Made by a program: the position numbers and the translations under genes. From Limnomonas spitsbergensis (lineage: Eukaryota; Chlorophyta; Chlorophyceae; Chlamydomonadales), in assembly GCA_037349105.1 (NCBI GenBank), contig JAYJMM010000039.1, forward strand, positions 682,001 to 746,000: a stretch of 64,000 nucleotides of DNA. Reading direction: 5' to 3'. Of the stretch, positions 1 to 64,000 are shown one piece after another. Each line of letters starts with the position of its first letter. Positions within the stretch are counted from its first letter, which is position 1. Under the pieces are notes generated by a model. It searched no databases. It saw only the letters and a program-made list of their open reading frames with translations, and was not told where the DNA came from.

Positions 1-787
1 AGGGGCAAGCCCTAATAAGTACCAAGACACACATTGTACTCCAACTCTCCCTGCAGACCTGATCCTCTGGTGATTAGTGTTGTGATACCTTATTGCATAC
101 ATGTGTGTCATTTTACTGAGCTTGGTTAAGACGATCATTCTGTGGCAGATGCTTTTGTGTGCACAATCAGATATTATCGCGTATCGGCAGTTGGTGACAC
201 TTCTGTCAACCAGTCAGTGTTATGTGTAATGTGTTATTAATGCTTTCAGATGTAGTTCAGCAACACTGTGCCCCCCAGTTAGCTCAAAGCCCCTACCTTG
301 GCCAGCCCTGCTGCTTGGGCCACCAGCTGGAGGCTGGTTCAGGTTTGTTGGGAAGCCTGGATATTTGGGTTCTGTCGACAGCCACATGGTGAGAGGGCCT
401 GCAAGGGAGGTGCCATGTCAGTCATAAATCTCTCTGCAAAAACACTGTAGTGCACCTGCTGCACGCATGGGATGTATAAGAGCCCTTGGCCCCTACTTGC
501 CTAACCCTCCAAATATATGCATTCCCTCACCTAGTAGTATGTTGATGGTGGATCCTGAGAGGGGAGGGAGAAAATGCAAAGCAACCGTGCAAGAAATAGA
601 TATTCAATTGGAACCAACATGGACCAACAAGACTTTCTTGGGGAGCCCTCTTTATAGAGAAACAGGGAAACGCAGCAATCTTTTCAATCATAAAAGTGAG
701 AGACAAAGTTGGTCAGTAGCCCATAATTTGTTATGCGTCTTTAGTGATGCAACACCGAAAATCTGATGACCAGCCAGGGAACCCCCG
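1..787 (-). repeat. Left arm of a ~787-bp inverted repeat
   Basis: Read as reverse complement, this stretch matches 50648-51434 almost base for base over its whole length, for example the shared GTGGCTGTCGACA and ACTACTAGGTGAGG segments. It begins at the window edge, so it may extend further left. The two arms enclose about 50 kb. With E1, E2 and E3 removed, about 13 kb would separate them. The small ORFs inside are shadows and have no recognisable domain. It could be the terminal inverted repeat of a large DNA transposon or a chance inverted pair of a dispersed repeat. No transposase was found to decide this. Confidence 0.85.
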
Positions 788-2209
788 CATGGTGCAGTCC
801 CTGTAGGGGCGCTACGCCGGCCACGAGCCTCCCCACGACGGGGTATGCATGTCGTGAAGTTGTGAAGTTTTTACAGTCCAACAGAGCATCACAATTGATG
901 CACGGGACATGTGTCCGTAAACCGGTACAGGCACTTGTGATACACTAAGACAGAAAGCGAAAACCAGTGACCCCCATGGGCAAGCAACTAGCACACAACC
1001 ACGACAGTGGCGTGGGAATGAATCCCATGGTGCAGAGGATAAGCCCCAGCCATAAAACAAGGCGTGGGTGCAAAAGAGTTCGATTGAGCACCGCGTAGAG
1101 AATTAGGTGGGACACGGGAGATTTGGCAAAGTTTTGGGATGATTCTTTCTTTTCATAATACACTGAAAGATAAAAGGACCATGTGACGCTCATCCTCCCG
1201 GCATTCAAGATTGCAACACCTACAAATTCTCTCGCTACGAGGCACACAAGGTTTCTCCAAGCGCCCCGTCTCAACATTCAGCCAATGCTACCCCATCCGA
1301 TACCGGGCTACAGCGAAAATAATATTAGGCTTACTCAAATTGTACCAGAAAGTCTCTTTCACATCACGCTTCATTTGGAACCACAACTTGAACCCCGAGC
1401 GTTCTGAGTCAGGAGTAGCACGTACTAACAGGGCCGAACGTGGCATATCCCTGAAAATCCCCAGGCCCTTAACAGCCTGTTTCTGATTGACTGCGGGACT
1501 CCTCCGCAAGCCATGTCGTACAGAAACGGGGTCTGTGGAACTGCTCCGCAGGCCTTTAGAAGACCCACGTGCGGCCTTTTTTCCAAGGACCCCCCCCCCT
1601 CCTCGGAAGTTCCACAGTCTGCGGAACATTTTAGGCCTTCGAATTGACATTATTTATATATTATAACCCCTACGTCGGTAAGATTCGGCCGCTTGAAATG
1701 GTCGATTGATACAAACGGAGGGAAAACTTCGCTTGAGCGAACGCTTGAAGCTCGATTGATTCAAGTGCCCGCTTTTTCTCCCCTGTCGACACCCGCCCTG
1801 TCGAAGTTCTGGTACAGGTGCACCCGCTCGCTCTTGGCCCTCGCTCGCTCGCTCTTGCTAGCGTCGTCAACTCGTCATTCCTCTTGCGTCGGCATTAGTC
1901 ATCTTCACAGCTCGACATCAAGTTATACGCTCGTATGGAAAACGCATGACAGCTTCGTCGTGTGCATATCTGTGTGCATATTTTTGCTTTGTTCAACTAG
2001 CTACTAGTACTCCCAGCAGGAGCATAATTCTGGCATGTTCGCATGCGCTCGTAATGTATGGCACTTGATAAGCGTAGTAGCAGAAGGTGCATACTTTGTT
2101 TAGGAATTCGAATGGGGCGGAGATGAAGATGTGCATGCGTTCCAAGTGTGAATACTGTAATAGTTTGTTCCCCTATGAACAGAAATTGAGTCTGCAACGG
2201 GGGGGCTGA
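788..2209. other. Unassigned stretch, no gene recognised
   Basis: Only short overlapping ORFs on both strands are present and none resembles a known family. Visible structure: a possible stem formed by CTGTGGAACT (1533-1542) and its complement at 1608-1617, a C13 run near 1590, and CTCGCTCG-rich sequence at 1825-1860. Confidence 0.5.
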
Positions 2210-2660
2210 TGCATGTCTCCCTGTCTGCAACACAGGCCAAATCACACATCAGCCTGGCGTTGCTTCCCAGCTTGCGCACAAACAAGAAGCTGGTGGCCAG
2301 CTTGCCCATCAGCATGGAGCTGCTGGCCTCCTGCTGCATGCAGCGAGCTTGCACACCAGCATGGAGCTGCTGGCGAGTAGCAGGCTTGTTCACCGACATA
2401 AAGATTCAATGCTAGCCAGTATGCGCAACAGCCTGGAACATCTGCCCAGCTTGCGCACCAGTGTGGAGCTTCTAGCCATCTTGCTCACCAGGCACGCTTC
2501 AGCATGGATTTGGTGGTCAGCTTGCGCACCGGCGTGAAGCTGATGGACAACTTGCACACCAGCATGGAGCTGGTGGCCAGCTTGCCCACCAGCTTGGAGT
2601 TGATGGCCCAGCTTGCGCACCAGCGTGGGGCTGTTGGCTAGATTGCACACTGTTGCTGCT
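2210..2660. repeat. ~30-bp degenerate minisatellite
   Basis: Imperfect tandem units of about 30 bp built around ACCAGCATGGAGCTG plus GGCCAGCTTGCGC are repeated across the stretch, clearest at 2540-2650. The ORFs that cross it on both strands are by-products of the repeat. Confidence 0.75.
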
Positions 2661-2734
2661 ACCCAAGTCCTCGCTTAGGTGAGTGTTGCTTAGGCGACCA
2701 GCCGTGGGCCTTGTTTTGCCTCCCATCGGAGAGC

Positions 2735-3480
2735 TCAGGAGGTGCAATACCAGTACAACTATTGGCCACATGCGCAACCATGAAACTTAATTCTACTGAC
2801 TGTATGATACTAGTAACAGTGAACGGCCAATGCTACCCCGGCATGCGCTTGGGTGCGTGCCGCTTGTATGACCGACCGCATTCCGGTCTGGTTTCCGCCC
2901 CTATCAGGGAGGTGCAATGCTTGTACAGCTACTGCCCACATGCGCAACCATGTGCATGTATTAAATTGGCTGCAGAAAACCGGGGCTGGAGAGCGGCCGC
3001 TTCTCCCCATGTTCACACTTAGGTGCCTGCTTGGGCAACTGACAGTAGGCGGTATTGTTACCCCCTATCAGGAAGGTGCATGACCGGTCCAGCTACTGTC
3101 CACGTGTGCAACCATAAACATGCATTGAACAGGTTGCATGAAACCAGTATCAGTGATCGGCCCCTGCCACCCAGGTCCGCGCTTAGGTGTGATGCTTAGG
3201 AGACCGACCTTTGGCCGGTCTTGTTTTGCTCTCTGTCAAGAATGTGCCGTGCCGGTACAATTGTTGGCCACATGCACATCCATTAATGTGCACTATATTG
3301 GCTGCATGAAACGGGTAGTAGTGAGCGGCCGCTGCTACCCTGGTCCACGCATAGGTGCGTGCTGCTTAGGCGACCGACCATGGGCCGGTCTCTTATTTTT
3401 TTGCAATGCAATACCGGTACAGCTATTGGCCACATGCGCAACCATGAACGTGCATTATCCTGGCTGCATGATACCAGTAG
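2735..3480. repeat. ~165-bp satellite, about five copies
   Basis: A landmark resembling GGCCACATGCGCAACCATG recurs near 2765, 2940, 3100, 3270 and 3430. Each copy is preceded by a TACMRSTA-like segment and followed by TGCATGAAACCAGTA-like and CGACCG-like segments. Spacing is about 160-175 bp. Copies have diverged by substitutions and small indels. No coding function is apparent. Confidence 0.75.
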
Positions 3481-4098
3481 TAGCTCTTGCCCCCTGTCCC
3501 AGTTCCTGCCCCTTGTCCCAGCTTCTGCCCCTTGTCCCTGCTCCTACCTTCTGTCCTTGCTTCTGCCTTCTGTCCTAGCTCCTGCCCCGTGTCCCTGCTC
3601 ATGCCTTCTGTCCTTGCTCATGCCTTCTGTTCCTGCTCCTGCCTTCTGTCCCTGCTCCTGCCTTATGTTCCTGCTCCTGCCTTCTGTCCATGCTCTTGCC
3701 TTCTGTTCCTGCTCCTGCCTTCTGTCCATGCTCCTGCCTTCTGCTCCAGCTCCTGCCTTCTGTCCTAGCTCCTGCCCCCTGTCCATGTTTCTGCCTTCTG
3801 TCCATGCTCCTGCCTTCTGTCCCTGCCTCTGCCTTCTGTCCCTGCTCCTGCCTTCTGCCCCTGCTCCTGCCTTCTGTCCCTGTTCTTGCCTTCTGTCCTG
3901 GTTTTTGCCTTCTGTCCCTGCTCCCGCCTTCTGTCCCTGCTCCTGCCCCCTGCCCCTGCTCCTGCCTTCTGTCCCTGCTCCTGCCTTCTGTCCCTGCTCC
4001 TGCCTTCTGCCCCACCTCCTGCCTTCTGTCCCTGCTCCTGCCTTCTGTCCTTGTTCCTGCCCAATGTCCCTGCTCCTGCCCCCTGTCCCTGTTGCCAA
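3480..4098. repeat. 18-bp minisatellite, ~34 units
   Basis: Near-uninterrupted 18-bp units (CTGCCTTCTGTCCCTGCT type) fill the stretch. Because 18 is a multiple of 3, several frames stay open on both strands and give Pro/Cys/Leu-rich (plus) or Gly/Gln/Arg-rich (minus) artificial proteins. One plus-strand frame runs on into the LINE protease-like ORF, so the array adjoins or lies in the LINE 5' region. Confidence 0.9.
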
Positions 4099-4258
4099 AC
4101 GGTCAGCACCAGGGTCAGCATCATGCACCACCCACATAGAAAACAGGTATTCAAAACAGGTACCGGTGAACGACAGCGACGTCTACCCACCGAACGCCAA
4201 GCAAATTACGCAGCCATATACCAGTGCACAGCCCAGCAGACGTGCACATAAAGATACC

Positions 4259-5407
4259 ATGCACGACGCATGCCGTGCAAAAAAGCCCAACATGCCATGC
4301 AAGGCGGCCCATCAAGCCAGCAGTGAATACAAAGGGAAATTGACGCATGCCCCTAAAATGCACCCTTTAAAAAGAGAATATGCTACAACAGAGCAGTTGA
4401 ATCAGGGGGTAACTAAGAGATACCTCCATAGAGGTACATTCCGAAGCAAACAAAATACCGCCACCAACAGAATGCTCTGCGACCACCACGAACATGCGCA
4501 CTCCCCTACTGGCAGTCACACAAAAGAGAGGATCGACAGGCTTGGAGAAGGAACTTTAAATCATAAGCCAGAGATGCTGAACCCAAACCGAGGAGGGAGC
4601 AAGCACCCCCCCCATATCTCCACGACATGCCATATCCCAGGAGACATTCACTACGAAAAACAACATAAGTTTTTCTGTCAAGCACATGCCCTCGCAATGC
4701 TCCTGGGGCGACCGCTTCCCCAGACACACAAAGAAATCATGACATGGTTCTTAGGTCAAAAAGAAAATCCTACTTACGCGCACCACAAGAGGGTCCTAAA
4801 CCATAGGGATTTCCCCCAATTCGATCCAATATCCGGTAACTTCTCAGACCCAGCATGGGCCTTTTACGCATTTCAGCACTATAAACTTAACTACAAGATT
4901 ATTCGAGAAATAGGCCAACCGCAACTCCTGACCACACAAGTCCTAGATCGCACCCTTCATCAAATGAAACAGACACAAAACTACCACCTAAATGGCTTCA
5001 TAGTCCACTCTAGTGAGCCCTACCATCATGCCTCGACCTTGCTCCGGCGCGAAGACAAGTGGTACTGGTTGGACTCAGAGAAGCCATACCGAGCCCCTCT
5101 CTTCGGAGAAGAAGGAATCCGAAACTTGAACGAGCTCACGAAAACAGCAACATCCATCTATGGGTATTTCCATGCAGAAGCCCTGGCCGAGCGCTTGCTT
5201 TCTTTTCCCACCAGTTCCCCACACACCAGAAGAGGGGGGAGACATAGACTCGCCCCCAAAAAACTTGACCCCCCCCCAGCCCCAACCACCAGAGCTCCAA
5301 GAAACGCCATTGACACTACCAACTCTGCCGCCCGCTCGGACAACACTGCCTCCTTCGCGCACAAATGCAGCCCCCCTAACCGAGGTCACATTCCCCGACT
5401 CACCTAG
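4259..5407 (+). CDS. LINE cysteine-protease-like domain
   Basis: The open frame continues upstream through the 18-bp array. The first Met after the array (4259) is used here as a conservative start, and the true start is unknown. The upstream half is basic and low complexity. From about 4660 comes a compact domain with HKFFCQAHALAML (candidate nucleophile Cys), then PYHHASTLLRREDKWYWLD with candidate His and Asp. This Cys-His-Asp layout recalls Josephin or papain-fold peptidases. Dualen elements are known to encode a cysteine protease, so position and motifs agree. The frame stops at 5407 and the endonuclease ORF resumes 2 bp later in another frame, so this is either a natural ORF1/ORF2 border or a frameshift. 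Confidence 0.6.
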   Translation: MHDACRAKKPNMPCKAAHQASSEYKGKLTHAPKMHPLKREYATTEQLNQGVTKRYLHRGTFRSKQNTATNRMLCDHHEHAHSPTGSHTKERIDRLGEGTLNHKPEMLNPNRGGSKHPPHISTTCHIPGDIHYEKQHKFFCQAHALAMLLGRPLPQTHKEIMTWFLGQKENPTYAHHKRVLNHRDFPQFDPISGNFSDPAWAFYAFQHYKLNYKIIREIGQPQLLTTQVLDRTLHQMKQTQNYHLNGFIVHSSEPYHHASTLLRREDKWYWLDSEKPYRAPLFGEEGIRNLNELTKTATSIYGYFHAEALAERLLSFPTSSPHTRRGGRHRLAPKKLDPPPAPTTRAPRNAIDTTNSAARSDNTASFAHKCSPPNRGHIPRLT

Positions 5408-5409
5408 AT

Positions 5410-7227
5410 GTGCCATCAAAGGTAGGACTAACAAAGGGCAGGAGAAGACGCATGATATTGAGAGCAAAACAAAATAAGATGGCTCCCAAAGGATACGTAC
5501 GTAAGCTCAAAAAAAAGCAAACCAAGCGCAACAATGCCCTACCGCACACAACGGAAGGAAAGAAACCGAAAAAACTGTCACAGGCCCTCATTTTATCATA
5601 TATCACTACCGCAATCACTGACACGCCCAAACCAGCTAAGCAAAACACAAGGGTGAAACAGATCTTGAAGAACAGGCTTGACCAAGAAAATACAAGCCTA
5701 CCACGCCAACCAAGTGCTCCACCCCACGGAGAAGATCAAACAGCCTGCCAACCGGCTACGTTGCGCATGATCACAGCCAATGTCCAGGGTGCTTACACTG
5801 CAAAGTATGACATAGAAATGACCATCCAGCAGCATAACCCAGATATCCTCGTACTCACCGAGACAAACATGCTCCCCAAGCGGAAAAAGGCCAGATGGTT
5901 GCAAGAAGCCCTACAGGGGTATCAATACTGGGCGTGTACACACAGCGAACAAGGCAGAGGCTTGCGAGGGGTCATCATTGCCATCAAGGAACACATTGCA
6001 GTGTTAGGCAAGGCCACCCGAACAGAAGGCGACAATTGCAATGGGAGAATTCTGAACGTTGCCATCCACCTGCCCCACTCCAGGCCCATCAACATCACCG
6101 GGGTCTATGCGCCGGCAGGTTGCTCGCCAGAGGAGGAGACAGAGAGACTAAAAATGTACAGCATACTCACGGAAAGCATGCAAGAAACACAAAACTGCAA
6201 CCCTTCTTGCCATATTATGCTAGGCGACTGGAATGCAACGCTGCTTGAAGGTGACAGGAGCAGCGGACACACCTACCACAAGGATGAAACACACAGGAAA
6301 TTTGTTGAAGCAGTTGAACTTTCACCCCTAGAAATGAGCCTTAGCCCTCGAGGCCACACCTACACCCACCTAAACAGCACTAGTGAGTCCCAGACGACCA
6401 GCAGAATTGACGATATTCTCACAAACCTGGATATGGGCATCATCAAAAGTAAGACCAACGTCCTCCAAATAGGAACCCAATCAGATCACACACCCCTGCT
6501 AGGCATCATTGAACTGAGAAACACAGGGATTTTCATCCCCACCATAAAAAATCAGCCCACACGCCCCTCCACCCGGGTCCTGGTCCGCCCTATCAGCCTC
6601 ACCGACAAGACAGCCTTCGCCAACAAAATCTCCACCTTCTCAGAGGGTATCGCCGGTGAGACTCGAGACCTACACCAGAAAATGCAGCTGGTAATTAAAG
6701 AAGATATCCAGCCGTACTTCGACAGAATTGAGTCCGAAGACGGGAAGACAAGCAATCGCCTACCCATTATTCAGGGACAACATGCGGCGGTAAAAGTGAA
6801 TGAGCTAAGTGAACAACTGTTGAGTGCTCTACAGAAGACACAAGCGATCGCCTTACAGACATGCGAGTGCAAAAACACTAACCCCTCTGGCACCCACCTC
6901 CGCTCACGGGTTTTGTCCCGAAAAAGAGTAATGTTATGCAAGCACTTTCATGCCAGTCGTGAGATTAGAAATGAAGTCCGCAATACTGCTACTGACACAA
7001 CTACAGGGATGCAAGAAATCATAGCTAACCAAACTGATCTCCCCAGCGGTATGGAGAAGAGACTGAACAAAGCCACAACCTTGGAGACAAACGTGGGCAT
7101 GAATAATGGGCAGATCCTCTCACAAGTCATCAGAGGCATTAGGTCCGAGATCCGGACCATGAGTGGACAAGGAACAGGACAAGCAAAATTTCGACCAAGC
7201 GATCAAAGCTACCAGAGACCTCATTAA
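5410..7227 (+). CDS. LINE AP-like endonuclease region
   Basis: The first ~110 residues are Lys/Arg-rich. The endonuclease domain spans about 5760-6520, with LRMITANVQG at its start, then ILVLTETN (metal-binding Glu region), GDWNA, SRIDDIL and a closing SDHTPLL. These are the standard conserved blocks of LINE apurinic-like endonucleases that nick target DNA to prime reverse transcription. The rest links to the reverse transcriptase. The first codon here is GTG, so the true start may lie elsewhere or the protein may continue from the previous ORF. The frame is lost near 7165, where the next ORF overlaps it in a different frame. Confidence 0.8.
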   Translation: MPSKVGLTKGRRRRMILRAKQNKMAPKGYVRKLKKKQTKRNNALPHTTEGKKPKKLSQALILSYITTAITDTPKPAKQNTRVKQILKNRLDQENTSLPRQPSAPPHGEDQTACQPATLRMITANVQGAYTAKYDIEMTIQQHNPDILVLTETNMLPKRKKARWLQEALQGYQYWACTHSEQGRGLRGVIIAIKEHIAVLGKATRTEGDNCNGRILNVAIHLPHSRPINITGVYAPAGCSPEEETERLKMYSILTESMQETQNCNPSCHIMLGDWNATLLEGDRSSGHTYHKDETHRKFVEAVELSPLEMSLSPRGHTYTHLNSTSESQTTSRIDDILTNLDMGIIKSKTNVLQIGTQSDHTPLLGIIELRNTGIFIPTIKNQPTRPSTRVLVRPISLTDKTAFANKISTFSEGIAGETRDLHQKMQLVIKEDIQPYFDRIESEDGKTSNRLPIIQGQHAAVKVNELSEQLLSALQKTQAIALQTCECKNTNPSGTHLRSRVLSRKRVMLCKHFHASREIRNEVRNTATDTTTGMQEIIANQTDLPSGMEKRLNKATTLETNVGMNNGQILSQVIRGIRSEIRTMSGQGTGQAKFRPSDQSYQRPH

Positions 7228-7612
7228 CAAAAAACCAAAGATGGCGAACAGGAACATCTTCAAGAAACCAACCTCCGGAACCAACTACAAAGCCCTTCTG
7301 GACCCGGCCACAAACCAAATCACTGACGACCCCAAGAAAATGATTACAATTGTCGAGGAACATTTCACCAAATTGCTGACCCCATGTGCCCCCAAGAGCG
7401 GCAAATACCACCCTCATGAGGTCACTCGGCAGTATCCATGGACAAAGGGCCCTGATAAATTTACCTTGGAAACGCTGGCAACCCGTCTCCCAAACCGAAC
7501 ATGGTTGCACAAAATAATCCAGCAATCCTCAGTATTTGAAGAATGCCTGCACACCCTAAGTACTGGGAAATCACCGGGACCAGATGGGATCGTGAATGAA
7601 CTGCTAAAATGA
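7163..7612 (+). CDS. LINE reverse transcriptase N-terminal fragment
   Basis: This frame continues the LINE polyprotein after a frameshift near 7165. It ends with GKSPGPDGIVNELLK, the usual GPDG block at the start of LINE reverse transcriptase fingers. The stop (7610-7612) overlaps the ATG at 7609 of the next ORF inside AAAATGATG. One missing or extra A would restore a single frame; translational restart at the overlap is the alternative. Confidence 0.75.
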   Translation: MDKEQDKQNFDQAIKATRDLINKKPKMANRNIFKKPTSGTNYKALLDPATNQITDDPKKMITIVEEHFTKLLTPCAPKSGKYHPHEVTRQYPWTKGPDKFTLETLATRLPNRTWLHKIIQQSSVFEECLHTLSTGKSPGPDGIVNELLK

Positions 7613-10600
7613 TGACCTACGAGTTCAAGGAGTGCATGCACATGCTCATGATCATTATGTGGGCAACCGGTGTGACCCCAGACGAATGGAAACAAAGCAC
7701 TACACAATTGTTGGAGAAGGCGCCGGACGGAACCTTGATAGATAAGAAGAGGCCTATCGGGATGCTAAATGCCCTATACAAACTCTGGACGAGGCTCCAA
7801 ACAAGGGCTATGTCCGACTACGCTGAAAAACACCTGCTTCTGAGCTCTACCCAAAAGGGGTTCAGGACAAAAGCCAGCACCATGGACCAACTTCAGATGC
7901 TAGTCATGGCGCTCGAAGATGCGCGACACACCGGCCAGAATATCTATAACCTACAAGTCGATTTCTCATCAGCCTTTAACATGATGGATCACGACATTCT
8001 CCTCATGATCATGTATGACCTAGGGTTCCCTACAGATGCGGTAGATGCAGTTAAAAACCTGTACATGGGGGCAACAACCCAGGTCCGATGGGGCACAGAG
8101 CTCACTGGAAAGATCCCCATGGGGCGGGGCAGCATACAGGGGGACACTCTGTCACCCCTCCTTTTCCTTATCTACATTGAACCACTGCTCCGGTGGGCCC
8201 AAGTCGGGGCCAGGGGCTACATGTTTGGATGCATAGATGACATTAACGCTCGCATGGAGCACTCACTCAGCAATGCAGCCTATGCAGACGACTTGTCAAT
8301 GCTGACAAGTAAACTGTCGGACCTGCAAGTGCAAGCAGAGAAACTTAGTCTCTACTCCGACTTTGCGAAAATGAAGGTCAACACTGGGAAAACTCTAGTA
8401 TCAGGTGTCCTTTATCAAAACATCCGCACAGGACTATATGGGAACAAGGATGCTCTGGTGCAAATAAGAAGACAACTAGAAAACCAGATAATGGTCCAAG
8501 GACAATATGTGCAACACCTTCCCCCCATAGATCCCTTCAGATACCTCGGTGCAGAGCTCACGATGACACTAGACTGGAAGTTCCAGCACCAAAACTTGAT
8601 AAAGAAGGCAAGGCAAAAGATTGAGGAGCTGCAAGCCTCACATGCCACTCCAAGACAAATTAAACATATCATTGAGACAACTATCAAGCCCTCAATCTCA
8701 AACACCTTTGGGATAACCCCATGCACGGGAGCTGACCTTCAGATTCTAGACAGCATCATGGCCACAGCCGTCAAGAAGGCGTACGGACTGTGGAGATGTG
8801 CCAACTCAGCTACCGTACACCAAGATGTCGCGTCCTTTGGGCTGGGGTGTGCATCCCTGGCGACAGAATACGCAAAGAATAATGCAGAACTGCTCATCAC
8901 ATCCCTACGCAATGAAGGACGCATGGGCACAGTCACTCGAAGTCTCATGGAGAAGCAGCTCAAATACATGGGCGGGTGCCCCACCGGGTTTAAAGACACC
9001 CAACAGGCTAAGCATTGCATGCGGCTCAGACAACTGTCCCATATCACAGATAATGACCTGGTCATCATGAAAAGCAATGTGCAACAATTCACTGCACATA
9101 CCCCGGAACTCGCCCAAGCGCTAGAACAGCTTAACCCTGCCACTGCTGCCCTCCCTGCCACAGACCCCCTCAATGCGTACACCCTGCTTCAACCCTTGTT
9201 TCACCTGGGGATCACTCACCTAGCAGACCTGACGGAACAGGGAGGCAAGCACGTGATGGATGGGAGAGGCCTGAGAAACAGATACGGGAGAAATGTCAAA
9301 GACAAGCACATCATAGCCTTAAACAGACTCTCAGTCATGGCAAACAACGGACCGGGTGCAGACAGAGACCTTAGAGACATGATACGAAAAAGAAACACGG
9401 TGTTGAGCCTCCCAAAGGATCAAAGAGAGATACACGAGGGAAACATGTACATCACTGCTATAGCAAGAAACCCCATGCCAACGGGAACCATGTGTCAGGC
9501 TTCCCTTCACCCCGACAAGACACTGATCACCCAGTATCTGAATACCAAGGACATCGGCATTCCAAAAGCAACAGAAACAGAGAGACCGGGAGACCTCGCT
9601 GATACCCCAGACCCCACACAGCAGCAAGAGGGCACAGCAAACCTGACTGGACAGCAAGGCAGCAAGAAGAAACAGCACTGGCGCAAGGACCCTACCCTCC
9701 ATAGAGACAAGAAAAGACAAGGATGCTCGTCAACTACGAGCCTACGGAAAGAGATTGCGGCCCCACGCAGAAAGTGCCAGATAACAGGAACATGCCTATG
9801 TACCAGACATGACTACAAAAGGAAGGAGGCAGAGCGCATTTTTGCATTTGCCGAAAGCAAAATATCAGAAGGAGAAAGGGCGGCAACAGTCATACAAGAG
9901 ATGTATGGGCACACCAACCAAGTAGCAGCCATCACAGGCTGGAGGATGGTCACAGAGCCAAGCAAAGGACGCCACCAACGAGGGAAAGACAGAATCAAGC
10001 AAATTCAATACCAAGTCACCTGGCACCCAAGCATCATTGATGAATGGGCCATCCCATACCACAGCATGGCAGGGTACACACCAGAGAAGATAGAGGCTTC
10101 TTGCCGGAAGACTCTTGGACTTGGTCAAGACCTGCATGCCCATGATTGGGCAGGTGTTGCAGCATGCGAATGTTGCTGGAACCCACATAGCCTGCAGTAC
10201 GATGACGCATCGGGATGCTATGATGACATCATCACATGCGATGTTTGCTACAAGTACTTTCATGTCCAATGCCTAGGCCAACCAGTGGACTGGAGACCCA
10301 GCGAAGACAAATGGACATGCCCGGCGTGTACACATGCAACTAGCACCACACAAGTGGAGGGGCTGGTTAAAGTCACATGGGAGCCTAGCTGGGAACCTGA
10401 AGAGATGCTCCTTACCGAAGAAAACACGGCCGCCCTCCTACGACAATGGATCTCTGAAAACCACGACCAGCCACCTGCGAGGACCTCCGAAGGCACCATG
10501 CTAGATAGGCACCTGTCTTACATGGCCCGACAAGGGTTTCACCAACATCACAGCGATTGGGATACCACCCTGGGAGACAATATCCGGGAAATGATAACCT

Positions 10601-12111
10601 TCGACATGGAGCCAATTAACCCGCAACTGGACATCCATGCTGTGACGGGAGAGTGTAAAATCGAAGTGAGAGAGATTGAGACATGGAACCCTAAGAGTAC
10701 CAACCAAATCACGACTACAGAGATGGCATGCGTGTACAAGGGGAACGGCCGGTGCGTCGGGACAATCGCCAAAGACAGACTCGTCACCCTCAGAAGATTG
10801 TATGAACAGGCTGCATATGAAGGCATCCATGCTAAAATGATGCCTCCCCCATCCTCCTTTGAAGAGGAAGTGGTTGACCTCATCATCAGACACAAGGAGG
10901 GGACAAAGACACAGACCAAACAAATACAAGACAATTTCAGCATCCCACCACAATTCAGAGCGTTGATAGACACGCACTTTGGCATCTCCAAGGAACGGTA
11001 TTCTAGCCCCCTCCAAGTTCGAGATCACGCCACCACCTACTGGAGTATATTCCCGAGGGACCAGGCCTTCCAAGCACAAACAAATGCCTTCCAACACAGG
11101 TGGACAGGGTACTCACATGCCTTCCCAAACCGGGACGAACCATCCCTCGAGAAAGCAGTCCGATGGGCGGTGTGGTCTGCAGAAATGACCAGGGAACCGA
11201 CAGCTACTGTCTTGTACCTGCCCAGGGGGATGAAGTCGTCAGGCAAACCCTCATACCAAAAGTGGTTGGACAAATATCCGCAATACTGTACAAGAATAGC
11301 CAGCACCAAGAGCTCCCCTTTCCCCTTGTGGAAAGAGGAGAGTTGGACGCAAGGAGCAACCCCGCCGCCCATGCACAAATGCCACATGGACATAATCGTT
11401 GTGTGGAACAAAGAAGCCCAGTCCGAGCAAATCGGGTGGAAACAGGATCTTCTCATCAGACTGCTCCGCACAACCCTCGCACATGTAGAAAAACACCCGC
11501 AAGCCGGGGCCACCCCCCTGCTAACCGCAACATGGACCCGACCTCCTCCCCCATTTAGGTATAGGGTGGAAGAAGATCAAGGAGAGCAGAACCATGCCCA
11601 ACCCATGATAGGATCACGCTCCTTCCAACAATCTCCAAGGGACACAGAAATCCCTAGCGCAGCAAATGCAGACCCAATGGACGCATGCAATTACCTGGAG
11701 TGGTTCCAAGAAAACAGCGCGCTGAAGCACAATTGGAGGGAGTTAGCCTACACCGATGGCAGTTGCATTGAAATCAGCCTTAAAGATGGCAGGAAAGCTC
11801 AACTAACTGGCGCTGGCCTCCACATCCCGAGCGCCACCGCCGATCAACAAGACACCACCATTAACCCGGCCGGAGAGGGTCCCACAAACACCATAAACAG
11901 AGCTGAGCTGGCAGGGATTTTTGGAGCCCTGGTGAAAGAACAGACCAAAATAGCTGTTGACAGCGCCACCTCCTTGTACCAAATCCGCAAAGCCATCCGA
12001 TCCCCCATGTCTCTCACCTACCACAAGCACAGAGACCTCCTCCAGCATATCGTGGGCCAACTCCAGCTCATGGCGTCCAAAGGCAAAATAGTCGAATTCC
12101 AAGAATGGTGA
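7609..12111 (+). CDS. LINE reverse transcriptase, PHD finger, RNase H (first part)
   Basis: The 1500-residue frame carries the reverse transcriptase palm with NLQVDFSSAFN (about residue 117) and the catalytic YADD at 225-228. A basic linker follows. A PHD-type zinc finger lies at about 853-910, with paired CxxC groups, CDVCYKYFHVQC and CPAC. RNase H begins with TDGS near 1383, then NRAELAGI and AVDSAT, which supply three of the acidic catalytic residues. The ORF stops after EFQEW because a 48-nt insertion brings in TGA; RNase H resumes in the same frame at 12157. PHD fingers read histone tails in other proteins, so a chromatin-targeting role is likely but not shown. Confidence 0.85.
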   Translation: MMTYEFKECMHMLMIIMWATGVTPDEWKQSTTQLLEKAPDGTLIDKKRPIGMLNALYKLWTRLQTRAMSDYAEKHLLLSSTQKGFRTKASTMDQLQMLVMALEDARHTGQNIYNLQVDFSSAFNMMDHDILLMIMYDLGFPTDAVDAVKNLYMGATTQVRWGTELTGKIPMGRGSIQGDTLSPLLFLIYIEPLLRWAQVGARGYMFGCIDDINARMEHSLSNAAYADDLSMLTSKLSDLQVQAEKLSLYSDFAKMKVNTGKTLVSGVLYQNIRTGLYGNKDALVQIRRQLENQIMVQGQYVQHLPPIDPFRYLGAELTMTLDWKFQHQNLIKKARQKIEELQASHATPRQIKHIIETTIKPSISNTFGITPCTGADLQILDSIMATAVKKAYGLWRCANSATVHQDVASFGLGCASLATEYAKNNAELLITSLRNEGRMGTVTRSLMEKQLKYMGGCPTGFKDTQQAKHCMRLRQLSHITDNDLVIMKSNVQQFTAHTPELAQALEQLNPATAALPATDPLNAYTLLQPLFHLGITHLADLTEQGGKHVMDGRGLRNRYGRNVKDKHIIALNRLSVMANNGPGADRDLRDMIRKRNTVLSLPKDQREIHEGNMYITAIARNPMPTGTMCQASLHPDKTLITQYLNTKDIGIPKATETERPGDLADTPDPTQQQEGTANLTGQQGSKKKQHWRKDPTLHRDKKRQGCSSTTSLRKEIAAPRRKCQITGTCLCTRHDYKRKEAERIFAFAESKISEGERAATVIQEMYGHTNQVAAITGWRMVTEPSKGRHQRGKDRIKQIQYQVTWHPSIIDEWAIPYHSMAGYTPEKIEASCRKTLGLGQDLHAHDWAGVAACECCWNPHSLQYDDASGCYDDIITCDVCYKYFHVQCLGQPVDWRPSEDKWTCPACTHATSTTQVEGLVKVTWEPSWEPEEMLLTEENTAALLRQWISENHDQPPARTSEGTMLDRHLSYMARQGFHQHHSDWDTTLGDNIREMITFDMEPINPQLDIHAVTGECKIEVREIETWNPKSTNQITTTEMACVYKGNGRCVGTIAKDRLVTLRRLYEQAAYEGIHAKMMPPPSSFEEEVVDLIIRHKEGTKTQTKQIQDNFSIPPQFRALIDTHFGISKERYSSPLQVRDHATTYWSIFPRDQAFQAQTNAFQHRWTGYSHAFPNRDEPSLEKAVRWAVWSAEMTREPTATVLYLPRGMKSSGKPSYQKWLDKYPQYCTRIASTKSSPFPLWKEESWTQGATPPPMHKCHMDIIVVWNKEAQSEQIGWKQDLLIRLLRTTLAHVEKHPQAGATPLLTATWTRPPPPFRYRVEEDQGEQNHAQPMIGSRSFQQSPRDTEIPSAANADPMDACNYLEWFQENSALKHNWRELAYTDGSCIEISLKDGRKAQLTGAGLHIPSATADQQDTTINPAGEGPTNTINRAELAGIFGALVKEQTKIAVDSATSLYQIRKAIRSPMSLTYHKHRDLLQHIVGQLQLMASKGKIVEFQEW

Positions 12112-12156
12112 GTGTCGTAAGGGACAGCGTTAGATTCTAACGCGTTAGAATCTAAA
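12109..12156. other. 48-nt insertion with a perfect 26-bp palindrome
   Basis: The insertion sits exactly between the two parts of RNase H and keeps the frame (48 is a multiple of 3) but introduces TGA at its first codon. Positions 12130-12155 form a perfect palindrome with half-site TTAGATTCTAACG. It could be a tiny insertion, a transposon footprint or a replication-slippage product. A GT-AG reading of the segment (12108-12157) would not restore the frame. Confidence 0.75.
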
Positions 12157-12435
12157 GTGAAAGCCCATAACGGGGATATCGGAAACGAGAAAGCCGACGG
12201 GGTTGCAAAACGGGCAGCCACTCTAGGGGGAGAATGCGATCTGACCGTACCTGTGAGCTCCGAACCCTCGCAGTACGATTCTTTCTGGCTTTTCACAAAA
12301 CCTAAGGAAGAGGACCCTATTCAGGTAGAGCCGCAAGGATTAGAAGATCTGAAGGGTGCCCTGAAGACGCACATTCACGAGCGCCAAAAGCTGGGTCGAT
12401 CCAACATCGATAGCGTATACTTTCAAGGGTGGCAA
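12157..12435 (+). pseudogene. LINE RNase H C-terminal part
   Basis: The frame resumes with KAHNGDIGNEKADGVAKRA, the conserved HxGxxGNExAD block holding the last RNase H catalytic Asp. It is in register with the upstream frame. It remains open to 12660, but homology passes to another frame at about 12430, where the zinc-knuckle segment begins, so a frameshift is placed there. Confidence 0.75.
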
Positions 12436-13283
12436 CGGTTGCAATCGATTGCAGCAACAGTTTCTTTAACCACCCGGGAGTCACTCTGGCCGAGAAGAAA
12501 ACAGCCCTTCGATGGCGACATGGATGCCTTTGGAATAACAAGGTGGCGTTCAGGTGGGGCAAAAGTACCACCGACAAATGCCCCTTGTGTGGAGAGCATG
12601 ACAGTGCAGGCCATATCACAGGCGCATGCAGGCACCCCGAAATGCAAAAGATGTACATAGAGCGCCACCATGGCACAGGAAGGATTTTGCTGAGGGCTGT
12701 ATCGAAAGGCAGCATGGGAGGGGACATCGTCATGGCAGACCTGGGGACGGCCGAGAAGTGTGAGAGAGCAGGAGCACCAGCCATGCTGATGAATAAATTC
12801 CCCTCGTACTTAATCCCCCACGCTGAGGCACCAGCACTTGGAGCCGTCCAAATGAAAACGAAAATGCAGCCTGACATGTTGTTGATGCAAACGACAGGAC
12901 AAAAGAAGGACGTTATAGTCCACATTGGGGAATTTAAGTATTGCAGAGACACTGAGCATGGGGACCAATTAAAAGCATGCTTAAACCAGCACACGGATCT
13001 CGTTGAGCTACTGATCTTGAACGGGCACCAACGAAACAACATAAAAGTTATTCCAATCTTGATTGGCACCTCGGGCACTATTTATAATAAGCACACAATT
13101 GAAGCCATGACGTCTCTGGGGATCACCGCGTTCCATGCTAAGAAATGCGCCCAGAAAATGCATGTCCATTCGATAAAACTCTTGCACAGCATAGTACAAA
13201 CCAGACGCAGACTCGAATATTTTTCAGCCACAAAGCCTGCCACTGGGCCAATAAAGCACACCCATAAGAGAAAACCACCGTGA
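12429..13283 (+). CDS. LINE CCHC knuckle and restriction-like endonuclease
   Basis: The ORF opens with GTG in the track frame, so it is a continuation rather than an independent gene. CPLCGEHDSAGHITGACRH is a CCHC-type knuckle. It is followed by QPDMLLM and then HIGEFKYC, matching the PD...(D/E)xK core of restriction-like endonucleases that usually lie downstream of reverse transcriptase in early-branching LINEs. Together with the AP-type enzyme upstream, this makes the element dual-endonuclease. The C-terminus is basic and ends HTHKRKPP before a TGA. Confidence 0.8.
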   Translation: MATVAIDCSNSFFNHPGVTLAEKKTALRWRHGCLWNNKVAFRWGKSTTDKCPLCGEHDSAGHITGACRHPEMQKMYIERHHGTGRILLRAVSKGSMGGDIVMADLGTAEKCERAGAPAMLMNKFPSYLIPHAEAPALGAVQMKTKMQPDMLLMQTTGQKKDVIVHIGEFKYCRDTEHGDQLKACLNQHTDLVELLILNGHQRNNIKVIPILIGTSGTIYNKHTIEAMTSLGITAFHAKKCAQKMHVHSIKLLHSIVQTRRRLEYFSATKPATGPIKHTHKRKPP

Positions 13284-13397
13284 GGAAGTTGTTTCTTTCT
13301 TTTTGCCTCATGGTAACGGCGCGGATGTGGCTACGGCCCCAAGCTGCGCTGTTTCCTTAACCTCCACGCCCTTATAGGGCGTAGCTTTCTTTCTTTC
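13284..13397 (+). other. LINE 3' UTR
   Basis: A 114-bp tail with GCCTCATGGTAACGGCGCGG and a CTTATAGGGCGTAG segment ends in a CTTT repeat. The same tail recurs at 13681-13796, which defines the 3' terminus of the family. Confidence 0.75.
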
Positions 13398-13796
13398 TCT
13401 GACCTACTAATCTTGAAAGGGCACCAGCGAAACAACATAAAAATTATCTCAATCTTGATCGGCACATCGGGCACTATTTATAATAAGCACACAATTGAAG
13501 CCATGATGTCTCTTGGGATCTCCGCGTTCCATGCTAAGAAATGCGCCCAGAAAATGCATGTCCATTCGATAAAACTCTTGCATAGCATAGTGCAAACCAG
13601 ACGTAGACTCGAATATTTTTCCGCCACGAAGCCTGTCATTGGGCCAACTAAACACACCCATAAGAGAAAACCACCGTGAGGAAGTTGCTTCTTTCTTCTT
13701 GCCTCATGGTAACGGCGCGGATGTGGCAACGCCCCCAAGCTGCGTTGTTTCCTTAACATCCACGCCCCAATAGGGCGTAGCTTTCTTTCTTTCTTA
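13398..13796 (+). mobile_element. 5'-truncated LINE copy (tail only)
   Basis: This segment repeats the last ~95 codons of the endonuclease ORF and the 3' UTR, corresponding to 13000-13397, with scattered substitutions. It starts abruptly at CTACTAATCTTGAAAGGGCACC and ends in the same CTTT run. A 5'-truncated insertion directly abutting a longer copy is typical LINE behaviour; a local tandem duplication is the alternative. Confidence 0.8.
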
Positions 13797-13900
13797 CTAC
13801 TAGGTGAGGGAATGCATATATTTGGAGGGTTAGGCAAGTAGGGGCCAAGGGCTCGTATACATGATAATACATCCCATGCGTGCAGCAGGTGCACTATGTA
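13797..13900 (+). repeat. Fragment of the inverted-repeat family, left flank of E1
   Basis: The sequence ACTACTAGGTGAGGGAATGC through GCAGGTGCACTA matches 50897-50988, with a small insertion (ATGATAATAC). It continues on the other side of E1 at 50469, which shows that E1 landed inside a copy of this repeat. The four bases before E1 are TGTA and those after are ACTG, so no clean target duplication is visible. Confidence 0.7.
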
Positions 13901-14532
13901 TGTCACGTTATATTACGGTATACGTGCCAGAACCGTTTAGGCCGCAGTTTGCGATTGCGGAGACTTCGCAGCTTCCCTGCGGAGTCTCCTTATTTGAACT
14001 GGAACCCAGAAACCCGCTCACGCTAGGGGTTTAGCTTTCCCGTACTCTGAATCAGGGTTTGCCGATTCAATATATATCCCAGCAATTGCCAAACTAGCTA
14101 CTTCGTCCCTTTCAAAAGGACAGACCTCTTATGTAACAAGCTCCGGCCGTCATCCAATGCATGAGGCCTGAGGTGTTCATAACGTCAGTACCTATATCAA
14201 GTCAAGACAAGCTCAACCTCCGCTGAGATAGCAGGGGAGAAGAAGAACCTCAGTCGAGGGTCGAGACCACTGCAGGAGAGAAGTACGCAGTCTACATTCC
14301 CGTCCCCTCACCGCGTGTGACGCGGTAAGTGCCCTTATCATAGCCCAGCTGAATCGCGACCAGACAGCCAGAAGGCCTGTGCCTCCCAAAGATATTGCCT
14401 GAAATTCAAATACAAGTTTCGAAGCTTAACTCGTTGAGCACCCGCAGCCAGTGAGTAGTCACTGAGTCTGCCCGTAGGCGTCCATCACTGTCGTGAGGAA
14501 GAAGTCTGCCACGGACCTGAAGCGCACATCTC
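13901..14532 (+). repeat. E1 5' terminal segment A
   Basis: Segment A begins with an imperfect hairpin-like palindrome (TGTCAC ... TATA ... TATAC-GTGCCA) and is homologous to 31357-31995 (E3), 49177-49816 (E3) and, in reverse, 30236-30878 and 21946-22588 (E2). A CAATATATATCCC element at about 14067-14080 lies some 30 bp upstream of the inferred RNA start near 14100, so the first ~200 bp probably hold the promoter. Confidence 0.75.
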
Positions 14533-14555
14533 GTGTCCTTTTGAAAGGGACGAAG
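14101..14555 (+). promoter_or_regulatory. E1 predicted self-priming pair
   Basis: The 21 nt at 14101-14121 are perfectly complementary to the 21 nt at 14535-14555. The second arm starts 2 nt after the end of segment A, the usual position of a primer-binding site. The first arm lies just after the inferred RNA 5' end. Tf1-type elements prime reverse transcription by pairing the RNA 5' end with such a site. No tRNA 3'-end complement was recognised here. Confidence 0.6.
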
Positions 14556-15221
14556 TGAATCTAGCCTGATCAGCCTGATTCGCCAGTTCCTGCAGAAGGT
14601 GTTTGTGCTTCAAAAATTTGAATTCTGTTTGTCAGCAATTGACCTTGGAAAGGTGCTTGAACTGCAATTTGGCTGAGGTCATCTCCATAGAGAGATTGCC
14701 AAGTTAAACCCTGTGAATCACTGTGTGTGGCAACTCAGTGCCAGGCCCAGAGAGGCTTGCAGATTTGGCTGTGGACTTATACACCCAGCAAATACTGCCT
14801 GTGTGATTGAAGATTGAGATCAGGTGGATCCAATCTATCATCATTGACAGAAGTGAACTTGTGGATTGAAGATCCAAGTTTGATTTTTTTTGGTGGACCA
14901 GAGCATCCCCGCAGGACCACGAAGCTGAGCGGACACCACGCAAGAGGCTACATCCCCGCAGGGCGTGTGACATCTAGAGCTGCCCAGCCAGAAAGGTGGG
15001 AGGTGCTGAAGGCGACGGAGGATTCCGCCAGATTCCGATTGATTAGCAAGAAAAAGCAGGACGACAGCGGAGACCTGTCCTGTTTTTTGCTGTACCTGTC
15101 GTCTTGACCTGACTGGCAGGCCCTCACCAGGCTGCAGGAGGTGCAAGAGGCAGAAGCTTGAGCGTTAGCAGATCATGTTCTGGTGTTGCCAGCACATTGC
15201 AGGATCGTGTGGATCGTATAA
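14556..15221 (+). other. E1 leader
   Basis: About 660 bp of untranslated leader, homologous to 32019-32661 in E3 (for example CTGTGGACTTATACACCCAGC and TGGATCCAATC blocks). No gene was recognised. Confidence 0.6.
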
Positions 15222-18200
15222 TTGTCTGTAGGAATGGCAGAGTGTAACCTGCATCCTGATAGGCACCAGCACCCCGACGCCCAACGCCGCAGTGGGCGCG
15301 TGCGGGGGCTGGAGCCAGGTGCAGACCTGATAGAGGTGGCTGATTCACTGATTGCAGAGGAAGCCCTGCGGATGGCGGAGAAACTGGCAGGGCCAGTGGA
15401 TCCGGCCGCAGGGGCCTGCAAGGTGTCAGGACCTGACCGCTTCCTGCCCAGAGAGGCAGGAATGCTGGCCGATGGTGCTGTGTACGTGACGAGGACAGGC
15501 ATTGGGCGAGGAGGCCCGCTGCCCGCTGATTCCAGGAGCAGCCTGGAATTTGAGCAGGGTCCGACGCAGGCGGGACCCCCAGATCTGATCTTGGATCAGG
15601 TGGCTGAGGTGTCCCAGAGCAGCGGCATACGGCGTGACAGTGGTCCACATGCCGCTCCGCAACAGATTCCGCCTAGGGTGGCGAGGGTTGCGCAGCGGGT
15701 ACTGGTGGAGCCCTGTCAGCCGGAACACAAGGCAGAGATCGCCGCAGCCCCAAGGGGGCTAGCAGGCCGTGACAGATTTCAGCCAGGTGGAGAGGAAATG
15801 GAGAGCAGGCGAGTGCCTGCAGTGGTCAAGCGCGAGGGGGCAGCTGCCCAGCCAGCGGTGACCAAGCAGGTCTTGCAAGCCAGTGCAGAGCCACTGGCAG
15901 CACTTAAAAAATCAGCGGTGCCGGTGGGAAAGCCTTGGGCTGACCTGATATCCGAGGAGGAACTTTCAGACCCAGTTCGGGAGGAAAGGGGGCAGCGACC
16001 CAAGATAGGACTGGACTCAGAGCAGCAGATGGCGCTTGAGGGAGAAGCGATGCGTATTTACCGCGGGCTAGCAAGGATCGAGGATCCCGCAGCTTTGGGG
16101 TGCAAGGTGCCCAGTGCAGATCAAGCTTGGCCCAAGAGCGTTGGGCAGGCTGATGGCACTGTGGGCGCTGAAGTGTCGCACAATGGGATCGACCGGAGAG
16201 GGCCAGTGCCCCAATCAACCCTGGATATTCCAAGGCAAGGCCTGTAATATGCGCAGTGGTTGAGACAGGGAGGAAGAACCCCTGAGCTGACATTGGACTC
16301 GGCCGCTGAGGTGTTGCAGACCAGTGGCGCAGATCGGGACAGTGGTCCAGAAGGCGCACCGCAGCAGGACCTGCCCAGTGGGGCAGGGGCTGCGCGACGA
16401 GTCAGGAACGAGCCCGATCACGGTGATCAAGGGGCAGGCGCCTCTGCAGCCCCAGAGAGGGCAGCAGAGTGCGAGGAAGCCAGAGACCTACTTAGGCAGT
16501 GGGCCAGAATACGCGACGCAGAAGAGGCTGCTGAGAGTGGCAAGTGCTGCGCATTGCGTTAAAAAAGAGAACGGTACGATGCCCCGTGGTGGAGGTCAGG
16601 TGATCAGGAAACCTGCAGATCTGCAGGCGGTGGGTAGAGCAAAAGACGCCACTGCGAAATGGCCTCCAGTAAAAAGGAAGGAGGATCTGGCTCAGCCAAT
16701 AGGGTGGAACATGCTAGGGCAGTGGATCGCTGGAGTGTAGAAAGTTGCGTGTGACGTAGTAATCACCTTAACAGAAGAATTCCCTGCGTTACAAGGAGAG
16801 CAGGATCTGTACTGGACAGAAGTCCAGGGGGATGACCAGAATGATCCGGAGCATGTGAGGTTAAGGAGCCTGGCTGTGCGTCAGCAGTGCACACCCTTGG
16901 AGGCAGTGACCTGGCGTGTGAAGCAGCCAGGAGGTCAGGTAACCCCCAGCGGCTGGTCCATGTTTGATATCCTCAGCAGTGACAGTGAGCCAAGCCCCAG
17001 GGACCTACAGCAGGCCTGGGGGAGGGCCTTTTCACCAAGGCAGGATAGCCCGGTAGCTAGCGAGCAGCTGCACCTGATCAGCAGTGATCTGACAGGAAGG
17101 GCTGAGCACAGGCCTGGCCCGCGCAGGGCAAGCGAGGCTGAGGATTATTCGAGGTTTGGGGTCGTCCCAGAGCAGGATAAACAGGATCAGGAGGATCAAA
17201 CTGTGGTGGCCGGTGGCTGCGAGCCAGGCCAACTGCAGGTGCAGGCACCGCGGCTGTGCTTGCAGAGGGAGGCAGCCCCTGTGACACCTGTGGTGGCCGG
17301 GGGCTGCGAGCCAGGCCAACTGCAGGTGCAGGCGACGCGGCATTGCTTGCAGAGGGAGGCAGGTCCTGTGACACCTGTGGTGGCCGGTGGCTGTGAGCCG
17401 GGCCAACTGCAGGTGCAGGCGACGCGGCATTGCTTGCAGAGGGAGGCAGCTCCTGTGACACCTGTGGTGGCCGGTGGCTGCGAGCCGGGCCACCTGCATT
17501 TGTGGGAGCAGAAGCTGAACCAGCAGGTGGCCGAGGAACCAGCAGAATCAAGGGAAATTGAGGCCCACGTGCACAGGCAGGCGCCGGTGCTGGCGCAGAT
17601 GCACCAGCCAGAAGAGGATGGGCCTTTCACACCACCGGTGGCAGCAGCTCCAGGAGGGGGCCAGGTGGCAACACCGGAACCATGGGCTGCCCAGCAGGCC
17701 ATCATATGGCTGGGGGCGCCCAAGGGTGTGGCAGGTGTGACTACAGCTGCCGACGGCCCTAGCCAGTCCCAGGTCGAGGCCTCAGGACTGAAGGGGGGCC
17801 AGGCAGGCAACCTGCCAGAGGGGTTGGCCGTGCAAGGTCCAACTGAAGGGGCAAGGCAGGCGATCCCGGGCACAAGGGAAACAAGCCCAACCAGCCAGGG
17901 CAGTGCCCATGGGGAACCCAGAGGACACTCACCCAAGCTTGTTGCGGCAGAGAATCATGAGGGGTCAATGGACCTGGATATCCCCATACCCATGCTGAGG
18001 TAAAAGGTGAACTGGTACCAGCAGAAAGAATGGCCAGGCAGCTGTGGATGGCCAGGCAGCCAGGGATTGCCTGGCAGATGAGAATGACCAGGCAGCTGAG
18101 GATGATGAAGCGTCACTTGGCAAATAAACTGCAGACGCTGTTGCCACAAGGCAGGGCAGCTGACAGTGACGTGGATGAAGCTAGGAGCAGCAGGTCTCCG

Positions 18201-21200
18201 GTGCCAGCACCCGTGGACAACAGCAGCAGCAGGAATGTGTGCCTGGTAGCATTCCCTGCTGCGGTGCCTGCAGATGTGGAGCTGGCCAGGCTTTGGGAGG
18301 ATCGCGCAACAGGTGACCGTCAGCAGCAGATGGACACCCGCAATGCCATGCGTCAGGCCATGAGGCATTACCCCGGAAGAGTATGCATGTTCTGCGGGTT
18401 CGAGTGCGAGCACAGCGACAGTGCATGTGAGCACCTCATGGATGCCAACATCCAGAGGGGGCTGGAGCCGGGTGAGGACCCGGCTGAGGCCAGTGATGCA
18501 GTAATTGCAGAGGAAGCAATGCGGATTGCGGTGAAGCTGGCCGGGCCAGCGGATCCGGCCGCAGGCGCGCGCAGGGTGCCAGTGCAAGACCGCTCCCTGT
18601 CCGCGGAGGAAGGGAAGCTGGCTGATGGTACGGTGCGCGTCCAGGTGACACAAAAAGGAATTGGCCGAGGGGGCCCGGTGCCCACGGATCCCAGGAAGGA
18701 CCTGGAAGCTGAGCAGTGGCCGACGCAAGGGGGAGGAACCCCAGAGCTGATCTTGGATCCAGCAGCTGAGGTATCCCAGAGCGAAGATACGGGGCGGGAC
18801 TGTGGTCCAGACGCCGCTGTGCAGCAGAATCCGCCCAGGGGGGCAAGGACTGCGCAGCGGGTCAAGGAGAAGTCCAGCCAAAGTGACCAAAGGGCGGATG
18901 TCGCCGCAGGCCCAGAGGGGCTTGCAGGCCGTGACAAGGTCAGGGCAGGCGAGCCGCTAGTGAAAGTAGAGTTGAGTGTGGCCAGGCGCGGACCTGCAGA
19001 AGTCAAGCGCGAGGGGGCAGGAGCCAAACCAGCGATGGCCGGGCAGGTTTCGCAGGAGAGCGATGAACCGCGGATCCAGAGCAAAAGGGCGGCTGTGCCG
19101 GTGGGAAAGCCGTTGGCTGACCTGATGTGGAAAGAAGAGCTGTCAGATCCCATCCCAGAGGTGCAAGTGCAAAAAGGGCCGCAGCTGAGGGCAGGGCTGC
19201 ATCCGAGGGGGCAGCTGAGGCCGCACCGCACTCCAGTCAGGAGGGTGGTAGGGTCCACGGTGTATGGAACACCCCTGTCCAGGTTTCTCCACAGTGTGGG
19301 CAGGCCTGTGCAGAGATCCAAGGAGGGATTTAGCGGCCAAGTGAAGAGAGGCGGCAGCCAAGGGGGCGGCCTGTATGGATTTTCCAATAATCCAGCATGG
19401 GCACGGGAGGAAGGCCCCAGAGATTCAGAGCACTCTAGGGAGGTGAAGGTGGCAGATCTAGAGGAGCTGATTGAGGAGGATCTGCAGCCGATCGGCTGGA
19501 GGGGGATTCTGCGGTGGGTGGCAAACCTGTGGAAGCAAGTTTGCTCCAAGTATTTCTCCCACTTCAGCGATCAGGTGAATGCGATTGAGGAATTCAGGGC
19601 CCATCATCTGAGGGAATGGGCAACGAAGGCCATGATGGGGATTCCACACACAGGGCAGGACATGACGACGCTGTTGGCCGCCCTTGGACAGGCGTCCAAG
19701 GGAGGAGCAGGACGCGAGGCAGCCCTGGCCGTTAAGGCCTTCGCAGATGAGTGGTGCAATGGGGTGAAGGGAGATCAGGAGGAACCTGGATCTGAACCCG
19801 CGGATGAAGAAGTGGAGGATCAAGAGTGGGAAGGTTATGAAACAGCTGTGCAGCAACCAGAGGAGCTCAGGGAGGTCCAAAGGTGGCAGCAGCAGGCAAG
19901 GGCCACGCCCATCCCAGGGTCCAGAGAGGCCAGAGAGGAGGTGCTGTCAGATTCATGGGCCAGGAATTACACAGGAGGGACACAGCCAAGCTGGCAGAGC
20001 CAGGAGCCGCCCAGGGGGCAGGCAGACGGAAAGAAACAGCCAAACTGGCAGAGCCAGGAGCCGCCCTTGGGGCAGGCAGACGGAAAGAAACAGCCGAGCT
20101 GGCAGAGCCAGGAGCCGCCCAGGGGGCAGGCATACGGCAGGGAACAGCCAAGCTGGCAGAGACAGGAGCCGCCCAGGGGGCAGGCAGAATACGGCAGGAG
20201 GACACAACCAGGCGGGCCAAGCCAGAAGCCGCCCAGGGGGCGGGCAGAATCCGGCAGAGGAACACAGCCTCGGGAGTCTGGCCCAGAGGAGAGAAAAATC
20301 AGAGATGAGGCTGATCATCCGCCACCCGAGAGGAGCAGAGGCTCCGCGGGCGGGGCCGGCAGACAGTCGTCCGGGGGCGGACAAGCCCAGGATGGGGCTG
20401 GCCGCAGAAACAGCCAGTACCAGCGCAGTCGCAGCCCACCAGGGGGCGACAGTGGCGGATCTGGATCAGACTCCAGTTCAGACGAGTCGGGGTCAGGTGG
20501 AGCGGACAGGCGCGGGCTAGGGGCCAGGAGGGAGTCTAGCGACCAGGAAATGAAGAGGCTCGATAGGGAGCAGGCAAGGATGAACCTGCAGCTGCTGCAG
20601 CAGATGCTCCTGCAGCTGGCAGGGGTGGCCAAATATACCAAAATCCCAGCTATCCAAGGCAACGTGCCGGTGTTGGATATGTCACACGCGGGCGCGGTTG
20701 CAGCCAAGAAATATTGCCAAGCGTGTGGCTATTGGGGATCACACAACAGGCTAGCGCTGTCGGATGAACCACCGGCGCTGGCCGTGGTGGCAGGGGAAAT
20801 TATTGGATCCTGCCAGTCACCCTCGGCCATGGCCATGCTCGTGCGATCCCTGGCCAGGTTGTGGAACAACAAGCCTGCCAGTGTGGGGCCGTTGATGGTG
20901 GCCATCAGGGCAGCGCCCCACGCAGGGGACAGGGCCACCAAGGAGATGGAAAGGATCAGAGGGTAGTGGGCCGCTCCATCAGAGGAGCAGTGCTGTGAGG
21001 TTTCCCTGCTTACCCTGTGGATCAGGGTGGTTAAGGAGGAGGTGGGGAAGCCGACCTCGGATGAGAGATCCGCGATCACCAACCTCAAGCTGGGAGTCTA
21101 AACCACCTTGGATCCAGAGGTCAAGCCAGAGGAGACAGTGGAGGCGTTTGCGCACAGAGTACTGTCCACAGCAGAGCTGCTGCAGATCTCCAGGGATGCA

Positions 21201-21584
21201 GTGGAATACTTTGGCAGAAGGCACTCGGTCTCGCACATGTTCTATGAGGGGCTGCCAGTGGCCACCAGGGTCAAGCTGAGCACGTTCGTGATCACGGTGC
21301 CAGGGTACTTAAGTATGACCGATGAGGAGCAGATCACTGTACTGACGCAGCAGGTGGTGCTGTGGGAGAAGTTCGCCCTGGAAATGGGGGACCTGTCTGT
21401 CACAGATCACAGGCCTGCGGCAGAAGAGGAGAATGAGACGGAAGAGGGGGAAGAGACAGAAGAGGAGGAAGAGGAGCGAGAGGCTTCTTGGAGGCAGAGA
21501 CTTTTTGAAGGAAGATATTACTTGGATGAAGAGAGGCCATTGTCACCCCGCGAGCGGTCCATAGATAGGCCAAGGTGGCGCTAG
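15222..21584 (+). pseudogene. E1 gag-like gene, broken
   Basis: The frame is interrupted by stops near 16245, 16560, 16738, 18001, 20964 and 21099 and by frame changes. A ~130-residue module around GIGRGGPxP and PELILD occurs three times (about 15345, 16020 and 18480). A 29-residue repeat array is at 17202-17549 and 18-residue QSQEPPRGQ repeats are at 19990-20260. The best-conserved part, about 20640-21420, matches the capsid-like region of E3 and includes CQACGYWGSHNRLALSDE and EETVEAFAHRVLSTAELLQI. It ends in an acidic tail closing PRWR, replacing the E3 continuation into protease. No zinc knuckle, protease or pol follows, so E1 is non-autonomous. Confidence 0.75.
17202..17549 (+). repeat. 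87-bp (29-aa) in-frame repeats in E1 gag
   Basis: Units begin near 17202, 17289, 17376 and 17463, an exact 87-bp period, encoding VVAGGCEPGQLQVQA... each with one Cys in GGC and one in the RxCLQRE part. The same repeat is expanded in E2. Confidence 0.9.
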
Positions 21585-21692
21585 GCTTCCAACAAAGAGG
21601 AGGAGTCAGCCCTAGAGGGGCATACGGAGGACGCGGGCTATGGTTAAGCCTAGCCCAGAGCGGCAAGGCTGCTGAGCACTTGACGGTCCCCA
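21585..21692 (+). other. E1 3' UTR, part 1, with target site of E2
   Basis: Follows the gag stop and matches the start of the E3 3' UTR (GAGTCAGCC, GCCCAGAGCGGC blocks). It ends at CCCA (21689-21692), repeated at 30879-30882 on the other side of E2, after which the E1 UTR continues. Confidence 0.85.
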
Positions 21693-21935
21693 TGTCGCAC
21701 CATACAGCAGTAAACGTGCCAACATGGTAAACTCCGGAATCTCCGGTAAAGGCGCCTTAGAGAAGTGTCCTTCTACTCATAAACACGGTACATTACCGTA
21801 CACACAGACTCCTTGTACTTCAGACAAGAGCTGTTAACTGGCTACTGTAAGGTTCGGCCCTAGCAGGAAGTCTCTCTGCCTAGGGGTAATGTCTGGGTGT
21901 CCCTGTCTTGTGGGTACCGCCCCTACTACTTCACT
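21693..21935 (-). repeat. E2 segment B2 (3' terminus)
   Basis: Near-identical to B1 at 22591-22842, which carries a small extra TTACCGTAA-type duplication. The element ends here at GGTGCGACA (minus strand). Confidence 0.85.
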
Positions 21936-21945
21936 TGAAGGACAC
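21936..21945 (-). other. Primer-site remnant at the LTR-LTR junction of E2
   Basis: On the minus strand these ten bases read GTGTCCTTCA, the same as the bases that follow segment A1 at 30235-30226, the 2-nt spacer plus the first 8 nt of the primer-binding site. They lie between A2 and B2, where two LTRs would meet in a circle. Confidence 0.75.
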
Positions 21946-22588
21946 TGAGAGCGGGGATGCTCGGGGTTGCGAAGGAACGGCGACGGAAATGACTTTGTCC
22001 GTGGGTTTTGTCGCCAGGCGGACTCAGCTGGAAGCTGGTACGCCGAGAGCTCCTGGTCGGCTTTGCGCCTCCTGGTCTATTTAGGTGAATATCTGCTTGG
22101 GACTGCTTGCCTGATTAGTCGTCTCCGATGGACGAGTAGTCAGGGATCGGCACCGTAGGTCGCGTGCTCTTCAGGACGAGCTCCGTAGATGGCGTCGGCT
22201 GGGGATGTCCAGTGATATGGATGGGGCTCGCTTGTCACTTGCTTATGCTATCACTACTTTCCGTGGTGCTAGACTTGACTGAAGTGTAAGGTACTGACTT
22301 AGTGGCGAGCAAGGGCTACTAGTATCCGTGAGAGCTAGGCCTATACTCTTTACACCAGAGGCCTGTCCTTCAAAAGGGACAAAAAGTAGTAGCTTAGGCA
22401 ATTGCCGGGATTCAAAGGTCCCGGCATGCCCTAATTACTGAGTACGGATTATGCTAAATCACCCTGCGTAAGCGGGTTTCTAGGTCTCAGTTCAAATCCG
22501 GAGACTCCGCAGATAAGCTGCGGAGGCTCCGCGGCCGCTAACTGCGGTCTAAACGGTTCTGTCACGTATACGGTAATATACTGTGACA
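21946..22588 (-). repeat. E2 segment A2
   Basis: Copy of A1 (30236-30878), same length of 643 bp with very few differences. On the plus strand it ends CTGTGACA, then GC (22589-22590), then TGTCGCACC of B1, giving the palindrome GACAGCTGTC. Confidence 0.9.
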
Positions 22589-22590
22589 GC

Positions 22591-22842
22591 TGTCGCACCA
22601 TAAAGCAGTAAACGTGCCAACATGGTAAACTCCGGAATCTCCGGTAAAGGCGCCTTAGAGAAGTGTCCTTCTACTCATAAACACGGTACATTACCGTAAT
22701 TACCGTACACACAGACTCCTTGTACTTCAGACAAGAGCTGTTAACTGGCTACTGTAAGGTTCGGCCCTAGCAGGAAGTCTCTCTGCCTAGGGGTAATGTC
22801 TGGGTGTCCCTGTCTTGTGGGTACCGCCCCTACTACTTCACT
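22591..22842 (-). repeat. E2 segment B1
   Basis: On the minus strand B1 begins right after a purine-rich tract (GAGGAGCGGGGGGC, about 22843-22856), the expected polypurine primer at the start of a 3' LTR. It ends GTGCGACA. Confidence 0.8.
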
Positions 22843-24100
22843 CGCCCCCCGCTCCTCAGCGTTAAGCCTAAAGGGCATGCGCTGGGAGCCGGAAAAAGGG
22901 GTCGGTACTGAAAGAAAGAAACTTCTGGCAATATGTACACCTCAGAAGATCAAAATATCAAAGCAAATCTGCCTGGTTCAGGCCGTCCCCCGCATCTGCC
23001 TGGTTCAGGCTATATACACACATCAGCCTGGTTCAGGCTGTTTTCAAAGCAAAATCTGTACGCCCAGAACTTGTCAGTTCCCTAACACTGAAGCCTCCTA
23101 AACATCTGACTGCAATCCAGCCAGTCGGTAAAAAAATCCCCTGAAGAAAATCCACTGCAGGAAATGTGCTGCAGGACATCCACACAAGGAAACCCGTGGC
23201 GGACCCTAGGCCCACCCACGGTTCTGCACACTTGACAAAGGCCTCTGGGACCCTGATCTCTCTCCGGCCTGATCGGGGCACACAGAATCCGGTACCGTCA
23301 CCAGTGTCATGCTTGGTTGCAGGCAATAAAGGGTCAGAACCCATCAGAAACACTCAGCAACCATCAGAAAACATCAGAAACCATCAGAAATCATCAGAAA
23401 CCATCAAAAATCATCAGAAACCATCAAAAATCATCAGAAACCATCAGAAGTCATGAGAAATCAGAATCTTTAAACTTCTAGAAATATGTACGTAGAAGCT
23501 CAAATCATCTTAGCAAATCTGCCTGGTTCAGGCCTTCTTCAATCAGAACTAAAAAAAATCCACCGAGTCTCAGCTGAAGCGCAATGCGCAGAATCCTATA
23601 AATCCAGGCTGTTCAGCCCACTACTGGTTAGCAAACAGAGAATTTTTTAAAGTTATCAGGTTAAGCTAAGAACAACCGCTGCTCTCGCCCCACTGCGCCA
23701 TAGCCGCCTGGTCTTTAATGGCCACAGGAAATGTGCGCCGTAGCAGCGTGATCCGCCCCCTGCTGTGTTATCATCGCCCGAGTTGACTAATTCTCCTCGC
23801 TCATCATCTTCATAACATATGTACTACCGTAGCCTTGCTGCTACGGTGGTTGAGAAACAAATTTTCACTATGTTGCTGCGATAGCTTTAACTCCAATCCT
23901 GCATCTTCCGTCTTCGGTCCGCCTGTCGGGTACTAGGACAAGCCGCGCTGCGTCTGCATTTTCTGCTCTGTAGGCGCCTGCCCGCTCCTTGCCAGTTACG
24001 GCGTGGGTAACGTCACGTGCTCAGCGGCCTTGACGCTCTGGGCTCGGCCTCAGGTCTCGGTAAGCTCCGCAAGGGCTGACTCCTCCTCTTTGTTGGAAGC
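22843..24100 (-). other. E2 3' UTR with hairpin repeats
   Basis: No gene. The far part (23680-24060) matches the E3 3' UTR at 48200-48620. GCCTGGTTCAGGC-type 13-mers (short hairpins) occur at about 22971, 22998, 23028 and 23521. A 10-11-bp array of CCATCAGAAA-like units fills 23341-23455. Confidence 0.7.
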
Positions 24101-27100
24101 CTAGCGCCACCTTGGCCCATCTATGGACCGCTCGCTGGGTGACATTGGCTTCTCTTCGTCCAAGGAATATCTTTCTCCAAAAAGTCTCTCCCTCCAAGAA
24201 GCCTCTCGCGCCTCCTCCTCCTCATCCGCCTCTTCCTCCTCTTCCATTTCATTCTCCTCTTCTGCCTCTTCCATCTCATTCTCCTCTTCTGCCGCATGCC
24301 TGTGATCTGTGACCAACAGGTCCCCCATTTCCAGGGCGAACTTCTCCCACAGCACCACCTGCTGCGTCAGCACAGTGATCTGCTCCTCATCGGTCATGCA
24401 CAAGTACCCTGGCACAGTGATCACGAACTTGCTCAGCTTGACCCTGGTGGCCACTGGCAGCCCTTCATAGAACATGTGCGAGACCGAGTGCCTTCTGCCA
24501 AAGTAGTCCACTGCATCCCTGGAGATATGTAGCAACTCTGCTGTGGACAGGACTCTGTGCGCAAACGCCTCTACTGTCTCCTCTGGCTTGACCTCTGGAT
24601 CCAAAGTGGTCTTGACTCCCAGCTTGATGTTGGTGATCGCGGATCTCTCATCCGAGGTCGGCTTTCCCACTTCCGCCTGAACCACCTTGATCCACAAAGT
24701 GAGCAGCGAGGCCTCGCAACACTGCTCCTCTGCTGGGGCGATCCACTGCTGCCTGATCCGTTCCACTTCTCTGGCAATTCTGTTTCCTGCATGGGGCGCC
24801 GCCCTGATGGCTGCCATCAGCGGCCCCACGCTAGCTGGCTTGCTGTCCCAAAGCTTGACCAGCGACTTGATCAGCAGTGTCATAGCTGATGGCGACTGGC
24901 ACGATCCAGCTATTTCTCCAGCCACCACAGCCAGCGCTGGCTGGTCATCTGACATTGCCAGCCTGTTGTGCGATCCCCAGTATCCACACGCCTGACAATA
25001 TTTCCTGGCTGCAACTGCGCCTGGGTGCGACATATCCAGGACTGGCACGTTGCCTTGGATGGCTGGGATCTTGGTGACCTTGGCCACCCCTGTCAGCTGC
25101 ATGACCATCTGTTGCTGCAGCTGCAGGGTCACTCTCGCCTGCTCCCTGTCGATTCTCTTCATTTCTTGGTCGCTGGACTCCTGCCTGGTTCTTGGCCTGC
25201 GCCTGTCCGCTCCCCTTGGCTCTGAATTCGCTGATTCTGAGCGCGATCCATATCCACCTCCTCTGCCTCCTGATGGACTGCGACCTGGATAGTATCTGTC
25301 GAATCTGTTGTCATCGTCCTCCCGATCTTCCCGTGATGGCTGTCTGCCTGCTCTTCCTGCGGAGCTTCTACTCCCGTCGCGCGGCTGCCTCCCGGTCTCA
25401 CTTCTGCCTGGTCTGTCGCCCGACCCGGGCCTCCAAGGATGTGCTCTGCCCGGTCCTGCCTGCCCTCTGGGCGGCTCCTGGCTTTGCCGATCCTGCTGTG
25501 CTCCCCTGCTGCATTCATCTGTTCCCCTGGGTGGCTCCTGGCTTTGCTGCCTTGGCTGTTCCCAGCTGTCTGCCTGCCCCCCTGGGCGGCTCCTGGCCTT
25601 GCCGATTCGGCTGTTCCCAGCTGTCTGCCTGCCCTCTGGGCGGCTCCTGGCTTTGCCGATTTGGCTGTTCCCTGCTGTCTGCCTGCCCCCTGGGCGGCTC
25701 CTGGCTTTGCCGGTACTGCTGTTCTTCACCGCTTGCTTGCCCCCTGGGCTGCCCTTGGTTCTGCCTTCCTGGCTGCGTCCCTCCTGTGTAATTCCTGGCG
25801 TAGGAATCAGATTGCGTTTCCCCTCTGGTTTCCTGCCTTCTTGGTCCACTGTTGCGCACACTGCCTACAGGCTCGTCCTGTTGTGTTCCTCTTGCTGCGC
25901 CCTCTTGCCTTTTCCTCAGGAACTCCTCGATGTAATCCACCTGGGTTTCCTGGCATGTATTCTCTTTGACCTCGATTATGCGCAGGAGTGCATAAGACTC
26001 TTGCCTGTTTGCTCTGCGCGTTGCTACGCCTTGCTCAGCCATCCTGGCCAGCGATCGGCTAGTCAACTCCGCCCTTTCACTGGCGGCTGGGCTACTGGCC
26101 CTGGGCTCTTCCCTGCCCCTTGGCCGCCCCCTGAGGCTTGGCTCGCTGCTGACCTCAAAAACCTCAGATCTGAGGATTGGCGCGGTTCTTGCTTGCTGCT
26201 GTCACCTTTGGACTTCCCTGAGCTCCTCAGGCCGCTGCCCCGCTGTTTCAAATCCTTCCCATGCCTGGTCCTCCTCATCTTCTGGCTCGGATCCCGGTTC
26301 CACCTGATTTCCTGTTACCTCATTGCACCACTCATCTGCGAAGGCCTTAACAGCCAGGGCTGCTTCGCGTCCAGCCCTTCCCTTGGATACCTGTCCAAGG
26401 GCGCTTAACAGCGTCGCCCTGTCCTGCCCTGTGTGGGGGATACCCAGCATGGCCTTTGTTGCCCATCCCCTCAGATGATGGGCCTTGAACTCCTCAATGG
26501 CTGTGACCTGGTCCTGGAAATGCAAGAACGTCCTGGAGCAAACTTCCTTCCACAGGTCTGTTGCCCACTGCAAAATTCCTGCCCAACCGATCGGTCCTTC
26601 TGACTCCTCATTGCCGCACACTACTCCCCCAGTCCCGGAGCGCTCTGGTTCTCTAGGTCTGGTATCCTGCGCCTGTGCTGTACCTTGATAAAATCCGCGC
26701 AGGATTTCCTTGTGGCTGCCGCCTGCTCGCATCTGGCTGCTAGATCCCTCCTTGGGTGTCTGCACAGGTCTGCCCACACTGGGCGTAAACTTGGACAGCG
26801 GCGTCCCGTAGACTGTGGATCCCGCCCCTCTTTTAACCGGCACCTCCATCGGCTGCTGACGGGCACCTGTTGCGCGATTCTCCCAGATCCTGGCCAGCTC
26901 CACATCTGCAGGCACCGCAACATGGATTGCTACCAGACACACATTCCTGCTGCTGCTGATGTCCACGTGTGCTGGCACCGGAGACCTGCTGCTCCTAGCT
27001 GCTTCCACGTTACTGTCAGCTGCCTTGCCTGCCATTGCCTGGCTGGACTTGCTGCAGCCGTCAGGGCCCAGACTCAGGCTAGGGCTGGCTTGACCCACTG

Positions 27101-27744
27101 GCCCACACGGCTCTGCTGAGCGGAAGCCCTCCTGACTGGGCAATCTGGGCATGCACTCCTGGTGCTGCGGCGGCTGTGCCTTTTTTCGCCTCATGGCTGG
27201 CCTGCTCAGCCCCGTGCCCCCCGGGTAGTGCCACGTGCCATGTAACCATGGCTGTCTGCTGCAGTTGCTGCTCTTCCTCTTCCTCACCTGTAGGCAGCCG
27301 CGCCTGTAGGTTCTGTTTGGCATGTTCCAAGCAATGCTTCACCATCCTCAGCTGTCTGGTCATCCTCATCTTCACTGCTATTATTGGCTGCTTGGCCACC
27401 CACAGCTGCCTGGCCATTCCTTTAAGCTTCTGCCGGTACCAATTAACCTTTTCCCTCAGCATGGGTATGGAGATTCCCTGCTCCTCTGACCCCTCAGGAT
27501 TCTCTGCCGCCTCCAGCTGTTTGCTGGCCTGCTGGGCCGCCCCTGGTTCTGATATTGGCACCTGGACCCCTCCTGGAGCTGCTGCCACTGGTGGTGTCAC
27601 AGGCCCATCCTCTTCTGGCTGGTGAATCTGCACCAGCACCGGCGCCTGCCTGTGCTCGTGGTCCTCAACCTCACTTGGGCCAACTGGTTCCTCAGCCACC
27701 TTTTGGTTCAGCTTCTGCTCCCACGGATGCAGTTGATCCGGCTC

Positions 27745-28715
27745 GCAGCCGCCGGCCACCACAGGTGTCACATGGGCTGCCTCCCTTGACAAACACAAAC
27801 GTGACGCCTGCACCTGCAGTTGGCCTGGCTCACAGCCACCGATCCCTACAGGTGTCACATGAATTGCCTCCCTCTGCAAGCACCGTCGTGACGCCTGCAA
27901 CTGCAGTTGGCCTGGCTCACAGCCACCGGCCACCACAGGTGTCACAGGAACGTCCTCCATCTGAAAACACAGCCGTGACGCCTGCACCTGCAGTTGGCAC
28001 GGCTCGTGGCCATCGGTCACCACAGGTGTCACAGGAACTGCCTCTCTCTGCAAACACAGCCGTGACGCATGCACCTGCAGTTGGCCTGGCTCACAGCCAG
28101 CGGCCGCCACAGGTGTCACATGGGCTGCCTCCCTCGGCAAACACAGCCGTGACGCATGCACCTGCAGTTGACCTGGCTCACAGCCACCGATCCCTACACG
28201 TGTCACAGGAACTGCCTCTCTCTGCAAACACAGCCGTGACGCCTGCACCTGCAATTGGCTTGGCTCGCAGCCACCGGCCACCACAGTTTTCACAGGAACT
28301 GCCTCCTTCTGCAAACACAGCCGTGATGCATGCACCTGCAGTTGGTCTGGCTCACAGCCACCGATCCCTACAGGTGTCACAGGAACTGCCTCCATCTGCA
28401 AACACAGCCGTGACGCATGCACCTGCAGTTGGCCTGGCTCACAGCCACCGGCCACCACAGTTTTCACAGGAACTGCCTCCTTCTGCAAACACAGCCGTGA
28501 TGCCTGCACCTGCAGTTGGTCTGGCTTACAGCCACCGATCCCTACAGGTGTCACAGGAACTGCCTCCATCTGCAAACACAGCCGTGACGCATGCACCTGC
28601 AGTTGGCCTGGCTCACAACCAGCGGCCGCCACAGGTGTCACATGGGCTGCCTCCCTCGGCAAACACAGCCGTGACGCATGCACCTGCAATTGGCCCGGCT
28701 CGCAGCCACCGGTCA
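27745..28715 (-). repeat. 87-bp (29-aa) repeat array in E2 gag, ~11 units
   Basis: GTGTCACA landmarks recur every 87 bp from about 27766 to 28636. Units encode (V/G)GGCEPGQLQVxASRLCLxxEA and alternate between a VVAGG and a VGIGG start, which implies expansion of two-unit blocks. The frame is preserved throughout. Confidence 0.9.
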
Positions 28716-28755
28716 CTGGTTTGGGTGAAAAAGCATTCCCTATCGGAAAACAATT

Positions 28756-28985
28756 GATCAGGTGCAGCTGCTCGCTAGCTACCGGGCTATCCTGCCTGGG
28801 TGGGCCGGCACTCTCTGCCGTAATACAGTTGATCAGGTGCAGCTGCTCGCTAGCTACCAGGCTATCCTGCCTGGGTGGGCCGGCACTCTCTGCCGTAATA
28901 CAGTTGATCAGGTGCAGCTGCTCGCTAGCTACCAAGCTATCCTGCCTGGGTGGGCCGGCACTCTCTGCCGTAATACAGTTGATCA
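28756..28985 (-). repeat. 75-bp (25-aa) repeats in E2 gag
   Basis: GATCAGGTGCAGCTGCTCGC landmarks sit at 28756, 28831 and 28906, with a last partial copy at 28981, an exact 75-bp period. The matching single-copy stretch in E1 is around 17040-17090. Confidence 0.9.
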
Positions 28986-29472
28986 GGTGCCTGGGACTTG
29001 GCTCACTGTCACTGCTGAGGATATCAAACATGGACCAGCCGTTGGGGGACACCTGATTACCTGGCTGCTCCATACACCTGGTCAATGCCTCCAAGGGTGC
29101 GCGCTGCTGGGGCACAGCCAGACTGCTTAACCCCGCCTGCTCTGCGTCACACACACTTTTCCACACTCCAGTGGCCCACTGCCCTAGCCTGTTCCACCCT
29201 ATTGGCTGAGCCAGATCCCCCTTCCTTTTTACTGGGGGCCATTCCGCAGTGGCGGCTTTTGCTTCACCCACCGCCTGCAGATCTGCAGGTTTCCTGATCA
29301 CCTGACTTCCACCACGGGGCATCGTCCCGTTCTCCTTTTGAATGCATTGCGCAGCACTTGCCACTCTCATCAGCCTCTTCTGCGTCGCGTATTCTGGCCC
29401 ACTGCCTAGGTCTCTGCGTCCCTTTCTATTGGCTCATGGGATTAAGCTGGGTAGGCCTCGCCTTTCTGCTTT

Positions 29473-29660
29473 TCTGCTCACTAATTTTAATTTGGCGGAA
29501 TCCTCCTTCGCCCTCTTTTCTGCTCGCTAATTTTAATCTGGCGGAATCCTCCTTCGCCCTTTTTTCTGCTTGCTAATTTCTAATCTGGCGGAATCCTCCT
29601 TCGCCCTTTTTTCTGCTTGCTGATTTTTAATCTGGCGGAATCCTCCTTCGCCCTTTTTAT
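29473..29660 (-). repeat. 46-47-bp tandem repeats in E2 leader
   Basis: GGCGGAATCCTCCTTCGCCC recurs at 29494, 29540, 29587 and 29634, joined by TTTTCTGCTTGCTAATT-like spacers. The unit is present once in the E1 and E3 leaders (near 15023 and 32500). Confidence 0.9.
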
Positions 29661-30212
29661 TACTTCCCACCTTTGCTGGCTGGGCTGCTTCTAGATGGCA
29701 CACGTCCCGCGTGGATGTCTCGCGTCCTACGCGGAGGTATCCTCTTGCGTAGTGTCCGTTCAGCTCTGCGGTCCTGCGGGGATCCTTTGGTACACCCACA
29801 AAGTTTCAAACCTGGATGTTCTATCCACAAGTTCACTTTTGTCAATGATGAAAGATTGGATCCACCTGATCTCAATCTGCAGTCATACAGGTAATTATCT
29901 GCTGGATAAATCCCCAGCCAGATCTTCAAGCCTCTCCTGGACTCAACACTAAGCTGCCACGCTCAATGCACAGGGAATCAAGCTGGGTTTATAACTCCAC
30001 AACGAGATCTTCGAGCTTCTCCCCAAGGCTCTTCACAGCTGGAGTTTGCAAGATCTAATTTGGCACGAAAAGCCCAAGCAGAATGCAGCGACAGAGGTGC
30101 TTTTTCAAGCTGTCCAAGGCGAACAATTCAAAAAAAATATTCCAGGTCAGACAAGCTTAGCTTCCCTCAGCGAGGAACTCGTTGGCAAGCAGCTGATCAG
30201 GCTGCAATACCA

Positions 30213-30676
30213 CTTTTGTCCCTTTTGAAGGACACTGAGAGCGGGGATGCTCGGGGTTGCGAAGGAACGGCGACGGAAGTGACTTTGTCCGTGGGTTTTG
30301 TCGCCGGGCGGACTCAGCTGGAAGCTGGTACGCCGAGAGCTCCTGGTCGGCTTTGCGCCTCCTGGTCTATTTAGGTGAATATCTGCTTGGGACTGCTTGC
30401 CTGATTAGTCGTCTCCGATGGACGAGTAGTCAGGGATCGGCACCGTAGGTCGCGTGCTCTTCAGGGCGAGCTCCGTAGATGGCGTCGGCTGGGGATGTCC
30501 AGTGATATGGATGGGGCTCGCTTGTCACTTGCTTATGCTATCACCACTTTCCGTGGTGCTAGACTTGACTGAAGTGTAAGGTACTGACTTAGTGGCGAGC
30601 AAGGGCTACTAGTATCCGTGAGAGCTAGGCCTATACTCTTTACACCAGAGGCCTGTCCTTCAAAAGGGACAAAAAG
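30213..30676 (-). promoter_or_regulatory. E2 predicted self-priming pair
   Basis: The primer-site arm (30213-30233) and the arm near the inferred RNA start (30655-30676) are complementary over about 21 nt with one extra base in a T run. Compared with E1 and E3, both arms have changed together, so pairing is kept. Confidence 0.6.
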
Positions 30677-30878
30677 TAGTAGCTTAGGCAATTGCCGGGA
30701 TTCAAAGGTCCCGGCATGCCCTAATTACTGAGTACGGATTATGCTAAATCACCCTGCGTAAGCGGGTTTCTAGGTCTCAGTTCAAATCCGGAGACTCCGC
30801 AGATAAGCTGCGGAGGCTCCGCGGCCGCTAACTGCGGTCTAAACGGTTCTGTCACGTATACGGTAATATACTGTGACA
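30236..30878 (-). repeat. E2 5' terminal segment A1
   Basis: On the minus strand it starts TGTCACAGTATATTACCG at 30878 and runs to the 2-nt spacer before the primer site. It is 643 bp, identical in length to A2 at 21946-22588. Confidence 0.85.
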
Positions 30879-31356
30879 CCCACGCCGTAACCGACAAGGA
30901 GCGGGCAGGCGCCTGCGTAGCGGAAGATACCTTCAGGCGCAGCGCGGCTTGTCCTAGTACCCGGCAGGCAGTGGGCTGGCGGCCAGCGGGCCGAGGCTGG
31001 AAATGCAAGATTGGAACGGAGGATACGGCAGCGACGTGTTAAAAATTTGTTTCTCAAGAGCCGCAGCAGCAAGGCTGCGGTAGTACATATGCTGGAAGCG
31101 ATGGACGACGACACTTGATTTTGTGGAATAGTAATAGTACTGCAGGGGGCAGAGTCCCGCTGCTGCGGCGCACATTTCCTGTGGCCTTGAAGACCAGGCG
31201 GCTATGGCGCAGTGGGACGAGAGCAGCGGTTATACCTAGCCTGGCCTGATGATTCTGATTAACAGCCACATTTGGTGCTGAGCAGCTGAGATGCTTAAAA
31301 TGACGCGCAGTATGTGCGCATTGCCTGCGGAGATTTTGTGATTTTTGCTTTGAAGA
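30879..31356 (+). other. E1 3' UTR, part 2
   Basis: Begins with the second CCCA duplication of E2 and continues the E1 UTR. It is homologous to 48278-48720 in E3, including GGCGCACATTTCCTGTGGCC and GGCTATGGCGCAGTGGG. It ends AAGA (31353-31356), the target duplication of E3. Confidence 0.85.
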
Positions 31357-31995
31357 TGTCACAGTATATTACCGTATACGTGACAGAACCGTTTAGACCG
31401 CAGTTAGCGTTCTCGGTGACTCCGCAGCTTCTCTGCGGAGTCTTCGGATTTGAGCTGAGACCTAGAAACCCGCTTACGCAGGGAGATTTGACAGGTTCTA
31501 CCGTACTCTGAATTGGGCCTGCCGGGTCCCTGTATCCCGGCAGTTGCCCTAGCTAGTTACTTCGTCCCTTTCTAAAGGACAGACTCTATTGTAAACAAAC
31601 ACCGGCCGTCATATGTGTATGAGACCTCCGAAGTTCACATAAGTCAGTACCCTTACTCAAGTCAAGCCTAGACCAGCCTCAGCTGAGATAGCTGGAGACA
31701 AGTACCACAGCCAGAGAACCGAGACCACCCTGCCGAAGAAGAAGTACGCAGTCTACGTCCCGCCAACCTCACCGCGTGTAGCGCGGTAAGTGCACCTTAA
31801 CATAGCCCTGCTGGATCGCGCCCAGACGGCCAGAAGGCCTATGCTACCTAAGTCTATTGCTATATATACAAATATCTGTCTAGCTGCTTAACTCGAAGAG
31901 CACTCGCAGCCAGTGAATAGTCACTGAGCCTGCCCGTAGGCGTCCGTCACTGCCGTGAGGAAAGAAGTCCGCCACGGACCTGAAGCGCACATCGC
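31357..31995 (+). repeat. E3 5' terminal segment A1
   Basis: Starts with an imperfect 29-bp palindrome (31357-31385: TGTCAC ... GTGACA with inner TATA arms). Nearly identical to A2 (49177-49816); an extra C in A2 near AGACCTCTATT is one of the few differences. The segment contains the inferred promoter (first ~200 bp) and the RNA 5' region. Confidence 0.85.
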
Positions 31996-32018
31996 GTGTC
32001 CTTTAGAAAGGGACGAAG
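31560..32018 (+). promoter_or_regulatory. E3 predicted self-priming pair
   Basis: Arm 1 (31560-31580) is perfectly complementary over 21 nt to arm 2 (31998-32018). Arm 2 starts 2 nt after segment A, at the primer-binding position. Both arms differ from those of E1 at matching sites (CTAAAGGAC here, CAAAAGGAC in E1) so that pairing is kept. Confidence 0.65.
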
Positions 32019-32661
32019 TAGATCTAGCCTGATCAGCCTGATTTGCCAATTCCTGCTAAAGGTGCTTGTGCAGCGAGATTGGAATTTTGTTTGTATGCAA
32101 ACGACCTTGGACAGCATATGAACTGCACTTTGCTGTGGTAATCTCCATAGAGAGTGCCAAGTTAAGCCCTGAGAATCACTAAGAGTGGCAACTTAGTGTT
32201 GAGTCCAGGAGAGGCTTGAGGATCTGGCTGTGGATTTATACACCCAGCAGATAATACCTGTGTGACTGCAGATTGTGATCAGTTGGATCCAATCGTTCAT
32301 CATTGACAGAAGTGAACTTGTGGACAGATCATCCAAGTTTAAAATTTTGTGGTGTACCAAAGGATCCCCGCAGGCGTCAGAGAGGAACTGACACAGCGCA
32401 AGTGGATATATCCGCCCGGAGGCAGACATCCGCAGGGGACGTGTGCCAGCTAGAGGCAGCCCAGCCAGCAAAGGTGGGAAGGGTCTAAAAAGGGCGAAGG
32501 AGGATTCCGCCAGATTAAAAGATTAGTGAGCATAAAAGCAGAGGGCAAGGCCTATCGCGCAAAATTGCTGTACCTGCCGTCCAGCCTTGACTAGCAGATC
32601 CTCACCAGATTGCAGTAGGGATAAGGGGCAGAAGCCTAAACGTTAGCAGGTTTTGTAGGGG
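32019..32661 (+). other. E3 leader
   Basis: About 640 bp with no recognisable gene, homologous to the E1 leader. It contains one copy of the GGCGAAGGAGGATTCCGCC unit that is tandemly repeated in E2. Confidence 0.6.
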
Positions 32662-33300
32662 GTGTCGCCAGCACGCCTGCAGGACAGTGCGGTTCGTAAA
32701 ATGCCTGTTGAGATGACAGGCATAGATCTAAACCCCGATAGGCACCAGCACCCTGACGTCCAACGGAGGAGTGGGCGTCTGAGGGGGCTGGAGCCGGGTA
32801 TAGACCTAAAAAATGCTAGTGCTGAGATTGTGGCAGAGGCCCTGTTGATGGCGGAAAAGCTGGCAGAGCCAGTAGAACCGCCTGCAGAGGACTGCAGGGT
32901 ACATGAGCCGGGCCGCGTACCACCCAGAGGGGCAGGGGCGCAGGCAGATGGTGCAGTACTAGTAACACGAAAAGGCATTGGTCGAGGGGGTCCATTGCCC
33001 GCTGGTTCCGACAGCAGTCTGAATTTCGAGCAGGGGCAGACTCAAGCGGGAACCCCAGAGCTGATCTTGGATCAAGCAACGGAGGCCTCCCAGAGCTGTG
33101 TCACGCGACAGAGCAGTGAACCTGAGGCCGAGCTGCAGCAGAGCCTGCCCAGGGTGGCAAATGTCGCACAGCGGGTTGAAAAAGAGCCCAGCCAACCGGA
33201 TCTAAGGGCAGAAGTAGCCGCAGCTTCAGACAAGTTTGCAGGCTGTCATAAGACCTGCACAGACAAACCTCGAATAAACAGGAGGGAGATGGGGCCAGGA
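32662..33300 (+). CDS. E3 gag N-terminal segment
   Basis: This frame carries one copy of the ~130-residue module seen three times in E1 (GIGRGGPLPAG and TPELILDQA). No function is known. The nearest ATG to the start of homology is at 32701. The E1 comparison shows the protein passing into the next frame at about 33291, within a GGGG run, where GARIVPAGVKHE-like sequence continues. A single-base indel there, in nature or in the assembly, separates it from the main gag ORF. The open frame itself runs to 33405. Confidence 0.65.
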
Positions 33301-33302
33301 TT

Positions 33303-36300
33303 GTGCCTGCAGGGGTCAAACACGAGGAAGCTGAGCCCCAGCCAGCAGCAGGCAGACAGAGCTCGCAGGCAGGCAAGGAAAGGGAGAAACCAGCTGAGCC
33401 GGTAGGGAAGCCTTGGGCTGATCTATCCGAGAAAGAACAGCCAGACCCAGTTCAGGAAAAGCAGGGGCAGCAGACTACAGCAGAACTGCGTCCCGTGCAG
33501 CAGCTGCAGCCGCGCAGGGCACTGGTTAGAAGAGGAGCTGGATCCACAGTTTTCGGCACACCGCTGTCCAGTTTTCCACCCAGCGTGAACAGACCTGCGC
33601 AGACGTCCAAGGAGGGATCTAGCAGCCAGAGGCAAAGAGAGCCAGAGCGCTCGGAGACTGGGGGAGTCGCGTGCGGAAATGAGGAGGTAGAAGGGCCGAT
33701 CGGTTGGGCAGGAATTGTGCAGTGGGCAACAGACCTGTGGAAGCAAGTGTGCTCCAGGACGTTCTTGCATTTCCAGGACCAGGTCACAGCCATTGAGGAG
33801 TTCAAGGCCCATCATCTGCGGGGATGGGCAACAAAGGCCATGTTGGGTATCCCCCACACAGGGCTGAACAGGGCGCTACTGTTAGCCGCCCTTGGACAGG
33901 TATCCAAGGGAAGGACGGGACACGAAGCAGCCAGGGCTGTTAAAGCCTTCGCAGACGAATGGTGCAACGAGGTCACAGGAGACCAGGAGGAACCTGGGTC
34001 AGAGCCAGAGGATGAGGAGGACCAGGCGTGGGAAGGATTTGAAACAAGGGTGCAGCGGCCTGAGGGGATCAGGGAGGTGCAAAGGTGGCAGCAGCAGGCG
34101 GGAGCCGCGCCAACACCAACACTCAGATCTGCAGCTTTCGAGGTCAGCAGCGAGCCCAGCCTCAGAGGACGGCCAAGGGGCAGGGAAGCACCCAGAGCCA
34201 GCAGTCCAGCCGCCAGCGAAAGGGCGGAATTGACTAGCCGATCACTCGCCAGAATGGCAGAGCAAAGCACAGCAACACGCAGAGCAAGCATGCAAGAGTC
34301 TTATGAGTTGCTACGCATAGTCGAGGACAAAGAGAACGCATACCAGGAAACCCAGGTGGATTACATCAAGGAATTCCTGAGGAACAGGCAGCCAGGCGCA
34401 GCAAGAGGAGCCAGGAGGAATGAGCCTGCAGGCAGCGCACGGAGCAGTGGTCCAAAAATACAGGAGGCCAAAGAGGAAACACAGTCTGATTCCTATGCCA
34501 GGAATTACACAGGCGGGACGCAGTCAGGTCGGCAGAGCCAGGAGCCGCCCAGGGGGCAGGCATACTCCAGGGAACAGCCTCACCAGCATAGCCAAGAGCC
34601 GCCCAGAGGACAGGCAGAGGGCAGGGAACAGCCAAGCCAGCAGAGCCAGGAGCAATCAAGGGGACCAGCGGAACGCAGCAGAGGTGTGCGGCAGGAATGG
34701 CAATACCAGGAGCTGCCCAGGGGACAGGCAGAGCCCGGTAGAGCACAGCCTTGGAGGCCTGGATCTGACAGCAGACCAGGCAGAAGCGAACCAGAACGAC
34801 CGCCACCCGAAGGAAGTAGAAGCTCGGCAGGCAGAGCGGGCAGACAGCCATCACGATACGCTCACGATCATGATGAGGATTATAACAGACATGACAGGTA
34901 TCATTCAGGCCGCAGCCCATCGAGGGGCGGCAGTGGAGGACCTAGGTCGCGGTCAGGGTCAGTAGATTCGGGACCAGGGGGAGCGGACAGACGCAGGCCG
35001 GGGGCCAGACAAGAGTCCAGCGACCAGGAAATGAAAAGGCTCGATCGGGAGCAGGCGAGGGTGAACCTGCAGCTGCAGCAACAGATGGTACTGCAGCTGG
35101 CAGGGGTAGCCAAGGTAGCCAAGATCCCAGCCATCCAAGGCAACGTACCAGTCCTGGATATGTCACACCCAGGAGCGGTTGCAGCCAGGAAGTATTGCCA
35201 GGCGTGTGGGTACTGGGGATCGCACAACAGGTTGGCGATGTCAGATGACCAACCAGCATTGGCCGTGGTGGCAGGCGAAATAGCTGGATCATGCCAGTCG
35301 CCGTCAGCTATGACGTTGCTGATCAAGTCGCTGGTCAAGCTGTGGAACAGCAAGCCTGCCAGCATGAGGCCGCTGATGGCAGCCATCAGGGCAGCGCCCC
35401 ACGCAGGAAACAGAATTGCCAGAGAGGTGGAGCGGATCGGACAGCAGTGGATAGCCCCAGCAGAGCAGCAGGGTTGCGAAGCTTCGCTACTCACGTTGTG
35501 GATCAGGGTGGTCCAGGAGGAGGTGGGAAAGCCAACTTCAGAGGAGAGGACGGCCATCACCAACCTCAGGCTAGGAGTAAAAACTACTCTAGACCCTGAC
35601 GTCAAGCCAGAGGAGACGGTGGAAGCATTTGCTCACAGAGTACTGACGACGGCAGAGTTGCTGCAGATCTCAAGGGATGCAGTAGATCACTTCGGCAGAA
35701 GCCACTCGGTCTCGCGCATGTTCCATGACGGACTCCCAGCGGTTGCTAGAGCCAAGCTGAGCAAGTTCGTTATGACGGTGCCAGGGTATCTCAGCATAAG
35801 CGATGAAGACCAAATCGCAGTACTCACGCAGCAGGTGGTGCTGTGGGACAGGTTTGCCCTGGAAATGGGTGACCTGGGAGGTACCGGCTTCAGGCAGATA
35901 ACCAACAGCGGGCCTGGCCAGGGAGAGGCACAGCCCAACAGGGGCAGGAAAGAGAGAGCAGGACAGTGGGAGATGCGGACACGCCTTGATGGAATTGGGC
36001 ACCCCACAGGCTCAGCAGCAGTACCACAGGCGCGGATGGATGGTAAACCCAGAGGAGTTACCTGGGCGGACCAAACGGGGGCGGCAAATTACAACGCTGA
36101 GGGTGGCTCAAGCGCAGCCAAGGCATGCTACCAGTGCGGTAGCACAACGCACCTAGCCAGGGAGTGCAGGGCGCCCAGGGCCAGGGATGAACGCAGACCT
36201 ATGCCCCTGGTTACAGACATCACACCTGGACCGGCCAGACAGCCGCAACAGCAGTATCCGCAGCAACAGCAGTATCCCCTGCCGCCAAGGCCGCAGCAGG

Positions 36301-38327
36301 GACAGGCGGCAGGCAGGCCGTATGACAGGAATCAGAACAACAGACAGTATCCTAGGCCTGGGCCTGGCCAGGGAGGTCAGGCGCAGCAGGCAGCCCACGT
36401 GTCGCATCTCAGCAATGCAACGGGGCAGGCTGAGCCAGAAGGATGGCACCAGACCATGGCAGAGATGCTCAGCGAGTCCGTAGCACTCATGACGCAGGTT
36501 GGGCTGGTACCCAAGCCTGCAGGTTTCAAACAGGCGGTTCATAACGCCCGTCCTAAGTCGTTTATGCCAGAACCTTTGCAGGAGGAGGAACCAGTACCAG
36601 GATTCACGGTACAACCCTCCAGGAAGGGAGCAAAGAGGCTGGTATTGAGTAAACTAGCTGACGATATGTCTGACATCCGCCTACAGGTGTTCAAGCTGAA
36701 CGAGCGGCTCTCAGCGCTGTCTTTCACCACGATGCCCATGGGAGCAGACAACACCGGCCACAGGGGTGAGACTAGTAACACCAGGCCAGAGGGTAGAACG
36801 GTGACGGCTGCACCCAAGCTGCAGTATTTCAAAAATGACAGAAGCAACCTGGAGCAGTGTGTGGGACTTATGGTCAATGGGAAGGTCCTGGTGGCTCAGA
36901 AAGCACTCATGGACTCCGCATGCACGTGCCATGTCATCACTGTCAATATTGCAGAGCAATTAGTTGCCATGGGGGCGGAGCTGGTGCGTACAGACGAGAA
37001 GATACGTACCACAGACAATGCAGGGGCAGATCTGTATGGAGTACTGTTCATTTATGTGGTGTATGGATACGGAGGGCCCAATGCCATTATGGAGCCCACG
37101 GTGGTCAGGGTCTTTAAGACACCACCGGATGCATATGAGCACTTGGTAGGGAACCCAGAGTTCCTCAAGTATAACGGGGTCTTAGAGGCAGCGGGAAGGC
37201 TGACCTTACGACCCAGAGAGGGCCCACAGAGAGCGCAAGGGGTCAGGGACCTTACGCTGCCACTAATGCGGGCATCTCCAGCAGGGGGGTACCAGGCAGC
37301 AGTAGTGGCATGGGCAGGAATTCAGTGTGGATTCGCAGAAAGAGAGGGGTGGCCAGCTGCAACAGTTGAAACAGAGCACGAACCACTCTTACAGCATTCC
37401 ATGGCCACACGCGCAGGTGCCGCTATGAGAGCTGAACAGGGCGCAGGACCCAGCAACCAGCCAAACCCCAGGCTACAAAGGCGCAGGCTGGTGCCAGTCG
37501 AGGCAGCAGTGGCAGAGACCGCCGCACCAACCGCAGAGGAGGTGGCAAGAGCGCGCAGAGCCGCGGGAATCTCTGACATTGAGAAGAAGGCGGTCAGGGA
37601 CTTCATGCCAGCATGCCCCGCCTACCCGTGCGCCTTGTGCGGAAAGCCAGACAAGCACTCGGAGGAGGAGTGTGAGAGGAGGATTCAGGTCTTTTCGCGG
37701 ACACCCGAAACAGCGCCTGAGGTGCAGGCAGGGCCGCCTGCAGCGCAGAAGAGGGGATACGGCACAGCTGCAGCCGACAGAGCTGCACAGGCAACTTCAA
37801 CGCGCAGCAGGGGAGAGCAGCAGCAGCAGCAGCAGCAGCTGCAAAAGCAACCGCAGGTGGCAGGGCCTAGTGTGCAGCATGCCAGCGACGGCAAAGGTAG
37901 GCAGGCGCAACAGCAGCAGTTGCAAGGGAAGCCAGGGGCAGCAAGGGCCCCCGCGCAATCAGCCAGCAACAGCGATGACGAGGCGCAGGAAGCAGAGGAG
38001 GAGGAAGAATGCAGCGTAGAGAAGGTGCCCAAACCAGGAACCAGCCCACAAGACGGGCACATCGGCAGGCTGGCCGGGCAAGTTGACGGGCTGAAAAAGG
38101 CTCTAAGATGGAGAGAGCGTCAGATGTGGACGCAGTCAGCAGGAATCGTGGATTACCTGAAAGGCCAGCTGGCCGGGTGGAAGTGCATCACGGATGGTCA
38201 GCAGGCCATGGCAGCGGTTCAGCGGGAGTACATCCTGCGGGCAGATGAGCTGATCGGGCTGCAGGAGGCCCTGGGACTACAGCACTTGGGGGGGGCCGCC
38301 AAACCACGGGCAGCCGCTCCCATTTGA
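33303..38327 (+). CDS. E3 gag-protease polyprotein
   Basis: 1674 residues in the open frame; the N-terminus probably continues from the upstream segment. A capsid-like helical region lies at about 600-860 (CQACGYWGSHNRLAMSDDQ; EETVEAFAHRVLTTAELLQI), preceded by Arg/Gln/Pro-rich repeats. A CCHC knuckle, CYQCGSTTHLAREC, is at about 942-955 and would bind the genomic RNA. A retropepsin-like segment follows with ALMDSACTCHVI (about 1202), where the usual DSG/DTG is DSA, and downstream hydrophobic strands. A second cysteine cluster, CALCGKPDKHSEEEC, lies near 1441, then Gln-rich and acidic stretches. It ends 14 nt before the annotated pol start, and the pol frame is open further upstream across a G run. 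Confidence 0.8.
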   Translation: MPAGVKHEEAEPQPAAGRQSSQAGKEREKPAEPVGKPWADLSEKEQPDPVQEKQGQQTTAELRPVQQLQPRRALVRRGAGSTVFGTPLSSFPPSVNRPAQTSKEGSSSQRQREPERSETGGVACGNEEVEGPIGWAGIVQWATDLWKQVCSRTFLHFQDQVTAIEEFKAHHLRGWATKAMLGIPHTGLNRALLLAALGQVSKGRTGHEAARAVKAFADEWCNEVTGDQEEPGSEPEDEEDQAWEGFETRVQRPEGIREVQRWQQQAGAAPTPTLRSAAFEVSSEPSLRGRPRGREAPRASSPAASERAELTSRSLARMAEQSTATRRASMQESYELLRIVEDKENAYQETQVDYIKEFLRNRQPGAARGARRNEPAGSARSSGPKIQEAKEETQSDSYARNYTGGTQSGRQSQEPPRGQAYSREQPHQHSQEPPRGQAEGREQPSQQSQEQSRGPAERSRGVRQEWQYQELPRGQAEPGRAQPWRPGSDSRPGRSEPERPPPEGSRSSAGRAGRQPSRYAHDHDEDYNRHDRYHSGRSPSRGGSGGPRSRSGSVDSGPGGADRRRPGARQESSDQEMKRLDREQARVNLQLQQQMVLQLAGVAKVAKIPAIQGNVPVLDMSHPGAVAARKYCQACGYWGSHNRLAMSDDQPALAVVAGEIAGSCQSPSAMTLLIKSLVKLWNSKPASMRPLMAAIRAAPHAGNRIAREVERIGQQWIAPAEQQGCEASLLTLWIRVVQEEVGKPTSEERTAITNLRLGVKTTLDPDVKPEETVEAFAHRVLTTAELLQISRDAVDHFGRSHSVSRMFHDGLPAVARAKLSKFVMTVPGYLSISDEDQIAVLTQQVVLWDRFALEMGDLGGTGFRQITNSGPGQGEAQPNRGRKERAGQWEMRTRLDGIGHPTGSAAVPQARMDGKPRGVTWADQTGAANYNAEGGSSAAKACYQCGSTTHLARECRAPRARDERRPMPLVTDITPGPARQPQQQYPQQQQYPLPPRPQQGQAAGRPYDRNQNNRQYPRPGPGQGGQAQQAAHVSHLSNATGQAEPEGWHQTMAEMLSESVALMTQVGLVPKPAGFKQAVHNARPKSFMPEPLQEEEPVPGFTVQPSRKGAKRLVLSKLADDMSDIRLQVFKLNERLSALSFTTMPMGADNTGHRGETSNTRPEGRTVTAAPKLQYFKNDRSNLEQCVGLMVNGKVLVAQKALMDSACTCHVITVNIAEQLVAMGAELVRTDEKIRTTDNAGADLYGVLFIYVVYGYGGPNAIMEPTVVRVFKTPPDAYEHLVGNPEFLKYNGVLEAAGRLTLRPREGPQRAQGVRDLTLPLMRASPAGGYQAAVVAWAGIQCGFAEREGWPAATVETEHEPLLQHSMATRAGAAMRAEQGAGPSNQPNPRLQRRRLVPVEAAVAETAAPTAEEVARARRAAGISDIEKKAVRDFMPACPAYPCALCGKPDKHSEEECERRIQVFSRTPETAPEVQAGPPAAQKRGYGTAAADRAAQATSTRSRGEQQQQQQQLQKQPQVAGPSVQHASDGKGRQAQQQQLQGKPGAARAPAQSASNSDDEAQEAEEEEECSVEKVPKPGTSPQDGHIGRLAGQVDGLKKALRWRERQMWTQSAGIVDYLKGQLAGWKCITDGQQAMAAVQREYILRADELIGLQEALGLQHLGGAAKPRAAAPI

Positions 38328-38340
38328 AACGGACCCAGAG

Positions 38341-41300
38341 TTGGCGGGGTGCGTCAGGGCAATGTTGGCAACCCCGTCCCCGCTACCAGACATGGACAGC
38401 GAGCATTCCGGCATGGAGGAGCCGAAAAAAGAACAGCAGCAGCGCGGTTCTGCTGGCAGCGACGAGAGCAGCTCAGGGGACAGAAGGCTACGGCAGCGCA
38501 GCAGAAGCGTGGAGAGGTCCATCAGTGAGGGACGCCAAGGGACGGTGCCAACGCCGGCAGCCAGGACCCAGCGGCAGGGCGCAGGGCGGCGCAGCAACAG
38601 CGAGGAAAGGAGCAGGGACCGCAGGCAGCGGTCACCCAGCGGGTACCAGCCCAGGGGCAGGTCCAGGGACCGGCGCCCTGTGGAGTTTGCCAGGCCTTAC
38701 AGGCAGGGGCAGGAGCAGCAGCGAGGCCCAGGCCCCGGCCCAACGGACAGAACCGCAGCAGGGGGCAGCGGGGTAGCAGAGCCTAGGCGTCATCTAGGAC
38801 CACGCCGTGGGGGAGTGTGCTTCAATTGCGGCCAGCCTGGGCACTTTGCCAACGAGTGCACCACCCCGGAGCAGGCCGGGCTGACAGGCGACAGGCCAGG
38901 GGCACCTGCAGGCCCAGCACGGGGCTATGGAACCTGGGGCCCAGGCAGGGGCCAGGGGATGCCCATGGAGAGCAGGCGCAGGACCTTCGAGACTGCCATG
39001 GGGACTCCCAGTGCAAGGGACTTCCAGCAGGGGGCAGCAGGCCCCAGCGCGTGGCCAGGACCGCCAGCGCACCAGGAACCACCGGAGGGCGAACAGCCAA
39101 GGTGGGAGGGGACAGGGGGCCACACGTGCTTCATGACAGGCCACGTGGAAATTATCCAGGACAGGGGTGCCTACCAGGCTGAGGTCAGTCAGGCAGGACC
39201 AGTTCAGGTGGCTCCCCAGAGGGTACCAGAGGGGCAGGTAGCCAGTCAGGTCAACCACTGGACAATGGCTGTGGAGGCATTAGCCATGAATCATTACGGG
39301 ACTATGCCTGCAGGGTCGGCCAGATCCGTAGCACACGCGGTGGATTTCTTGAGGGATCTCCAGAGGAGGGGGTGCCCAGCTCCGTGTGTAGGATGGCCTA
39401 ATCTGATGCAGAGGTTCCTAGACAGTGAATGGGACCGGTATGATGAGCAGTGGGATGAGTTTGAGAGACGTGAGCGGGAGGCAGTACCCCAGCACAACGT
39501 CGACGGGTGGGAGACCGATTCAGGGTCCAACTTTTTGGCAGACAGATATGAGCCTCAGGAACCCTCACCCGTGCATGAGAGAGAGTTTGGCGTGTTATGT
39601 CCAGGTACCCCGGAGGGCATTCAAGACACAGGCAGAGGGGTAGCGGGAGCAGCCGCCGAGACAGGGGAGCCACCCAGAGCGGAGCTCCGATGCCCAGTGG
39701 CCAGAGAGACCGCAGCAGGGAGCCAGCAGGACGCCCTGGCGGGGCCCGTTAGGACCCATAAAAGCACTACCTCTCGGTGCAATGCTTGGGGAGGAATCGA
39801 CGAGGACGGAGAGACGCAGCACGGCAGCGAGAGGGAAGGGAGGTCTGACGCAAGGGGCGAGGACAGGCAGCTTGACCAGTCCTTCAGCAGAGACAGGTCC
39901 TACAGCAGAGAACGCATCTACATACAGCCGTTCCCGCAGTCGCTGCCAGCAGGCGAGCCCTTCGTGCAGTACTTCCGCCTGGGGGAAGAGATGCCAGGGG
40001 CGTCCACCTCCAGGGCTATGCTGACTATGCCAGGAGAGTGCAAGGACGGGCCATGTCGGTTGCAGAACCATAGGCTCCTGGGAGGCGGGGAGCAGACATG
40101 TGTTAACAGGGCAGCACCAATGCAGTTAGTTGCCAGGATGATTTTCCCGTGGGACGCAGTGACAGCTGTCATGCTGGGCGCCGCGCTCAAAGGATACATC
40201 CAGCCCAGCACAAATATGGCAGATTATATGCAGAGGGGATGGTCGCGGCACCCCATCTACGCATACTGCGTTAGCGAGATGGTGAGTCTCGCCATTGCAG
40301 CAGGCATCACAGCGGTGGATGCAGCAGGCTGGGCGCACCCGGACATGCCAGACATTGCGCCGGCCGAGGGGATGTGGCAGGGCGCGCAGCCAGGATTCAT
40401 ACGCACACCGTGGGCGATGGATTGTGTCCGTGAGCTGATGGGGCACCCAGCCCTCAGAGACCGCGCATTTTATGTGCCAGTCCAAGCCATGGGCGAGTTC
40501 GAGAGATTTGTGGAAACAACAGAGCAGGCCCCAGTGAGGGTAGGGCTGTGTCACCCAGGCAGGCCAGGGCGGTGTGAGGCGACCATAGAGGCGTCCATCG
40601 TCATCCCCAGGACGGTCGCAGGACTAGCAGTGCCGTGGGGACCAGCACCAGGGGACGCCAGGGCAGCCATCCCGGTCCAGCAGCTAGTAACTTACTACTA
40701 TGAGGAGATGGCGGATGAGGAGTTGCCCGTTTCATCGGCATGGATCCACATGCACGCGACTCACGATGATATGCCCGTCTACCTGTTCGCGAGGCACCAG
40801 CAGGACGTGGCAGTCACTAAGTGTGCGTCAGTAGACGAGGCGGAGTTCCATGCCTACACCTACGCTAGGGGAGCAGACCCGACGGTGTGGACGCTCATGC
40901 TTATGGCGCTGCAGAGGGTCCTGCTCCCAGGACAGCTGTCAGCGGCCATGCGGCATGTGTGGGGCGTAGAGGATCAGTGGGCGCCTACGGTGGTTACGGC
41001 CTGTCCAACATGGCCTTACGGACCCCAGCAGACGCCAGCATCAGGAGCCATGTGGGAAGGAGAGGACGAGCTGGCGCGCTCGCCGTTCGCAGTAGAACGC
41101 CTGGCAGCATATGTGCACCAGTGGGTGCGTCAGGAGCGAAGAGCGTGTCACGACAACAGGGCCAGCAGCGTGCTACCCTATTGGCAGGCAGACGTCATAA
41201 CGACGCAGTTGTGGAGACAGGCGCACCCATCAGGGGTGCGCACGCTGCACCCCCTATTCAGAGGAGCAGGGGATGTAGGCATCGAGGAGGAATTGGAGGA

Positions 41301-44300
41301 CTTAAGGAACCAGCCGAGTATGGGACATGGGCTGGTGGGCAGGCGCGGCGCCGATGCAGAGGAACCAGCGGCAGCCACCGACGACCCTGTCCAGGATGAG
41401 GAGCCAGAATGGACCCAGGCGGCATTTGTAACATTTGGGGCGGCAGCAGCCTCATGGGAGCTGCTGGAGTACGTGGACGACTTGGGGGTATCAGCACTGG
41501 AAGCTGAGCCTAGGGGACGGGCAGAGCCCCAGGCACCCCTAGACATTGTCAGCACACCACCCACGGAGGACTCAGACAGCAGGACACCAGAGTTCAGCGA
41601 CGACGTTTCAGAGGGTCCACCACCATTGGTTGAGATCACCGAGTCAGATGAGGAGTGGCACGAGGGAGGAGCCATGACCCCGGACCAGGATAGCGTCACC
41701 AGAGCAGAGGCTCGGGATGCAGAGGGCAATTATATGCCAGCCAGCAGCGGCCCAGGACCAGGGAGTCCAAGGTACGGCATGGTGGGAGAGCTGCCACAGC
41801 TGAGGCGCGCGCGGGTGCGCAGCATTTTTCAGGAGCAGGCAGCGATGAAGGAGCGCAGAAGCAGGAGAGCCGCTATAGAGCTCGGTAACGGGGTCACGCT
41901 GGAGGAGGAGGCAAACCAGGTCACAGCGGGGATCAGCCATCAGCAAGCAGCAGACCAGCGCGCTTGCAGGCCCAAGGGGGCAGAAGCAGGCAAGGAGAGC
42001 AACGGGCGCCCAGGAGACCCCCAGATCAGCCCGCCAGCACAGACAGCGGCACAGGGGCCTTGGGGTGACCCAGCAGCGTACAGCACGAGACGCTGGATTG
42101 CAGTGCTCAGGAACTTTGTAGATCAGCTGGACGTGCTACGAAGGCAGGACATGGGGCAGCAAGAGGCGGGCCAGGAGGCTAGCTTGCTGTTCCGACTTAA
42201 AATGCTACCACAGCCCGATCCGGATCCCAGGATGGGAGGTTCCAGCAGGGCGGTCAGGGAGCTACAGGAGGAGCTGACGGAGAGAATATCAGCCCTCTAC
42301 ACGAGAAGAGCAGAGGGAGCGGACACCCAACAGCCGTCGGACAGCCGCAGCAACCAAACCCAAACCAGCAGGGGCGAGGACCTCGCAAGGAGGGTTGCCG
42401 GCGCACGGGAAACCGTACGGCGGGGCTGTGGGCAAGGGGAGCCCGCGGTTGCAGGCAGCAGCGTGGCTGTGCAGCGCGCCACTCACAGGCAGGAGCGGCT
42501 GGCACAGTGCAGCACAGGACAGATCCCGGGAGCAGGGCCAGAAAGGGCCAGTGTGGTTTGGGCTGACACTGCCCAGTTTCAAGGAAAAAATTCAAAGAAG
42601 GCCAGGCAACGCGCAGGAAAGGCGCAGAGGGCGGCCGCGGACAGGAACCGAGGCAGCAGACCAGGATTGGACTGCCCAGCCCTGCCACTCAGGGTCAGCC
42701 AGGTAGACCTGGAGATCACGTGGGCCAGAGGACAGCAGCCGCCAGCGCAGATTGCAGAGCCAGGCGTTCAGCCCGCAGAACAGTTACCGCAGCAACCCAT
42801 GAGGAAGATGACAGCGTGCAGGGGACTCCTCACCTGTACAGCAATTAAAGGGATCCTTACGGGGGCGCTCCAGCTGATACTGGTGTGGCTCCTGCTGTCG
42901 GTATGTGTGCCGGGGGCGCGAGCTACCGGGCAGGGAGTGAGAGGAGGAGGATTTACAGCAGGCCAAGGTGCTTTTGTGTCTGGGAGGGAGGCAGCAGCAA
43001 AGCTGTCGTCTGGATGGTTGCGCCCACCGGCTGTCAGCTCCATGGAGGACGCCAGCAGGAGGGGTGCATGCAGCCAGCAGGAGAGATGGCACAGCAGCAA
43101 CACCACTGGCGGGGAAGAGCTGCCCGCGGTGGACGACCCGCAGGCGGCTGTGGTGATCGACATGTTCCAGCCGGGGGGAGTAGTGGAGCCACCAGCAGAG
43201 TACGTCAAGACCAAGGAGGGATGGCTGCTGGGCAAGCACCCCGACTTCACTGCGGAGCAGCAGGAGAGCCTGGAGCAGAGCCTCCGGGATCGCCAAGGAG
43301 CATTCGCTTACTCCATGGAGGATCTACCAGGCTACTGCGGCACGCAGGGTGAGTTTACACTGGCTTTAGAAGACGAGGTCAGTTCGTGCTTTCAGAAGTC
43401 CAGGGATATGCCACCGCCTAAGGCAGCCATTTTTAAGGAAAAGTGTCAGCCGATGATTGAGGCAGGCATCATAGTCAAGGTGCCCCAGGGGGGGCCTATC
43501 AAGTTTGCGGCCAACTCAGTAGTAGCAGCTAAGAAGAGTGCCGACACTGGGGAGTGGACAGACCATCGCATAGCGCACGATATGCGCAGGTTAAACCTGC
43601 GTACAGCCAAGCAGGAATTTGCAATCCCCAGAATGGAGACTATTTTTCAGAACCTGGGCACTGCCAAGATATTCAGCAAGGTTGATCTACGGTCGGGGTT
43701 CATGCAGATCCCTATAAAGGTCGAGGACCAGCCTAAGACAGCTTTCTGGATGGGACCTGAGCTTTGGATGTACACAAAGCTCAACTTTGGTCTGCGCAAT
43801 GGGCCTCCCTTCTTTCAACGTATGATGGAAGAGGAGATTGCTAGGGCAGGCCTGAGTGCGTTCTGCGTAGCATTCATTGACGATCTGCTCGTGTACAGCG
43901 ACACACCAGCAGAACACATCAGGCATGTGGAGCTGATGTTAGACATGCTCCACAGTGTAGGATTAAGGGCGCACCCCGACAAGTCCATGTTTGGGTGTGC
44001 AACAGTAGAGTACCTGGGTCACAATGTGTCAGCCCAGGGGCTCACGCCGCACGCAGCTAAGATAGCAGCAGTTATGGCGCTGCCAGAGCCCGCATCGGTG
44101 AAAAACATCCAGGAGGTCATGGGATTCTTGAATTTCTACCGGTGCTACGTCCCGGACTTCTCGAAAAAGGCAGCATGCATCAACGCATTGCTGGTCCAGG
44201 GAGTCCCGTTTGTGTGGGGGCCAGAGCAGTCACAGGCGTTCCAGTTGATTAAGACAGAGATGTGCGAGGGCGGGAGAGTCCTGCGCAGACCAGATTACAG

Positions 44301-44988
44301 TGGGACAGGGCCAGACGGCAAGGGGCCGCCAAGGCCGTTCTTACTGTACACAGATTTCTCTAAGCAAGGCATAGGCGCCGTGCTAGGTCAGTGTGATGAC
44401 AGCGGGCGGGAGTATATGGTGGCATGCACATCCAGGTCCCTGAACAAGAGCGAGAGGAACTATTCCTCGTTCCAGGGGGAAATGCTGGCCGCAGTGTATG
44501 CAGCACGCACATACCGCCACATGCTGTTTGGGTGCAAGGTGCATCTCATCACTGACCATGAGCCGCTCACTTACCTCATGGACAACCAGACGTTGGTAGG
44601 CCAGCACGCTAGGTGGGCTCTCATGCTTCAGGAGCTGGACATTACCATTGTCCACCGCTCAGGAGCATGCCACCAGAATGCAGATATCCCGTCCAGATCT
44701 CCCCTCCCATCCTCAGCTGACCGCACAGGGGCCAGGCTTGATACAGTCGCGCCCGAGCCAGCAGCCAGGGAGGATGCAAGTGGGAAGCAAGTAGCTTTGC
44801 TCACGGGGTTGGGCAGAGTGAACCAGTGGCATGCAGACCAGATAGTGCGCATGGCGCAGGAGGGCAGAAGGAGAGTACAGATGTTGCGAGATGCAGAGGC
44901 AGCTTGCGTGACAGCACCGGTGGGGCAGGAGATATCCTCTGCCGCCACTGACGATGATGAACAGGCGCAGCCTGTTAGTACAGCATAA
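38341..44988 (+). CDS. E3 pol: CCHC, large unknown region, reverse transcriptase, RNase H
   Basis: 2215 residues. The listed start is TTG. The frame is open upstream to overlap gag, so expression by +1 frameshifting near 38288-38297 (eight G) is likely. An Arg/Ser-rich start precedes a CCHC knuckle (CFNCGQPGHFANEC, about 160-173). Roughly 1300 residues with no recognised family follow; the part at 39900-41450 looks globular. A hydrophobic helix (ILTGALQLILVWLLLSVCV, about 1500-1525) precedes the gypsy-type reverse transcriptase, which has KVDLRSGFMQIPI, LRNGPPFFQ and catalytic FIDD at 1845-1848. RNase H starts near 2003 (LLYTDFSKQGIGAVL). No integrase is in this ORF; it is in the next. The stop (TAA CAG) is in the same frame as the next ORF. 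Confidence 0.85.
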   Translation: MAGCVRAMLATPSPLPDMDSEHSGMEEPKKEQQQRGSAGSDESSSGDRRLRQRSRSVERSISEGRQGTVPTPAARTQRQGAGRRSNSEERSRDRRQRSPSGYQPRGRSRDRRPVEFARPYRQGQEQQRGPGPGPTDRTAAGGSGVAEPRRHLGPRRGGVCFNCGQPGHFANECTTPEQAGLTGDRPGAPAGPARGYGTWGPGRGQGMPMESRRRTFETAMGTPSARDFQQGAAGPSAWPGPPAHQEPPEGEQPRWEGTGGHTCFMTGHVEIIQDRGAYQAEVSQAGPVQVAPQRVPEGQVASQVNHWTMAVEALAMNHYGTMPAGSARSVAHAVDFLRDLQRRGCPAPCVGWPNLMQRFLDSEWDRYDEQWDEFERREREAVPQHNVDGWETDSGSNFLADRYEPQEPSPVHEREFGVLCPGTPEGIQDTGRGVAGAAAETGEPPRAELRCPVARETAAGSQQDALAGPVRTHKSTTSRCNAWGGIDEDGETQHGSEREGRSDARGEDRQLDQSFSRDRSYSRERIYIQPFPQSLPAGEPFVQYFRLGEEMPGASTSRAMLTMPGECKDGPCRLQNHRLLGGGEQTCVNRAAPMQLVARMIFPWDAVTAVMLGAALKGYIQPSTNMADYMQRGWSRHPIYAYCVSEMVSLAIAAGITAVDAAGWAHPDMPDIAPAEGMWQGAQPGFIRTPWAMDCVRELMGHPALRDRAFYVPVQAMGEFERFVETTEQAPVRVGLCHPGRPGRCEATIEASIVIPRTVAGLAVPWGPAPGDARAAIPVQQLVTYYYEEMADEELPVSSAWIHMHATHDDMPVYLFARHQQDVAVTKCASVDEAEFHAYTYARGADPTVWTLMLMALQRVLLPGQLSAAMRHVWGVEDQWAPTVVTACPTWPYGPQQTPASGAMWEGEDELARSPFAVERLAAYVHQWVRQERRACHDNRASSVLPYWQADVITTQLWRQAHPSGVRTLHPLFRGAGDVGIEEELEDLRNQPSMGHGLVGRRGADAEEPAAATDDPVQDEEPEWTQAAFVTFGAAAASWELLEYVDDLGVSALEAEPRGRAEPQAPLDIVSTPPTEDSDSRTPEFSDDVSEGPPPLVEITESDEEWHEGGAMTPDQDSVTRAEARDAEGNYMPASSGPGPGSPRYGMVGELPQLRRARVRSIFQEQAAMKERRSRRAAIELGNGVTLEEEANQVTAGISHQQAADQRACRPKGAEAGKESNGRPGDPQISPPAQTAAQGPWGDPAAYSTRRWIAVLRNFVDQLDVLRRQDMGQQEAGQEASLLFRLKMLPQPDPDPRMGGSSRAVRELQEELTERISALYTRRAEGADTQQPSDSRSNQTQTSRGEDLARRVAGARETVRRGCGQGEPAVAGSSVAVQRATHRQERLAQCSTGQIPGAGPERASVVWADTAQFQGKNSKKARQRAGKAQRAAADRNRGSRPGLDCPALPLRVSQVDLEITWARGQQPPAQIAEPGVQPAEQLPQQPMRKMTACRGLLTCTAIKGILTGALQLILVWLLLSVCVPGARATGQGVRGGGFTAGQGAFVSGREAAAKLSSGWLRPPAVSSMEDASRRGACSQQERWHSSNTTGGEELPAVDDPQAAVVIDMFQPGGVVEPPAEYVKTKEGWLLGKHPDFTAEQQESLEQSLRDRQGAFAYSMEDLPGYCGTQGEFTLALEDEVSSCFQKSRDMPPPKAAIFKEKCQPMIEAGIIVKVPQGGPIKFAANSVVAAKKSADTGEWTDHRIAHDMRRLNLRTAKQEFAIPRMETIFQNLGTAKIFSKVDLRSGFMQIPIKVEDQPKTAFWMGPELWMYTKLNFGLRNGPPFFQRMMEEEIARAGLSAFCVAFIDDLLVYSDTPAEHIRHVELMLDMLHSVGLRAHPDKSMFGCATVEYLGHNVSAQGLTPHAAKIAAVMALPEPASVKNIQEVMGFLNFYRCYVPDFSKKAACINALLVQGVPFVWGPEQSQAFQLIKTEMCEGGRVLRRPDYSGTGPDGKGPPRPFLLYTDFSKQGIGAVLGQCDDSGREYMVACTSRSLNKSERNYSSFQGEMLAAVYAARTYRHMLFGCKVHLITDHEPLTYLMDNQTLVGQHARWALMLQELDITIVHRSGACHQNADIPSRSPLPSSADRTGARLDTVAPEPAAREDASGKQVALLTGLGRVNQWHADQIVRMAQEGRRRVQMLRDAEAACVTAPVGQEISSAATDDDEQAQPVSTA

Positions 44989-45021
44989 CAGGCGTTCAGC
45001 AACAGGGAGCGGTCCAGGACA

Positions 45022-48000
45022 ATGATCAGTGATGTTCTTGCTGATTTGCCTCGGGTGTCGCCCCCTCATTCCCTTGCAGGCCTGGACACAGCTTGCCTGT
45101 CGAGTGGGGCTGTGCGGGCCATGGAGACCGACGGAGTCGTCCTTTTCGAGCCTTTTGGAGGTATGTGCTCTGGGCTGGAAATGGTACTCAGGGCAGGTAT
45201 GCCAGTAGTGCAGTACTTGTATGCAGATATCAGTGAGGAAGTCAGAGAGATCGCAGGGGGTCGCCTGTTGCACTTGCACAGGAGATTCCCCCAGTTGCTT
45301 CCGGTCAAAGCGTTTGATAAAGCTTTCAGAGCGTTGCCGCAAGATGTGTATGCCATTACGGCAGAGCACCTCAAAGAGGCGGGTGCCCAGGAGGGGCACC
45401 AGTGGTCCATGGTAGCAGGCTGGGAGTGCCAGGACCTTTCGTCCGCCGGCAAGGGGCGTGGGCTCGCGGGAGAGAGAAGCAAGTCTTTCTTCCCGTTAGT
45501 CAAGCTGTTGGGTACTCTACAGTTCCTGCAGGGCCCTAGGCCGCCTGCGTACCTGATTGAGAATGTAGCAATGCAGTTGAATCAGAAGAGTGTGAAGGCC
45601 AGTGTTGAGGCTTTTCAGGAAGTGTGCAGGATTTTGGGGAAACCGGCGTTGTTCGACGCAGCGCAGGTGGGATCTTACGCCCACCGCACCCGCAACTATT
45701 GGGGGAATATTGCCTCTGCAGCAGATATTGAATTTGTGATTCGTGCGTCGACCAGACCCCACGAGGGGATTGTAGACGACATTCTGGACAAGGGCAGCAA
45801 GGCCCAAGTGGTATCATGTCCGGACAATGGGGGGTACCGCATCAATGTCACAGGGCAGCCCAGGAGGGTGCTGCCATGTTTGATGGCCACGCCCTCGTCA
45901 TATTCTTTTCGGAACGGGCAAAATGGGATGGTGTACAGACCCATGGGGGACTTGCAGGAGCCCAATGCAAACGAGCGTGAACGAGCCATGGGGTACGCTG
46001 TGGGGTCCACATTGCCACGCCCAGATTTCCCGGAGGCAGCCAGACGGGCAGCCTTGGGCAGGTGCATGGATTCATGGGCACTGAGTGCATGGCTCAATGT
46101 GGCACTTGAGTGTGCTAAAATCATGCCAGCAGAATTGACACGCAGGGCAAAGCTGCCAGGCCAGGACAGGGACCCAGTACTGGGGGCGACTTTAATGTCC
46201 AGCCACTATGCCCTTGCTACCGCAGGAAACGCGTGCTCTGGCAGCGGAGAAGCGGCCGCATCATACAGACAGTGCCTGGGAGAATCGGCCGCGGCAGACT
46301 GGGCCGACGCAGCACAGGAACCAGGTGGGAACACGCCTGAGGAACAAGTTAATGTGGGAATCAAAGTCACCAGGGACAAAGAGGGTGAGAAGGACCAGCC
46401 AGGTTGTCCTGCAGGACCGTCGGCTAGGGTTGATGTGTGGGCAGATGAGCCCGTCTTGAGGTTTCTCCGTGAGAAGACTTATGTCCAGGGAACAGAGCTA
46501 GGAGAACAGACCAGAATACAGCGCAGAGCAGCGCCATTCCAGTGGGAATCAGAGAGGGGAGGGGTCCTGATGAGACTCATGCCGGATGGTAGACGTTGTG
46601 TGGTGCCCAGGCCAGAGGACAGGCTAGCAGTGATCCAGACAGCGCATGAAGGCACGGGCCATTTTGGCAGCCACCGCACGGCTTTCATGGTCATGCAGCA
46701 GCATTGGTGGCGGGGGCTTCGAGCAGCAGTCAAGAAGGCAGTGCAGGAATGCGGTGTGTGTGACAGGGCCAGGGCGTCCACGTTCAATCACATACAGCCC
46801 AACCTGCACCCGCTACCCATTGAGGGGTTGTTTTTCAGGTGGGGAGTGGACCTGTGTGGTCCATTCACGACCACTTCCAGGGGAAATCGGTTTGTGATGG
46901 TGTGTGTGGAGCATTACTCCAAATGGGTGGAGTTGATCCCCATTCCAAGCAAGGCGTCTGATGTGACGGCCTTGGCATTCTTTCAAAATGTTGTTGCACG
47001 ATTCGGGGGATGCGCAGAGGTGGTGACGGACCAGGGAACAGAGTTCCAGGGTGAATTTCAGGACATGTTGTTGGACTGCTTCATTGACCATCGCACCACT
47101 TCTGCCAACCACCCCCAGGCAGACGGGCTTTCAGAGAGGGCTGTCCAGACCCTCAAGGCAGGCCTGCGCAAGTGCTGCGAGGAGGGCAGCAGCGACGAGT
47201 CCTGGGACAAGATGGTGCCCTGGGTAGCCCTGGGCTTCCGGTGCTCGCCGCAGCAGGCCACGCGCATGGCGCCATACGAGGTGCTGTTCGGACAGAGACC
47301 CACCTTCCCCTCCAGAGTGGGGGCGGAACTCTGGAGCACAGCCAAGGTGGCAACAGCAGAGGAGGCAGCAGACCTGCTCTTGGCCAGAGTGGCCAGGATC
47401 AAAGAGGCACTGCCAGTCGCGGGTGAGCATCTAAAAATTGCGCAACACCGCGACAAGCTGCGATATGCACGCATCCGTGGGGGAGGTTATGTACCCCAGG
47501 TCAGGCGTTTTGCAGAAGGAGATTACGTGTATGTGAAATATTCTTCAGAGCGACGCAGCCTCGATCCCAAGGCCAGGCCTGAGATCCTCAGGGTAAAAAC
47601 ACTGGGGGAGACGGGGACCTTGGTGTTGGAAGGGGCTGATGGCCTCACAGTAACAGAGAATGCTGTCAATTGCTCTCCATGCCACTTGCCCAACCTCAGG
47701 GGAGTGGTTGATTTCAGTGCTACCAGACCCAATAACAGCCTGTCTTGCGAGGTGTGCCAGCTGCCCGATCGCGGAGAGGTGATGCTTTTGTGTGATGCCT
47801 GCAATACAGGTTGGCACATGGACTGCTTGGTACCAGTGCTCGAGGAGGTGCCTGAGGGCGAGTGGTTGTGCCCACACTGCACACCGGATGACAAGGGAGC
47901 GGGGCCCGCTGCAGTGGCAGGGCCCACCACAGAGGAGCGCAGTTTACAGGTCCAGGGGCGACCGAGCCCAGCAGCCAGAGCGGCTGCCAGGACAGCCCAG

Positions 48001-48237
48001 GAGGCCGACGTCATGGACAGGCCTGAGGTAGAAGTCATGGCCACCAACCCAGCAACAAGGCAAATGGAGCGGGGCATCGCAAGACCAATGGCGAACGGGT
48101 TGTATGACATCTCGTACACCACTGGCCGGGGAGAGGCCAATGTCACCCCGAGAGCAGTTACAAGAAGAGCCAAGGTGGCCAAAGAAGCAGCAAGGGAGGA
48201 AGAAGAGTCAGCCTTTGAGGATCTTACCGAGACCTGA
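45022..48237 (+). CDS. E3 DNA cytosine-5 methyltransferase-integrase-PHD fusion
   Basis: 1071 residues. The methyltransferase (about 35-365) shows motif I FEPFGGMCSG (42-51), motif IV WECQDLSSAGKGRGL with catalytic Cys136, ENV at 180-182, and HRTR (221-224) as motif VIII. A NERERAMGY block and an RRAALGRCMD block stand for the last motifs. CQDLS resembles DNMT3/DRM-type enzymes (CNDLS), though Pro before Cys is replaced by Glu. The integrase follows, with HEGTGHFG/CGVC zinc site (about 543-585) and catalytic D610, D670 and E705, a 34-residue last spacing. A PHD finger (about 908-955, CDACNTGWHMDC) closes the domain list. The protein would insert cDNA and could methylate DNA while reading histones; that use is inferred. 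The ATG is 33 nt after the in-frame pol stop. Confidence 0.88.
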   Translation: MISDVLADLPRVSPPHSLAGLDTACLSSGAVRAMETDGVVLFEPFGGMCSGLEMVLRAGMPVVQYLYADISEEVREIAGGRLLHLHRRFPQLLPVKAFDKAFRALPQDVYAITAEHLKEAGAQEGHQWSMVAGWECQDLSSAGKGRGLAGERSKSFFPLVKLLGTLQFLQGPRPPAYLIENVAMQLNQKSVKASVEAFQEVCRILGKPALFDAAQVGSYAHRTRNYWGNIASAADIEFVIRASTRPHEGIVDDILDKGSKAQVVSCPDNGGYRINVTGQPRRVLPCLMATPSSYSFRNGQNGMVYRPMGDLQEPNANERERAMGYAVGSTLPRPDFPEAARRAALGRCMDSWALSAWLNVALECAKIMPAELTRRAKLPGQDRDPVLGATLMSSHYALATAGNACSGSGEAAASYRQCLGESAAADWADAAQEPGGNTPEEQVNVGIKVTRDKEGEKDQPGCPAGPSARVDVWADEPVLRFLREKTYVQGTELGEQTRIQRRAAPFQWESERGGVLMRLMPDGRRCVVPRPEDRLAVIQTAHEGTGHFGSHRTAFMVMQQHWWRGLRAAVKKAVQECGVCDRARASTFNHIQPNLHPLPIEGLFFRWGVDLCGPFTTTSRGNRFVMVCVEHYSKWVELIPIPSKASDVTALAFFQNVVARFGGCAEVVTDQGTEFQGEFQDMLLDCFIDHRTTSANHPQADGLSERAVQTLKAGLRKCCEEGSSDESWDKMVPWVALGFRCSPQQATRMAPYEVLFGQRPTFPSRVGAELWSTAKVATAEEAADLLLARVARIKEALPVAGEHLKIAQHRDKLRYARIRGGGYVPQVRRFAEGDYVYVKYSSERRSLDPKARPEILRVKTLGETGTLVLEGADGLTVTENAVNCSPCHLPNLRGVVDFSATRPNNSLSCEVCQLPDRGEVMLLCDACNTGWHMDCLVPVLEEVPEGEWLCPHCTPDDKGAGPAAVAGPTTEERSLQVQGRPSPAARAAARTAQEADVMDRPEVEVMATNPATRQMERGIARPMANGLYDISYTTGRGEANVTPRAVTRRAKVAKEAAREEEESAFEDLTET

Positions 48238-48943
48238 AGCCGAGCCCAGAGCGGCTAGGTCGCTGCGCACGTGACGTCACCCACGCCGTAACTGGCAAGG
48301 AGCGGGCAGGCGCCTACAGAGCATAAATGCAGACGCAGCGCGGCTTGTCCTAGTACCCAGTAGGCAATGGGCCGACAGCCAGCGGACCGAAGACGGAAGA
48401 TGCAGGAGTAGAGTTACGGCAGCTTGATGAAAATTTGTTCTCAAATACCATAGCAGCAGGGCTTCGGTAGTACATATGTTATGAAGATGATGAGCGAGGA
48501 GAATTAGTCAACTCGGGCAATGATTACACAGCAGGGGGCGGATCACGCTGCTACGGCGCACATTTCCTGTGGCCTTTGAAGACCAGGCGGCTATGGCGCA
48601 GTGGGGCGAGAGCAGCGGTTGTTCTTAGCTTGAACGGATAACTTTGAAATTTCTCTGTTTGCTAGCCAGTAGTGGGCTGAACAGCTTGAATTTGTAGGAT
48701 TCTGCGCATGGCGCTTCAGCTGAAACTCGTTTGATTTTTTATTTCCTGATTGCAGAATGCCTGAACCAGGCAAATTTGTAGAAGGCCTGAACCAGGCAGA
48801 TGTATAGAAGACCGGAACCAGGCATATTTGCAGATGATGATTTGAGCTTCTACGTACATATTTTTCCAGAAGTTTATTTCAGTACCACCCTTTTCCGGCT
48901 CCCCGCGCATGCCTGGAGGGCTTAACGCTGGGGAGCGGGGGGC
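48238..48943 (+). other. E3 3' UTR with tandem hairpins and purine tract
   Basis: No gene. Short hairpin 13-mers GCCTGAACCAGGC occur at 48759-48771 and 48785-48797, and a variant (CCGGAACCAGGC) at about 48812. The UTR ends in a purine-rich tract (GGGGAGCGGGGGGC, about 48930-48943) directly before B1, the expected plus-strand primer. Confidence 0.75.
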
Positions 48944-49174
48944 GAGTAAAGTAGTAGGGGCGGTACCCACGAGACGGAGACTTCTCTGCAGAGACATCCA
49001 GTTAGGACCTTCCAGTTACAGTTATCTAGTTGACACACTCTTGTCTGAAGTACAAGGAGCATGAGTGTACGGTGATGTACCGTGTTTGTGAGTAGAGGAC
49101 ATCTCTCTAAGGTGTCCTGACCGGAGTTTACGGTATTTACCATAGTATTGCAGTTACTGCTTTATGGTGCGACA
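48944..49174 (+). repeat. E3 segment B1
   Basis: 231 bp starting GAGTAAAGTAGTAGGGG right after the purine tract and ending ATGGTGCGACA. It is followed by GC (49175-49176) and TGTCACAG of A2. Confidence 0.9.
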
Positions 49175-49176
49175 GC

Positions 49177-49816
49177 TGTCACAGTATATTACCGTATACG
49201 TGACAGAACCGTTTACACCGCAGTTAGCGTTCTCGGTGACTCCGCAGCTTCTCTGCGGAGTCTTCGGATTTGAGCTGAGACCTAGAAACCCGCTTACGCA
49301 GGGAGATTTGACAGGTTCTACCGTACTCTGAATTGGGCCTGCCGGGTCCCTGTATCCCGGCAGTTGCCCTAGCTAGTTACTTCGTCCCTTTCTAAAGGAC
49401 AGACCTCTATTGTAAACAAACACCGGCCGTCATATGTGTATGAGACCTCCTAAGTTCACATAAGTCAGTACCCTTACTCAAGTCAAGCCTAGACCAGCCT
49501 CAGCTGAGATAGCTGGAGACAAGTACCACAGCCAGAGAACCGAGACCACCCTGCCGAAGAAGAAGTACGCAGTCTACGTCCCGCCAACCTCACCGCGTGT
49601 AGCGCGGTAAGTGCACCTTAACATAGCCCTGCTGGATCGCGCCCAGACGGCCAGAAGGCCTATGCTACCTAAGTCTATTGCTATATATACAAATATCCGT
49701 CTAGCTGCTTAACTCGAAGAGCACTCGCAGCCAGTGAATAGTCACTGAGCCTGCCCGTAGGCGTCCGTCACTGCCGTGAGGAAAGAAGTCCGCCACGGAC
49801 CTGAAGCGCACATCGC
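49177..49816 (+). repeat. E3 segment A2
   Basis: 640-bp copy of A1 ending CACATCGC exactly where A1 meets the primer site, then joined directly to B2. Confidence 0.9.
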
Positions 49817-50047
49817 GAGTAAAGTAGTAGGGGCGGTACCCACGAGACGGAGACTTCTCTGCAGAGACATCCAGTTAGGACCTTCCAGTTACAGTTATCT
49901 AGTTGACACACTCTTGTCTGAAGTACAAGGAGCATGAGTGTACGGTGATGTACCGTGTTTGTGAGTAGATGACATCTCTCTAAGGTGTCCTGACCGGAGT
50001 TTACGGTATTTACCATAGTATTGCAGTTACTGCTTTATGGTGCGACA
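49817..50047 (+). repeat. E3 segment B2 (3' terminus)
   Basis: 231-bp near-identical copy of B1. The element ends at GCGACA (50047), followed by the AAGA duplication and the resumed E1 3' UTR. Confidence 0.9.
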
Positions 50048-50468
50048 AAGACAGCCTGAACCAGGCAGATATGTGTATAGCCTGAACCAGGCAGAGGCGG
50101 AGGAGGCCTGAACCCGGCAGATTTGCTTTGATACTTTGATCTTCTGAGGTGTACATATTGCCAGAAGTTTCTTCCTTACAGTACCGACCCCTTTTTCCGG
50201 CTCCCGGCGCATGCCCGATAGGCTTAACGCTGAGGAGCGGGTGGGCCAGTGAAGTAGTAGGGGCGGTACCCACGAGACAGGGACACCCAGACTTTCCCCT
50301 AGGCAGAGAGATTTCCTGCTAGGGCTGAACCTTACAGTAGCCAGTTAACAGCTCTTGTCTGAAGTACAAGGAGCCTGTTTGTGAGTAGAAGGACACCTCT
50401 CTAAGGCGCCTTTGCCGGAGATTACGGAGTTTACCATATTGGCGCGTTTACTGCTTTAGTGTGCGACA
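50048..50468 (+). other. E1 3' UTR, part 3, and single segment B
   Basis: Contains hairpin 13-mers GCCTGAACCAGGC at 50054-50066 and 50080-50092, then a GGAGCGGGTGGGCC tract, then a B-type segment (about 50251-50468) ending GTGTGCGACA. No A2-B2 set follows, unlike E2 and E3. Confidence 0.8.
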
Positions 50469-51434
50469 ACTGGAGTGTTTTTGCAGAGAGATTTATGAGT
50501 GACATGGCACCTCCCTTGCAGGCCCTCTCACCATGTGGCTGTCGACAGAACCCAAATATCCAGGCTTCCCAACAAACCTGAACCAGCCTCCAGCTGGTGG
50601 CCCAAGCAGCAGGGCTGGCCAAGGTTGGGGCTTTGAGCTAGCTGAGGGGGTTCCCTGGCTGGTCACCAGATTTTCGGTGTTGCATCTTGAATTTGACGCA
50701 TAAGAAATTATGGGCTACTGACCAACTTTGTCTCTCACTTTTTTGATTGAAAAGATTGCTGCGTTTCCCTGTTTCTCTATAAAGAGGGCTCCCCAAGAAA
50801 GTCTTGTTGGTCCATGTTGGTTCCAATAGCATATCTATTTCTTGCACAGTTGCTTTGCATTTTCTCCCTCCCCTCTCAAGATCCACCATCAACATACTAC
50901 TAGGTGAGGGAATGCATATATTTGGAAGGTTAGGCAAGTAGGGGCCAAGGGCTCTTATACATCCCATGCGTGCAGCAGGTGCACTACAGTGTTTTTGCAG
51001 AGAGATTTATGACTGACATGGCACCTCTCTTGCAGGCCCTCTCACCATGTGGCTGTCGACATAACCCAAATTCCAGGCTTCCCAACAAACCTGAACCAGC
51101 CTCCAGCTGGTGGCCCAAGCAGCAGGGCTGGCCAAGGTAGGGGCTTTAAGCTAACTGGGGGGCACAGTGTTGCTGAACTACATCTGAAAGCATTGATAAC
51201 ACAATTACACATAACACTGACTGGTTGACAGAAGTGTCATCAACTGCCGATACGCGATAATATCTGATTGTGCACACAAAAGCATCTGCCACAGAATGAT
51301 CGTCTTAACCAAGCTCAGTAAAATGACACACATGTATGCAATAAGGTATCACAACACTAATCACCAGAGGATCAGGTCTGCAGGGAGAGTTGGAGTACAA
51401 TGTGTGTCTTGGTACTTATTAGGGCTTGCCCCTT
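50469..51434 (+). repeat. Right arm of the inverted repeat, partly duplicated
   Basis: 50648-51434 matches 787-1 in reverse. The first part (50469-50647) duplicates 50989-51150 in direct orientation and joins 13797-13900 across E1, so the arm contains two partial tandem units. The segments between landmarks are clearly homologous, with a few percent difference. Confidence 0.85.
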
Positions 51435-51532
51435 CTAGGGTCCCCCAGGGAGGAGCGAGGGAATGCATACTCTCCCTCATCAGTGATACCCTGATCTAGG
51501 CTAACAGTAGAATCAGGGACTAGGGAAGAAGC

Positions 51533-53277
51533 CTACCCCGTCTGATTGCAGCAGTGGCACAATCTGTATGCACTTGGATCTGTTTCGAAAGCGCATTCGC
51601 CGCTGCCAGATGGATTGTAAAAGCATCTTTGAGATCCGGAGTAGTATACTTTTGGAATAGCAACGTCACTATAGGAGTATACACTTTCCAATCCGGATTC
51701 CAGACAAAGTGTGGCTGGGGTTTGGCCCGCGCTCACGAGTGCAGCATACAAGGTGGACCTGGAGGTGATGGTGGCCAAGCCGGCGACATCGCAGGTCGTG
51801 TTGGGTGTCAGGGCGCCACATACTGTGTTACAGCTTACTCCTCCAACGGTTGCTAATGACCAGATACATGGTGGTGGGGAAGGAGATGGGGAAGGAGGAG
51901 AGGGAGTAGGAGGGCGAGGAGGAGGGGATGGGGAAGGGGAAGGAGAAGGAGGTGGAGGGAGGGGGTAGGGGGGCAGCGGAGGACCTAGGAAAACAACAGG
52001 GGCAGGCAAGCATTGAAGTGATCAGTGACGGAGCTTGAGGGGTTAACTTAGGGTGTCTCATGTTATGTGCATGAAAGCCATGTCATCATTTTCACATGCA
52101 AGTATCACAATCTCGCATGTCATTCATTCATGAGCAAGGTTCACTTACCAGGGGGGGGGCTTGGCGGCGAAGGGGAGGGAGGGACTGGGGGGGAGAAAAT
52201 AAACTGAGGGGGATGGGGAGGAGAGGGTGGAGGTATGGGTGGGGAAGGAGCGAGTGGTGGAGATGGAGGGAATGGAGGAGGAGGAGGGCTAGGGGGCAAG
52301 GGTGCTGGGGGTGAGGGAGAGGGCGGGGGATTGGGTGAGGGGGAGGGAGGGAAAGGGAGAGGGGGAAGGGGGGGGGAGGGAGACGGAGGTAGAGGGAGCC
52401 CAGATGGTGCAGGCGGAGGCGACGGGCTTGGTGGTTGCGGGGAAGGGGTGACGTAGCCAGGGGGGAAGGGGGAGGGAAATGGGGAGGGAGGAGGGGAAGG
52501 GGGAGAGGGAGGTACAGGAGGGGGGGGCATGGGAGGTGGTGGGGCTGTGCGGGCACCAAAGAGAGAGTCTGTGCGGATATTTCTAGGGTTGACAGCATTG
52601 GGGAACCATTTTTCTCCAAACCAGCTTACGTAGGTGAAGAACGCATACGGCAGGCAGAGGGTGAAGGTTGAGCAGGTGTTCTCGGTCCAGAACAAGGCTG
52701 GGTTGTTGAGGGTGTTTTGGACGAAGGGTCCACCGGTCACGTTGTAAGCCTCGCCACCAGTCGCGTCGTTGAAGTTCGGGTTGCCGCAGAAGTCAAAGGA
52801 CAGACAGGCACTGAATGTAACTTTGACGTACTCACTGCCATTCATCGCAGACGTCGTGCGAGGCCAGGCACTCGCCTCTATCGTGGCGATGTACACCGTA
52901 TCAAGTGGGTTGGAAAGGGACGTGGGTGTCGGCACGAAAAACACTTGGGCGAGGGCGGCAGCCAAGTCGGCCTTAAACTCCAGAGATGTGCCAGCGGGAT
53001 TCAAATTGTTGGCAATTTCAGTGTGGTTCATCCTGATGTATAGCACCCATCGCTGGGGGGGAGAAAAGTAAAAGGATGTGCCATTGATGTTATTCACCGT
53101 CATTGACATGTCACGAGTCTCGTTAAGGTTGGCGGATAGCGACATTGGTGGAGACGGTGGAGCGGGTGAGCGCGGAGGGTTGGGAGGACGGGGCTGTTGG
53201 GCGTGTGTTGGAGAGGCTAGCAACGCCATCATCACGGCCACGAGTACCATGAGGCTACCAAAAGATGGGGGCGGCAT
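51533..53277 (-). CDS. Secreted hydroxyproline-rich (pherophorin-like) wall glycoprotein, two exons
   Basis: Exon 1 is 53277-52149 and exon 2 is 51984-51533. The intron (52148-51985, 164 bp) begins GTAAGT and ends TTTTCCTAG; the join completes a Gly codon and keeps the frame, giving about 526 residues. An N-terminal signal peptide (LMVLVAVMMALLASPTHA) is followed by a ~200-residue domain with several Cys and N-glycosylation sites. Next comes a Pro-rich rod of SPPP/PPSP motifs across the intron and a ~110-residue Cys-rich C-terminal domain (SCNTVC near its start, YRLCHCC at its end). This globule-rod-globule plan is that of volvocine pherophorins and other hydroxyproline-rich wall proteins. 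The globular domains are not typical enough by eye to name a pherophorin firmly. It is the only apparently intact host gene here and lies between transposons. Confidence 0.8.
51985..52148 (-). other. Intron of the wall-glycoprotein gene
   Basis: Donor CTG|GTAAGT and acceptor TTGTTTTCCTAG|GTC on the minus strand; 164 bp; phase 1. Without splicing the first ORF stops two codons after the donor. Confidence 0.85.
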
Positions 53278-56200
53278 GGCAGATATCCGTCACACCGTGG
53301 GAGAAAACTGTGCATAATAGGAAACATGAACTGTCATTATAACGGTGTGGCTCACAGATGGGCTGGCAAACAGGCGACAACCAACGCAGAATTTGGAGAC
53401 TCACGGTACATCCTACCTTTTGTATGCTCAAGATGCAGCTGTTGTTTGTCAGTGTCGGCTGAATGGCATCGGTGGGGGGGGGGGGCGAGGAAGGGAAGTT
53501 GTGTTGCCGCTTGAAAGTAGGGTCAATCTTGTAAATGTAATGGCGGCCTCACGACCGTCAATTTATCGTGTTTGTGCCTCATGTTTTGGGTACGTTTCCG
53601 AATGGCAGCAGGGGGTGTGGGGGGAACCGGGCGTTTTCATACCGAAACACTGTGGCACCATTCCACGTCTCTTCAAGACGCATTAATGGGTTTTCGAACG
53701 TGCGCAAGTCAATTGTGTGTTCCTGTGCCTCTCCTTGCGCGGTGTTGGCAGTGTGGACATCGCCGTGCACATTTCTGCGGATTGCGAGTCGACCGTATTG
53801 GCAATCCACATCATCAATTGCAATGCATAATTTTGTCACAAGCTTGTGGCCCTTCATTTCTTAAGACCGCAGCGACTGTAAGGTTCTAGCCTCCCGCCAG
53901 CTCGGGCCTGTGGCTGTCCAGCTTCGAAGCTTAAACTGGGTGGACATTACTTAATGTCCTTAGCGAAGGGAGAATATGAAGACAAGAAGGTATTTCTTAG
54001 AAACCGTCACCGAGTCTCACAAACGTTACCATCTGCAACTGGCAAGGGGGGCATGATTTCTAGTCTGAAATTGAAGGCACGATGGACGCGAAGTCCATCA
54101 TTCAGTGTGCCACCGCAGATCCCTCCACCCATGCAATTTTCAGAGTTACCATTGTGCAGATGCCTTGGATATCATTTCAATTGTGTATTGGTGTCACACC
54201 TGCCCCACAATCTCTCCTCTCAGAATGCAATTTGCAGCGTTTAATAGCACTCATGCAGCATGTAATGTTCTAATAGTGCACCAGCCCCACAAATCCCTCC
54301 AACCTGTAGCATCATGCAGCACGAGAGCGGCAGCATGACCTAGGCTATGCAAGGTAGAGAGGTGCCTTTGGCTGCCGCGTTGCAGCGTGTCCGCCGCATG
54401 GCCGCCAAGGTGTGCAACGCATGCGGCCAACTACCGTGATGTGGTGTGGGCCACCAATCACGTCAGGCCGCGGCATTGCCTCAAGAGCAGAATGCAGTCC
54501 AGCTTCCTTCAACATCTGCGCCAAGCTGCATGGCTACTTGCGTACGCTTCAAGCTGGAGGGGCATGAGGGAGCAGATCCAGCCGTTACAGCTAGGTTGGT
54601 GGCAGCATACGTACGACTTCGCTTCTATGCAATGCAGCGGTCGCACCAGCAGCACAGCAAGACAGCTCACTCATGGCGGCAACCATGGCGGCCGACATGC
54701 AACTCGCAGTCAGGCAGGGCACGGGAGGCCCCAATTGGTACAGTGAATTGCTAGCTGCCTTGTCAGAGGAGCTAGAGCTGGGATCAGCCATCCCTGGAAA
54801 ACTGCGTCAGACAGCAACTGACCTACAGCCGCTACCTGTCACACAGGTGTTAGCGCTAGTTGATTCAGCCATTCACCTTCAGCTTGCTGCGTGCGCACGA
54901 ACTTGAGGCTGCGGCTCAGCGCCGTCAGCACGGCTGACACTAGAGGATGGCACAGCGGTCAGCAGCGTGACAGACGTTGAGACTGCTTGTGATGTTGGGC
55001 TAGGGGAGACGGCGAGCATGTGGAGGAAGCATTGCATGTCACAACGCTTCCTTCACATGGAGGAAGTATTGCATCCAACGTGCAAGAGCGGGGATGGGCA
55101 GGTTCCCCGAGTGGTGCTAGAGATTCTTCAAGTTGTACCGGGGCAGGACTAGGGTGGACGACCTGGCTTTTGTGGAAGACGTGGTAGATATTGTTGAGGC
55201 GTAGGCGTTTTCAGAGGCCGGAGCTTACTGTTTCTTTTCCAACATTTTTTTTGTCCCTAAGCTTTATTTCCCACTCTTCCTTTTTTCTGCTTTTTTTTTT
55301 TCAACCCCTCAATTAGGCGCCCACTCGGCCGAGTCATTTTATGCAGGGCCCATACGTGTAACGTTTTTGCCCGTAAGTGTGCACTGCATGCAGCACTTAC
55401 GTGTACTTGTCCCACTTAACCCTTCACTCATATTGCAGCATGCAACTGGCAGAGGAGATCCGGGGACCACCAAACTGAGCACTGGTGTCCCCTCATAAGT
55501 TGCCATGCATTCTGGCTGCTCATCTGCATGCTTTACCTGAATTTTTGTGCTGAATCTCACCCCCTTCTATCCTTTAAATGGCATTTTGACTGGTTGGCGC
55601 GGTGAGCACAGCCGACACTAGAGGATGGCGCAATGATCATTGTCCGAACATCAAGGCGGTACTTACTGAGCGGGGTGGGCTGGTCCCCAGATCAGTGCTA
55701 TAGACTGCCACCAGCTTTACCGGGGTCACAGGCAGGGGTCCCAGGTAGGGGTGGCAGGCAGGGGAGGCCCTGGCTTTTGTGGAACATGTAGTTAAGCTTG
55801 TTGAAGGCTAGTCTCTTCAGGGCAAGGGTCACGGTTTGCCTGACCTCTTTGCTGTTGTTCGTCTTGGCATGTCAAATTTGGCTGGTCAAATTTCTTTCCT
55901 CTCTTTCCTCCTGACTCCTCCCTTGGATTTTCCTACCTAGCTTTTTGTCTGCCGTGTGGCCGAATTTTATTTAAGCAGGTCCCACAGTGTCACGTCATTT
56001 ACTGGTTGGGGACATGAGCCGTTTAGAGGGACTGGATTCACCCGGATTTTAGTCATGGACGGCCCCAATGCCAGGTCAGATCTTGACACTAAATTTGCAT
56101 TTCTTCAGGCCTTCGTGTGAAAAAGGCATGACTATGCTCTAGTTGTTGAGAACCCGTGATTTTCTGGTGATCTGGATGTATTTAAATGCCAAAATATGCT

Positions 56201-56697
56201 GGTGTAACCACTAAGGGCTAAATCCAAATCGGCACGTCCCGATCAGACATGATTCTGATTGAATTGAGACCCCTGCTCCTAGGGTTCCCCGGGACAGATA
56301 GGCAAGCACGGTACCGGTATGTGTCGAGCTTGACATGCAGCGTGATAAAAACCACGGGATCAGGAAATGGCCAAAAGGGATCGGTTCGAGAGTCCTGAGG
56401 TAAAGAAACGGACCACGGCTGCAATTTTGTCACGAGGGACCAGTGATCCAGAAGTGTTTGAGGTAGATGGACTTGAGCACCAGCATTTCATCACGAGCGG
56501 ACTGATGAAGGAATAGAGCCAATCAGGGGGAGCCAATCATGCCCCCCCCCATGGTGCTGATGAGAACTGCCAGCCATGCACCTTAGAAGCCGGCAGACTC
56601 GCGCAGCAGACTGCCAAGTGCGATTTGTATGACTGGGGTGGGTTCTCGGGGTTTTGTCTCTTATTCCGTAACCAGAACACATTGTGACGTCTCCTCT
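53278..56697. other. 3.4-kb stretch without a convincing gene
   Basis: Upstream of the wall gene, so its promoter is expected near 53280-53500, but no clear TATA box was fixed. Two diverged copies of one sequence lie at about 54932-55200 and 55602-55830, sharing ACACTAGAGGATGGC and CCTGGCTTTTGTGGAA blocks about 600-670 bp apart. ORF fragments at 54446-54906 (plus) look protein-like but match nothing recognised. Confidence 0.5.
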
Positions 56698-57551
56698 TGT
56701 CGCGGCACAGAGGTGCACCCTAAGGAATGGGTGCACCAAGCGAAAAGAACACAAGACATTTAAACAAGTACTAATAAACGCTTACAGAGCTTATAGTAAG
56801 AGCTTCTCGATCCACTGCTGTAACTCAGTGAAATCAGCTCGATAACAGGTGATAGCTCTTGCTACTTCACCTGGACTTCTTCGATACTGTTGACAAGATC
56901 TCGTAAAGCCTCGACACTTGAGGTACTAATGGGTTTCTTGGGACGATCTTGGGCCAATGTGGCCGTTGATCTGATGTGATGAGTCGCTTGCTTGGCGACT
57001 TCTGATGACTGAAGATATCTCTGATAAATCAAATGGTCGACTTGGAGCCAAAGGAAAGGCTGTAGATTGGAGGTGTGATGGTGGGTTGGTGGTAATATCC
57101 AGCTGTAGACTGGATATATGCCTTGTTAAGAGGCAGGAATAACGCTAATTGCTGCAGATGGTCGACTGTTGGCCTAGATGCTCTGCCAGCTTCGTATCAG
57201 GAGACTTGTTGATGCTTATAGAGTCGCTGTTGGCCTAGTTGCTCTGCCAGTTTCCCCTTAGTAAGACTTGGATTGACGATTAACTTGCAGATTGATAATC
57301 AGGAACAATAGCTAGAAACGTTAAGAGTCTATTGTAGGCCGTGAGATCAAAGTAAGAAAGAAAAAGTAAAGGACCCAGATCGGAATCCTCTAAGACGGCA
57401 CCCACACTTCTTCAGGTTCACACATAACTTCCAACCGAAAAAACAGTTGGCGCAGTCAAACGCACGGTGCAGTCATACGTCGTGACAGCTGTCGCGGCAC
57501 AGAGGTGCACCCTAAGGAATGGGTGCACCAAGCGAAAAGAACACAAGACAT
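56698..57551 (-). repeat. E4 terminal set B2-A2-GC-B1
   Basis: Direct ~62-bp repeats (56698-56759 and 57490-57551) flank a ~728-bp segment that ends GTCGTGACA (57487) and is followed by GC. Read on the minus strand this is B1-GC-A2-B2, as in E2 and E3. Confidence 0.85.
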
Positions 57552-58252
57552 CCCCCCCTAGGTCGAAAAACACTGGAGGCAAGAATAAACAAGTACGACA
57601 GCGTTTTAAGAACTGCGTATTGTTATCAGACTTCCCACCCCTGGGCCCTGCCCAGAGTCCATGGGGCACAAGTACCGGCAGGAAAAATAACCTCCGATAT
57701 AATGTGTACGTTAGCTGTGACTTTTACGCATTACCGTAACTCGCCACAGTCGCTTTAAGGGACCCTCTTCAAGCTGAAGAGCCCAGTTCTCGTCACCATC
57801 GGTACTGTTCACCTTCCCCCAGGGCCCAATCGACCCCAAGTCCAGAAGACTACATCAGCCATGCTCTAGTGCAATTGGTTTCCCAATCCACACCATCTCA
57901 AACTTCCCGACCACCTAACTAACACCTGATCGGGGATGCCTATAGGCTCGCGCCAGACATATGAGAATGCCACCTCACGGTAGACACCTCCTAAACCCTA
58001 AAAGTGCGTATTATGCACAACAACCTTCCCCCCCCCAGATATTGTTAACTGCACACAATTTTTGTTTTGTTTTGTTTGAAATCAAGTATCACCCTAAATA
58101 TCAGTTTCAGCACCAGTAAAGTCAAATCCCATTTCCCCGAAGCCCCCCCCCCCAGATCCAGTGAAAATTCCGCCCAGGTACACAGTCAATTGTCAAAGTC
58201 AACGAAGGAAACTCAGTTAAATTCTGTCACAAGAAAACAGTACGCTAATGTA
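57552..58252 (-). other. E4 3' UTR
   Basis: No gene. Contains C-runs near 58028 and 58146 (plus strand) and the purine tract next to B1. Confidence 0.5.
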
Positions 58253-58655
58253 TCAACGGATGAACGTGTGCATTGGTGGGATCATCCGAGCACGGATAGC
58301 TGCCGATGCAAACACAAGGATCCATACTTTATTGCTACAGCAACCGTGAATGGACCGGTTAACTCCCAGACCTGTTGTGAAGCTGACAGACTGAAAAATG
58401 ACAAGCCGCCTTTCTCTCCGTAGCTGGGATAGCCACTCAAGCCTTGCAGGATGGCACTTTAGGAAATCTTGGGTGACTAGGCAGCAGGCCACATGACGCG
58501 CGTACTTGACCGCAAGGGCACAGGAGATATCAGCGTATTCAGCCGGAGGGTTTGTGATAAGAACGTGCAGCCCATGCTGTCGCAGCAGAAACTCGTAGGT
58601 GGAGGGTTGCAGCGGGTCAGAACAGTAGTCTGCAGGGACGTTGACACCGATGCCC
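58253..58655 (-). pseudogene. Frameshifted C-terminal NPP-type methyltransferase-like segment
   Basis: In the frame one base away from the main ORF, this stretch reads through LHVLITNPPAEYADI, then HVACCLVTQDFLKCHP, LRRERRLVIFQ and KVWILVFAS before a stop. NPP followed by a hydrophobic strand and a late aromatic/hydrophobic strand is the usual motif IV layout of amino-group (N6-adenine or N4-cytosine type) methyltransferases. The upstream ILLLFKDNGQATELL could be motif I, but its usual acidic and Gly residues are weak. One missing G near 58653-58656 explains the shift. Catalytic ability is uncertain. Confidence 0.6.
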
Positions 58656-61600
58656 GATTGGTAAGAACATGGAGGGATTGAGGGTAAGGGTAGAGCTGGC
58701 TGTTCTGCAGAAGTTCAGTGGCTTGCCCATTATCCTTGAACAACAAAAGAATGCTGGGGAACAGGGATAGGTCAAGGCAGTCCAGCAGGGTGTTGCAGTC
58801 GCTGTCTTCAATGGTGAGAGGTGAAGGAGGGTGGAGTTGGTACGACCATCCTCCCGGCACTATGTTGCCCAAGTAGACCGCAGCCTCATCGCGCTCTCGC
58901 CACACCCCAGGCATCAAGGACTTGAGAGCATCCACCGCATCTCCGCGGACACCCCAGTTGATGAAATCTGAGGGCACCCAAGGATGAGTGACATGGCTTT
59001 CGAACCTCTTGTTGGGGACGCGGATTCTCACGGATGCACGGGTAGGGCGCTGATCATCAGGTTGCGCCTCCTCAGCGATTTCCTCCTTGCTGACAACTGC
59101 GCCGGTCCCGGCAAGCTCAATCGCATTGCTTCCGGCACCGCCCGCGGCGGTCCCGGCAAGACAATCTGCGTCATCTTCCCTGTCTACAGCGGGTCCTTCT
59201 CCTTCATCCTCAACAAGGCCACCGCCATTGGCGGCTCCCATCACCCTTCCTGCCTTCTTTTGCTTAGCAGGCCGCAGCTGGTAACCTGTCACGGCGACCG
59301 CTGGTTCCTCCAGTTCCGCCGCAACATCTCGCCTTGCAGCACCAGTAGCATCAGCTCCAGCAGTCCTACATTGCTCACAAATCCAGTAACCAGCGGGGAC
59401 AGTAGTAAGCCGTGGTACCAAACAATACGTGTGAGTGCCTCGACCACAACTGCCACACAGAATCATTTTCTTAGCGTTATCAGGCAGCAGACATCTCTGG
59501 CAAGGGAAGTCTAGTGCTGGCTTTTGCCATCTTTTGGATGGGGGTAAGAGTCCTTCTATGGGCAGATGACATGGTGCGCAATTAATGGCGTTCTCAGCCA
59601 CAGTCACCCCATTGCGACCAACCAGGATAATGACTCCACTTGGCCGTACATCAAACACCCGAAGCACGTAAGGTCTTGCAGTGGAGTGCAGCCGGTTCTC
59701 ATCCCGCACATACACAAACTGCCCCTCAGTATACTTAGCTATTGATGGGAGGTAACCTCCACTACGAAGTCTTGCGTAACGCAGGGTATCTCGCTGTTGA
59801 GCAACCAGAAGATTCTGGCCGACCATCGCACAGTTCTTGGCTAGCAATTCGGAACGGGACAGTACAAGTTCAGCAGCAGAATCCACATCCAGGTAATCCA
59901 CTGTCTGATCCCCATTCAACCTTTCCATGATAGCGGGAGGGATGACTGGTTCACAGGAAAACAGCAGCTGGTAGGGACTCATCAAGGTGCTAGCATGCTT
60001 AGTGACTCGGTACCCGAGTGCTATCCAGGGTAAATACATGTCCCATTCTCGAGGCTCTCTTGAAACGTGCAAGTGCCTTGATAATGCAGTTTTTACAGTC
60101 TTTACCAGCCTTTCCGATTGCTTATTGGCTTGGGGATGGAAAGAACTGGTGACTCTATGATCAATCATGGCACGGACAAGCAGCGAGTCCATTTCACCCT
60201 GAAACTCCCCACCACCGTCTGTGACAACTTCAGCGCATGCCCCAAATCGTGCCAATATGCCGTGCAGGAAATGGTAAGCTACTTCTTTAGATGATTTAGC
60301 AGTCATAGGAAATACCTCAATCCATTTAGAGTAGCTTTCTACAGCTACCATAACATAGGTGTGGCCACGGTTAGAGGCCGTATAAGGACCAGAAAGATCC
60401 AGGTGCCAGCGGTACATAAGTCCTCTGATGGGTAAGGGATGCATAACGGGCTGCATAGCATTAAACGATACTTTAGTGTAATCACAGGCCTCGCAGCACT
60501 GGACCACTCTTTTGCAGTCGTTATATAAACCAACCCACCAGTGAGTCATCATGACAAGCCCCGTCGTGCGGCGCCTGCCATAATGACCATTTTCTACATG
60601 CATTTTGTGCACGAGTGCCAACCGGTCACCAGGGGGTGGTACCACCTTGGTTGTACCGCCTGGCATTCGTCGATATAGAATATTCTTTTCCGAAGACCAG
60701 AGATAGAGCGCAGCTCGTCGTTGAAGACGCTTGCGTTCTACAGGGGTCAGCATGGGCAACATTGTGTCAGTGGAACGCCTCAAATATTGCATAGCATTAT
60801 TATCCAACCAGATATCTGCAAATGACTGAGACTCTTCCTCACGAGTCATGGGTTGCTCTATGAACTCAGCCGCTAAGGACTGAGCTGCATGTAAGATCAG
60901 GGAATGTCCAGCAGCAAATAAATGATTAAGCTGCTGAGATATCTGATCACTATCCCCCCCCAGCTCCAGTCCTGAAGTGGCAAAGGAATGAGGGAGAAAG
61001 TTATTGAATGCAGAAAAAATTTCATGCGAAGGCGGAACATCTGCAAATCGAATTGCAATTCCAACAGCAAGCAGGTGACTGACAGCATTAGCATCAAAAG
61101 CGCCTCCAACGATCCTGTGACGCACAGAAAAGATCAGGTCTTTACCCGCAGTACAGTCAGTCGCATATCCCATGGCACGCTCACGTTCATGAATAGTCAA
61201 AGCATGTCTGGTGACAATTCCTGTTTGATCAGTTTCCAAAACAAGTCCAGGTTCATATTCAGGATTTGGACGAAAGGCATAAGATTCAATCCTTGCAACC
61301 ATCGTAGGAAAAACTCGTAGAGGTTCGTTCAATATGTTGGCCGGATGATATGGGTACCTGTTAACTTTGAAACAGGTACGGGGTTCTCTTCCATGATCCA
61401 GTATGTCAGTCAAGCGCAATGTATCATCACGGACAAAGGACATCATAACCATCTGCAAAGAAGCGGGGGAACATATATTTTGCCAATAATTACGCAGCCT
61501 GTGGGCATAGCTACCTACAGCAACAACGTCAAAGCATACTGTGTGTCCCAGTCTCTCAGTAAGTTCCTGGAATCCTTCTGTCATAGCCTGCGATTTTGCA

Positions 61601-62157
61601 ATAGCAAATTGTACAGCAACATTCTCAATGAGGTACATGGGTGGTCGTCTCCCTTGTTGCATATGCTGTAGAGATCCTAGAATTTTAATAAGAGGGAAAA
61701 ATGTGGAACTTTTCTCTCCGTGTAATCCTGTACGTTTTCCTGCAGAAGACAGGTCAGTGCACATAAACCCTGCTGTTAGCATCCACTGGGTACCATCAAG
61801 ACATCCAATGTTAATGAGATGTCTTTCATTTATTTCGTACACATCCTGCGGCAGTTGGTTGAATGTGTCAGCAATAGCATCATGACCCAACAGATTGGGA
61901 TATTCCTCCATGAGCAACTTAAGTCTGTGCTTTGCACAAACCCTTGCGCCATTATCAATGTCAGCATAGTAATAGTGGTTGATGCGGATGCCATTTCTCA
62001 GCATGCATTCTAACCCTCCGCACATACCACCAAACAGCTCAATCAATGACACACCCTCTTGCACAGCAGTAAGAATGCTGGTTTGAGGAACAGGTGTAGA
62101 ATTTATTGATTGAATCCCTTTTCCAGTAAGATTGCCCTCTTTCGACAGTTCATGCAC
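58477..62157 (-). CDS. E4 DNA methyltransferase-integrase-PHD protein with C-terminal methyltransferase-like domain
   Basis: 1226-residue ORF. It opens with GTG right after an in-frame TGA and has no ATG before motif I, so its true N-terminus is missing or joined by splicing or readthrough. Methyltransferase motifs: IELFGGMCGGLE (39-50), GFMCTDLSSAGKRTGL with catalytic Cys133, ENV (178-180), HRLR (219-222) and ERERAMGY. The integrase has HVENGHYG/CEAC zinc ligands and acidic residues in WHLDLSGPY, VVTDGGGEF and KQSERL, again with 34 residues between the last two. The PHD finger has CGSCGRGTHTYC. Beyond it, DLSLFPSILLLFKDNGQ begins a further domain that is cut by a frameshift near 58655, after which this frame is meaningless to its stop. 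Confidence 0.87.
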   Translation of the reverse strand: MHELSKEGNLTGKGIQSINSTPVPQTSILTAVQEGVSLIELFGGMCGGLECMLRNGIRINHYYYADIDNGARVCAKHRLKLLMEEYPNLLGHDAIADTFNQLPQDVYEINERHLINIGCLDGTQWMLTAGFMCTDLSSAGKRTGLHGEKSSTFFPLIKILGSLQHMQQGRRPPMYLIENVAVQFAIAKSQAMTEGFQELTERLGHTVCFDVVAVGSYAHRLRNYWQNICSPASLQMVMMSFVRDDTLRLTDILDHGREPRTCFKVNRYPYHPANILNEPLRVFPTMVARIESYAFRPNPEYEPGLVLETDQTGIVTRHALTIHERERAMGYATDCTAGKDLIFSVRHRIVGGAFDANAVSHLLAVGIAIRFADVPPSHEIFSAFNNFLPHSFATSGLELGGDSDQISQQLNHLFAAGHSLILHAAQSLAAEFIEQPMTREEESQSFADIWLDNNAMQYLRRSTDTMLPMLTPVERKRLQRRAALYLWSSEKNILYRRMPGGTTKVVPPPGDRLALVHKMHVENGHYGRRRTTGLVMMTHWWVGLYNDCKRVVQCCEACDYTKVSFNAMQPVMHPLPIRGLMYRWHLDLSGPYTASNRGHTYVMVAVESYSKWIEVFPMTAKSSKEVAYHFLHGILARFGACAEVVTDGGGEFQGEMDSLLVRAMIDHRVTSSFHPQANKQSERLVKTVKTALSRHLHVSREPREWDMYLPWIALGYRVTKHASTLMSPYQLLFSCEPVIPPAIMERLNGDQTVDYLDVDSAAELVLSRSELLAKNCAMVGQNLLVAQQRDTLRYARLRSGGYLPSIAKYTEGQFVYVRDENRLHSTARPYVLRVFDVRPSGVIILVGRNGVTVAENAINCAPCHLPIEGLLPPSKRWQKPALDFPCQRCLLPDNAKKMILCGSCGRGTHTYCLVPRLTTVPAGYWICEQCRTAGADATGAARRDVAAELEEPAVAVTGYQLRPAKQKKAGRVMGAANGGGLVEDEGEGPAVDREDDADCLAGTAAGGAGSNAIELAGTGAVVSKEEIAEEAQPDDQRPTRASVRIRVPNKRFESHVTHPWVPSDFINWGVRGDAVDALKSLMPGVWRERDEAAVYLGNIVPGGWSYQLHPPSPLTIEDSDCNTLLDCLDLSLFPSILLLFKDNGQATELLQNSQLYPYPQSLHVLTNRASVSTSLQTTVLTRCNPPPTSFCCDSMGCTFLSQTLRLNTLISPVPLRSSTRVMWPAA

Positions 62158-62164
62158 TCAGGGA

Positions 62165-62235
62165 AACCAGAAATGTCCAGACATTGTCCCAAGGCTGTCC
62201 AGGGCTGTCCAGGGCTGTCCAGGGTTGTCCGAAAT
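62165..62235. repeat. Short GTCCAGGGCT tandem repeat
   Basis: Four or five ~10-bp units (AGGCTGTCCAGGGCTGTCC type) lie directly upstream of the E4 ORF. Further GTCCAGA variants continue to about 62320. Confidence 0.75.
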
Positions 62236-62509
62236 GTGTCTGGATACTGCAGTTTGGGCTAGTCAGTGTCCAATTCGTATCCGAGTGTCCAGATAGTGTC
62301 CAGATATTACAGATAATGTCCAGCACCCAATTAGATATGTTTGTACATGCTATATATATTTCCTTGTCTCCTCATGCTATATTACTATTTATTTTTCCTA
62401 TACTCCGAAAAGTGTGAGGCGATCTCAGATGCACACTATAAATGCTACACTACCACTCTATGGCCTCACCAAATCAAGGCACAACTTTGATGCAGAGCTA
62501 GCTAGCTAG

Positions 62510-63435
62510 CTAGCGTGATGTGAGCTGGTCATGTGTCATGCAATATAGGTGGTTGCTTGACTCCTTGCCCCCAACAAAGGCCACCACCAGCTTGTGACCA
62601 ATCATGTCCGTGCTGACAGCGTAATCCTCTGAGTCGACCATTTGCACACGGAATACATGACGCTCCGGGGCTGCTGGCTGTGTGGCAGTGGCGCTGCTGT
62701 CGGTATTATCCTGCCCCTGCCCGGCCCCCTGCCATGGCCCTGGCCTCGGTCTGGGGCTACATCCCTGCCCCCTGCCCCCTGCCCCCTGCCCCCTGCCCCC
62801 TGTCCCCTGCCCCCGGCCCCCTACCCCCGGCCCCCGGCCCCCGGCCCCCGGCCCCCGGCCCCCGGCCCCCGGCCCCCGGGCCCCGGCCCCCGGCCCCCGG
62901 CCCCCGGCCCCCGGCCCTCCGGCCCTGGCCCTGGCCCGACCTCCAGCTGGAACATCATGGGCAAGGGGTACACCTTTAGCATCTACTGGGGTGAAGAACG
63001 TGCACATGGCCAGGCGCATGGGCTCAACAAGCGGATCTATGTGAGGCACTTCAGATAATGCTGGACTTTTCCAACATAGGTGGTATCCCCCGCATTATCT
63101 ACAGACACGAAGTGATTGATGCGTGTGCGAGTGCGGCCATAGGCGATGCTCCCAATGCTCTCCTCGCTTCCTTCTGCAAGAGCGAACAAGACCACACCGC
63201 TATCCCGCTCTGCTGGCTTGTATCGGTCAAACACATCGTTGACAACCCCCGGCGTCCATGACTCCAGGTGAAGATCGTCAACCATCACGAGGACCGCAGC
63301 CTTGGCCATGGCACGGAGGGAGCTGGGAAGGTGCCGGCCCTTACCGAGGAGAACAGTTTGGGGACCCTCCTTGATGACCACCTTGTCATAAAGTGGGCAT
63401 GTGGGGAGGGGCATACCGGATTGTGTGAGATGCAT
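62510..63435 (-). pseudogene. Unrecognised, probably transposon-derived gene fragment
   Basis: Two minus-strand frames share one protein-like sequence. 63435-63037 has VDDLHLESWTPGVVNDVFD and VDNAGDTTYVGKVQHYLK, and 63049-62510 continues with HIDPLVEPMRLAMCTFF and ends SEDYAVSTDMIGHKLVVAF. The join at about 63047 needs a 1-nt change. A GC-rich repeat inserts a (GAGGRGP)n stretch in the middle (62760-62935). No catalytic motif was recognised. The ending resembles, from memory, C-terminal parts of large algal transposon proteins; this is weak. Confidence 0.4.
62755..62935. repeat. 6-7-bp C-rich microsatellite
   Basis: CCCCTGC and CCCCCGG units in tandem, nearly pure C/G. Open in all frames, hence several overlapping Pro-, Ala- or Gly-rich ORFs. 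Confidence 0.9.
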
Positions 63436-63499
63436 GCATTAATTTGTTTGTGACATGTATCATGAATAGCTCCGTTATATTGATGAAGTTGATGCATTT

Positions 63500-64000
63500 T
63501 CAATGATCACCTTCGGAGTAGTTTTCGTTTGTCGGCTCATGGACAAGCAGGATGTAGGGTTTGACGTTCGGATACTGCTGAAGCATGGCCCGCAAGGATT
63601 TGGAGAGCAGATGGTAGTTGACAAATGCTTTTCTGGGCCGCAGCACACCCGGCGGCCAATGCCACTTTTGAAAACTTGCATGAGCCTCTCGACGACGAGC
63701 TCCAAGTCTTGAGAGGCAGAGCCGCGATCTTTTGCTTCCGCAGTCTGCAAGGTAGATAGGGTGTAGAAACAGAAACATGTCAGTGCACTGCATAGAGACT
63801 ACTGTCACCAATTATGAATCGAGCCCCACCAACTTAGCTTCCTTAGCCCCCCGACAAAATTGAGGTACTAACTTGCAAGCATGCCAATGCAAGTTGGCAG
63901 TGAACATGCTGTGAGGAGCATTGTTCTCCTCCAAGCTCTCCGCATATGTGTGCAAATAGTCAGCTGCCTGTTGGTTGGCCTCGTCGGTGTAGTCGCTAGC
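63500..64000 (-). pseudogene. Further exons or fragments of the same right-end gene
   Basis: Minus strand. A segment from the window end to about 63870 reads YTDEANQQAADYLHTYAES and TANLHWHACK and then meets a GTTAGT donor-like site. An acceptor-like CCTTGCAG follows at about 63746, then SQDLELVVERLMQVFKS, and after a frame change FVNYHLLSKSLRAML and NVKPYILLVHEPTNE. The order suits a spliced gene, but the frame change suggests a decayed copy. Superficially like C-terminal parts of KDZ-type transposases; not established. Confidence 0.4.

Follow-up and report, generated by a model that had tools for sequence, protein, structure and literature searches.

How does a retrotransposon with a DDE integrase come to sit in the genome with its ends in the middle of its own LTR? 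The question is raised by E1, an element on the forward strand of a 64,000-nucleotide stretch of Limnomonas spitsbergensis DNA (the window), which has the order A-internal-B-GC-A-B, the outer termini TGTC...GACA and a 4-bp target duplication, AAGA, on its left (31353..31356) and right (50048..50051) flanks. The outer 5′ end is formed by A1 (31357..31996), with a TGTC start and a U5-like CGCG end, and the primer-binding site (PBS) TGTCCTTTAGAAAGGGACGAAGTA (31997..32020) lies immediately 3′ of it. The polypurine tract (PPT) GGGGAGCGGGGGGCG (48930..48944) precedes B1 (48945..49174; U3-like AGTAAAG start, GACA end), a GC (49175-49176), A2 (49177..49817) and B2 (49818..50047), whose GACA is the outer 3′ end. 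This is the layout of the original prediction, its boundaries differing from ours by ∼1 nt because one G is shared. The B1/A2 joint forms the palindrome GACA-GC-TGTC (49171..49180), the proposed integrase site, and the A2/B2 joint (49817/49818) would be the point at which the two LTRs of a circle meet. Allowing ≤1 mismatch, the window contains 8 matches to the palindrome GACAGCTGTC where 3.5 are expected; 2 of 100 shuffles reach 8. A chance palindrome was considered and rejected: on its own the palindrome is weak evidence, and its weight comes from its position at the joint in both of the families described below.

The proteins of E1 form a gypsy-type pol carried by a non-standard element. A gag-like ORF with one weak CCHC knuckle (33303..38327) is followed by an ORF (38341..44988) containing a CCHC motif, a Ty3-type reverse transcriptase (RT; ∼43564-44028) that is closest to Ty3, and RNase H (∼44215-44634). 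A further ORF (45022..48237), on the same strand, contains a DNMT3-like C5 DNA methyltransferase (Pfam stretch ∼45409-45702), H2C2 (46615-46776), a DD(34)E integrase core (Pfam stretch 46840-47115) and a PHD finger (47746-47880). The methyltransferases among the 60 matching chains listed are DNMT3A. The integrase triad is D610, D670 and E705 (ORF 45022-48234), the last just past the Pfam stretch, and the D-E spacing of 34 bears out the DDE integrase predicted from the start. Ty3-type RT-RNase H followed by H2C2 and a DDE integrase is the arrangement of Ty3/gypsy elements (Metaviridae). The complete LTRs and duplications at LTR ends that go with this group are absent, the ends lying instead inside the LTR defined by PPT and PBS. 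E1 shares split direct repeats with DIRS/PAT/Ngaro elements, but not their tyrosine recombinase or duplication-free insertion; a Pfam scan of four E1 ORFs (E up to 0.1) gave no Phage_integrase match. We consider it probable that the E1 family is a Ty3/gypsy-type LTR retrotransposon for which a two-LTR circle serves as the integration substrate.

Genome-wide, A starts number 1131 and the longer pattern GACAGC+A-start gives 534 matches (≤1 mismatch in each case); therefore about half of the A starts are outer ends. E1 is a high-copy Ty3/gypsy retrotransposon whose integrated ends lie in the middle of the LTR. Among the first 100 of the 1131 A starts, 22 pairs of an outer A and a junction <19 kb apart were chosen by eye, and 20 were retrieved. 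Exact 4-bp duplications adjoin the A1 start and B2 end in 19 of the 20, the remaining pair matching at 3/4 bases; the chance of 19 exact matches in 20 is ∼3e-45 at 1/256 each. In the paired copies read, neither outer end carries the GC. Of the 100 B starts listed, many pair at a spacing of ∼850-890 bp, and complete solo A-B repeats have 4-bp duplications in all five seen. The TGTC/GACA termini with 4-bp duplications expected of most copies are seen in E1, E2, these 19 pairs and the five solo repeats. B1 and B2 are identical in 32 of 48 copies (of 49; L007, L008, L014 and L023 were excluded beforehand as tandem, interrupted or 5′ end), with a mean identity of 99.6% versus 88% between copies. 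Judged by identity, they are as alike as LTRs from one cycle would be.

An ordinary flank-B-GC-A LTR end was found at none of 45 A1 ends and none of 17 single-B loci in the samples taken, so the arrangement incompatible with the original prediction, ordinary B-GC-A LTRs with duplications beside them, did not appear. The reading of ordinary LTRs at either end, rearranged afterwards, was rejected on this absence of a flank-B-GC-A-PBS end, and on the duplications in the pairs and complete solo repeats. There was one exception, at L050, where the last 177 nt of B and the GC lie ahead of an A1; this B is truncated and adjoins an inverted B, and hence is not a complete LTR. Three further loci (L041, L059 and L060) resemble insertions into older copies.

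Copies of the form A-internal-B also exist. Six of the 17 single-B loci end PPT-B-flank; among the others, L132, L134 and L135 have a B without an assignable upstream side, and the B of L137 and the A-B of L130 are truncated. One A-internal-B copy (L113/L129) has a perfect 4-bp duplication, TAAC, which adds to the duplications in favour of the circle. We counted the existence of A-internal-B copies against the circle, as they could also arise from integrase acting on both sites of a linear cDNA; 1-LTR circles or B1 × B2 recombination are other possible sources. They would suit a scheme in which integrase excises A-internal-B from linear cDNA at both internal palindromes, recombination later adding the A-B-A-B tail. 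Such a scheme would not easily account for an A2-B2 flanked by duplications in the 20 pairs retrieved, or for B1 and B2 repeats as similar as LTRs of one cycle, and we regard it as very improbable.

The window holds three other elements. E2 (30878-21693, minus strand) has the same A-internal-B-GC-A-B form with TGGG/TGGG (= CCCA) duplications, as had been predicted; its parts are A1 30878-30235, B1 22842-22591, GC, A2 22588-21945 and B2 21935-21693. A Pfam scan of two long ORFs of E2, out of three (the third at 26202-27323), gave no match to a pol domain. Both E1 and E2 lie in a host element, E3 (forward strand), which has its A1 at 13901..14533, extends to 21692, ∼30883-31352 and 50052-50468, and has its B at 50248..50468. 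E3 is of the A-internal-B form without A2-B2, flanked by ACTA(tgta) and ACTG.

E4, on the minus strand, represents a second family. Its ORF with C5 methyltransferase, integrase and PHD (58480..62157) is 39% identical to the E1 counterpart over 966 aligned positions. B1 (57490..57551) follows the PPT AGGGGGGG, the palindrome GACA-GC-TGTC lies at 57484..57493, and A2 (56763..57487) and B2 (56698..56759), the outer 3′ end, follow. The duplication AGAG (56694-56697) has its mate beside A1 at C39:756789-756792. The family has the E1-type layout around the core GCGACA-GC-TGTCAC, and 4-bp duplications were found for E4 and four of six further pairs, the B2 end of the other two lying outside the stretches read. 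Both families have an open integrase ORF. This bears on the idea that the circle is integrated in trans by the tyrosine recombinase of a DIRS/PAT element while the DDE integrase stays idle. PAT/Ngaro elements have the same repeat layout, but the available text on these elements states that tyrosine recombinase transposition forms no target duplications (PMC4157794), whereas 4-bp duplications are found here; with the integrase ORF open as well, we find this idea barely credible.

Support for the circle came from the primer site. The PBS of E1 is the perfect reverse complement of a segment within A1 (31558..31581, forward strand), the putative self-primer. Complementarity of the PBS to A of the same copy is preserved by compensatory changes, and the E4 PBS, which differs from that of E1, has a 15-nt match to its own A that 0 of 2000 shuffles equalled. 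Tf1 and Tj1 are described as self-priming elements in the available part of PMC4600332; here, Tf1-like self-priming is predicted from complementarity, with an RNA start in A assumed.

At the A2/B2 joint, 79 of the 100 copies listed (of 406) are joined without an insert and 21 carry 1-13 extra bases, the 100 joints being partly non-independent (neighbouring array positions; L020 and L021 have the same flank). Fourteen of the 21 inserts are prefixes of the PBS (T 9, TG 4, TGT 1) and seven are not (A 4, AA 1, C 1, 13 nt 1). E2 retains nine PBS bases at this joint (21944-21936). No insert was seen at the A1/PBS joint in 44 copies and E2 (0/45 versus 21/100, Fisher p 0.0002), a comparison biased against inserts in that most of the 44 (L032-L060) were found by a query spanning the A1/PBS joint; a control without such a query, a small sample, gave 0/17 (p 0.04). 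In the E4 family, none of six A/B joints lacks an insert, the A/PBS boundary there being uncertain by a base. These limits, together with the seven inserts that are not PBS prefixes, weigh against the circle. The argument for circle closure rests on the make-up of the inserts as PBS prefixes, and not on the insert rate alone: such scars are what the joining of finished cDNA ends would leave. They also bear on an extra template switch, by which reverse transcription itself would make a linear A-internal-B-GC-A-B that integrates by its ends, with no circle. The repeat logic of DIRS/PAT elements permits such templated completion of ends, and the circle is itself our inference. The ends would, however, need to fall precisely at TGTC and GACA with no PPT or PBS there, the paired copies read have lost the GC at their outer ends, and the PBS-prefix bases fit joined ends; we think this quite unlikely.

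In the circle route that we favour, the RNA would start within A, near A:202, and its 5′ segment would fold back on the PBS and prime its own cDNA, as in Tf1. Ordinary strand transfers between PBS and PPT would yield a linear cDNA whose LTR, going by these landmarks, is B-GC-A, with ends AGTAAAG...CGCG that are not TG/CA ends. These ends would be joined to give a circle, primer-derived bases sometimes being kept, as the joint scars suggest. The DDE integrase would cut GACA-GC-TGTC in one LTR after CA on both strands (proposed substrate GCGACAGCTGTCAC), leaving 2-nt GC overhangs, and the two ends would be inserted with a 4-bp stagger, to which the observed duplications and GC loss point. The product would be A-internal-B-GC-A-B. 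A cut of this kind, after CA in the 2-LTR palindrome with a 2-nt 5′ overhang left, is reported for PFV integrase in the available text of PMC1180852.

Linear cDNA ends might also be joined between molecules, integrase then cutting two palindromes of a concatemer. Two insertions are dimer-like: C9:3181840-3188345 (L124) has one flanking duplication, ACGA, and an internal PPT-B-GC-A-PBS joint, and C4:266112-271945, judged by joint spacing, has the duplication TTTG. But a further joint lies between the ends in only 2 of the 20 pairs, whose inner parts were read incompletely, and cutting every palindrome would yield A-internal-B, not A-internal-B-A-B; we hold concatemers to be unlikely. The two-LTR circle of the original prediction is supported, as an inference, by the PBS bases in the A2/B2 joint, the duplications flanking solo A-B repeats and the divergent second family. 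We consider it likely that the two families belong to a lineage of LTR retrotransposons with a DDE integrase and obligate integration from two-LTR circles, an LTR-internal palindrome being the integrase site.

Two-LTR circles were reportedly proposed by Panganiban and Temin in 1984 as precursors of integrated proviruses. The route was later set aside for ordinary retroviruses, and the circles were long regarded as a dead end. A natural high-copy element whose insertions bear the apparent scar of circle closure makes the question directly testable. If our reading is true, split direct repeats would mark any retroelement that integrates from a circle, regardless of the recombinase it uses, and their presence in elements with two unrelated recombinases would be explained. 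Imprecise primer removal would be harmless, because the LTR ends are joined and not integrated, and would be recorded in the copies.

Among known systems, E1 resembles Ty3/gypsy elements, Tf1/Tj1 in particular, in its RT-RNase H-integrase order and Ty3-type RT and integrase, and differs in the position of its integrated ends, which in those elements are the LTR ends. In IS3/IS30-type bacterial insertion sequences, a DDE enzyme acts on abutted circle ends with a short spacer; these are DNA transposons, without reverse transcription. A circular intermediate has been proposed for PAT/Toc/Ngaro elements, and TOC1 of Chlamydomonas reinhardtii has an unusual split arrangement of its long terminal repeats; likened by general description, TOC1 may bear on novelty. 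According to the available text of PMC4157794, PAT/Toc/Ngaro elements have the same split direct repeats, A1-B1-A2-B2, with a tyrosine recombinase and no target duplication, whereas the E1 family has a DDE integrase and 4-bp duplications.

While the layout, termini, duplications, integrase and circle reading of the original prediction are supported, its claim that no described element has this combination was wrong. For KnitGypsy-Dnmt3 of Klebsormidium nitens (2018), the Fig. 4 legend already states the repeats of a DIRS retrotransposon with the domains of Gypsy (PMC5890265). By that legend and description, E1 is like it in the A-coding-B-A-B repeats and in carrying a Dnmt3-like C5 methyltransferase within a Gypsy pol; target duplication, primer site and integration mechanism are not mentioned in the available part of that account. 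PFV two-LTR circles offer a parallel to the proposed cleavage, with a palindrome cut after CA and 2-nt overhangs. In the available text on PFV the palindrome is the LTR-LTR joint (PMC1180852), whereas that of E1 is encoded inside each LTR and apparently serves the normal route.

E1 (31357-50047), a Ty3/gypsy-type element, is composed in order of a repeat segment A1, an internal region holding three long ORFs, a segment B1, the dinucleotide GC, and second copies of both segments, A2 and B2. It starts with TGTCACAG, ends with GGTGCGACA and has AAGA on either side. E2, on the minus strand (30878-21693), has the same segment order and TGGG flanks, and both lie within E3, an older copy of A-internal-B form. 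The E3 flanks at 13893-13901 and 50469-50472 read ACTA and ACTG, a decayed duplication only if the TGTA before A1 is skipped. The predicted products of E1 include CCHC knuckles and a reverse transcriptase-RNase H whose nearest solved structure is that of Ty3 (E 4e-52); one ORF combines a DNMT3-like C5 methyltransferase, H2C2, a DDE integrase and a PHD finger. The integrase triad is D610, D670 and E705, the last two spaced by 34 residues, and the E1 ORFs scanned gave no Pfam match to a tyrosine recombinase. Short repeats with CCTGAACCAGG lie at 48728-48857 and 50049-50126, upstream of the polypurine tracts (PPT) of E1 and E3. A further retroelement, LINE-like, occupies 5410-12111 (plus strand); its endonuclease ORF precedes one with reverse transcriptase and weak matches to RNase H and a PHD finger.

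The layout recurs throughout the 260 Mb genome. The A start was found at 1131 places (≤1 mismatch) and the joint of GACAGC and A start at 534, a ∼2:1 ratio, as expected for copies with a single outer A start (A1) and a single inner one (A2) apiece. From the first 100 A-start places, 22 outer/inner pairs <19 kb apart were picked by eye and 20 were fetched. The four bases before A1 were the same as the four after B2 in 19 of these, and in the remaining pair the tetranucleotides agree at three of four bases; in one pair the internal region is missing and the order is A-B-GC-A-B, with a TAAC duplication. Twenty unpaired outer A starts comprised 15 A1 ends, four solo A-B repeats, each with exact 4-bp duplications, and one B-A-B with a mutated upstream joint (L116). 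A fifth solo A-B repeat (L133) has TTAG on both sides. Among 17 loci with a single B start, six were PPT-B-flank, as in the A-internal-B form, and one of these (L129) pairs with an A1 end (L113), TAAC being common to both. An ordinary end, flank-B-GC-A-primer-binding site (PBS), occurred at none of the 17. No complete B stood in front of A1 at any of 45 A1 ends examined, the sole partial case being a truncated B and GC at L050.

The PBS and PPT, taken as landmarks, define B-GC-A as the LTR of the cDNA. We infer that linear cDNA (B-GC-A/internal/B-GC-A) would close into a two-LTR circle; opening at one GC would then give A-internal-B-GC-A-B, the simplest path to the observed layout. If cut after CA on each strand, GACA-GC-TGTC, the proposed integrase site, would leave two ends bearing 5' overhangs of 2 nt, just as retroviral 3' processing does, and PFV integrase is described as cutting its own LTR-LTR palindrome this way in vitro (PMC1180852). 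The insertions as seen, in which the GC is lost from the outer ends, would follow from strand transfer at a 4-bp stagger, removal of the GC by trimming, and repair.

Some joints are spaced nearly evenly at 19.6-20.0 kb (C41:3973381/3993030/4012679 and C34:3303417/3323384/3343288), forming tandem arrays of whole units that may have arisen by segmental duplication or by circles recombining with a resident copy. Another locus (L007/L008, C116:6004837-6008960) reads B-GC-A-B-GC-A-B, longer by one LTR unit, and an identical extra T lies in both A/B joints.

A second family, represented by E4 (minus strand, window 56698-62157 and on to its outer A at C39:756788), shares the architecture and layout of E1, but its repeats and primer site differ. 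Its methyltransferase-integrase-PHD ORF is 39% identical to that of E1 (381/966), and AGAG flanks the element at both ends. The repeats of E4 and E1 gave no match in the window self-comparison (E ≤1e-8, >50 nt), yet the core GCGACA-GC-TGTCAC is common to both; conservation thus covers the site but not the sequence around it. Of six further pairs of this family, four could be resolved, and all four have a 4-bp duplication.

The PBS follows A1 with no gap, and that of E1 is reverse-complementary to A:202-225 at every base. Of 44 distinct copies in which a PBS was recognised (one of them, L031, being E1 itself), 42 have a perfect 23-24 nt match to A, the exceptions keeping 13 nt (L046) and 11 nt (L115). 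The E2 PBS keeps 21 complementary nucleotides, and compensatory changes in A occur in the L102/L114 subfamily (TGTCCACTTAAAAGGAACGAAGT) and in E3. The E1 region folds with the PBS-A pairing (z -4.5). At L103 (C4:5101690-5102890), 65 of the first 66 bases of the PBS region pair with A, as if more of the primer, perhaps the whole, had been copied. The E4 PBS, unrelated to that of E1, has a 15-nt match to A:121-135 (0/2000 shuffles; longest in shuffles, 13). This complementarity matches the self-priming described for Tf1 and Tj1 in passages of PMC4600332, on the assumption that the element RNA starts at the primer segment.

The two cDNA ends would meet at the A2/B2 joint, of which a gap pattern picked out 406 instances; among 100 listed, tallied by eye and recounted, 79 had no insert and 21 had one (T 9, TG 4, TGT 1, A 4, AA 1, C 1, 13 nt 1). 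T, TG and TGT are the opening bases of the PBS, and the E2 joint holds nine PBS bases. For the E4 family six joints were seen: five hold T, TAA or TAAGA, which are the opening bases of the family's own PBS TAAGAAAG, and the sixth carries TAGTC. The A1/PBS joint had no insert in E2 or in the 44 PBS copies, a biased control because most of these (L032-L060) had been retrieved by a query across that very joint; the 17 copies found otherwise therefore form the fair control (0/17 versus 21/100, Fisher p 0.04). In the loci fetched, inserts were present at 6 of 41 A2/B2 joints, and the 2-nt spacer of the B/A joint was kept in all 20 distinct contexts. The inserts resemble leftover primer bases at cDNA ends, caught at end joining. 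Within a copy, B1 and B2 are 99.6% identical on average, and in 32 of 48 copies they do not differ at all; between copies the figure is 88%.

Split repeats are a feature of TOC1 of Chlamydomonas. Our literature search covered split repeats with integrase, Klebsormidium Gypsy/DIRS elements, two-LTR circles and integrase palindromes, and circles as precursors; the matches listed (titles, abstract openings) held one related element and no other description or explanation of this layout with a DDE integrase. That element is KnitGypsy-Dnmt3, for whose name the literature search found PMC5890265 alone. The Fig. 4 legend of that paper assigns it DIRS-retrotransposon repeats and Gypsy domains, and neither a duplication nor a circle or primer site is mentioned for it in section 9 and other passages.
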